Source: Chrysochromulina tobinii (taxonomy: Eukaryota > Haptophyta > Prymnesiales > Chrysochromulinaceae). From it: 41,996 nucleotides of DNA. The notes under the pieces are model-generated. The model was not told the DNA's origin. It did not search any database and worked only from the letters and a program-made list of their open reading frames with translations. Position numbers and translations under genes: made by a program. Positions within the stretch are counted from its first letter, which is position 1. Each line of letters begins with the position of its first letter. Positions 1 to 41,996 of the stretch are shown in pieces. The stretch spans positions 1 through 41,996 of the forward strand of contig JWZX01003061.1 in NCBI GenBank assembly GCA_001275005.1, given 5' to 3'.

Positions 1-191
1 GGGGAGGGGGGCGAGGGGGGGGGCGCCGTGGTGAGCACTTGCATGCAGCTCCTCGAGCCGTTGAGCTTGCGTCGGCCACCAGAGGGCACTGAGAGGCCAC
101 TCAGCGCCCAATCGGAGGCCAATCGGAGGCCAATCAGCGGCCAATCAGCGGCCAATCAGCGGCCAATCTGGTGCACTCAGCGGCTGCTCGC
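1..191 (-). repeat. Probable last intron of the membrane-protein gene: CTGATT array plus 3' splice module, cut by window edge
   Basis: In the sense direction it starts after ATCGAGCAG with GCGAGC (a GC donor). It then has about five units of the type GCCGCTGATTG or GGCCTCCGATTG (112-173), and ends in the CTGCATGCAAGTGCTCAC module (about 24-50) followed by a C-rich tract running to the window edge. The acceptor AG would lie outside the window. Confidence 0.5.
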
Positions 192-3149
192 CTGCTCGAT
201 GTAGCGAGAGTCCAGATGTGCGTCGTCTTGGGCACGCGTTGAGGGGCGAGCGGTCCGTATGAGGTGAAGCACGCCGTAATGCTCCGCGAGCTCCTCCATG
301 CCCACCTGCCATCCATCGCACTCAGTCGCAATCAGTCGCACTCAGTCGCACTCAGTCGCACTCAGTCGCACTCAGTCGCACTCGAGGGTACTCAGGCAGG
401 CAGGCAGGTCGAAGGGCTCCCACCCGCCCTTAGAAGGTCATTAGAAGGTCATTAGAAGGTCATTAGAGGGTCATTAGAAGGTCATCAGAAGGTCATCAGT
501 CGAAGGGCTCCCACCCGCCCGTCGGCATTCTTCTTGAGCTCGGACCAGAAGAACTCAAACTCGCGCTCCCCCTGCTGCACCGCGAGCTTCTGCTGCCTCT
601 CTCGCTGAGTGGCCTCGTGCCGCGCCCTGGCGGCGAGCGCGCCGTCCCGGGCGCCACCCGCGTCGTGCTGGGCGTTCACCGCGGGCGCCGACGCCAACGG
701 CAGCACGAAGTACGCAAAGAACCTGCGGGGAGGCGATGGCGCGGTGGTGAGCACGTGCATGCATCCAGGAGCGGACCGACGGCCAACGGCCTCCCTTACT
801 TGGTGCGCAGCTCGGAACGGGAGATGGAGCCCTCGGCGTCGGCGTCGATTGCGAGCATCAGCCGTTGGAGAGAGACGACGGCGACCTCGTCCCTGCGAGA
901 TGCCACGCGCTGCCCAAGCGAGAACGGATGCATGCGCCGAGCCATCAGTGGCAATCATTACATCAATCAACAGCAATCATACAGCAATCATACAGCAATC
1001 AAACAGCAATCAAACAGCAATCATACAGCAACATAGAGCAATCAGAGGCCATCAGCACTCGTGGAGCTCACCTGCAGATCGATGAGCCCGTACGCGAGGA
1101 CGCAGGCGACGAGCGAGAGCGCAAAGGCAAGCAGCTTGGGCAGACGCTCCAAGTCCGCGAGCGCCGTGATGAGCGCGTGCGGCAGCGGCAGCGCCCCGAG
1201 CCATCTTGCGGCATCGAGCTCGAAGATCTCGAGAGCACTTGCGTTCACACTTGCGTTCACACTTGAGTTCACAAAGGAGTTCCCAATGGTGGGCGGGAAC
1301 AGCGAGCCGCTCATGGCTGCTGCGGCTGTGGCGGCGGCGGTGGCGGAGGATGCGGAGGAGGAGGCGGCGGAGGCGGCGGAGGCTGCGGTGGCGGAGGTGG
1401 CTGAGGTGCCGTCGATGCCAAACAGCAGTTGACCGAGGAGGGTGACCACCTCGGCGCGTGGGGCGAGGTACACGAGGGTGATCACCGAGAAGCCGAGGCA
1501 GACCTGCGCCATCAGAGGCATCAGAGGGTCATCAGAGGGTCATCAGAAGGTCATCAGAGGGTCATCAGAGGGTCGTCAGAAAGTCATCAGAAGGTCATCA
1601 GAAAGTCATCAGAGTGTGGAGAGGCCTAGGCCTTACCTTGGCTGGCGTGGCGGTGACACACGGGAATGTGAGTAGACGGTTGATGAAGAGTTGCACGCAC
1701 GTGCACACGAGCAGCAGATCGAGCCATCTGGCCAACGGCTCGTCCCACCATCGGGGCACCTGGTAAAGGTTGAGAGCAACGAGCCAGAAGATGGCGAGCC
1801 AGAGCGACCAGCTGAGCACGAGCAGCCCGATGGTCGTGGGGAGCCAATGCAGCCCGCGACGCTCCTGTGGGGGAGGGGGGCGCCGTGGTGAGCACTGGCA
1901 TGCGGCGGTTGCATGCTGGGGAGCCCATGCAGCCCGCGACGCTCCTCGTGACGAAGCTTCTGCTGGCGAAGCTCGTGACGAATCTGACGAATCTGACGAA
2001 TCTGACGAATCTGACGAATCTCTGTACCTCGTGACGAAGCTTCTGCTGACCCCGTAGGGCGCGCAAGGCGACACGGCCACCCTCGACGAGCGCGTCGTAG
2101 TGCCAGAGCAGCACGAAGGCGCCCCAGAGCAGCAACGAGCGCACGACGAACAAGAAGAACTCAAATGGGAACGTTGTGTGCGAGCCGGGGTAGAAGACGG
2201 CGCAGGCGTACGCGGGGCTGCTCGGGACGGCGCCTGCGAAGTCCTCGAGTCTCAGCTCGCCGTCGGAGGGCTGCGTGGCGCACACGAAGAGCTTGGCGAA
2301 GCCCACGCAGCCGGCGACGAGGCCCGAGGTGAAGAACTGGAGCTTCTTCGCTGTGACGATGAACTCGATGAGGCCGTACCTGATTAGGGAGGCCATCCGA
2401 AGTCATCAGAGGTCAACAGGGGTCATCAGAGGTCATCAGGGAGAGCCCAGGCAAGGTGGGCACGCTGCCACTTACTCGTCGAAGTCCGTAAAGTACTTTG
2501 CGGCTGCGAGAAGGATGACCATCACGTCGGAGACGCCGTACAGAGGAAAGAGGAAGAGGAGCCTGATGAAGAGCGAGAGCGGGCTGCGGATCGTGCCCCA
2601 GATGGTCAAATCGGACGGCTCCATCGCGTAGATCAGCCGGGCCGCGCACCACTTGAGCCAACCGCGCGGTGGATCGGCGTGGTGCATATCCTGCTTGGCG
2701 CGGAGCTCGCGGAATTCGAGGCCGAGGTCGAGCATGACCGAATCGACAAGAGAGCGCTTCACCTCAGGCCAGAGCTCGCCGTACACGTTGTCGACGACGA
2801 TGCGCACGGCTCGCGGCATGGCGTGGTCGTGCAGCGAGTTCAGCATCGTCGCGCCGATCGAGCTCATCATGCGGCTTGCCTGCAGGGCGATGACCTCATC
2901 GGCTTTTTGCATGCTGACGCGCCTTAGGGAATTGAAGCCCTGGTCCACGAGATTCTGCACTTCGCCCACCACTGGTATCTGGTTGATTACCGTCTCGTAC
3001 GCAATGGCCATATTGGCTTGGGCTTCGACAGCATGCCGAGCGGCAAAGTCGAAGAAAAGCTCATCCTCGGGTGGCGCGGCGGTGTTGCGCGGCCCGGTAA
3101 TCGTGGCCCACTCGGTCCGCGATGAAGGCTCTCGGTCGCGGGCGGCCAT
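177..3149 (-). CDS. Multi-pass membrane protein with an EF-hand, 7 or more exons, 3' end uncertain
   Basis: Exons in coding order: 3149-2476, 2379-2028, 1864-1637, 1503-1072, 909-800, 722-515, and 305 down to 192 or 177. All junctions keep frame (phases 2,0,0,0,2,0). About eight hydrophobic segments are seen, for example around IRLLFLFPLYGVSDVMVILL, FEFFLFVVRSLLLWGAFVLL and IGLLVLSWSLWLAIFWLVAL. After the last strong membrane block comes a helix-loop-helix with a canonical EF-hand loop (DADAEGSISRSE, about residues 580-591), so calcium binding is likely. The protein is a plausible channel- or transporter-like membrane protein, but I do not recognise the family. The start is the ATG at 3149 (MAARDREP); the frame stays open to an ATG at 3407, but that extension is Arg-rich low complexity. 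The last exon either stops at the TGA at 177 or uses a GC donor (CAG|GCGAGC, 191) into an intron that leaves the window; the 3' splice module at 1-56 favours the second reading. Confidence 0.7.
306..514 (-). repeat. Intron built from two tandem arrays
   Basis: This intron is 209 bp (GT at 514, AG at 306). The sense strand has an 11-bp array of the form CTTCTAATGAC / CTTCTGATGAC (about 430-500) and a 10-bp array GACTGAGTGC (about 318-385). The donor-side segment GGGCGGGTGGGAGCCC, which spans the exon end and the splice donor, occurs a second time in the middle of the intron (about 407-428). Confidence 0.75.
723..799 (-). repeat. 77-bp intron carrying the 3' splice module
   Basis: GT at 799, AG at 723. 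The 3' part reads GGATGCATGCACGTGCTCAC, then a C-rich tract and CGCAG, and matches the modules at 1-56, 1865-1912 and 40654-40705. This is the only copy without a tandem array upstream, so it may be close to the minimal element. Confidence 0.75.
910..1071 (-). repeat. Intron with 11-bp TGATTGCTGTA array
   Basis: 162 bp, CAG|GTGAGC donor at 1071. The acceptor GGGCAG|CGCGTG at 910 is chosen over the later CTCGCAG because only it keeps frame. The sense array TGATTGCTGTA / TGATTGCTGTT covers about 955-1035. Confidence 0.75.
1504..1636 (-). repeat. Intron with 11-bp CTCTGATGACC array
   Basis: 133 bp, AAG|GTAAGG donor at 1636 and GCAG acceptor at 1504. About nine units of CTCTGATGACC / TTCTGATGACC fill nearly the whole intron between donor and acceptor. 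Confidence 0.85.
1865..2027 (-). repeat. Composite intron: 9-bp array, copied intronless exon junction, 3' splice module
   Basis: 163 bp, GAG|GTACAG donor at 2027 and CACAG acceptor at 1865. From the sense 5' end it holds a (GATTCGTCA)n array at about 1978-2022. Next comes a segment at about 1918-1972 that joins the last ~21 nt of the upstream exon directly to the first ~27 nt of the downstream exon, without a gap. Last is the GCATGCCAGTGCTCACC module and a C tract (1865-1912). Confidence 0.8.
2380..2475 (-). repeat. Short intron with CTGATGACC array
   Basis: 96 bp, donor GA|GTAAGTGG at 2475, acceptor CCTCCCTAATCAG|GTAC at 2380. It holds four imperfect units of CTCTGATGACC. The acceptor block recurs in introns of the transporter and exostosin genes. 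Confidence 0.85.
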
Positions 3150-3855
3150 CTGTATCGAAACGATTGTGGCAAGCGGAGAGGAGCAAGAGAGGTTCCGCCG
3201 CCGCCACCGCCGCCGGCGTGAGCGAGACGCTCTTGCCCGAAAGAGGTGAATGGACAAAGAAGGAAAAAAGGGTTCTGCACTGCGAACATGTTTTCCCACG
3301 GTGTTTTTGAACCGAGAACTCACTGAGAACTGTCCTGTACACAGGCTCTGCCTGTGTCTTGGTGTCTGTAACGAGAGCCAGCGTGAGGAGGAGAGAGGCC
3401 GATGCACTGACCGAGCTCAGTGCGAGCGCCGAGCGGGAGCTCCTCAAGGTTCTCAAGGGATGTTTATCTCCCTTCTAGCGCATGTTCAAACCCAAATTCA
3501 CACCATGCGGCGAGGATCCTCAAGGTCGACGCAATCCCCTGAGGCGCGCGACCCCGCTCGCGCGCTACGCACATCTGTCTGATATGTGCGCGACGCGACC
3601 CGCCGGTCCAGGTAACGACCAGGCGGCGCAAGCCTGTTTCGTTATCTCTTATCTGGACTACAATGTAATACAAATTACCGTTCCCGGAGTCTTTTTTCCC
3701 AAACCCCGGCGTCTTTTTACCGGTACGGTACCGCTTTGGGCGAGAAGGCGTCTCGCAATCGCCTTTGGTGCTACTTCTGTGGTACCGGAGGGCGAGGCGT
3801 GTCGGGACGGGACGGACGCACGCGGCGAACCGGACCTGCGCCGCTGCGCCGCTGG
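3150..3855. other. Divergent intergenic region with a foldback-element remnant
   Basis: This 706-bp region separates the membrane-protein gene (-) from the FkbM gene (+). The open frames here are Arg-rich and low complexity and look like shadows. The clearest structure is a partial foldback arm at 3675-3735. No convincing TATA box or other promoter motif was seen. Confidence 0.5.
3675..3735 (+). mobile_element. Partial MITE-like foldback arm
   Basis: It contains CCCGGAGTCTTTTTT and then CCCCGGCGTCTTTTTACCGG followed by TACGGTACC. This matches the right arm of the complete element at 8299-8474. It lies just upstream of the methyltransferase gene and may serve as its leader or promoter. Confidence 0.55.
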
Positions 3856-4889
3856 ATGGAGCGCCGGGATGTGCACGCGCGCAGGTTCGCACTGTTTGGC
3901 CTCCTTGCCGGCCTGCACGCGCAGAACCCCTGCGAACCGCGCGTGCAGGCTATGTATGCTGCATCTGGTCATCCGCCCGTCATGTGCGGTGACGCCGAAA
4001 AGGAGCAAATGGAGGTGGCGCGCCGTTGGAAGGGCGCGACTCCGGCGCATCGCCGTCGGTGGCGCAATCCGAAAGCCTGTCCCAGAGAGACCAACTTTAG
4101 CACACTCGAGCAGCTGTGGCCAGCTGGGCATTTTCGCGGCCCACTGAATGGGCCGAGGAGCTACTTTAGGCGAGTGCCCCCTCACTTCCTCGGATACCAC
4201 GCTAACTTCTCCAACTGCCGCCGGAAGGTTTATATCGACATTGGAGCGAAACACTTCGACTCCAAGGAAGGTTTCCTCTCAATGTTGAAGTTGTACACGC
4301 CGCTCCTCGACTTTGATGAGTATTACGGTAGGACTCCTCACAGCAATCTCCCATATCGGAATCACGCTCGCTCGCTGGCTGTGTGACGTTCGCTGGATCG
4401 AGTCTCGCACGACCCCGCCCAGCCTTTGAAGCCGTCGCTGGCTTTTACAAGCTGCCGCCGCACGACGAGCTCGTGCGCCTCCTCATTAAGCAGGGCATGC
4501 ACCCCACCCGTGCGGCAACCTTTTCGCGTCGCCACTTCTTCCTGCAGGCGTTCATTGGGTCTCGCTCGAAACCAGAGACGACGCCTTCGACGATCGGCTT
4601 CTCTGACTTTTTGGAGACGACGCTCGGCCTGCAGCCAGCAGACGCGGTCGTCGTCAAGATGGACGTGGAGGGGTATGAGTTCGACATCGTGCAGACGCTG
4701 CTTGCCGACGGGACGCATGCGCTCATTGATGAGATCATGCTTGAGGTGCACTATGGCCATCCTTACATGAGGCAAACGTACAACTGGTGCCGCACACCGC
4801 AGTTCTGGTGCTTCTACACGTTGGAGAACGCCACGAGCATGTACCAGTCGCTCAGAGACGCGGGTGTCTACGCGCATCACTGGCCGTGA
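3856..4889 (+). CDS. FkbM-family methyltransferase-like protein
   Basis: Two exons, 3856-4327 and 4423-4889; the intron is 95 bp (G|GTAGGA to CCCAG, phase 1) and has no array. The 312-residue product has a short hydrophobic N-terminus (FALFGLLAGL, about 11-20) that could be a signal anchor. It then shows the FkbM pattern: YIDIGA at about 126-131 (SAM-binding strand), FEAV at 159-162, KMDVEGYEFD at 236-245 and DEIMLEVHY after it. FkbM enzymes O-methylate sugars and other small molecules, so glycan methylation in the secretory pathway is a reasonable inference. The frame is open back to an ATG at 3736, but that extension starts at the edge of the foldback remnant and is Arg/Gly-rich, so 3856 is preferred. 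The next gene starts 128 bp downstream on the same strand. Confidence 0.75.
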
Positions 4890-5017
4890 TGGCGTTTATT
4901 GGTTCCTTCACCACACACCCATGTTATTCGTCATTCCGGTCTGAACCGCAAAGGCCGACGTTTCAGGAACTTCTGTACTGTGAATTCAGGAGGGTTACCG
5001 GTACGGCGCGGCCAACA

Positions 5018-6754
5018 ATGCACGAGCCCATCATGCCGCCCGTAGGCCGACCGTTTCTGCTCAGAGACGAGCAGCTGCGTAGCTCCCTTCAGGTGGATGC
5101 CTCGGAGCAGGCAATGCGGCGCGTCTGGGCCAAGCTAGAGTCGGGACTGCCGCTATCGATTGGCGTGCTCGGATCATCCGTCGGCATGTCGGGTGGGTGC
5201 CAAGTTGAGTATCAACCGCAGCTACGGTGCTCCCAGTTCGACGGCGTGCAAGTGCAAAAGCGCTTTGCGCGCGGCTATGGCGTCGTAGACAGCGAGATGC
5301 GTGGCCTGCTCCATAATGCCGACCGACCTGTCCGCGGCTTCGTCTTGCAAGTGCTGGATTGGATCAATGCGACGTGGCCTCATCACGCGCACCGAATTGA
5401 GAACGCAGCGGTCGACGCGTGGACGGCCAAGGCTATTGAGCCGTGTCTGCTCTCCAACGAGCGTATCACAGCTTCAGATCTCTTGCTGCTGGAGCTTGGT
5501 AGCCAGGGATGGCACCCGAGTCAAGCGGCCGCCTCCGAGCGCATCATCCGTAAGCTGCTGCGGATCGCATCTGGCGACGGCGGTGTGCCACCGGCGATGA
5601 TGATGGTGACCACCCGGCAGTGGTGTGGTCACAGCGTGCACGGCCTACGGCGCAAGGAGCGGCCAGTCGTCTCTCGCACGTGGGCCGGCATCGAGGACGT
5701 CTTTGCGAGCTTCTGTACCGCGTATGGGATGGCGTGTCTCTCGATGCGCGACGCCATCTTTCACGACGTCGTGGCAGGACGGCCCAATTTCACAGTCGCC
5801 GATGTCGCCGCCGACTGCCTTCACCCCGAGCAGTCCCGCTTCGGCTACCATTACATGGCAGATGTGATCATTCACTTCATGCGGCGCTCCTGGCTGCAGT
5901 ACAAGGAGCAACGAGTGCGCTCGTCATCAGCTGTGGTTCACGCCAAGGTCACTGTGGTTCACGCCAAGGTCACGCGTGCGTCCTTGCCGCCGGCGATCGT
6001 GCTTGTCAACCGCGGACGTGAGGGCCACATGTCGTGGCGGTGTTACGACTTCTCGACCGCGGCAACGGCAGACGCAGCGATGTTGGTCACGATGCAAGCT
6101 GCAGCGCGGCCACAGCTCCTGTGGCAAAGCATGGGTGGTGACGGCGGAGCTGCCCCGATTGCAGACATGCCAGCGTGCGACGTGCTGCGACGATGCGTGC
6201 TCAAAGCCACGCGCACGCAGAATGGGAACTGCCTGCGTGGACGTGGCCACTGGCAGTTCTGTACGCGAACGCTTGCTCCACGTGCGGCGTACAAGCCGGG
6301 GCTCGTGTCCCTGCTGCCGGGTGCAGATCTTCGATTTGTTGTGGACGCGCGTGCGCCCTTTGCAACTGTGGTGCATGCTGCAAACGGCACGTCTGGGCAA
6401 CCAGGCGACGCTGCGGTGTTGGCACTCACGTATCTCACCTCGTACCAAGACATGGGTGTGGCGAGCGTGAGCTGCCAGCATGGCTGCTCATGCGTCCCCC
6501 AAAGGCTGGACGCGATCCAGTTGGCACAACCGTCTGATGTGCCGGTACCCACGCTGCAAAGGCACCGGTCGGGTGCGGATCGTACCATCACGCGGAATGT
6601 GTCCGTCGCAACGGTCATGGAAATTCCAATCCGTGACGCATCGAGGGCGTGTGCCATCCGCATCGTCAACATCCCGCGAGCGGGCAGCGATAAGTTAGCT
6701 GTCGCCAAATGGAAGCTACTTCAGGTGCGCATCGGCTGGGATGTGGGCACGTGA
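5018..6754 (+). CDS. SGNH/GDSL hydrolase-like protein (putative O-acyl esterase or acyltransferase)
   Basis: 578 residues, no intron. IGVLGSSVGMSGG (about 48-60) resembles SGNH block I with the nucleophile Ser at 53 or 54; LLLLELGSQGW (155-165) sits where a central block would be; and DCLHP (266-270) gives the DxxH pair of block V. The C-terminal ~270 residues are a separate, probably beta-rich region with many Cys. SGNH proteins of this kind often add or remove acetyl groups on polysaccharides; the substrate here is unknown. ATGs in the same frame occur at 4787 and 4889 (the latter overlaps the previous stop as TGATG). I chose 5018 because it follows a TTACCGGTACGG foldback remnant and has a plausible CAACAATG context. 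Residues about 306-319 are a tandem VVHAKVT duplication (21 bp twice, 5935-5974). Confidence 0.65.
   Translation: MHEPIMPPVGRPFLLRDEQLRSSLQVDASEQAMRRVWAKLESGLPLSIGVLGSSVGMSGGCQVEYQPQLRCSQFDGVQVQKRFARGYGVVDSEMRGLLHNADRPVRGFVLQVLDWINATWPHHAHRIENAAVDAWTAKAIEPCLLSNERITASDLLLLELGSQGWHPSQAAASERIIRKLLRIASGDGGVPPAMMMVTTRQWCGHSVHGLRRKERPVVSRTWAGIEDVFASFCTAYGMACLSMRDAIFHDVVAGRPNFTVADVAADCLHPEQSRFGYHYMADVIIHFMRRSWLQYKEQRVRSSSAVVHAKVTVVHAKVTRASLPPAIVLVNRGREGHMSWRCYDFSTAATADAAMLVTMQAAARPQLLWQSMGGDGGAAPIADMPACDVLRRCVLKATRTQNGNCLRGRGHWQFCTRTLAPRAAYKPGLVSLLPGADLRFVVDARAPFATVVHAANGTSGQPGDAAVLALTYLTSYQDMGVASVSCQHGCSCVPQRLDAIQLAQPSDVPVPTLQRHRSGADRTITRNVSVATVMEIPIRDASRACAIRIVNIPRAGSDKLAVAKWKLLQVRIGWDVGT
5935..5974 (+). 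repeat. In-frame 21-bp tandem duplication
   Basis: TGTGGTTCACGCCAAGGTCA occurs twice back to back within the SGNH-like gene and adds one VVHAKVT unit between the hydrolase domain and the C-terminal region. Confidence 0.85.
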
Positions 6755-6993
6755 ACACACGTGCCATGATACAAGTAAAGGCTAAAGGGCCAGGCCCGAC
6801 GATCGGATGAAACGAAATAGACTGCTGCGCGGTGCTGGTCAGGTCGGTCCGCCGCGCGGAGCCGCACGGCCGCATCGGCATTTTCAAGATTTGTTCATTA
6901 TTACACCAGTTTACCACGGGGTCGGGGAATAGCCAGGAGCAGTGGCGCAGGGCACGCTGCTGTGCCAGCCTCTGGAGGTACTGACAGCAGTAT
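6755..6993. other. Convergent 3' intergenic region
   Basis: 239 bp between two stop codons. It should hold both polyadenylation regions; no clear signal or repeat was seen. Confidence 0.5.
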
Positions 6994-8293
6994 TTACCGA
7001 TACCGTTTGGGATTGGTACTTGCCGTTTGGGATTGGGTTCGGTTTACAACGCGCGCCTTCGCCTTCGCCCTTGCCTCCTTGGCACGGATCGCCGCTGCCA
7101 TGACCGGGTCCATCGATCTCGCTTTTGACTCCGCCTTCAACTCCGCCGAGCAAGTTGGCACCTCCGCCGGCCACAGAATTGGCTTGCCTGCCTCCTCGAT
7201 GGGCATCTGATACCCCGGCCTCAAGAAGACCTGCTCCATGCCCTTGGGCGAGTAGTGCCGGTAGTTGCCGGCGCGCCAATACGCTGCGCTGCTATTCGTC
7301 TCCGCCGACACGACGTCAATCGTCACGCCGTGCTCACCGCCATGGTCGAGCTTAAGGGTCGACATGGCCTCGGGCTCATGGCCCTCAATGTCGAGGCTCA
7401 TAAAGTCGATGTGCTTGACCTTGTGCTCGTGCAGGATCGAGCGCAGCGTCCTGCACTCCATCTGCACAGGCTTTTTGTTTCTCGCGAGCCTGAGGTCGCT
7501 CTGCTGCTTCACAACCCGAGCAGCGCCGCCGTGGAATGAATCAGGGAGGATCATCTCAATCGTTTTGGCCGCGTCTGAGACGCAGCTGGGGACGAGCGTG
7601 CACTTGCGCTCAGCTCGAATGCGCTCGTGGTGCACCGGATTGGGCTCGATGCAGAGGCCACGCCACCCCAGGCATTGCTCGAGAAAGTACGTGTTGCTCG
7701 CCCACATGGCATCGTTGGATGCGAGGTCAACAAAGAACCCAGGCTCTTTCCGATACTGAGCGTGGTTCTGCCAGATCCACCAATCCTGCCAGTGGTTGGG
7801 GATACGAGCATGCGCGCCGCGCGCGCGCGCTCAGAGCACGCCAGTGGTGCAAGTATGCAAGAGCGCATACCTGGCCCCATTGCGACACGAAGTTGGGTAC
7901 GTCGCGGTCGTAGCCCGTCATACGAAGAGTCTTCTCCGTCCCGCCGTGAAGAGGCCTGTTGGCGTTCGGAATGATGCTCCTCCAACTGGCGTGGCATGGC
8001 TTGTTTGAAGCACTCGCCTGCACCGCAAGCAGTTCGGCGCACCACTTTGCAGCGGGAGTGGCCATCAATGCTGATAACGAGGCGAGAACGACGTAGGCTA
8101 AGGCCAGTAGGCCAACCATGGTCAATAAACCAACAAGCAAGGGGCAAAACCAGCTTTTGCATGACACTCCCGTGCAGGCATCCTCCAGGGCTAGGTCCGC
8201 TGTTCCGTCGTGAAGCGGGCTCGAAGGCGGAGTTGCAGCCTCCTCCAGTCCGCATTGCGCAGTCGAGGACGCATCACGTTTCGTGTGCGACAT
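6994..8293 (-). CDS. Single-pass membrane FkbM-family methyltransferase
   Basis: Two exons, 8293-7871 and 7785-6994, phase 0; 404 residues. The intron is 85 bp and contains a (GC)n run but no CTGAT array. Residues about 48-77 form one transmembrane segment after a short hydrophilic N-terminus, which suggests a type II Golgi protein. The catalytic region reads FFVDLASNDAMWASNTYFLE (from about 158; SAM site), GLCIEPNP (184-191) and IDFMSLDIEGHE (267-278), all typical of FkbM domains. The C-terminus is a basic Ala/Lys-rich tail ending in a short TQSQTASTNPK repeat. The substrate is unknown, probably a sugar. Convergent with the SGNH gene 239 bp away. Confidence 0.85.
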
Positions 8294-8298
8294 GAGGC

Positions 8299-8474
8299 GT
8301 TACCCGGTACTATGTACAGTACCGGTAAAAAGACACCGGGGGGCGAGCCGGGACACACACGGGACACGCGGACGCACAAAGGCACAGTACCGGTAGTGCG
8401 TGTGTCCGTTTGTCCCGTGTGTGTCCCGGCTCCCCCCGGTGTCTTTTTACCGGTACCGGTACTGTACCGGTAAC
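8299..8474. mobile_element. MITE-like foldback element, complete
   Basis: About 176 bp with near-perfect inverted arms of roughly 50 bp. The left arm begins TACAGTACCGGTAAAAAGAC (8315) and continues through CACCGGGGGGCGAGCCGGGA. The right arm ends CCGGTGTCTTTTTACCGG plus TACCGGTACTGTA (8466). It has no coding capacity. It lies between the FkbM start (8293) and the phosphoglycerate mutase stop (8551). Related arms are at 3675, 12519-12795 and 15795. Confidence 0.75.
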
Positions 8475-8550
8475 CAATATTGACTTATCTGCTGACCGCT
8501 CTACTTCTCTGTGAGTGGTCTCTCGCTTTTCGTCGTCCTTCGCGCGGGGC

Positions 8551-9591
8551 TCAGTCCGACGTCGGCAGGTTGGTCTGCCGCTTGACCCACGACACGTACT
8601 CGTTGAAATCGACGCGGCCGTCGCCGTTGTTGTCGATGCTCTGCATGAGCTCGTCGCACGAGCCGTCCTCTAGGATGCACATGCCCGCGTCGTTGAGCTC
8701 TGTTACCTCGAGCGTGCCGGAGCGATCTGTGTCGATCTTTTCGAATCGGATCGCATCCAAACCCAGATAGCGCCCCGTGAGCGGCGGCACCGTCCCGACT
8801 GCCTTCGGGTCGGGAAGCGGCCGGCCCGACGAGAGGAACTCGTACACGAGTGGCAGACCGTTTGGCACACCGAGGCGGGAGAGTTCGTCGTCGTCGAGGC
8901 CCTGCACGCATCGAATGAGAGCGCGTAGATTGTTGGCGTGCCCGACGACCAAGACGGTCTGCCCTCTCTCGATGACCCGCGGCCGAATCTCCTCGCGCCA
9001 TAGCGGCTCGACTCGCGCGCAGCAGTCGCGTATGCTCTCCGTCAACGGCAGCGACAACCCCTCAAGCCTGAGGGCCTCCATGTCGCACGAGTCGACGATG
9101 GCCGCGTGGAACGGATTGTCCGATGTCAGTGGCGGTGGCTTGCCATCTAGCGTCGAGCGCCAAGCTTGCAGCTCCGCTTCTGACACTCCCGGCGGCACAG
9201 CCGACTTTGACAGACCAGTGATGGCGCCATAGTGCCGCTCGTTGAGCCGGTATCGCTTCAGAAGCGGGATGGCTTTCCGGCCCAGGTACCGCGGCTGTTG
9301 CTGCAAATGATCACAGACGACCTGTGCCGTTTGAACTGACCGTTGAAGGCCTGACGTGTAGCACGCATCTATCCGCATGCCCGAAGCACCAAGGAGCCTT
9401 CCCGCTTGCTGCGCGTCGTTCACACCGCCCAAAGTGAGCGGAACATCCATCCAGCCGGTAAACTGGTTGGACAGGTTCCAAGTGCTCTGACCGTGCCGCA
9501 CGAGGATGAGGAGGCCGGTTGCCGCCGCAGTCATTCTCGCAAGTCCACGTCGGCTTGTCGCCGGCGCAGCCTTGCCATCGAGCATGACCAC
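8551..9591 (-). CDS. 2,3-BPG-dependent-type phosphoglycerate mutase with two C-terminal EF-hands
   Basis: 346 residues, no intron. The mutase part (about 26-255) has the LVRHGQSTWN signature with the phospho-acceptor His33, RLNERHYGAITGLSK with the catalytic Glu region, and VGHANNLRALI with the second catalytic His. It resembles GpmA-type cofactor-dependent mutases, which interconvert 3- and 2-phosphoglycerate. About 90 further residues follow, with two canonical calcium loops: DTDRSGTLEVTE (287-298) and DNNGDGRVDFNE (320-331). I infer that calcium could control or localise this glycolytic enzyme. ATG 9591 is the first Met in frame; an alternative start at Met20 would still keep the active site. 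No clear targeting peptide is present, so it may be cytosolic. Confidence 0.9.
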   Translation of the reverse strand: MVMLDGKAAPATSRRGLARMTAAATGLLILVRHGQSTWNLSNQFTGWMDVPLTLGGVNDAQQAGRLLGASGMRIDACYTSGLQRSVQTAQVVCDHLQQQPRYLGRKAIPLLKRYRLNERHYGAITGLSKSAVPPGVSEAELQAWRSTLDGKPPPLTSDNPFHAAIVDSCDMEALRLEGLSLPLTESIRDCCARVEPLWREEIRPRVIERGQTVLVVGHANNLRALIRCVQGLDDDELSRLGVPNGLPLVYEFLSSGRPLPDPKAVGTVPPLTGRYLGLDAIRFEKIDTDRSGTLEVTELNDAGMCILEDGSCDELMQSIDNNGDGRVDFNEYVSWVKRQTNLPTSD

Positions 9592-10316
9592 AACAAAAAG
9601 GGTGTCTGTCCATGAACTGTGTGGTCTGACGAAACAGCGCGTGAATCAGCGCTCCCATCCTGTGAAGAATCGCAAATTCGCACCACAAGGAATCCTACCG
9701 GTGTCCACAGAAGGCCGCCCCCCGCGAACCCGCACCCGGCCCCACCCGCTCCCGAAGCACCCGCGCCGCCACGCGCACCTGTGGTTCAAATAGGCGGTAG
9801 GCGAGATGAAGCTGAACGTGCCGCTGACGTGTACGGTGTAGCGGCCGGCGGTGCGGCCGGAACCCCCAATGAGCTCAAGGGAGCCTTTGCTTTAGCCTGG
9901 TTTGTGCAGCTGGCACGATACGTCACGTATACTGTCTTCCCGCTCCAGCTGTTCTTTGTATGGTTATTGAAGAGGTATTGAATTGGTGTGCATGCGAGGA
10001 AATTCCGGAGCGCCCCTGGGGGCTCCAGGATTTTTGAGATCGCCCACTGACGCGCGCCGACCGGCGCGCGGCCTAGCATCTCAACCGCCGCTCCAGACAG
10101 CCACGGTTCTCGCATGCGCGAGAACCGCCCCAGGATCTCACCTTCTCCGACGGTGCGGTCACCAGTCTCGGGGCTGAAACCTGACTCCTGAGAGGTCCAC
10201 TTGGGGCGTCCCGCATGTAGGGTCCTTACACGGAACACGCTCATTAAATTACTCGGAGTAAAGATGCTTTAAACGAATGCTAATAAGCCAAGATGCAAAC
10301 CGATTTTTTCTTTAGC
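9592..10316. other. Intergenic region with three strong hairpins
   Basis: 725 bp between the mutase start and the next gene's stop. Open frames on both strands (9619-9981 plus, 9786-10244 minus) have no recognisable domain and are not called. On the plus strand, a GC-rich hairpin (about 9996-10030) is followed by GATTTTTGAG, then a perfect 9-bp stem (10051-10059 with 10062-10070), then a perfect 10-bp stem with ATGC loop (10104-10113 with 10118-10127). This could be a structured RNA or UTR; see the findings. Confidence 0.45.
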
Positions 10317-12503
10317 TCAACCCACTGAGATCCTACGTATCGCGCCGGCTGCAAAGGCCTCCCTCTCGCACTCGAACGCAAAGTCACCCCACTGCTTGTG
10401 TGGGCTCGCCCTGGTTCGGGCGGCGGCGAGGAATGCTGCGGCGGCCTTCGAGTCGAGGTCCGGCGGCGGCAGGCCGGCCTTGAACGTCTGCTGGAAGCCG
10501 TAGCGCAACGAGCCGTTGCGCGTGGGCCCGTTGACGATCTTTGGCGGCCACGGCATCTTCGGATACGCCTCACCCCTTGCAAACGTGATGACCATCCGCT
10601 CTGCACGCCTCACATAAAGGGAGTCGATGCGCACTTTGCTGCGCTCCTGAGCGCGGCTGTGACTCCATTTGGAGCGCTCGTGGGCGACCTTGACAAAGCA
10701 CGGCGTGCTGTTACTCCATTGGGCCCAGAAGGACGTGACGTACGTGACGCTCACGTTGCGGCGGTGGAGTTCATTGGCGGTGCTCTGCGCGTACGTCGAG
10801 GTCTCGATGAAGGGGAAAGGGAACATCTGGGGCGCGTACATCCCCTTGACGCGCGTACATGGGCAGCCCTCGCACGTAACCATGAGGGCACCTTGCTCCG
10901 GCCGCCAGCTCATCAGAAAGCCCAGTGACAAGACGACCCCAAGGCACGCCGCGCTCGCAGCGCCCGGTGGTAGCTGTATCGGGCCGAGCTGGAGGGGATC
11001 ACCACCTGGCGTCTCACTGACGAAGCCCAACTTGGTGACGCTCCGCACGGTACTCTCATCTCGCAGGTTCCAGCCTTTGGGCAGCGCCGAGCGCGGGACT
11101 AGGTCCGCTCGAGGATAGCATACCTCGTCGTCGCCGTCCGCGCCCGAGTCGGTGCGTGTGCTCGTCTCTTCGCGCACAGCAGCCCCGGCGCCTTGCTGCG
11201 CGAGCTCGTCACCACCTCGGGCGATCGGGGCCGCGCCGTCCTGAGCGATCGGGACCGCGCCGTCTTGAGCGGAGACGGACGACGGGCAGGCGACCCCGAG
11301 CAGCTGCCGAGCGACGAGATGCGCGCCGAGCGCGCCGAGCAGTACGTGGCCATGACGTGACGGATGGATCGTATCAGAGCCGTTGAGCGCATACAGCTGC
11401 GCAAGCATCTGGCTGCAAGGTCGGATCGAATGGAACGGGGGCAGGTGCTGGTGTCTCGAGCACTTGGAAGAGGCAGAGGTCGTACATGTATGTCGGCAGC
11501 TTGCGGCCACGGACTCCACGTGGCACTGGTGGCTTCGTGCCTCGCACCAACCTACGCTCTTTGAGTCGGCGCTCGTCGAGGCGGGCGGGCCGTTGGAGGC
11601 CGAGGCAGTCGAGGCCGCGTCAGCACTGTCCTCAAGCGAGTCACTGAGTGCTAAGCTGGCGAGCACGTGGGCGACATTGATAAAGTCGGCGCCACCTCGC
11701 TCAGCGGATCGGCGGATCCAAATCATGTCGCGCTCCGCGTGCTCAGGATAGCGCGAGCTCACCGGAGCAGACTGCTTCAGCGCGCGGGAGTGGTTGAGCA
11801 AACTGGAGACAGACCTCAGCCGCGGCCATGCGGCGATCACCGGCCGCGCATTTGGCGCCGTCCGCCGCAGCGCCGCCAGCGCCTCGTCGTGCGCCATCTT
11901 GTCCCCGCCGAGATTCGCAGCGCCCTCGAGGAGCACTACGTGCGGCTCTTCAGGGAGGCCGGCGAGGAAGGCCGAGGTGCACCGGGCAAAGAAGGAGAGG
12001 TCGACGGCATTCTTAAAGTGGATCGAGGTCATCACACGGATCCCACCCAACGAGCCGGACGCTCTCGCGAGGAATGTGCTCAGAATGTCGTGCAGATGGC
12101 GGCCCCACGAGGCTGAAACGTCGCACTTGTTGCAATGATGGCCGCACGTTTTTGGTGCGCCATTGCAGCCAGCCGTCGGAGAAGTGCCGAGGACGAGAAT
12201 GCGCAGCGTACGTTCCTGAAGCACGCTATTCAATGTTCGGCGCCAGCCTTCCTGCGTCCCGCTGAACAATTCGTGGCTTGCTTCAGCCGCAGCAGCCGCA
12301 GCAGTGGCAGCAGTGGCCGTCGCTAACCGCATCGATGTGGCGGCCTCGGAGTGCTCACCGAAGACTGAGAAGATATGCTCGCTGCCCAGAATTGAAAGCC
12401 GCGTCGCATTGTCGATGGGCGGCGGGAAGGTTAGGAGCAGCGGCAGCGCTGCGCGCGCGCTGGCGCACGACCAGAGCGGCATCGGCGAAGTTATCGGCGA
12501 CAT
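10317..12503 (-). CDS. SGNH-hydrolase-like protein with a ShKT-like Cys insert
   Basis: 728 residues, no intron, counted from the ATG at 12503. ILVLGTSPTAGC (about 102-113) is a block I motif with a GTS nucleophile context, and GSDTIHPSRHGH (375-386) holds the block V DxxH pair (D377, H380). Between them lies a Cys-rich stretch starting WCEARSHQCHVESVAASC (about 319-336) and continuing to C348; its spacing resembles a ShKT domain. After the hydrolase part come a tandem AQDGAVPI / AQDGAAPI repeat, a possible transmembrane segment (AACLGVVLSLGFLMSW) and a C-terminal region of unknown fold. The frame is open to an ATG at 12629, but that extension is encoded partly by a foldback arm (12519-12545). 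A role in polysaccharide O-acetylation is likely by family, but the substrate is unknown. Confidence 0.65.
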   Translation of the reverse strand: MSPITSPMPLWSCASARAALPLLLTFPPPIDNATRLSILGSEHIFSVFGEHSEAATSMRLATATAATAAAAAAEASHELFSGTQEGWRRTLNSVLQERTLRILVLGTSPTAGCNGAPKTCGHHCNKCDVSASWGRHLHDILSTFLARASGSLGGIRVMTSIHFKNAVDLSFFARCTSAFLAGLPEEPHVVLLEGAANLGGDKMAHDEALAALRRTAPNARPVIAAWPRLRSVSSLLNHSRALKQSAPVSSRYPEHAERDMIWIRRSAERGGADFINVAHVLASLALSDSLEDSADAASTASASNGPPASTSADSKSVGWCEARSHQCHVESVAASCRHTCTTSASSKCSRHQHLPPFHSIRPCSQMLAQLYALNGSDTIHPSRHGHVLLGALGAHLVARQLLGVACPSSVSAQDGAVPIAQDGAAPIARGGDELAQQGAGAAVREETSTRTDSGADGDDEVCYPRADLVPRSALPKGWNLRDESTVRSVTKLGFVSETPGGDPLQLGPIQLPPGAASAACLGVVLSLGFLMSWRPEQGALMVTCEGCPCTRVKGMYAPQMFPFPFIETSTYAQSTANELHRRNVSVTYVTSFWAQWSNSTPCFVKVAHERSKWSHSRAQERSKVRIDSLYVRRAERMVITFARGEAYPKMPWPPKIVNGPTRNGSLRYGFQQTFKAGLPPPDLDSKAAAAFLAAARTRASPHKQWGDFAFECEREAFAAGAIRRISVG

Positions 12504-13023
12504 ACACCGCGCGAGTATATACCGTAAAAAGACACCGGTACAGTATAGAAACCACATGCAGAAACACAGCAGCAGGGCAAAACCGAAACAGGTACATACC
12601 AAAAAGGGGCTGGCACCTTGGTCATACATGTACCGATGTCACACCGCGGTGTCCGCTTTCCGCTTTGGGTAGAATGTGTGTCCCGGCTCCCCCGCACAAG
12701 GGGCTCGACCCCCCGGAGTCTACCGGGTAGTTACCGGATTGAAAACACCGGGGGGAGCCGGGACACACACGGTACCGGTACAGGACATGTACCGGCGGGA
12801 GTGGGGGGGGTCTCCTTACGTTAAGCGTATTTGGTACCTATAGCCTTTACATGTAAGCGCTACATGTACATGTACACGCGGTTTCTAACGGCTGTGCCGT
12901 GAAGCTAGGAGCTCGGTAGAACTTATCAAAATATGTAAAGTTTGTTAAAAGTTTGATGACGCGTGGCCTGTTACAGCGTGCACTGACCCGAACCCTCACC
13001 GGCCCTCACTCCACAGTTTGCAC
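12504..13023. other. Intergenic region rich in foldback-element arms
   Basis: 520 bp between two minus-strand genes. The left two thirds hold several MITE-like arms (listed separately). The rest, about 12800-13000, is a patch of relatively AT-rich sequence with repeated ACATGTA words and no open frame I would support. Confidence 0.5.
12519..12795. mobile_element. Cluster of MITE-like foldback arms
   Basis: A left arm (ACCGTAAAAAGACACCGGTA, 12521-12540) is followed at 12675-12735 by a right arm (GTGTGTCCCGGCTCCCCC and GGAGTCTACCGGGTAG). A second left arm (TTACCGGATTGAAAACACCG, then GGGGGAGCCGGGACACACAC, 12731-12770) ends in TACCGGTAC. The arrangement suggests two elements abutting each other, or a rearranged one. 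Confidence 0.65.
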
Positions 13024-14484
13024 TCAGTTGTGAAAGTGGTACTGCTCAAGCAGCCGGGTGAGCATCTCCGCCCACACGTGCGGCATCCCAGGGTAGCAGT
13101 ATGCCTCGCACGCGCCGCGCGGATGTTGCCCGCCGGCTGCGGTCGGGATGAGTGCGTCCGCGCGCGTCGCAGACATGTGAGTCAGGTTGAGGATCGAGAG
13201 CTTGGCACGCGGAGCCCATTTTTGGAAGGCGGTGCGCCAGATGATCTCTGCATGCTTGATCTGCTCAGAATAGTACGCGTAGTCGTGGTACATGCCGAGG
13301 TACAGCTCGCCCGTGGCGTTCCGCAACGCTGGGAGCGAGCGGAGTGGCGAGTTGCTCACAGCCGCGGGAGCCCGGCGGCGTGGTGACGAAGATGACGTGC
13401 CAGTGAACAACGCGTTCCCGATGTGGCGTGCGATACTCTCGACGATGACAGGGTAGCGCACGCCAAACATGTCGCAGCCGTAGTTGGTGCTCGGGCTCAG
13501 ATTGAGTGACTTGAACGGCTTGAAGGCGTCCGCGTCGCCCGCGGGCGTGCCGCAGCCTGCGAGGGCCGCTGGGTACGGATGCTGCTTCCACAGATGAGAG
13601 CCCATCGCGAGGACGAGCGTTCGTAACGGCTGCTCGGCGTCATGCGCGACCTGACGAGCAAAGGGGATGGTCCAATACATGTTGAAGAGCTGGTGGTGCG
13701 TGTTCGACTCGTACGGCAGCCCCGAAGGCGTCATCGGCGGACACGGCGTGATCGAGTCGGCGTGGGTCGCACCCGTGGCGCAAAGCGCGACCTGCTCGGG
13801 AGTCATCGGACGGAGCGTGTATGAGTTGACGAGCGTGTTGGTGTACTGGAACTCGGAGTGGACCGCGCCGTTCGTGTGCTGCTGGAAGGCGACGAACAGT
13901 TCGCTCAGAGGCGTGTCGCCCACGAAGAGGATAGGTCCCGCCGACTGCTCGATGCTTCCGGCGTACGCATGGAACATGGTCGGAGGCACATGTGTCATGG
14001 GTGAGAAGAAGCAGCCGTCCGAAGGCTGCCACACGAAGGCGAAGTTGCGCAGGTTGTTGGCAAATGTCGCGGACGATCTCGTCCCGTAGCAAGGCGTGTG
14101 GAAGCTGGTGCACACGTCCGTCGGCGACGTCGTGACGGGTGCTTGCTGGCAGCCATGCTCAGAGGCGCAGCAGCCGCCCAACGGGCATGGCGTGGTGCTC
14201 TCGACGCACTCCATCGGCATGAATTCCAGGATGCTGCGCCGCTCCATGTACGACGGCACCCATCGCCCTTCAGTGTAGCCGGGAGCACCGTGCGGCCCCA
14301 GGAAGACATTCTGCTGCATGTCGCAACGCCGCATGCGGTGATTCCAGAGATAGTAGCGGTCGTGGTCAAGCACCGAGTTCTGGCCTTCTCGAAGTGAGGA
14401 GAGCGGGCCATTCGGGCAGTCTGTGGTGCACGGCGGCTGCGCTGTCGAGAGGACGGAAAGCTGCAGGGGCAGCATTGTGTGCAC
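13024..14484 (-). CDS. PC-esterase (TBL/CAS1)-like protein with degenerate catalytic motifs
   Basis: 486 residues, Cys-rich, no intron. ILFVGDTPLSELFVAF (185-200) aligns with the GDS block of PC-esterases (trichome-birefringence-like O-acetyltransferases), and ACEAYCYPGMPHVWAEML (458-475) aligns with their C-terminal DCxHWC-LPG-PD-W block. By family these proteins transfer acetyl groups onto cell-wall polysaccharides in the Golgi. Here the nucleophile Ser appears as Thr191, and both the Asp and the His of the C-terminal block appear as Ala, so activity is doubtful. The N-terminus (MHTMLPLQLSVLST) is a weak signal sequence; an upstream exon encoding a better one cannot be excluded. Confidence 0.55.
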   Translation of the reverse strand: MHTMLPLQLSVLSTAQPPCTTDCPNGPLSSLREGQNSVLDHDRYYLWNHRMRRCDMQQNVFLGPHGAPGYTEGRWVPSYMERRSILEFMPMECVESTTPCPLGGCCASEHGCQQAPVTTSPTDVCTSFHTPCYGTRSSATFANNLRNFAFVWQPSDGCFFSPMTHVPPTMFHAYAGSIEQSAGPILFVGDTPLSELFVAFQQHTNGAVHSEFQYTNTLVNSYTLRPMTPEQVALCATGATHADSITPCPPMTPSGLPYESNTHHQLFNMYWTIPFARQVAHDAEQPLRTLVLAMGSHLWKQHPYPAALAGCGTPAGDADAFKPFKSLNLSPSTNYGCDMFGVRYPVIVESIARHIGNALFTGTSSSSPRRRAPAAVSNSPLRSLPALRNATGELYLGMYHDYAYYSEQIKHAEIIWRTAFQKWAPRAKLSILNLTHMSATRADALIPTAAGGQHPRGACEAYCYPGMPHVWAEMLTRLLEQYHFHN

Positions 14485-14652
14485 GTCGGTGGGGGCTACG
14501 GCCAGCGTGCGTGGGCTGCGGCCAGTGGGGAGGTGGGTGGCGGCCGACCGTATCGTCTTTCCGGACTAAAAACATGTTACTTTGACGACGGGAGCGTTGA
14601 GTTTTTAATAGCTTGCATGCCAACCTACATCATTATCAGAAAGCACGCTCCG

Positions 14653-15429
14653 CTAACAGCCGCGAGACCCCCGGGTGATGATTTCGCCGTTGGCGGTGAG
14701 CGGGCGCGGTCCGAAGGGATCGTTGACGATAGATGGACCGCGCGGCCGCCGCTCTCCGCGCGGTAGGTGCCACCACTCGCTGATCTGCGCTTGCGGTGCA
14801 ATACGTTCAGGAGCTCGGGACGGGACGCCGTCGAAGATGCCCGAGTCGACGCTGCTGGGCAACGAGCGCATCGAGTCGCCAAACTCGCTCGCACGGGAGA
14901 GGAGCTGCGAACGCTCGAGGAGCTTTCCCTGGTTACCAACGTAGAGAAGGCGTGGATCGGGTGACAGCTGCGAGCGAGACTTAGGTGGCCTCAAGAGTCC
15001 ATCTGGGCCCCGCTCCCACTCAAGCTTGGGAGCGCCTCTTGCCCCACCAGCAGCAGAATGTGGCCTCGACATTTCACTCGTCACGCCAAAGCGCTGCCAC
15101 AGCGGGGAATAAGCACCAGGTCCGGGCACGGAGCCGTCGCCATTCACATTCGGTGGATCGATCGTCGCTGGAAGCGCGTCCTGTGTGCCCCGCGGCTGCC
15201 GTGATTGCCGCACCCTTCTTGGTTGCGACATCAACGGCGTCGGAGCTCGAGTCATCATCGGCGGAGAGTCGGGAACGTCATAGTACCCCGGATCAGAGAA
15301 CCCTGTGGGTCTGGTGACTGCGAGTGGCGTCGTCGCTCGCACTTGGAGCGGTCTGGCGTAGTACATGTGGCAAGGGTCGCCTGAGCGGCCCATCCCGGTC
15401 CCCTTTAGAAAAGGGACGCCACGGAGCAT
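14653..15429 (-). CDS. PG-rich protein with a SHIPPO-like motif
   Basis: 258 residues from the ATG at 15429; the frame opens at an ATG at 15465. Basic, Pro/Arg/Ser-rich and apparently disordered. VPGPGAYSP (about 101-109) matches the core of SHIPPO / sperm-tail PG-rich repeats, which in other eukaryotes sit inside axonemal doublet microtubules. Only one clear copy is present, so a flagellar or microtubule role is an inference. The basic N-terminus with PFLKGTGMGRSGDP has no hydrophobic targeting stretch. No intron. Confidence 0.5.
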   Translation of the reverse strand: MLRGVPFLKGTGMGRSGDPCHMYYARPLQVRATTPLAVTRPTGFSDPGYYDVPDSPPMMTRAPTPLMSQPRRVRQSRQPRGTQDALPATIDPPNVNGDGSVPGPGAYSPLWQRFGVTSEMSRPHSAAGGARGAPKLEWERGPDGLLRPPKSRSQLSPDPRLLYVGNQGKLLERSQLLSRASEFGDSMRSLPSSVDSGIFDGVPSRAPERIAPQAQISEWWHLPRGERRPRGPSIVNDPFGPRPLTANGEIITRGSRGC

Positions 15430-15794
15430 GGTCGTCTCTCGACTCCACCACAACGTACCACACAACTCACAAACGAAACGTTCATAACCAATTCTGGACG
15501 GAAGTCAAGTCAAGTCAAGTCAAGTGAAGCCACCGCTATGGAATACCCCCCAAGGCTCAAGACTCAAGACTCATGTGTTTGAGGACTCAAGACCCGCAAC
15601 GAACGAAGTCCTGAGTTGTCCTGAGACTTTTTTCGCTTGAGGCTGACCATACCGGTGTGGTGCGGTTTTGTGGCGACGCGTGCGTCCCGGGGTTTGGGTG
15701 TGGACTGGCGCGGTTTGGGTGTGGTCTGGCGCGCGAGTCGGTGGGTGGGTTGGTTTTGAGGGGGTTCGGTTTGTGTTATTTGTGCGGTTCGCGT

Positions 15795-15844
15795 GTCTGT
15801 CCCACGTGTGTGTCCCGGCTCCCCCGGTGTCTTTTTACCGGTAC
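15795..15844 (+). mobile_element. Solo MITE-like foldback arm
   Basis: GTGTGTCCCGGCTCCCCCGG followed by TGTCTTTTTACCGGTAC matches the right arm of the element at 8299-8474. No partner left arm of comparable quality was found nearby. Confidence 0.6.
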
Positions 15845-16088
15845 ATCCATACAACGGAGCACATTCGACAGGTTTCCTGTATGGGTTGTTTGTTGTTTAT
15901 GTATACACTAGCGCTTGACTCTTGTCGGAAGAAAACTACGGCGAGGGTGACAACCGGCAAGTGGTCCTGACAGAAAGCGAGATACTTAGGCGCCCTCACA
16001 TTTCCGAAAATTTCGAATGAAGTCTCCCTAAGACGCGTTGAGATATTGTGCATACCTCAAGCGTGTCGTCAAGCACAAAGATTATAGA

Positions 16089-16132
16089 CGAAACCGAGTT
16101 TCTGCAGTTTCATTGGCGAAACTCGGTTTTCG
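16089..16132. other. Inverted repeat / hairpin
   Basis: CGAAACCGAGTTTC is followed about 15 nt later by GAAACTCGGTTTTCG, giving a 14-bp stem with one bulge. It sits 55 bp upstream of a possible small gene; function unknown. Confidence 0.6.
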
Positions 16133-16185
16133 TCGCGCACTCGCACGCCATCACACGCGGCCCGTCCACACTCTTCATCTTCATC

Positions 16186-16419
16186 ATGAGCGGCCCAGTG
16201 GCTTTCACGGTGATGCCCGGCGTCCTCCTCGCCTGCACTGCTTCTATGGCCATCTTGTGGGCTACCGCCGGCCAGTCCAATTCAACGCGCCTTCGTCACT
16301 CACCGACCGGCGAAGCGTCATCCGCTGCGGTCATGGCGAAGCCCCCCATCAAGCGCCGCAACAGCGCGGAGGCTACGTTTGAAAACCCCGCGCACGCGTC
16401 GGGGATCATGAAGAAGTGA
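16186..16419 (+). CDS. Possible small single-pass membrane protein
   Basis: 77 codons beginning MSGPVAFTVMPG. Residues about 5-27 (VAFTVMPGVLLACTASMAIL) could span a membrane, followed by a basic tail (KPPIKRRN) and ending GIMKK. The frame is open further upstream to 16048. It would be the only plus-strand gene within a long minus-strand run. I recognise no family. It could be a genuine small organelle-membrane subunit or chance. Confidence 0.3.
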   Translation: MSGPVAFTVMPGVLLACTASMAILWATAGQSNSTRLRHSPTGEASSAAVMAKPPIKRRNSAEATFENPAHASGIMKK

Positions 16420-16728
16420 CTGAATGTCCAGCAAGGTCCGACTATGGTGCGCGGGTATGAGTTGAAGTTCCATCCGGACGTGTCGTCGTGCGCTCACGTT
16501 GCCACATAAGACTCGCATACGACAGCGGTAAGTGAGTTCTGACTGTGCGCGCACTATGTGTATGTGTCGGTACGTAACGGTGTGTAGATGAAGAATCAAC
16601 TCTCTCCTAAGATCAGCCCATAGTACAATCCTTTCAACGGAAGTGGGCAGGCGACAGCCCGGTTCAGCTCGGCTGGAAGCAGGAGAGGTGAGAGCACAGT
16701 CCACAGAGCAGCTCGACGTGTCTGTGGG
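16420..16728. other. Intergenic, nothing seen
   Basis: 309 bp between the possible small gene and the PPIL2 stop codon. It is less GC-rich than its surroundings. No repeat, RNA or gene is supported. Confidence 0.5.
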
Positions 16729-18447
16729 CTACCAGGCATCAAAGCTCCCGAAACCACCTGCCGACTTTGGCTTTTTCTTCGGCGGCTCGTCTGCTGCCTC
16801 TGCAAGAGCCGAAGCTTGGAGTGCAGCGGCACCGACCACTGCCGACGACGACGACGACGGCTGCTGTCGCGCGGCTGGCGCCAACTCTCCATGGAAGTGC
16901 TGCGGGGCTATGTACTTGCCGACGCCCACGCGAAGCTCTTTGGGGCGCTCTGGCTGGTAGTTGAACCACGGTTCAGCGTCCTCCGCCGCCCGCTTCGCCT
17001 TTTCAGCCGCCGCCGCAGCCCCGGGGTTGGCCTTCTCGGCGAGCGCGGCATCCATCTTGGCATCGATGTCGGCAAACGGGTTCACAAAGATGGAGGCGCC
17101 AAGAAGCGTCACCGGCTCGAGCGGCCGGTCGTCCTTGTCCGTAGGCAGCGCCTCGATGCGCGCGAGCGTGTCGAGCCCGCCGACGACGGATCCGAAGACG
17201 GTGTGCTTCCCATCCAGGTGCGCAGCAGACTTGAAGGTGAGAAAGAATTGGGAGCCGTTGGAATTGGGCCCAGAGTTGGCCATCGAGAGAACACCGCGAC
17301 CGTCGTGCTTGAGCTTACCCGAGATCTCATCGGCGAATTTCCCACCCCACGCCGACTCGCCGCCGCTGCCCGTGCCAGTTGGATCACCGCCTTGCAGCAT
17401 GAAGTTGCGGATCAAACGATGGAAGGATGTGCCGTCATAGTAGCCGCGCTCGATGAGCTGGAGGAAGTTGTCGCACGTCCTGGGCGCGCAATCCACGCGT
17501 AGCTCGAGGTTGAGCGTGCCATGCGAGGTGCGCAGCTGCACGTACCCCTTTGTCTTCTGAGCCTTGGCAAACACGTACCGCTGGCGGGCCGCCTCTTCGG
17601 CACTCAGCGACGCGATCTCGTTCACAGTCTGAACCGGCACGGAGGTGGACGTGAATGACGCGGACGCCGCGCCGGTCGTCTGCACCCAGCGTGCCGGCTT
17701 GAGACCACCGCCGCCGCCGCCGCCGCTGCTGCTGGCCGCACCACCCGCCGCACCGCCCGCCGTGGCTTTGACTGCTTTTGGCAACGTCACCTTGATGGCG
17801 GCCTCTGATGGCGTGGCGGACGCGGACGCTGCGGCAACTTGCTGCATGATGCGCGCAGTGGCTTCATTGTGCCGCACGCCGCCGCTGTCCTTCAGCTCCA
17901 CTTCGAGGCCCGCGTTCACGTGATTGAAGTGCTCGAGCTCGCGTCGCTCTGAGTTGGTCGGGTCTTGGATATGAAGCACGTCAGCGCGCGTGAACGGCAT
18001 CTGGTCGAGCAGGTCGCGCAGGTCGTTGGTCTTGAGGTTCATCTGTTTGACCGCATCGTAGCAGTACACGTTGCCCGTCGTCTTGATCGCCACGATGTGT
18101 GTGTGCTGCGTGAACGGCTTGAAGAGAACCGGGCACGCGTACTGCCCCTCCGCGTTGCGGTGGAAGTGCAGCTTCGTCAGGTCGCTGGCGGCCAGCGGCT
18201 GACCGGTCACGGGATGCCGGCGGAACTTTTTGAGGTACGGCACGACGTTGAGCAGCTCGAAGATGATGCCGTCGTCTGTGCAAAGTGGCGTCTCAAACGG
18301 CCGGAAGGAGATGGCGCAGCAGTCGAACGGAAGCGTCTTGTAAGGCAGGCGCGCCATCGACTGCTTTCCGGCGCCACGGTGCTCTCCACTCGCATGCTCC
18401 GTGCGCGTGAGGTAGAGTTTGTCCTTCGAGTGCTGGTTTTTGCCCAT
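16729..18447 (-). CDS. PPIL2: U-box cyclophilin, PPIL2/CYP60-type peptidyl-prolyl isomerase
   Basis: 572 residues from ATG 18447 (MGKNQHSKDKLYLT, the usual PPIL2 opening); a further ATG at 18486 is in frame. Residues about 38-115 are the U-box (RLPYKTLPFDCCAISFRPFE onward), a RING-like E2-binding fold without zinc ligands. Residues about 301-450 are a cyclophilin domain with FHRLIRNFMLQGGD (342-355), NGSQFF and LDGKHTVFG. The Trp that binds cyclosporin in classical cyclophilins is His410 here, in line with low drug affinity in this subfamily. A Gly/Ser/Ala linker (about 228-250) precedes the isomerase domain. PPIL2 is nuclear, associates with the spliceosome, and can act as a ubiquitin ligase. 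The C-terminus is Lys-rich (PPKKKPKS), a probable nuclear localisation signal. No intron. Confidence 0.93.
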   Translation of the reverse strand: MGKNQHSKDKLYLTRTEHASGEHRGAGKQSMARLPYKTLPFDCCAISFRPFETPLCTDDGIIFELLNVVPYLKKFRRHPVTGQPLAASDLTKLHFHRNAEGQYACPVLFKPFTQHTHIVAIKTTGNVYCYDAVKQMNLKTNDLRDLLDQMPFTRADVLHIQDPTNSERRELEHFNHVNAGLEVELKDSGGVRHNEATARIMQQVAAASASATPSEAAIKVTLPKAVKATAGGAAGGAASSSGGGGGGGLKPARWVQTTGAASASFTSTSVPVQTVNEIASLSAEEAARQRYVFAKAQKTKGYVQLRTSHGTLNLELRVDCAPRTCDNFLQLIERGYYDGTSFHRLIRNFMLQGGDPTGTGSGGESAWGGKFADEISGKLKHDGRGVLSMANSGPNSNGSQFFLTFKSAAHLDGKHTVFGSVVGGLDTLARIEALPTDKDDRPLEPVTLLGASIFVNPFADIDAKMDAALAEKANPGAAAAAEKAKRAAEDAEPWFNYQPERPKELRVGVGKYIAPQHFHGELAPAARQQPSSSSSAVVGAAALQASALAEAADEPPKKKPKSAGGFGSFDAW

Positions 18448-18759
18448 CTGCCACGGATCGCCTTGTGATCGTGGCGCTCGAGTCAAGAGACGCTTTCGCG
18501 TTTCTGGAGAAAAAACTTTTCGCCCATCGCGGCGCTTTCGCCAAACCGCAGCGCTCTTGTCGAAGAGCGCACGTAACCTACCAAGTCAAACGGGTGCCAC
18601 CTTACCTGCACCTATACTTTGCTACCTAGTGTTCATGGTTGTACGAATACGGCAGCTCGGAGGCGGGAGTGCGGCGAGCATCAGTACGCCGATCAGTATG
18701 CGATGCGGCACACGCCCCCCACGCACGCGGCGCTGCTCTCTGCAGACTGTGGCTCGCAA
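18448..18759. other. Intergenic, nothing seen
   Basis: 312 bp between the transporter stop and the PPIL2 start. It should contain the PPIL2 promoter; no motif or repeat stands out. Confidence 0.5.
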
Positions 18760-20015
18760 CTATAGCTTGTTGGATTGGACGTAGAGGTAGATGGAGAAGA
18801 AGGCAAGCGAGATGGAGTACCCGAAGATCTGTATCGTTGTCGCAGGCTCACCCATGATCACCACCGTATAGAGAACGAATGCCGCATTGCGACCGGTGTT
18901 AATGACCTTGAGTGTGACCGAGTTCGTCAGCTTGATGACTATGAAGGTGAGCATTGAGGCAACCACGCCGAGCAAAGATGAGGCGGTGAAGAGGATGGGG
19001 TGTGCCGCCATCGTGGCGAAGCCGCCCTTTTCCCGAAACTGGGGCGCCTCGGTAAACAGCGCGCCGACCAGCAAGAAGGCGGCCGCTGTTGGCGCGAAAA
19101 AGTACCTGATGAGGGAGGTACTCAGTGGTCATCAGTTGGCTTTCAGCGGCCTTCGGTGGCCTTCGGTGGCCTTCAACGGCCCTAATAAGGAAATCAAACG
19201 CAATCAGCGCACTGCGACTCGAGGACCCCTAGCTTGAAGTTCTTGAGCAGCCGCTGCAGTAGGACGAGGCGCGTCGCCTCGGCAACGATGCCTACGCTCC
19301 GGAACGCCATCCCGATCAGGCTGAGCTGCCCCTCGCCGTAGCTCGCGATGGCACACCCCAGACCGATGAGACACACACACACGGTCGCACGTGTTGTCGG
19401 TATCTCAACGCCAGTCACGTACAGGAGCACGAGCGTGACCGTCGGTGTGAAGGATGCGAGCATCTGCGTCAGCGTGATCGTCAGGTACATGTACGCCGCG
19501 TTCGTCATGGCAAAGGTGAGACCCTGCGCCGCACCGATTGGGATCATGTTCCACAGCCAGAACTGGAACGTAGTACTGCCGATGCCGCCTTCGGCCGCCT
19601 CGCCTCCCCCGGACGCTTTCGGCGTGGTGATCGGCACCGGCTCGATGCCAAGCTTCGGTGCGGTCGTCGCGCGGGGCTTTGTCCATCGCCGCCACAGTCG
19701 CTCCACGCGTGGCTGTAAGTGGATGACACCGGCGCAGTAAAACGAGGTCACCACCTGACCCAGCGCGGAGAGAAAGAGCGGGAACGGAAAGTGCAGCTCG
19801 TTGAGGATGCGAGCGTTCACTAGCACGAGCGTCGGGCCGACGAGCGCGTATGTCGTGCAAGCAGCGAACACCTTGAGCTGTTGCTGCACAGCAGTAGCCT
19901 TGGTGACCGCGCTGCTGGAGCCGCTATTCAGCGGTTGAGTCTCGTTCTCGGTTTCGTGATCACTGCCCACCTTCTCGTAATAACCACCGGGAGGATTGTG
20001 AGACATTATGCGCAT
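18760..20015 (-). CDS. Sugar-phosphate / nucleotide-sugar transporter (TPT/DMT superfamily)
   Basis: Two exons, 20015-19213 and 19105-18760, phase 2; 382 residues. After a hydrophilic N-terminus (about 1-45) there are some ten hydrophobic helices. QGLTFAMTNAAYMYLTITLTQ matches the conserved region where TPT proteins read FALTNAALxYxxVSFTQ; LESQYFFAPTAAAFLLVGAL (spanning the splice junction) matches the MYYAP segment; and VTLKVINTGRN matches the LTLKVLGxxK motif. By family it exchanges a sugar phosphate or nucleotide sugar across a Golgi, ER or plastid membrane. No transit peptide is seen, so Golgi/ER is more likely. A second ATG lies 9 nt downstream (20006). The loop after helix 3 is enlarged and Pro/Gly-rich (about 110-145). 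Confidence 0.88.
19106..19212 (-). repeat. Transporter intron with GGCCTTCGGT-like repeats and CTGAT motifs
   Basis: 107 bp, donor CA|GTGCGC at 19212, acceptor CCTCCCTCATCAG|GTAC at 19106. The sense strand holds three or four GGCCACCGAA / GGCCGCTGAA units, then CTGATGACC and CTGAGTACC. The acceptor block is nearly identical to those at 2380 and 38119. Confidence 0.8.
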
Positions 20016-20560
20016 CAGTTTTCAATGCTGCTTCCACCACCTCGCCGCCGCTCGCGGGGCGAAGAGAGCGCCGCGCGGGCGCCGCGAGAGCGAGACGGCG
20101 AGAGAGTTATCGAGCACGAACGTGAGAGCACAAGAAGTCTTTTCTCGTGAACGTGGACGGGACGTGGACGGGACGCCGTTTCGACACCCTTGTAGCCTCG
20201 CTGGGCTTTCCACAGGAAAATTGGACAGCAAATTCAAGAGAGAAGATAGATGTCGGCACAAAGCGCCGTCTCGGTCATTCGTCGGACGCTCGGCAAGGGA
20301 TTGAAAGTTTACAAGAGTACAATTGCAAGAGTAGAATGCCCGTGCCGCGGAAGCCAGCTGGCGGAAGCTCGCCCATGCGCCATGGCGCGAGCGCGCGCTC
20401 CTACGGTCCTTTTTCAAAGGCAAGTCAAAACTCAACTCAACGCAGTCACGCGACGTGCTGTGAAATTGTGAATGTGAGGTCGTATGATTTCAGACTGTAC
20501 GTACCAATCCTGTGGACTGTGACTCGCTCAGTCTCATAGTCTCTCAACCGCTCGAGTCGC
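20016..20560. other. Intergenic, no gene seen
   Basis: 545 bp between the kinase stop and the transporter start. The Arg-rich open frames (20008-20304 plus, 20022-20435 minus) look like shadows. It holds short direct repeats such as GTGGACGGGACG (about 20152-20172) and should contain the transporter promoter. Confidence 0.5.
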
Positions 20561-21448
20561 TCAGCCGCCGAGGCTGAGCAGAGCCCGCAAGACGCCATAA
20601 TTCGGCCTCTCGTCGTATCGGAGCAGCCGCACTGCGCGCAGGTACTCTCGAAAGTGCGACGGCAGCGTGCCAGCGATCTCGTCCACACACGCGCGTTGCT
20701 TCTCCGCCAGCATGAGCGCGAAGCGCTCCGGCTTCGTTGGCGCTGGAAGAGCGCTGTCATGAGCGCTCCACGGCAGACGGCCCTCGTGTAGGAACGCGAG
20801 GGTCAAGGCTAGCGATTCGAGGTCGTCCCGACGGCCGAGTGGTTCGCCCGAGTGGTTGGCGAGCGATGCGTACCGCCCCGTGCCGACCACGCCGCGCCGC
20901 CGCACGTCAGGCGTATGCTCACCCGTCTGCTGGTCGCACCATCGGCGAGCGAGCCCAAAGTCGACCAACGTCCATTGGGAGGATGCACAGCCTGCGACCG
21001 CGCGTGCGGCACTCGGGTCGGGACCGAGAATGTTGGCGGGCTTGACGTCCAAGTGAAGCCAGCCCGTCCCATGCAATGTCTCGAGGCACTCCAGGATTGC
21101 CTCACCCACCCGCTGCACGGCCACGAGATCGAGCCGCATGCCCGCTTCCCGCTGCACCGATCTCAAGGACGGCCCGAGTCGATCCATCACGAGTGCGTAC
21201 TGCCCATGCGCACGTCCAAACCATCGCATGCGCGGCACGTACTGCGCGCCAAGCGCCTTGTACACACTCGCCTCGGTCGGAAGGCGTGGAGTTCGCGAAT
21301 CCTCTGGTTCCACCTTGATTGCCACCGCGTCGCCCGTGAGGCGGTGAATGCCGCTGTACACCGTGCCAAACTTGCCGCTGCCAAGGCGGCGGCCCAAGCG
21401 GTAGTGTCCGACGTCGAGTCCGACGAGCGTGGAAAGCGTGGACTTCAT
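20561..21448 (-). CDS. Casein-kinase-1-like protein kinase
   Basis: 295 residues, essentially only a kinase domain. The Gly loop is GSGKFGTV (23-30), the ATP-anchoring Lys is in AVAIK (Lys45), the catalytic loop is HLDVKPANI (132-140), DFG is at 163-165, and GTGRYASLANHSGEPLGRRD (189-208) is the CK1 hallmark segment. The usual HRD is HLD and KPDN is KPAN, so the catalytic loop is divergent, though the catalytic Asp is kept. No C-terminal regulatory tail follows. Two tiny upstream ORFs overlap the start (see findings). Substrates are unknown. Confidence 0.88.
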   Translation of the reverse strand: MKSTLSTLVGLDVGHYRLGRRLGSGKFGTVYSGIHRLTGDAVAIKVEPEDSRTPRLPTEASVYKALGAQYVPRMRWFGRAHGQYALVMDRLGPSLRSVQREAGMRLDLVAVQRVGEAILECLETLHGTGWLHLDVKPANILGPDPSAARAVAGCASSQWTLVDFGLARRWCDQQTGEHTPDVRRRGVVGTGRYASLANHSGEPLGRRDDLESLALTLAFLHEGRLPWSAHDSALPAPTKPERFALMLAEKQRACVDEIAGTLPSHFREYLRAVRLLRYDERPNYGVLRALLSLGG

Positions 21449-21467
21449 TTGGACTTCATTCTTTCAT
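21445..21467 (-). promoter_or_regulatory. Two nested mini-uORFs overlapping the kinase start codon
   Basis: ATG-AAA-GAA-TGA (21467-21456) has a stop that overlaps the ATG of ATG-AAG-TCC-AAA-TGA (21459-21445), whose stop overlaps the main ATG (21448-21446). The pattern results from duplication of AATGAAGTCCA. It matters only if the transcript starts upstream of 21467. Confidence 0.5.
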
Positions 21468-21831
21468 GTTAATACACACAACACGTAAGCAGCACAGCCG
21501 TGAAGACAAAACAATACAATACATTCTTTCACACGGCACTCCATCACGTCCTCAAACCTCAATTCTGAATTCAAAAGAACGTGGTCGAGCCCAGAGGGAG
21601 AGGCGACGGGCGACACGTTATTTGTACGTACTTCGGCAATTATAGCGACGCAGGTCCCAAAGCCGAAAGCCGTGGGGAATCGAGACACAATTCCGCCATA
21701 CCGCGCCGACTCTGCTATAGTCTTCGTGGTGTTCCGGGGCGCGCGGGTCGGCGGTGGCACTGGTCCACTCGCCCCGCGGCGCATGCCTGGCGCGCATCCA
21801 TGGCAGTCTCTCTCTCTCGCGCGCGCACGGC
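21449..21831. other. Intergenic, apart from the mini-uORFs nothing seen
   Basis: 383 bp between the kinase start and the next minus-strand stop. No repeats or supported genes. Confidence 0.5.
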
Positions 21832-22977
21832 TTACCGCCTGGACCATTCGCGCTTCTCGTACTCGAGCTCAACAAGCGCCTGATGCAGCACCCGCTTGCG
21901 CGCCTGCATGCGCATCATGGCCACCCCGCCGCCCTCCGATTGCGTCGCCAGATTCGTCATCGCGCCGAGATGGGCATCGAGAGCCTGCTCCTCCGCCTCC
22001 AGATAGGCCTCGTACAGCCGTAGCCACTGGAGCCGCCGCGCAGGAACGTGTGAGAGTCCCGACGCCTCCAGGTGGGAGTCGTCACGGAGCACCTCAGGCA
22101 GGCTAATGAGGCGCCATCCTGAGCGCGCGCTCGTGGACGGTAGGCTGCCGACGTCGAGCGCCGCGTCGCGCGCGTACTGGCGCAGCAGGTCCTCGAAGCG
22201 CCGGCCGGCCTTGTCGGGCACAAGCTGCCGCGTCGGCAGGGCGGGCGGTTTCGCCATGGTCCATGCCGCGAGGCGGCTCGCCTCAGCGCCCGCGCTGTAT
22301 CGGGCGCCATCGGCGCCGTCGGACAGGTACGGGCCAAGCGCCGGCTCGTCCTCGACAAAGCGGGCCGTCGAGGCCGCCAACGAGCCCGGCGGCTCGGCCG
22401 CCGCGTCGTCGTCATCGGGCGCCATAGCCGCGAAATTGGGGTTTCCAGCGACGGGCGCCACGCCAAGGTCGATGCCGGCGATGCGCATCGAAGACCCCTC
22501 GGCGGTGCTCTTGAAAGCACCTGAGCGGGTGTAGATGTCCATTAGGTCCAAGCCGGCGAACCGCCCATAGAAGAGCTGGCCCATCGTGCTCAGCTCGGAT
22601 GGTGGCGGCTGCAGCACGCCGACGTTTGGCATGTGCAGCTGTTGCACACCTTGCCCAGCTTCGCTGCCTAACTCGTCATGGATGCGCACACTTTGTGCCC
22701 ATGCGGCGGGTGCATATTTGGCGAGGACCTCGTCCTCGATCCAGCTCGCGACCGTGGAGCGCTCGCTTCGCAGCTTCTCACGGAAGCTGGCATCCTCCAC
22801 AAACGTGCGGGACAGCAGGTACACGGCGCTGGCGCCAGCGACGGCCGCGGTGGACAGGGCGGCAGTGGTCGGCAAGAGCCGGCCTCTCTCTGCGGGTTTG
22901 GCGGGTGATGCAGTCGTCGGCGGCGCCGCCACCGCGCTGAGCAAGCGTCGCGACGATCGGATGAAGGTGCTTCGCAT
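21832..22977 (-). CDS. Unknown protein, predicted mitochondrial, with one membrane segment
   Basis: 381 residues from ATG 22977 (MRSTFIRSSRRLLSAVAAPP); the frame is open to an ATG at 23085. The start resembles a mitochondrial presequence: Arg/Ser-rich, no acidic residue. A hydrophobic segment follows at about 37-57 (TAALSTAAVAGASAVYLLSR). The remainder is mostly soluble and Ala-rich, with a helical C-terminus (RRLQWLRLYEAYLEAEEQAL and MRMQARKRVLHQALVELEYE) likely to form a coiled coil. No family is recognised. It shares a 140-bp divergent promoter region with the FAHD1-like gene, a mitochondrial-type protein, which weakly supports the location. Confidence 0.6.
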   Translation of the reverse strand: MRSTFIRSSRRLLSAVAAPPTTASPAKPAERGRLLPTTAALSTAAVAGASAVYLLSRTFVEDASFREKLRSERSTVASWIEDEVLAKYAPAAWAQSVRIHDELGSEAGQGVQQLHMPNVGVLQPPPSELSTMGQLFYGRFAGLDLMDIYTRSGAFKSTAEGSSMRIAGIDLGVAPVAGNPNFAAMAPDDDDAAAEPPGSLAASTARFVEDEPALGPYLSDGADGARYSAGAEASRLAAWTMAKPPALPTRQLVPDKAGRRFEDLLRQYARDAALDVGSLPSTSARSGWRLISLPEVLRDDSHLEASGLSHVPARRLQWLRLYEAYLEAEEQALDAHLGAMTNLATQSEGGGVAMMRMQARKRVLHQALVELEYEKREWSRR

Positions 22978-23117
22978 CGATTTCGCACGTCGACGCGTGA
23001 AGATCGGAGTTGGCACAGTTCCCACACGCGACGAGCTGAGACCACAAGACCGAGTGTCGACTATAACTTCACAGCCTTTGGACACTTTTCACAAACGCGC
23101 TCGACCCCCACCCCTGG
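22978..23117. promoter_or_regulatory. Putative bidirectional promoter
   Basis: Only 140 bp separates the divergent start codons of the predicted mitochondrial protein (-) and the FAHD1-like hydrolase (+). No TATA box was identified; the assignment rests on spacing and orientation. Confidence 0.4.
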
Positions 23118-23855
23118 ATGTCGCTGCTGCGTCACTTGCGACGAGCTGCGTCGACGCTCGCGGCACACGTGCCGAGCGTGAACGTCAGCCTGCATCGCGG
23201 TTCGACGCCCGTGGTCGTGCGTAACATCTACTGCATCGGGCGCAACTATGCGGACCACGCACGCGAGCTCGGGAATGCAGTGCCTACCGAAGAGCCAATC
23301 ATCTTCTTGAAGGCCTCGTCCTCGCTTCGAGGACTTGACGGCGCAGAGCAACTGGCGTATCAAGATGAGACGTTCCACTTCGAGGTGGAACTCGTGCTTC
23401 TCGTTGGGAAGTTCGTCGACATCGGCCAGCTCAAGAGCGGCAAGGAGCTGAGCTGCTTGCAGGCTGCCGGCCTTGGGCTTGACCTGACCCGGCGCAAGAA
23501 GCAGGAGGCGCTCAAAAAGGCCGGGCTGCCGTGGACTCTGGCCAAGTCGTTTGCAGGCGCCGCCATCGTCGGACCGATGCACACGTTGGATCACACTTGC
23601 GATCTTAGCGACACTTCCTTTCAACTCAAAGTCAATGGTGCGGTGAAGCAGGAGGGTCATGTGAATCAGATGATCTTCGATATTCCGTATCAGCTACGGT
23701 TCCTAAACCAGCAGGCGCCGCTCTTGCCGGGCGACTTGCTCTTCACGGGCACGCCGGCGGGCGTGGGTGAGATTCGGCGAGGCGATTCCTTTGAGATGCA
23801 ATTCCTCTCTGGCTTTCCATCGAGCATGTCAAAGCCGAGTCAGGGCGTGCTGTAG
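23118..23855 (+). CDS. Fumarylacetoacetate hydrolase family protein, FAHD1-like
   Basis: 245 residues, no intron. The N-terminus (MSLLRHLRRAASTLAAHVPS) is a likely mitochondrial presequence. The FAH fold begins at NIYCIGRNYADHARELGN (36-53), followed by PIIFLKASSSL (60-70), the metal-binding FHFEVELVL with H87, E89 and E91, the GLDLTRR segment with its Asp ligand, and LFTGTPAGVGEIRRGD near the end. FAHD1 proteins act as acylpyruvate hydrolases and oxaloacetate decarboxylases in mitochondria. The length fits the family (about 220-250). Confidence 0.92.
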   Translation: MSLLRHLRRAASTLAAHVPSVNVSLHRGSTPVVVRNIYCIGRNYADHARELGNAVPTEEPIIFLKASSSLRGLDGAEQLAYQDETFHFEVELVLLVGKFVDIGQLKSGKELSCLQAAGLGLDLTRRKKQEALKKAGLPWTLAKSFAGAAIVGPMHTLDHTCDLSDTSFQLKVNGAVKQEGHVNQMIFDIPYQLRFLNQQAPLLPGDLLFTGTPAGVGEIRRGDSFEMQFLSGFPSSMSKPSQGVL

Positions 23856-24261
23856 CAAGGCGTACTGGATGGTAGATGTCTCGTGGGGCGATGAAAGGGT
23901 TGTGAAGACTTTTCGTTCTGAGTCGTTAATGCAGTCAATCTCACAGTCCATTTCGCGAAGAAAACCGCATATTTGCGTTTAGAGCAAAACCGCGACGCTG
24001 CCACCGGCTCACGCACAACACGCGGCTCACGCCGGTCGTACCATTCTACCACATATAGCTCATAGCTCATAGCATACACCGCGAGTCGCACCATACACTG
24101 AAACGCGACACCCATCACAAAAGAGGATCCGAACAATGCCATATGTGCATGCTACTGCTAGCTGACACTCACGTATCAGCCGGGGGGCGGCGCACGCGTA
24201 CTCTCGCACGTTGTACACTCCAACAAAAAACCGGGGATTGGCACAGACTGACTGACATGCT
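23856..24261. other. Convergent 3' intergenic region, nothing seen
   Basis: 406 bp between the FAHD1-like stop and the stop of the large coiled-coil gene. It contains short AGCTCATAGCTCATAGC repeats (about 24056-24073) and no supported gene. Confidence 0.5.
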
Positions 24262-27200
24262 TTATTCGGTGGGCGATTTCGGGATAGAGAGCGGCGGAGG
24301 TGCTGGAGTTTGAGCGCTTTCGAGGCTGAGTTGCTGTGCGGTTGGGCTGAGCCTCGCGAGCATCCCCTGGGCAGCCATTCCCGCTTTGGCGGTGCCGCCA
24401 ATTGTCGAGGTTGGCGTGGCCGCCGCTGGCTTACCGCCCGTTGGCGTGGCCTTGCTCTTGGCGGAAATCGGTCCACTCAAGATCTTTTTCAGTTCCTTGT
24501 AGTTCAGCTTGCCACCGCCGTCTGAATCCCACAGGTTGAACAGCTCATAAACGTCTAGCTTGGGCACGTCGATGCCAAGAGCCGGGAACGCGTTCTCGAA
24601 TTCGGCTTTCGATACCTCGCCATCGCCGTCCCGATCCCACGAACGGAAGAGGTCCATGACGCGTGTCGATTGCGACTTGAGCACATCTGCCAGCTGGTCG
24701 GACATCGGTCCGTCTGCCGGGTCCAGTTTTCTCAACTTCTTCTTCTCGGGTGGCGGCTTACCGCTCAGAAGCTTCTTCAGCTCCTTGGGCGCAAGGGAGC
24801 CACCGCCGTCAGCATCCCACATGTCGAAGAGTTCGTCGACGTAGCATTCGTCGACCACAATGCCGAGCGCGGGGATGGCCTTTCGGAACTCGGCTTTCGA
24901 TACCTCACCGTCTCCATCTTTATCCCACGATCGGAAGAGGTCCGTCACACGCGCCGACTGTGATGCCAAAGCCGCGGCAATCTGCTCGGGCATCGTGCCC
25001 TTGCCGCTGAGCTGGAGGCCCACAACCTTCTTTGGAGGTGGCGGAAGCTTGGCTTTCAGTGCCGCGATTTCCTTGACCATGGCGGCCGCAACTTCCTTGG
25101 CCTGCTTTAGGTCTGCCTGCAGGGACACAATTTGCTGCTGATTGCGCACGAGGTCGACTGCCACCTTTTCGCGTTGCTCCGCGAGCAGTGAGCGCAGCAT
25201 CTCTTCAGCTTGCACCTGTTGGTTCCTCAGATGCACCTTCACCGTGTCACGCTCCTCTTCGGCTGTCTTGAGTGACTCTCTAGATACTCTGAACAGCTCC
25301 TGCAGCTGCACGTAGGCTTGGCGCTCGTGATCAGCCGTGGCAAGGGCAGCCTTTTTGGCTTCAATATCATTGGCCTGGTAGTTGACCTTCTGGCGCAGCG
25401 ATCGGAGCTCGTCCTCCATCGCAAGCTTGACCATCGAAAGCTTGCCAGCCTCGAGGGCCTTCGCGCGCAGGTTCTCCTCGAGCTCGGCTCGCTTCTTGAG
25501 ATCCGCCTCGTGCTCGGCTTGCCTCTTGAGCTCACGCGTTTCTCGCTCCCACCACCCGAATGCAGACGAGAGTGCAGGGTTGCCCATGCGTCCGCCGGCT
25601 TTGCGCATGAGTCGCTGATGGTAGTTCTTTTCTTCCCACCAATCTAACCACGCCTGCCAGCCACGCGTAAGATCCAAGTTGATCATCCGCCGCATCAAGC
25701 TCTTCTGCATCTGGTTGATGCGCGCCTCCTTCTCTCGCGCGAGCTCGGCACTCATCTCGGCATTGTGGGTGCCGAGCAGCTCCTCGAGCTGAGCCTCGAG
25801 CGCTTGTCGTTTTTCCCTCTCAAGCATCGCGATCTTGCGAGCCATCTCCGCCTTGAGATCCTCGAGCTGCTCCTCGAGCCCGGCGACCGTGCGGGATTGA
25901 GCCTCCTCTTTTCGGCGTTGCTCGACTTGTTCAGCCTCCCGTTCGGCTTGCTCCCAGTCCTCGAGCCAGTGATGAAAGGCAGCCGATCGTTCGGGTTTGC
26001 TCAAACGGCTTGCAGCCGCCTGGAGCTTGCGCTTCTGAACTACCTTCTCCTCCCACATGCAGAACCAGGACGTCCATCCACGAGCAAGGTCCTTGCGCAT
26101 GATGCGGTTCGCGATCATCTCGCAAAGGTGCTTGATGCGTTGCTCCTTCTCGCGCTCCTCCTTTTCGAGTTGCGCCTTGAGTGCCTCTTCAGCTGCTGCA
26201 GTGCCGCCATCGAGTAGAGTGAGCTTCGCCAGCATCTCGGCACGCGCTGCTTCGGCAACCTCGACCTTTCGCTTGCACTCCTCCTGCACGCGCTTGAGGT
26301 CGTCTTGAAGGGAAGCCAGGGCACCCCGGTGCTCCTCGCGCTGCATCGCGACCTTCCTCTTCTGCTTTTCAGTCTGCCAGTCCGAATGCCAGAAGGCATA
26401 GGTAGCTGCCAGCTCGGGCTTGCGCAGGCGGCTGGCAGCGGCCTGCAGCTTGCGAAGTTGCGTCGTCTTCTCCTCCCACATGTCGAACCATGCCATCCAG
26501 CCTCGCGACAGATCCCTGCGCATGATGCGACGAGCGATCATACTGCAAAGGTGCTCCACGCGTTTCTCTTTTTCCTGGGACACTTTCTCCAGCGCCTTGA
26601 GCTCTGCCTCCGCCATGCCTCCATCGAGCGCAGTGATGCGCTCAAGCAGGTCACGATTCTTCGCCTCGGCAACGTCAACGCGCCGCTGCAGGTCGAAGCG
26701 CACGCGCTCGAGCTCAGCGTGCGCAGCGCCTGAGTCGCCTTCCAGTGCTGCGACGCGCTGCGCGTACGCTTTGCGCTCGGCAGCCTTCTGCGCAGAATCC
26801 CACGATTCCTTCCAATGCCTGAAAGAAGCGGAGCGCTCGGGCATGCGCAGCTTCGAAGCTACCTTCTGCAGCTGGCGCCGCTGGTACACCTTTTCCTCCC
26901 ACATGCCTTGCCAAGCGGTCCATCCACGAGACAGATCCTTCTTCAGGATGCGGCGAGCGATCATCTGGGACAAGTGCTTCACGCGTTTCTCCTTCTCCTT
27001 CTCCTCCTTCTCCTTCTGCTCCTTGAGCTGCAACTGGAACGCGCGCTGGGCCTGGGACATCTCCGAGTCCCGCTCAGCCGCTTTGCTGAGCAGCTCGGAC
27101 TCAGCAGCCTTCTGCTTTGCGGTCAGCTCTTTGATCTTCAAGTCCGCCTGGTTCAGACCACCGTTGAGTTGAGCGAGCTGGTTTTTGTAGAGATCACGCT

Positions 27201-29902
27201 CCTTCTTCATGGCATCGAGTTTGATTTGATACTCGTTTCGGACGGTGATCAACTCTGCCTTGAGCTGAGTGACGCCCTGATCGAGCGAAGCCTCCTTCTG
27301 CTGATGCAGCCGCTCGCTCTTGTTGTGTCGCGCCTCGATTGAGTACGATGCCCACGTACCGAAGAAGTTTGCAAGCTCGGGCGACTTCATCCGGCTCGTC
27401 GCCGCCAAAAGCCGCCGCTTGAAGATCACCCTCTCCTCCCACATGCCGTGCCATGCGGTCCAGCCGCGAGCCTGATCCTTTTTGAGGATGCGGCGAGCGA
27501 TCATCTCTGTCAGTTGCTTCACGCGCAGCTTCTTCTGCCGATCGAGCTCCTCTTGGTGCGCCCGTTGCTTCGCTTCGAGATCACCACCTGCCTGGCCAAG
27601 AAGCTCCCGAAGCTTGTCACGCTCCCTGGTCAGCGCGTTGATCTCGTCGGCAGACTCGGAACGCACCTGAGCGAGTTCCGCACGCAGCTCCGCGACTCCC
27701 TGACCCAGCATTGCCTCGTTCTGCTGATGCAGCCGCTCGCTCTTGTTGTGTCGCGCCTCGATTGAGTACGATGCCCACGTACCGAAGAAGTTTGCCAGCG
27801 CGGGATTCTTCATCCGGGCCGCTGCAGCCTGCAGCCGCCGCTTGGCGGTCACCCTCTCCTCCCACATGCCGTGCCAGGCGGTCCAGCCGCGAGCCAGATC
27901 CTTTTTGAGGATGCGGCGAGCGATCATCTCGGACAGGTGTTGAACGCGTTTTTCCTTCTCCTTCTCCTCCCTTTCACGTTGCTCGATCAACTGCTGCTGG
28001 TATGCGGCCATGCCGCCGTCATACTCTGTAAGCTTTTTCATCAGCGCCGCTGACTTGCTCTCCGCGAGGCCGAGTTTTGTCTCGAAATCTGCGCGCTGGC
28101 GAGAGAGCTCCGCACGCAGCTCCGCGACTCCCTGATCGAGCGAAGCCTCCTTCTGCTGATGCAGCCGCTCGCTCTTGTTGTGTCGCGCCTCGATTGAGTA
28201 CGATGCCCACATACCGAAGAAGTTTGCCAGCGCGGGATTCTTCATCCGGGCCGCTGCAGCCTGCAGCCGCCGCTTGGCGGTCACCCTCTCCTCCCACATG
28301 CCGTGCCAGGCGGTCCAGCCGCGAGCCAGATCCTTTTTGAGGATGCGGCGAGCGATCATCTCGGACAAGTGCTTCACGCGCTGCTCTCTCTGCCGTTGAA
28401 GCTCCTCTTGGTGCGCCCGTTGCTTCGCTTCGAGATCACCGCCTGCCTGATCCAGCCGCGCACGCAACTCATCGCGCTCCTTCACCACGGTCTGGAACCT
28501 CTTCTCAAACTCCACGCGGACCCGGTTGAGCTCATCCTTCAGCCCCTCGGCACCGTCGGTGAGGAAGGCCTCGCGCATCTTGAGCTGCATCTGCTTTGCC
28601 TTGTCCACGGCTTTCTCCCAGTCCTGACGCCAGAATGCATATGCGGCGGAAGTCTCCGGCGCACGCAGCTTGTTGGCGACCCTCTGCATCCTCTGCTTTT
28701 GGATGACCTTCTCCTCCCACGTCGTGTACCAGGCTGTCCATCCTCGGCCAATGTCTTTGTTCATGATGCGTCGCACGATCTGCCGCCGCAGCAGCTCGAT
28801 GCGCTCCTCTCTCGCCTTGGCCTCCTGCTCTGCGAGTAGGCGCTCCTTCTCCTCAACGCTGCCGGTGAGCCCCTCGAGCTCCGCGGCCAACTCCTGCCGA
28901 GCCTGCTCCGAGGCGGCGAGCCGCACCTCGTAGTGCTCGCGGAGCTTACGTAGCTGTTCTTCCAGGTACGTCACTCCGCCCGCTGCCAAGGCTTCGCGTT
29001 CTCTCGCCTTAGCCATCGCCTCCTTGATCCTCGTCTGATCCCAGTCATGTTTCCACGTGCCATAGGCGAACGACATCGCAGGTTTTATAAGCCGCATCCC
29101 CGCCCTCCGGATGAGTGCCGAATTGCGGGTGCGCTCCTCCCACATGACGTACCACGCCGACCAGCCGCGCGTGATGTCTGCATTCATCATCCTCCGAGCA
29201 ACCTGACGGCGAAGCAAATCGACCCGAGCTTGCTTCTCGCGCTCTTGGAGAGCCTTAGTCTCTTGCTCGAGAGCTGAGAGCTCATTCATTGTGCCCTGTT
29301 GCGCCATTATGGACTGCTCTTGAGCCTCCTTGCGCACCCGCGCCATCTGGGCCTCCATCTCTTTGCGCCACGCGCGAATCGCCTCTTCATCCTCCCTTGA
29401 GGCGCCGCTTCTCCTCGATCTGGTATTCGTGACGCTCCTTGCGCTCCCGCGACAGCGTTGTTACTGCCCGGCTGAGCGCCGACTCGAGCTCACGCACACG
29501 CTTCCGCAGCACAGCACGCTCTTCGGCCCCGGACATCTCGTATGCTTTCGTGACGGACGGAGACAGCAGCGACCCTTGTTGCACCGCACTCGACGACAAC
29601 CCCGCGGCTGGCATACTCGCAATACTCGCAATACTCGCAGGCGTGATCGGGCGCATACTCTCTCTGGTGAGGGGGCGTGATTCTGGTGACCCAGAGCGTG
29701 ACCCGGGCGACCGTGTGGCCATTTGCAGAGCAGGGAGTGATGCCACGCTAGTCAAACTCCGAGTGTACGGAGACGCAGAGTGAGACCGTAGCGGCGCCCA
29801 GTCTTTTCGCGTCTTCTCGCGCAGCGCCTTGTTCAACTCGTCATGCTGAGAGAAAACGCGCATGATGATCGTTTCAATGTGGCCTTCGGAACGGGAGGCC
29901 AC
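24262..29902 (-). CDS. Giant coiled-coil protein: nine Sfi1-like Trp modules plus four centrin-like EF-hands (apparent frameshift)
   Basis: About 1,880 residues in two overlapping frames: 29902 to about 29396 (169 residues, Ser/Pro-rich then coiled coil) and about 29393-24262 (1,710 residues). One extra G in a GGG run at 29394-29396 separates them; removing it continues the coiled coil as EKRRLK then EDEEAIRAWRKE. The body has nine modules of ~60 residues, each with RR-x6-D-x2-RGW-x-AW-x3-WEE and then L-x-A-A-x-R-x4-P-x5-F-x2-W-x3-W, separated by charged coiled coil. The Trp/helix pattern is like Sfi1 repeats, which bind centrin. The C-terminus has four EF loops (DKDGDGEVSKAE, DADGGGSLAPKE, DRDGDGEVSKAE, DSDGGGKLNYKE; about 24505-24940) in LFRSW / LFDMW contexts like centrin. 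I infer a calcium-responsive basal-body or cytoskeletal fibre protein. Confidence 0.8.
27301..28378 (-). repeat. Recently duplicated modules within the coiled-coil gene
   Basis: Modules 3, 4 and 5 (Trp motifs at about 28307, 27868 and 27450) are close copies. Segments starting at 28156, 27724 and 27301 share long identical runs; the first two differ at only one or two positions over some 200 bp. The offsets are 432 and 423 bp (144 and 141 codons). Confidence 0.85.
29394..29396 (-). other. Candidate frameshift (GGG run)
   Basis: On the coding strand, CTCAAGGGAGGATGAAGAG brings a TGA into the upstream frame. Dropping one G joins the two long frames and keeps the coiled-coil chemistry. It may be a sequencing error, a real frameshift or, less likely, an unrecognised tiny intron. 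Confidence 0.6.
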
Positions 29903-30104
29903 AGCACAGTCCGCGCTTGCTTTGCTTTTGTGAAACGTCGCGCCGCGTGCATACAGGTTTCCATTTTAGGTCGGGACAGAATCTGTACTCCCCCGGTGTT
30001 GCTTAACTTGCTCATGTCGGGACCGCTCACGGTCGCATGGGCTCACGATGATCGACGATTTGGATGAAGTCATGAAGAACTCTCGCCAAACACATCTTGC
30101 AGAT

Positions 30105-31106
30105 TTAAACGGCCGATGCCACATCCATCGTCGAGGTCGTATTCTTCGTGGCGCCCCGTCGGACCCCTTCATGAGGCTCCGTGCCGAGTCCGCCGCTCCT
30201 TCCCTCTGTACTCCTCAGCGCGCCCGTTGCAGCGCCGCCGATAGCCTCGCCTTGGACTGAAGTGGGCGGCTGAAGCTCCATCGCTAATGACTCTGCACTC
30301 GGTAGTAGTGCTTCGTGAACCTCTGCGGCCCCGTGCCCCTTGCATTTGCCCTGGGCCCCACCTAGGCTGCCGCCATCATCCCGTCTGACCGCACGGCCTC
30401 CACCATGGTCCCAGCCGCCGCCGCGGCCTCGACACTTACCCTTGCCCCTGCCGCCGCCAGCCGTGTGAAACGGCGTAGCAGCGATTGGCGGTGGCAGCAC
30501 CAGTTCGACGCTGCCCGCGCCATGCACTCGGACGACAAGCACGCGATCGCTGGTAAAGATCTCGACCGCTTTGGTCGCGGGCACGGCAGTGCACTGCTCG
30601 AGCAATCGCAGGCATGGATAGAGGCGGAGGGTCTCGGCGAGAAGCGCGCAAAGCCGAACGCAGCGGCCTCGCTGATACAAAGGTATTTCGAGGGTCGGCG
30701 CTAACGGCACCAGAAGTGGAGGCGTCGGTGGCCAGCGGCACGCGAACACTTCCAGCTCAGGCGGTGCCTCAAGGTGCGGCAGCAGGCTGGCGGCAACGCG
30801 GACAACGACATCGTCGACTAAGTCATTCTGCTTGATTTTGACGAAACCAGGTAAAAAGGCTGGATCCGGCTTGTTGAGGAACACCTCCACGTGCACGTCC
30901 CCGTTTCCCTCACCATCACCACCACCGCCTTTGCCGCATCCGCACTTTTTGAAGCATACTTTCAGGACATTCCGAAGGCCCATGCGGACCACCATTAAGA
31001 CCACGATGCCGACGATGAGCCAATTGAGGCTGTTGCTGTTATGGGGTGCGCCGACGGCTTCGCCGCTGCCCGACTCGAGGAGAACGCTTCCCAGCATGTG
31101 TGCCAT
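30105..31106 (-). CDS. Unknown single-pass membrane protein, Gly-rich C-terminus
   Basis: 333 residues from ATG 31106 (MAHMLGSVLLESGSGE); the open frame starts at 31268. One membrane segment (LNWLIVGIVVLMVVRMGL, about 27-44) is followed by a Cys/Lys cluster (CFKKCGCGKGGGG), then a compact region of about 130 residues that could be a beta-rich or ubiquitin-like fold (VHVEVFLNKPDPAFLPGFV onward), then a disordered tail rich in Gly, Arg and Ser. I recognise no family. The start is downstream of repeated GAACGTTAACA words (31220-31320). Confidence 0.55.
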   Translation of the reverse strand: MAHMLGSVLLESGSGEAVGAPHNSNSLNWLIVGIVVLMVVRMGLRNVLKVCFKKCGCGKGGGGDGEGNGDVHVEVFLNKPDPAFLPGFVKIKQNDLVDDVVVRVAASLLPHLEAPPELEVFACRWPPTPPLLVPLAPTLEIPLYQRGRCVRLCALLAETLRLYPCLRLLEQCTAVPATKAVEIFTSDRVLVVRVHGAGSVELVLPPPIAATPFHTAGGGRGKGKCRGRGGGWDHGGGRAVRRDDGGSLGGAQGKCKGHGAAEVHEALLPSAESLAMELQPPTSVQGEAIGGAATGALRSTEGRSGGLGTEPHEGVRRGATKNTTSTMDVASAV

Positions 31107-31584
31107 CTGACCTGGGACGATGCTGGCTGTTGGGACAGCCCCGCGGCTGCCGCCGCGAGCACTAGACGGCGTTGGTCGTCGAGGCGCATGGAAAAAGGCG
31201 TTTCTTTTGACGTGTGGTGTGAACGTTAACACGTTCACGTTAACTTGCCATCTCGGCAAGACGCACAACCACAGGGGTCCCGTGGAGACACAACGTGGAG
31301 GGCGCGGTTGAACGTTAACACAAATGTCCTGTTGTCGTACAAATCAAATCATACTTCCTCCAAAATCCTCGATGCAAAAAGGGCTGGGGCGTCGGAGGGT
31401 AGGCGATCGGCAGTGCGTGAGTGAGGTGGAGTCGTAGTGTTAGAATTCATGTGGTGGTTATTAATAGCCTGGAAATTCTCTGTAAAAAGCTAAAAGGTGT
31501 GCGGAAAGGTGGGACATGTTAACTTCCTCGCTCTCGAATCGAATGAGATCGTAAGCACGATGAACTTCTCGTCGCGCCGGCGCA
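31107..31584. other. Intergenic region with GTTAAC-type repeats
   Basis: 478 bp. TGAACGTTAACA occurs at 31220-31231 and again at 31309-31320, and ACGTTCACGTTAAC follows the first copy, forming a partial inverted repeat. This could be a regulatory cluster for the unknown membrane protein gene. No gene is supported. Confidence 0.45.
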
Positions 31585-32799
31585 CTAAGGGCCCATATGT
31601 GTGTGCGTCCGCGCGCATTGCCAGCACGAGTGCCCAGAGCACGTCCTCCTCCTGCCTACGCGATGGGGCAAAGCACCGCCGTAGCCGCAAGGCTGTACGC
31701 AGCTGGCACAGCTAAGCGTGCCGCAGGTGCACTCAAGCTCCGTCCCGAATGGTATGGGGCTGCGGCAATGGCCTGCGGCCCAACGCTTACAACCGCCGCC
31801 TGAGGCATTGTCGGGGGCGAGGCCGCATCGGCCAGCCTTGGCATGTGCACACCAGAGGCGATGGCCATGGGCGCAGCCACTGCAGAAGAGCTCGTCGCAG
31901 AGCGCGCAGAGCACATTGCGCACGGGGAGGCACATGGCGCACAGGTCCATGCGTACGTCACACACACAAAACGAGCCCGGGTTCGCCGAGCCTGAGCTGT
32001 CCGCATGCACGCCCCAGCATTGGCGTCGCACCCTGAGGCCACGTGGCTCAGCGAAGAAGGCGCCGCAATTAGGCTTTGCACAGCGAAGCCAGCTTTGGTA
32101 GTTAGCAGCCACAGAGTGCCTCGTCGGTTCAAGCATCATTGCATGGCGCGCACGCATCGCCTCGTCCGCGGCTCGTAACTGTGCATCTTGTCGGCTGAGG
32201 TACGCGCGCCACTCTGCATCAGACCGGATGCGGATGGCCGCCTCTGCCACGTGCATGCGCATGCACTCCGGAGCGTCGCCGCATCCGTGGTGGCCATACT
32301 GAAATGGGGCCTCAGACACGCCGACGCCCACCTGGTGCCCGTTGCTTGCCCTCGCCTCTCGAAGTGCAGCTCTGCGCTCGCGTGCCCACGCCTCACGGAG
32401 CGGAACGAGCGCCTCAGCAGCAGCAGTGTGGAGTCGCTCGAGCTCTGCAGCGTGGCAGCGGACGATAAAGTCGTGCGCAATGAGCTGGAGTGGAGGGACT
32501 CCGGATACAGCGAAGCGCTTGGGCCGCTCCGGCTCCGCATCCGCTTTTGCTGCTGCCTCCGCCCTCTCTGCTGCCTTTAACCTCTTGTCAGCTGCTTTGA
32601 GTGCGGCTGACATGCCAGATCTTGACAATGAGCATTCGTGAGCGCGCTTGTTATTGCCCGCACACCGCGGGCAGGAGGCATCTCCCGGCGGCGGGAGCCG
32701 CACCGTCAGCTCAATGCCGCGCCAAGTTATGGAGCGTGTCGTCGCATGCATGTGTCTAATATCGTCAGCCTCTGTGAATGTACCCGGTACCGTGAACAT
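31585..32799 (-). CDS. Cys/His-rich zinc-finger-like protein, unknown
   Basis: 404 residues, no intron. The N-terminal part has a CPRC-x8-C cluster (about 43-56), then a long Ala/Glu/Arg-rich helical region (about 60-150). The C-terminal 150 residues are packed with Cys: CAKPNC, CVCDVRMDLCAMC, CALCDELFCSGCAHGH and CTCGTLSCASC. The CxxC-x4-FCxxC-x2-GH arrangement resembles RING or B-box zinc folds, but I cannot fit a named one. Ubiquitin ligase or nucleic-acid functions are possible but unproven. The start codon is only 92 bp from the stop of the upstream gene on the same strand. Confidence 0.5.
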   Translation of the reverse strand: MFTVPGTFTEADDIRHMHATTRSITWRGIELTVRLPPPGDASCPRCAGNNKRAHECSLSRSGMSAALKAADKRLKAAERAEAAAKADAEPERPKRFAVSGVPPLQLIAHDFIVRCHAAELERLHTAAAEALVPLREAWARERRAALREARASNGHQVGVGVSEAPFQYGHHGCGDAPECMRMHVAEAAIRIRSDAEWRAYLSRQDAQLRAADEAMRARHAMMLEPTRHSVAANYQSWLRCAKPNCGAFFAEPRGLRVRRQCWGVHADSSGSANPGSFCVCDVRMDLCAMCLPVRNVLCALCDELFCSGCAHGHRLWCAHAKAGRCGLAPDNASGGGCKRWAAGHCRSPIPFGTELECTCGTLSCASCVQPCGYGGALPHRVGRRRTCSGHSCWQCARTHTHMGP

Positions 32800-32891
32800 G
32801 TTTCGCTGTCAGCATTCGTCATCCTAGAGGAATTCCTCTGCCATCTCCCGCACGTCGGGCACAGTCATCACAGCTCCGTGGAAAACCGCAC

Positions 32892-35840
32892 TCATCTGCT
32901 CTCAGATTGATCTTTATGATCCATGCGGAACTTCATGATCTCTCGTTTCGTGAGCTCCTTGCCAGAGGTTGGCTTGCCTAACTTGGTCTCGATCGTGCGC
33001 TTAATGAACATGCACATGTGCTCGACAAGGTCCTCGGTGTCCATGGCCGGCTTCTTGTCCCACGAGGCCGGGTGCTCCTGGCAGAACTTATCGTACGCTG
33101 CGCTCACCACGCAGTCCCTGAGCTCGATCTTCTCGCCCGTCGCCTTGAGCTCCATGAGGTACTCGCCGCAGTCGCTGAAGCCGGCGTAGATGACCTCCTG
33201 CATGTCTGGGAGTGACTTCATCGTCGCCACGCGCACGATGGCTTCCAGAAAGTCCTCAAACCAAAGGTTCGTCACCTTGCGGCGTGCGGCGACCGAGCCG
33301 TCGTCGAAGGCCCACATGCGGCTCCACACGTAGACATTGCCCGCGTCCCGCGACGTGAAGGTGCGATCGAGCCACGCGAAAGCGTCGACGAGCTGCAGCC
33401 AATTGTCCCACGAAAGGCCCTCCTTAGTCGCGAACGGGTTGGGCTCATCCGACAGGTTGGGCTTCTCCTCGTAGGCGAACGCGTCGAAGATCGCGCGCAG
33501 CATGTCGAGATTCTTGCGCAGGATGGCGTCTACCCCTTCCGTGTACATCAGCTCGCGCCGGAACTTATTCGAGTCCTGATGTGCGACTTTGGGCGTCTTG
33601 GCCTCGCACTCGGCGAGCAAGCGTCCGAGCGCGTCGGACACGTCGGACATCTCCCCCGTCTGCACGTAGCGCATGACGCAGACGCGCACAAGCATCTCCA
33701 TCCACTCGCGACGGTTGAGCATCGCGTTTGGGTTGACGCACTTTGGCTCCGCTGTCGCGAGCCCCGCGGAGGAGCTCGTATTCACGACCAGGAAGAGCTG
33801 CGCAAAGTGCTCCTTCGATCGATGTTGCGAGTTGCGCTCCGTGAGCTCCAGGTGCTCGACGAACTTCTGGTACTCGTTCTTCTCGATGAACAGGCTCGGG
33901 TACACTCCGCCGATCGCGAGCTCGTGTTTGAAGCCTGGCTTCGAGATGGACGACACGGAGTAGTAGTCGTACAGGTTCCACATCACGTCACAATACCACG
34001 AAAGGTTGCCACAGACCTCGCGCAGCTCTTCGGAGGTTTGGATGTAGCCTTCGATCGCGTGCAGCTGAGCACCCGGTGACAACGGACCTCCACTTGGGGA
34101 CTGCGGCGAGGCCGGCCTGTCGGCGCCACCCTCGCCGCCAGCGCCACCCTTATCGACCCCGTCGGGCGACCGTTCCAAGACCCATTTCAAGTAGCCCGCG
34201 AGCCTGCACTCGTCCACGCGAAGCGCGCGATCCCACAGCAACTCAACCACCTTCGTCTTGAAATTGGGCGTGTCGTAAAAGTCGCGCGCGTCGCACCTCT
34301 TCTCACGCTCCGCCCAGACCGACATCGAGAGGTTCCAGCGCTCAACCACCACCTTGGCCTTCGGCTTCTCTGCCACCTTGATCACCACCTCCTCCACCTG
34401 CTCGCGAATGACGAAGCGGTTGAGCGCGACGTTCCTCACGGCCGCGCTGTACTGAGCACGCAGCCTTGGATCGTCTCCACGCCCGTGCTCGGAGGCCTCC
34501 AGCAGCGCCGCAAGCGCTCTCGTGGCGTCCGTGCGTGCGCTTTGCTGGCGCCTCTCAAACTCATCGATCGCGTCCTCGTACACCTCCGGCACTGCCCAGC
34601 CGCCCGGCAGCTCTGGGCGCAGTGACGCGAGCGGCGCCGCATAGATTTTGGGCTTGGCGGGCGGCGGTGTGCTCGAACGGGCGGACTCGGGGGGGCGCGC
34701 GCGCACATAGATAGGAGGGGCCCTGTCCAGCACCGCGGCGTACGAGCGAATGGCCTCGTCGCGATCTCGATTGCTTTCCTGTCGGGCTCTCAGCCGGACC
34801 GCGTTCGCGTCGCTCGAGTACAGGTCGTTGTAGTGAGCCCGCCAGATCTCCGCGCGGCTCGCGTTCGGGTCCGCCATCACGTCCCGGCGGTACTTCGCCG
34901 CCTCGGTCGGCACGAGTTTCGGCCGAGGCGGTGCCTTCGAGAAGCGAGATCGACTCACGCCATCGTACACGCTGCGTCCATGGGCGCCCATTGAAGGGTG
35001 AGCGGTGTGCCCGCGGCTGGTCTGGGCGGAACGAGGCTGGGGGGTTGGTGACCACGTGTCTCGGGTGTACGCTGGTGTCTCCCGAAACGTGTAGGGCAGG
35101 CTCGAGCTCAGCAGCTGACGAAACTCGACGGGATGCTGGGCGCGCACGACCTCAAGATGCGGATCTCCGCCAGTGACGAATCGTACGCCCTCGAGCAAGT
35201 CGGCATCGTCGGCGGTGGGCTTGGGACTCGTTGCGACGAGCTCTTTCACGGTGGATTGCACGAACCGGGAGACCTGGGTTGTGAGAGTGGTGATCATTTC
35301 CTTGTAGCTCGATGCCGGTAGCTCACCTAGCTCCTTGCGGCGCTGCGCTGCGTCTTTCCAGAGCCCTCGAGAATAGGCGGGCGTCGAGGATGGTGTGAAG
35401 GATGGCGCGGGTGCGCCGGCCTGCAGGGATGAACAAGACGGTGCGCCTGCTTGATGGTGCCGCGGTCTGGAACTTGTGGGTGTTCTCATCACACGAGGGG
35501 ATTTGGGTGTTCTCATCGACGTGCAAGGGCACGACGCGATTGGCGACGTGGGATCGTCAAACGGCTGCCGGATCATCGCGCCGGCCCGCGCGGCGCCGTG
35601 TACAAGGAACGAGGGGGGCGCCGAGGCCGGTCGCGTGATGACCGGCGATTCTTCTTCCAGTCCTCTGGGTACATGCACGGATTGAGCCTCTATGGCTTGA
35701 AGGACTCGAGGAGAGGGGTCTTTTGTGCCTGATGCGAAAGACATTCGCTTTCTCGGCGGGGTGCTCTTTCCGGGGCTCGCTTCTCGGCATTCCAGGACCG
35801 CGCCCGTTGCTCCGTCAGACGATTCGACCACACGCTCCAT
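32892..35840 (-). CDS. Large protein of unknown function
   Basis: 982 residues from ATG 35840 (MERVVESSDGATG); the frame is open to an ATG at 36008, giving 1,038. No intron. The N-terminal third is Ser/Pro/Arg-rich and probably disordered (SPRVMRTPTSSRPRHH). From about residue 430 on it becomes structured and highly charged, with helical stretches such as VYEDAIDEFERRQQ and LNRREWMEMLVRVCVMRYV. The latter resembles EF-hand-like helix pairs of flagellar or cytoskeletal proteins, but no intact calcium loop is visible. No signal peptide, membrane segment or enzyme motif is apparent. I do not recognise the family. Confidence 0.6.
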   Translation of the reverse strand: MERVVESSDGATGAVLECREASPGKSTPPRKRMSFASGTKDPSPRVLQAIEAQSVHVPRGLEEESPVITRPASAPPSFLVHGAARAGAMIRQPFDDPTSPIASCPCTSMRTPKSPRVMRTPTSSRPRHHQAGAPSCSSLQAGAPAPSFTPSSTPAYSRGLWKDAAQRRKELGELPASSYKEMITTLTTQVSRFVQSTVKELVATSPKPTADDADLLEGVRFVTGGDPHLEVVRAQHPVEFRQLLSSSLPYTFRETPAYTRDTWSPTPQPRSAQTSRGHTAHPSMGAHGRSVYDGVSRSRFSKAPPRPKLVPTEAAKYRRDVMADPNASRAEIWRAHYNDLYSSDANAVRLRARQESNRDRDEAIRSYAAVLDRAPPIYVRARPPESARSSTPPPAKPKIYAAPLASLRPELPGGWAVPEVYEDAIDEFERRQQSARTDATRALAALLEASEHGRGDDPRLRAQYSAAVRNVALNRFVIREQVEEVVIKVAEKPKAKVVVERWNLSMSVWAEREKRCDARDFYDTPNFKTKVVELLWDRALRVDECRLAGYLKWVLERSPDGVDKGGAGGEGGADRPASPQSPSGGPLSPGAQLHAIEGYIQTSEELREVCGNLSWYCDVMWNLYDYYSVSSISKPGFKHELAIGGVYPSLFIEKNEYQKFVEHLELTERNSQHRSKEHFAQLFLVVNTSSSAGLATAEPKCVNPNAMLNRREWMEMLVRVCVMRYVQTGEMSDVSDALGRLLAECEAKTPKVAHQDSNKFRRELMYTEGVDAILRKNLDMLRAIFDAFAYEEKPNLSDEPNPFATKEGLSWDNWLQLVDAFAWLDRTFTSRDAGNVYVWSRMWAFDDGSVAARRKVTNLWFEDFLEAIVRVATMKSLPDMQEVIYAGFSDCGEYLMELKATGEKIELRDCVVSAAYDKFCQEHPASWDKKPAMDTEDLVEHMCMFIKRTIETKLGKPTSGKELTKREIMKFRMDHKDQSESR

Positions 35841-36193
35841 CGCTTTGATCGTGACCGCTCCGCCGGCCAAGGGGACGGACACCAACAGTTGAACAGTTGT
35901 CCCATTTATGGATAGAAGGGGGGTTAAAAAGTGTGCCGCGGGTTGCATGCACCACATAATTGCACATCGCACGTCCCCAAGAATGCGCTGTGGTGAGAGA
36001 AGTGCCATAGGGGCCGCGCCGAGGAACAGTGAAACAGTGTAAACCCTGCCCCAAATCGTACATGTTCACATGCGATACATTCTTAACGAAGAAAACGCCC
36101 CTCGTCAACATCTAATCCTACTATCCTTTTCCGAGTATCGCGAGTGTTACCGGTACTATGTAACAGCCAATTCACACCTCTGCGCAAGGAAAA
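35841..36193. promoter_or_regulatory. Divergent intergenic region
   Basis: 353 bp between the large unknown gene (-) and the exostosin gene (+), so it should contain both promoters. It includes an AT-rich patch around 36060-36130 and GTTACCGGTACTATGTAAC (36147-36165), a short foldback-element-like end. Confidence 0.4.
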
Positions 36194-38603
36194 ATGCTCG
36201 ACCTCAATCGTCGATCTGTCGCCGTCGCTGCGACGGCGCTCATGGCCGTCGTCATCGTCTGGACCCGCCAGCCGGCTTCTTCATCAGCACCCGCGTCTTC
36301 TCCATCTACCACAGCCGCTCCTGCTCACCAAGATATACACCGCGCCATCTCCGAAGCCGTGCTGGCCGTTAGTCAAGGCGGAGCGGGCAGCGGGGCTGAT
36401 TCTGCAATGGACGAGGCTGTTCGCTTGTTGTCGGCGCTACGGACACGAATTTCAGCGTCTTCGGTGGAGACGGTGCAAGGCGAATCACCAAAGACTGGCC
36501 ACAATGAACATTTGCTTTGGCCGCCGGCTCCGCCATCTGCTGGGTCCGACCTAATCTCAGAACCGCCGATCGCTCAGTCGCTGGGCGCGCCCGTGCCGCT
36601 ATCGACGCCTTCGCCATATCCCCCGCCACCACCGGTCGCAAGGTCCTCTTCAGCTGCCATGCCTGCAGCGTCTGTTGCGCCCGCCTCGCCGCAGTCTGCA
36701 GTGTCCCGCTTCCTACGCCACTCGCCAGCACTGCTGCGGCTACACGCGCATGCCACGCAGCTGCGGCTGTACGTCTACGAGCCGCCCCTTTCCGCCGGCT
36801 GGTCGGCGCGCAATCTCACGCGCAGCTTCCCGCGCTGCGCCACCTTTCAGTGGAGTGGAGATGCAGAGTTGACGGAACGGATACGCACCCACCCGACGCT
36901 CGCCACTACCGACCCCTCGCGTGCGGATTATTTCGTGGTGCCCTTCCTCTCCAAGTGCTACTTCAACTACGTGGCCAAGTACCGGCTCGCGCCTATGGAC
37001 AACACGCTGCACGCGGTCCTCAGCTACCTAAAATGGAGCGGACCGTGGTGGTCGCGCCATCCTGAGCGTCATCTCTTCTTCTTCATGAGTGGTGCGCGGA
37101 CTTGATTGCGACTGATGGCATTCTTCATGAGTCGTGCGTGGACTTGATTGCGACTGAAGGCATTCTTCATGAGCGGTGCGCGGACTTGATTGCGACTGAT
37201 GGCATTCTTCATGAGTGGTGCGCGGACTTGATTGCGACTGATGGCATTCGATGGCGTCGGATGGCGTCCGACGGTGCATGATTGCCTCCACTTGATGGCT
37301 TCTGATGGCCTCTGATCACCTTTGTCGTCCTCCAGGTGTCGGCGCGGGCATAGTGCCCTCCTGGCGGCGCTCCCTGCAGCAGAGCGTCTTCATAGTCGCC
37401 GAGGGCGATAGGCAAGTGGATTACTTCCGCGAGGGCCACGACATCGTAGTGCCGGGCAAGGCGAGCATGGCCCTCTGAGTGCCCTCTGATTGCCCTCTGA
37501 TAGCCCTCTGATGACCTCTGATTGCCTTCTGAGTACCTTCTGATTTCGATTTCCCTTTGATTGTCCTCCGTAGCCAACTGATTACCCTCCGAGATTACCC
37601 CCGAGATTGCAGGTGAGCACCCACCACAAGCGTGAGCAGAGGTCGCCGTTGGAGCGCAAGTACATGGGGGTCTTCCGCGGATCACTCGATGCAGCGCTTC
37701 GCGACTCCGAGGGCGGGCGCGTGCGCAAGCGCAACAAGCTGCGCCGCTGGCTCGCCCAGACTCTGGAGGGCGATCGTGGCTTCATCTTCTCAGGTCGCAA
37801 ATCCAAACGGTATGCCGAGGAGACTGATGACTGATGACTGATGACTGATGACTGATGGCTGATGACTGATGACTGATGGCTGATGACTGATGACTGATGA
37901 CTGATGACTGATGACTGATGGCTGATGACTGATGGCTGATGGCTGATGACTGATGACTGATGGCTGATGACTGATGGCTGATGACTGATGACTGATGACT
38001 GATGGCTGATGACTGATGGCTGATGACTGATGACGGCCTGCCGAGGAGCCTGATGCCCTCGGATGGCGTCTGTGTGCGTCTGAGTGCGTCTGAGTGCGTC
38101 TGGTTCCCTCCTTCATCAGGTACGTCGACGAGATGGACAACTCTCGCTTCTGCATCATCCCGCGTGGCAACACACCGTGGACGCGTCGCTTTTTCGATGC
38201 GGTCGTGCGTGGCTGCATCCCGGCCGTGCTGTCCGACCCGGTGAGCTTTCCTTATGAGAGGCTCATCGACTTCCGAAACTTGACCATCAAATTGCCCGAG
38301 CAATGGACGCCGCACCTCGCGCGCGAGCTGCGTGCCGTGAACGCGAGCGCCATCGTGGCGCTCCACCGCAACTTGATGCGTCTCTGGCCTGCTTTCGTGT
38401 ATGACAGCGAGCGCGGCGGGTGCGCGTTCGAGATGCTACTGCTCGAGCTCGCTGCCCGCCGCCGACACTTTTATGACACGTGGCCCGCGGCCACTCCCAA
38501 CACGCCGCAGCACTTTTGGTCGCCCGTGCGCGGCGGCCTCTTTGAGTTGCCTGAGGCGCGCAAGGTCGGCCCCAGCTGGGGCGCGGGCGCATTGCCGCAT
38601 TGA
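36194..38603 (+). CDS. Exostosin-family glycosyltransferase (GT47-like), type II membrane protein
   Basis: Four exons: 36194-37091, 37336-37460, 37613-37809, 38120-38603; 567 residues, all junctions in frame. It has a short cytosolic N-terminus, one membrane anchor (about 8-24, VAVAATALMAVVIVW), a Pro/Ser/Ala-rich stem to about 170, then the exostosin domain: LRLYVYEPPL (190-199), SRADYFVVPFLSKCYFN, DIVVPGK, KYMGVFRG and, across the last junction, RKSKRYVDEMDNSRFCIIPR followed by GNTPWTRRFFDAVVRGCIPA. The last block is the usual donor-sugar region of GT47. Family members build heparan-sulphate, pectin or xyloglucan side chains in the Golgi; the donor and acceptor here are unknown. Intron 2 needs a GC donor (AAG|GCGAGC). 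All three introns are repeat-built. Confidence 0.88.
37092..37335 (+). repeat. Exostosin intron 1: 42-bp repeat that includes the exon end and donor
   Basis: 244 bp, donor AGTG|GTGCGC at 37092, acceptor CTCCAG at 37335. A unit of about 42 bp, TTCTTCATGAGTGGTGCGCG then GACTTGATTGCGACTGATGGCA, occurs four times starting inside exon 1, so the exon end and splice donor are copied with it. The 3' part holds further GATGGCNTCTGATG-type repeats. Confidence 0.85.
37461..37612 (+). repeat. Exostosin intron 2: GC-AG intron with 11-bp CTCTGATTGCC array
   Basis: 152 bp. The donor appears to be AAG|GCGAGCATGG, and the downstream exon begins GTGAGCACCC, a near copy of the intron start. The array CCCTCTGATTG / CCCTCTGATAG runs from about 37470 to 37560. 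Confidence 0.75.
37810..38119 (+). repeat. Exostosin intron 3: about 30 copies of the heptamer RCTGATG
   Basis: 310 bp, donor AAACG|GTATGC at 37810, acceptor CCTTCATCAG|GTAC at 38119. About 37823-38032 is an almost pure (ACTGATG / GCTGATG) heptamer array. TGCCGAGGAG followed by ACTGATG or CCTGATG flanks the array on both sides. The donor is fixed by frame; a nearer CAG|GTCGCA would shift it. Confidence 0.85.
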
Positions 38604-39045
38604 CGCGACGCCGAGGCCCGCGTATCGCGATGTCGCGATGACCTGATGTGCCTTAGTCCACTTTTTGCAGGCAACGGCCAAGAACGCACTTCGTTCTAGT
38701 TTTACGCACATGGTCCACAACTTCACGCTACGTTCCTACGTCCTCGCTGCGCGGCGTGTTCCGTGTAATGGGATCGGTCGTCGCACGGGAACACTCCAAG
38801 CATGTCGAGTCACACGGTCCGCCGGGCCCACCGCCAATCGCCTCTTCTGAGGAATGAGCCATTGAGGTATGTAGCTCGAACGATGTGGAGAACATGGTGG
38901 ACCTGTGCCTCGCCGGCGCATAAAATTTAAGGCGCGTTTGGCTTATTTAGGGGTTCGCAGTTCTGACCCCCACGTGCCACGACCTCGCTCCTCATTCCCA
39001 CAGATGGCGGGTGCATTCTAACATGCATGCCCACGCACATAAGGC
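38604..39045. other. Convergent 3' intergenic region, nothing seen
   Basis: 442 bp between the exostosin stop and the coiled-coil gene stop. No repeats or supported genes. Confidence 0.5.
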
Positions 39046-41862
39046 TCAAGCTGAAACAGATGTCCCGTCAGCGTCCCCATCGGACGCGTTTGCCACGACG
39101 CGCGTCCTCGGCAAGAACGACTCGCGCTGCCTGCGCACGACCTTGCCGATGCTGTTGACGCGGGGCTCCTCCTTCTCAGCCCTCTCTGGAGAAGGCTGTT
39201 GGCGCCACTGGCGGTTGGAGTAGAAGGCGAGCGCCTCGGCCTTGTGGCCAGCGGTGGGCGCCGCCGCGATGATGATGGAGCGGCGCTCGGCGCCCGCGGC
39301 CTCGGTAGAAAGCTGCTTGACTCGCCAAGGCATGTTGAGCCGAGTCGCGACCGCCATCTCCTGCGCGCGCGCCATCTCGAGCACTTTGGCCATCTCCTCC
39401 TGAGTCTGCGAGAGCGTCGCCTCCATGGCCGAGAGCGCGAGCCGCGCCGCGACGGCCTCGGCCTGCGCCCGCTCCTTCTCCTTCTCGAGCTCCTTTTCGA
39501 GCAGCGCGGCGGCCTGCGCCGCCGCTTGGGCCGCGGCCGCGGCCATACGTTGCTCCATGAGCTCCGCGGCCTGCGTCTGGGTCGCCGCGACCTCTGCCTG
39601 CAATGCGACGCGCTCCTCCGCCGCTTGAGCTCGAGAGCTCTCAAGCTGCGCGCGGAGGCTCGCGAGCTCCGCTTGCGTCGCCTCGAGCCTTGCGGCCGAT
39701 TGCACGCTGGTCGTGTTCAGCTGCTCGCGCACCGCCTCCAGAGCTGCCTGCGCAGCAGAGGCATTCTGGGCCGCTACCGCCGCCATGACCTCCGCCTCCT
39801 GTTTCTTGGCCGCCATGACCTCCGCCTCTTGCTGCTTGGCCGCCTCGCGACGCGCGAGCTCATCCAAGCACTCCCGTAGCAACGACTGGCTCTCATTGAG
39901 CTGATGACGGCTCTCATTGAGCTCCCTCGCCACCCGCCCCTGCTGCGAATTCGTCATCGCAAGCTCCGCTTTGCATGCGCCCAGCTGCGAATTCGTCATC
40001 GCAAGCTCCGCTTTGCATGCGCCCAGCTGCGAATTCGTCATCGCAAGCTCCGCTTTGCATGCGCCCAGCTCGGCGCTCCGCAACTCGAGTTGCGCGGCCT
40101 CTTGCTCGCGCCTTACCTTGAGGTCCGCGAGGACCGTCTCAAACTGCGCCTGGGACACCTCGAACTCCTTGACGAAACTCCACGCCTGCGCCTTGGAATG
40201 GAGGCAGGCCTCCAGCTCGGTTCGGACTGCCTGCAGCTGCACGTCGGTCTGGGCCTGCGTCTGCTTACTGGTGAGCAGCTCCGCGCGCACCGCATCGAGC
40301 TCCTCGCGCCTTGTCTGCAGCTCGGTTTCAAGCGTCCGCACGGTCGCCTCGAGGGCAGTTCCAGCGTCAAGGAGCGCCGCGGACCGCAGCTTCGAGGCGG
40401 CCAATTCGGCTCCAAGTTCGGCCAATTCGGCTCCAAGTTTGGCCAATTGCGCCTCGTGCTGGCGCGCCACCTCCGCCTGCTGCCGCGACTGCTGCCGCGA
40501 CGACGCCTCTGCTTGCGCCCGCGCCGCCTCCACAGCCTGAAGCGCCGCCGTCTCGGCGCGCCGCGCCGTGGCGAGCGCCGCCTCGGACTCGGCGCGCGTC
40601 GTTTGGAGAGTCGCCGCCGACTCGACGGACAACGTCTGCATGGCGAGCCGCACCTGTGGGGAGAGGGGTTCGGGCGCCGTAGTGAGCACTTGCATGCAGG
40701 CCTCGAGTCGACGGACAACGTCTGCATGGCGAGTGCCATGGCGAGCGCCGTCTGCATGGCGAGTCGCACCTCTAGAGCTCGACCAACCCAATCAGACGCA
40801 ATCAGACGCAATGAGACGCAATCAGACGCAATCAGACGCAATTCGTCACTGGCACCTCTGTCAGCTCGACCAATCCAATCAGACGCAATCAGACGCAATC
40901 AGACGCAATTCGTCACTGGCACCTCTGTCAGCACGACCAATCCAATCAGACGCAATCAGACGCAATCAGACGCGATTCGTCACTGGCACCTCTGTCAGCT
41001 CGACCTCCTTCGCGGCCACGAGCCTCTCGAGGGCTGCCTGGGCCTCGGCCAGCTGCGCCTCCTTCTCGGCCACCTGCCGGCTCAAGGCTGCCTGGGCCTG
41101 TGACGATTGCGCTTCGGTCGCCGCCACCCTCGCCTCGAGAGCCGCCTGCGCAGCGGCCAGGCTCGCCTTCTCCTCCACATTCCAGCGCAGCTCCTCCCGG
41201 GCCGCGGCCAGCTGCACCTCCTTCTCAGCCACCTGCTCGAGCAGCGCCGCTTGCGCCTTCGACGATTGGTCTCTGCTCTCGGCCAGCTTTGTCTCGAGAG
41301 CCGCCTGTGCCGCGACCAGACACGACGTCTCCTCTAAACTCTTGCGCAGCTCCTCCTGTGCTGCGGTCAGCTGCGCCTCTCGCTCGCCCACCATCTTCTG
41401 CAGCGCCTCCTGCGCCTCCGAGGACTGTGCTTGCGTCCGCGCCAGCCTCGTCTCGAGAGAAGCCTGCGCCGCCGCGAGCTGGGCCTCCTTGTCGGCCACC
41501 GTCCTCTCAAGGGCACGCTGAGCCTCCGATCGCTGCGCTCGCACCGTCTCAAGCTCCGCACGAGCGACCTCAAGCTGCTTTGCAGCCTCCGACTTGGACT
41601 TCGCAGAGGCTGCAAGATCGTCGCGCAGGTTCGCCACGTCGGCCTCTAGTGCGCGCCTTGCAGCTCGGAGTGCCTCGACACGCCCCTCCATCTCGGCGTA
41701 CACCCACTCCAACTTCTTATCGTTGAAGACTGTGACCGCATTCGGATCGAAGGGCTGCTCAGGCCCGTCCATGGCGACAACTCGGCCACGTGCCGTGGGT
41801 GTGCGGAGGATGGCTGGGCCCAAGAATGTTGTGCTCACCAGCAGCAGCATTGAAGAGACCAT
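39046..41862 (-). CDS. Long coiled-coil protein with N-terminal targeting sequence
   Basis: Two exons, 41862-40990 and 40653-39046, phase 0; 826 residues. It starts MVSSMLLLVSTTFLGPAILR, which looks like a signal peptide and could be the first part of a bipartite plastid-targeting sequence. About residues 60-710 are almost continuous heptad coiled coil, Ala/Glu/Gln-rich, with internal repeats: AQAALE-type units in exon 1, and three exact copies of a 14-residue unit (LGACKAELAMTNSQ) in exon 2. A basic, less regular tail follows, ending DGDADGTSVSA. No catalytic domain. An upstream ATG (41961) in the same frame would hide the signal peptide. The function is presumably structural; family not recognised. 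Confidence 0.75.
39943..40070 (-). repeat. Three exact 42-bp coding repeats
   Basis: A 42-bp unit (GCGAATTCGTCATCGCAAGC then TCCGCTTTGCATGCGCCCAG on the plus strand) is repeated three times without change, adding two heptads per copy to the coiled coil. Confidence 0.9.
40654..40989 (-). repeat. Composite intron: exon-end repeats, CTGATTGCGT array and 3' splice module
   Basis: 336 bp, donor ACAGAG|GTGCCAGTG at 40989 and acceptor CCCCACAG|GTGCGG at 40654. From the sense 5' end it has three copies of a ~65-bp unit that begins with the exon's own last bases (GTCGAGCTGACAGAG), each containing (GCGTCTGATT)n. Next comes a segment repeating the first ~35 nt of the downstream exon (CTCGCCATGCAGACG, TTGTCCGTCGA). 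Last is the CTGCATGCAAGTGCTCAC module (40654-40705). Confidence 0.85.
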
Positions 41863-41996
41863 GTTGGATGTTGCCGATCTTGAGATGTGCCGGAATGTCC
41901 GTGAATACAAACCAGGGGGCTGAATTTCTGATCTGTGAACCGCTAGACGCGGCCTTTCCACCCAAGAAACCGTTTACGCGACCTCACACATGGAGA
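41863..41996. other. 5' flank of the coiled-coil gene to window end
   Basis: 134 bp upstream of the preferred start. The frame remains open to an ATG at 41961, so part may be coding. No promoter motif was recognised. Confidence 0.4.

What the first reader, a model, noticed from the sequence alone, without database searches (positions are those of the whole stretch)
306..40989. Introns made of sense-oriented arrays of a branch-site-like motif
Eleven fully contained introns in four genes are largely tandem repeats or carry a repeated 3' module; ten have arrays. Units vary (7, 9, 10, 11 and ~42 bp), yet most contain a CTGAT, CTGAG, CTAAT or TGATT core on the sense strand, whether the gene is on the plus strand (37092-38119) or the minus strand (306-2475, 19106-19212, 40654-40989). 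CTGAT/CTGAC fits the yUnAy branch-site consensus, so each intron offers many branch-point candidates. The (GATTCGTCA)n array at 1978-2022 is the exception. Two introns of otherwise similar genes (4328-4422, 7786-7870) have no array. The strand bias and shared core across unrelated genes suggest selection or a common origin rather than random satellite growth.
Basis: partly seen in the sequence, partly recalled or inferred. Interest (0 to 1): 0.87.

Follow-up and report, generated by a model that had tools for sequence, protein, structure and literature searches.

The report
Introns built from mobile splice-site cassettes
In this algal genome many introns look as if a short piece carrying a ready-made 3' splice site was inserted into an exon, with about 30 bases of that exon copied to form the other half of the intron, and many of these introns then grew into repeats of a 10-base unit that resembles a splicing branch site.

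Summary
In detail: eleven introns in four genes, ten with arrays. CTGAT is the most self-spaced 5-mer in held DNA; three CTGATs at 10-bp period occur at 8,490 overlapping places genome-wide, reversed control 2. Of 27 array loci, 25 are sense to coding, none antisense, two unclear. The arrays belong to something larger. Two 3' cassettes recur through the 53-Mb assembly: A (GCATGCAAGTGCTCACCACGGCGCC, pyrimidine tract, CACAG; core 739 exact copies) and B (core TTGCSTCCCTCATCAGG; 1,105), controls 0. Many of these introns begin with a copy, median about 30 nt, of the start of the downstream exon, usually GT: 30 of 48 A sites and 18 of 48 B sites, against 3.5% of 1,500 other YAG|G sites. Best reading: introner-like insertion of a cassette carrying branch-like site, pyrimidine tract and AG, with a long target duplication supplying the 5' splice site; CTGAT units then expand locally. 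Splicing rests on homology (8 of 9 junctions gap-free), not RNA. Branch-point use, empty sites and the insertion enzyme are untested. New variant of a known kind (introners).

The parts
192..3149 (-). Gene for a membrane protein with EF-hand-like end; exons 2476-3149, 2028-2379, 1637-1864, 1072-1503, 800-909, 515-722, 192-305 (last one continues into a cut intron)
   Evidence: 706 open codons after joining; homologs P0150-P0153; weak EF-hand match below Pfam cut-off
2380..2475 (-). Intron 1, 10-bp array 2389-2439, ends in a cassette-B-like CCCTAATCAG
1865..2027 (-). Intron 2: (GATTCGTCA)n array 1976-2021, exon copy of 28 nt (27 identical), cassette A 1865-1903
1504..1636 (-). Intron 3, 11-bp CTGATGACCCT-type array 1510-1614
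910..1071 (-). Intron 4, 11-bp TGATTGCTGTA-type array 951-1044
723..799 (-). Intron 5, no array, cassette A 723-762
306..514 (-). Intron 6, 11-bp array 430-496 and 10-bp array 316-383
1..191 (-). Cut intron with array 80-168 and cassette A core 23-46, runs off the window
19106..19212 (-). Intron of transporter-like gene, 10-bp array 19137-19174, cassette B 19106-19120
   Evidence: splicing judged from sequence only
36194..38603 (+). GT47 exostosin-like gene, exons 36194-37091, 37336-37460, 37613-37809, 38120-38603
37092..37335 (+). Intron 1, 42-bp units that contain a copy of the upstream exon end plus CTGAT
37461..37612 (+). Intron 2 (GC-AG), 11-bp array 37470-37545
37810..38119 (+). Intron 3, 7-bp GACTGAT array 37822-38034; start GTATGCCGAGGAGA matches exon start GTACGTCGACGAGA at 11 of 14; cassette B 38105-38119
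40654..40989 (-). Intron of coiled-coil-like gene: 67-bp units (copied segment plus 10-bp CTGATTGCGT array), exon copy, cassette A 40654-40697
   Evidence: splicing judged from sequence only

Best explanation
These introns are products of introner-like insertions. The inserted unit is a short 3'-splice-site cassette. Cassette A is about 42 bp: GCATGCAAGTG-CTCAC-CACGGCGCC (branch-site-like CTCAC), a pyrimidine tract and CACAG. Cassette B ends TGATTGCCTCCCTCATCAG and is often preceded by CTGATGACCT-type units. Insertion into an exon leaves a direct duplication of target, typically 20-35 bp. When the duplicate begins with GT (sometimes GC) at the junction, its upstream copy becomes the 5' splice site and first half of a new intron, the cassette becomes the second half, and splicing restores the message. 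Inside such introns CTGAT units, and sometimes exon copies, expand by local tandem duplication, giving sense-only arrays. Shown: cassettes, copy numbers, exon copies, orientation, local homogeneity. Inferred: that the cassettes moved, the order of events, CTGAT/CTCAC as branch points, and the chemistry (variable duplication length would fit target-primed reverse transcription or fill-in of a staggered break; not resolved).
For: Exact core copies 739 (A) and 1105 (B), reversed controls 0. Cassette A has a sharp 5' edge over 54 copies. Copy of the downstream exon start at 30 of 48 A and 18 of 48 B sites; permuted 1.0% and 2.7%; 52 of 1500 other YAG|G sites; 12 of 20 B sites with at most one mismatch. 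Copies start GT in 34 of 48, GC in 7. In 20 of 48 the exon before the copy does not end in AG, so the AG there belongs to the cassette. 39 of 48 copy-bearing introns would frameshift or stop if kept. Cassette sites are sense: A 40 sense, 1 anti, 7 unclear; B 34, 6, 8. B sites within 1.6 kb of an A site share its strand, 15 of 15; farther ones 6 of 23 (the 16 contigs in both listings). Junctions gap-free in homologs: 3 of 3 and 5 of 6.
Against: No exon copy seen at 18 of 48 A and 30 of 48 B sites. A motif-blind scan of direct repeats shows no enrichment of the splice-site arrangement (4 of 276, control 8 of 276). 12 of 48 joined junctions have a stop within 90 nt in the best frame. 11 of 48 copies lie directly behind an AG of cassette type, so are better read as tandem duplications of exon plus cassette. 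Two antisense calls of B-like matches with two or fewer mismatches remain. No empty sites, no RNA data, no candidate enzyme. The held DNA is enriched for A.
Confidence: 0.7

Rival explanations
1. Local tandem duplication alone: a segment spanning the 3' end of an existing intron and the start of the next exon is duplicated in tandem, as reported for a potato RdRp gene, making new introns and arrays without a mobile unit.
For: 11 of 48 exon copies lie behind a cassette-type AG; arrays are locally homogeneous; passages of PMC4974935 describe this route.
Against: The other copies follow ordinary exon, and the same two cassettes sit at hundreds of places in different genes, which local duplication does not explain.
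Confidence: 0.13
2. Capture of filler DNA at staggered double-strand breaks: the break is filled in, giving the direct repeat, and a fragment is ligated in.
For: Direct repeats of variable length flank the insert; passages of PMC3443670 give this model for Daphnia.
Against: Filler would be varied; here it is two recurrent cassettes with fixed ends and one orientation. It could still be the joining step for a mobile cassette.
Confidence: 0.12
3. Neutral minisatellite growth inside introns, with no shared origin and no role.
For: Arrays are tandem, of many periods, and homogeneous within loci.
Against: 25 of 25 callable loci are sense; one core and one period dominate genome-wide; shared 3' cassette.
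Confidence: 0.04

Closest known systems
Introners that carry the 3' splice site and take the 5' splice site from the target duplication (Symbiodinium microadriaticum, Fig. 2B legend of PMC9860276)
   Same: Repeated insert supplies the AG; duplicated target supplies the GT; message restored
   Different: There 4-bp duplications and inverted ends; 3-9 bp is given for earlier families. Here the copy is about 30 nt and no clear inverted ends were seen in A
Chrysochromulina sp. introner family (Fig. 2C legend of PMC9860276)
   Same: Haptophyte host likely; direct repeats; no inverted ends
   Different: That family carries the 5' splice site and recruits the 3' one, the opposite design
Intron gain by tandem exon duplication (Rogers model; PMC4974935, PMC3443670)
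   Same: First half of the intron is a copy of exon and the message is unchanged
   Different: A shared foreign cassette lies between the copies
Intron gain at staggered double-strand breaks (Daphnia; PMC3443670)
   Same: Insert flanked by direct repeats
   Different: Here the same two cassettes recur hundreds of times
Amoebophrya introners (PMC7789003)
   Same: Repeated introns with direct repeats in a protist
   Different: 3-5 nt repeats, 8-20 nt inverted repeats, non-canonical splice sites

Membership tests
Introner elements | Many near-identical intron sequences at different gene positions of one genome | tested here: met
   739 and 1105 exact core copies; only the 3' half is shared
Introner elements | Copies lie in genes in splicing orientation | tested here: met
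   A 40 sense, 1 anti, 7 unclear; B 34, 6, 8 of 48 each; the anti calls were read and look mostly like chance matches
Introner elements | Target site duplication (present in some families) | tested here: met
   30 of 48 A, 18 of 48 B; about 30 nt, longer than the 3-9 bp of earlier families
Introner elements | Terminal inverted repeats (present in some families) | tested here: inconclusive
   Read by eye only: none seen in A; B starts near CTGATGA and ends TCATCAG, 7 bp, no statistic
Introner elements | Presence/absence between relatives | not testable with these tools
   The genome has no relatives here
Tandem-duplication introns (Rogers model) | Intron consists of duplicated exon only | tested here: not met
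   A shared cassette lies between the copies
Reverse-splicing introner-like elements of fungi | No target duplication | tested here: not met
   Exon copies found
Minisatellites | Tandem, locally homogeneous units | tested here: met
   0.86 within, 0.55 between contigs, 32 arrays
Minisatellites | No strand preference relative to genes | tested here: not met
   25 sense, 0 antisense, 2 unclear of 27 loci
Branch sites | Lariat formed at the CTGAT or CTCAC adenosine | not testable with these tools
   Only motif, position and usual U2 sequence

The most novel reading that the evidence does not exclude
A class of intron-making element that carries only half an intron: a portable 3' splice site of about 42 bp whose insertion itself makes the other half by duplicating about 30 bp of exon. 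The long duplication may be needed to reach a spliceable length, since 40 of 48 copy-bearing introns are 64-94 nt. Branch-site-like decamer arrays are the expanded bodies of the second family. This would join the tandem-duplication and introner routes of intron gain in one process, perhaps not run by a known transposase type.
Probability: 0.38. Interest if true: 0.9.

Novelty: new variant of a known kind. Interest (0 to 1): 0.75.

Why it matters
How new spliceosomal introns arise is an old question with few cases in which source and insertion trace can both be read. Here many introns of one genome still show the target copy, the cassette and the restored frame, so the mechanism, the minimal 3' splice signals and the growth of branch-site-like arrays could be tested directly. 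The arrays also form a natural series for asking whether the number of branch-site candidates matters.

Tried and rejected
Viral origin: IMG/VR scans gave 14 (A core) and 1 (B core) stretches. Only L058 shows a whole cassette A with CACAG|GT, at the very end of a contig whose reading frames look phage-like by eye; I take it as a probable chimera, not proven.

Motif-blind search for exon duplications: no enrichment, 4 of 276 against 8 of 276 in the control.

Organism: the taxid of one hit is Coccolithus braarudii; other named hits are Prymnesium parvum and a MMETSP transcript, so a haptophyte is likely. Chrysochromulina tobin has a similar assembly size, N50 and G+C (passages of PMC4580454); identity was not tested.

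Antisense classes: 7 antisense cassette calls (6 B, 1 A) were read and look mostly like chance fuzzy matches, but two B-like ones with two or fewer mismatches stay unexplained. Three antisense intragenic arrays have periods 12 or 21 and may be coding repeats; not proven.

Literature: searches in the open-access library listed no report of this design; I read only part of the listed papers, and subscription papers are not covered. Seen: passages and section 7 of PMC9860276; passages of PMC4974935, PMC3443670, PMC7789003, PMC12768974, PMC4580454; abstract and outline of PMC11782384; the rest as listings.

Outputs were cut, so some rows were not seen by eye.

Full report
What was checked. The window is contig C1902 of an unnamed assembly of 53,154,812 bases in 2,253 contigs. 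Homologs point to a haptophyte. The eleven introns and their arrays are present as described.

Are they introns? For the GT47 gene, joining exons 36194-37091, 37336-37460, 37613-37809 and 38120-38603 gives one open frame. Five of the 29 homologs found were aligned, among them a MMETSP transcript and Prymnesium parvum; all five run gap-free across the three junctions. For the minus-strand membrane-protein gene, six introns removed give 706 open codons. Of its four homologs, P0150-P0152 are gap-free at five of six junctions; near the junction at aa 342 the window protein is one residue shorter. P0153 is not informative beyond the third junction. The other two intron-bearing genes were judged from sequence only.

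More than chance. Held DNA is 304 kb: the window, 20 contig starts taken at even steps, and 30 loci chosen for cassette A. In it CTGAT leads the 5-mers in self-spacing at 7-13 bp, with a peak at exactly 10. Genome-wide, three CTGATs at period 9, 10, 11 and 12 occur at 39, 8,490, 1,128 and 557 places; reversed controls 0, 2, 3, 5. Four at period 10: 5,204 places, control 0. These are overlapping places, so arrays are fewer.

Orientation. Of 27 loci with at least three CTGATs 7-12 bp apart, 25 are sense to the flanking coding strand, none antisense, 2 unclear (contig starts 7 of 7 sense, cassette-A loci 15 of 15, window 3 of 5). One unclear locus, 37485-37522, lies in the GT47 gene and is sense there. 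An earlier, looser count in the contig starts gave 9 sense and 3 antisense intragenic arrays, plus 8 unclear of which 3 leaned each way. Strand calls come from a codon model that is right for 405 of 460 windows of its own training frames.

The larger structure. The A of CTCAC is the same in all 54 and lies a median 28 nt from the splice site in 44 copies with a nearby YAG|G. The core occurs 739 times exactly, control 0. Many array introns end in a second module, TGATTGCCTCCCTCATCAG: 1,105 exact copies of TTGCSTCCCTCATCAGG, control 0. The window has four cassette A cores, one of them in the cut intron at its start, and three B-like ends.

The exon copy. Upstream of the cassette lies a copy of the start of the downstream exon that begins at the splice junction. 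Example from C37: GATCGC[GTACGTCATGTGGACACGTGGCCTCAACTTCCTTG]CATGCAAGTGCTCACCACGGCGCCATCACGTCCCCACAG[GTATGTCATGTGGACACGTGGCCTCAACTTCCTTG]ACG. Such a copy was found at 30 of 48 A and 18 of 48 B sites, against 1.0% and 2.7% after permuting exons and 52 of 1,500 other YAG|G sites. For B with at most one mismatch it is 12 of 20. Median length is 29.5 nt (26 A) and 30 nt (17 B), median identity 96%; a few of the longest are tandem duplications. The copy starts GT in 34 and GC in 7 of 48. In 20 of 48 the exon before the copy does not end in AG, so the AG there is carried by the cassette. 40 of 48 such introns are 64-94 nt long. Kept in the message, 39 of 48 would frameshift or stop; of the 34 whose length is not divisible by three, 27 have the better downstream coding score in the spliced frame.

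Results the other way. 12 of 48 joined junctions have a stop within 90 nt in the best frame. A motif-blind scan of direct repeats saw no enrichment of the splice-site arrangement (4 of 276, control 8 of 276). 11 of 48 copies lie behind a cassette-type AG and are better read as tandem duplications of exon plus cassette. Seven cassette calls were antisense; most look like chance matches, but two B-like ones with two or fewer mismatches remain.

How it most likely works. Shown: cassettes, copies, orientation, homogeneity. Inferred: a cassette with branch-like site, pyrimidine tract and AG inserted into an exon and duplicated about 30 bp of target. Insertions whose duplicate starts with GT or GC at the junction restore the message and persist. 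As the cassette is only about 42 bp, a duplication of 20 bp or more may be needed to reach a spliceable length, which would explain why long duplications are seen. Arrays are then local growth: spacer identity is 0.86 within arrays and 0.55 between contigs, 32 arrays. The intron at 40654-40989 shows nested growth, 67-bp units of copied segment plus array, then an exon copy, then cassette A. B sites within 1.6 kb of an A site share its strand, 15 of 15; farther ones do in 6 of 23 (16 contigs present in both printed lists), as expected if both sit sense in genes.

Branch-site reading. CTGAT and CTCAC fit yUnAy (recalled consensus), the position of CTCAC is suitable, and the U2 snRNA found in the genome carries GUAGUA. 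This is compatible, not proof. Introns 1865-2027 and 723-799 have no CTRAY but do have cassette A's CTCAC, so arrays are not required.

Relation to what is known. The design resembles introners that carry the 3' splice site and recruit the 5' one from the target duplication, but with a copy of about 30 nt instead of the 3-9 bp given for earlier families; the Chrysochromulina family shown in the same paper has the opposite design (PMC9860276). The tandem-duplication model explains the copied half but not the shared cassette. I rate this a new variant of a known kind.

Noticed in passing
L058:4330-4554: A whole cassette A followed by CACAG|GT, with an array between two copies of a segment, at the end of an IMG/VR contig that otherwise looks phage-like; probably a chimeric assembly.
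   Followed up: partly
L049:3041-3206: A 48-bp tandem repeat whose unit contains the reverse of the cassette A core: cassette plus neighbouring sequence amplified together.
   Followed up: no
genome-wide: Array units of period 10, 11 and 12 often begin CTGAT followed by G or T, A or G, then C, a longer core than a branch site needs; protein binding is possible.
   Followed up: no
window 27271-28449: A 432-bp tandem repeat, 2.8 copies, inside the long minus-strand frame 24262-29358.
   Followed up: no
window 3600-3800 and 8300-8480: Repeated TACCGGTAC-like words and a mirrored stretch around GACACACGGGACA between genes, perhaps promoter or repeat elements.
   Followed up: no
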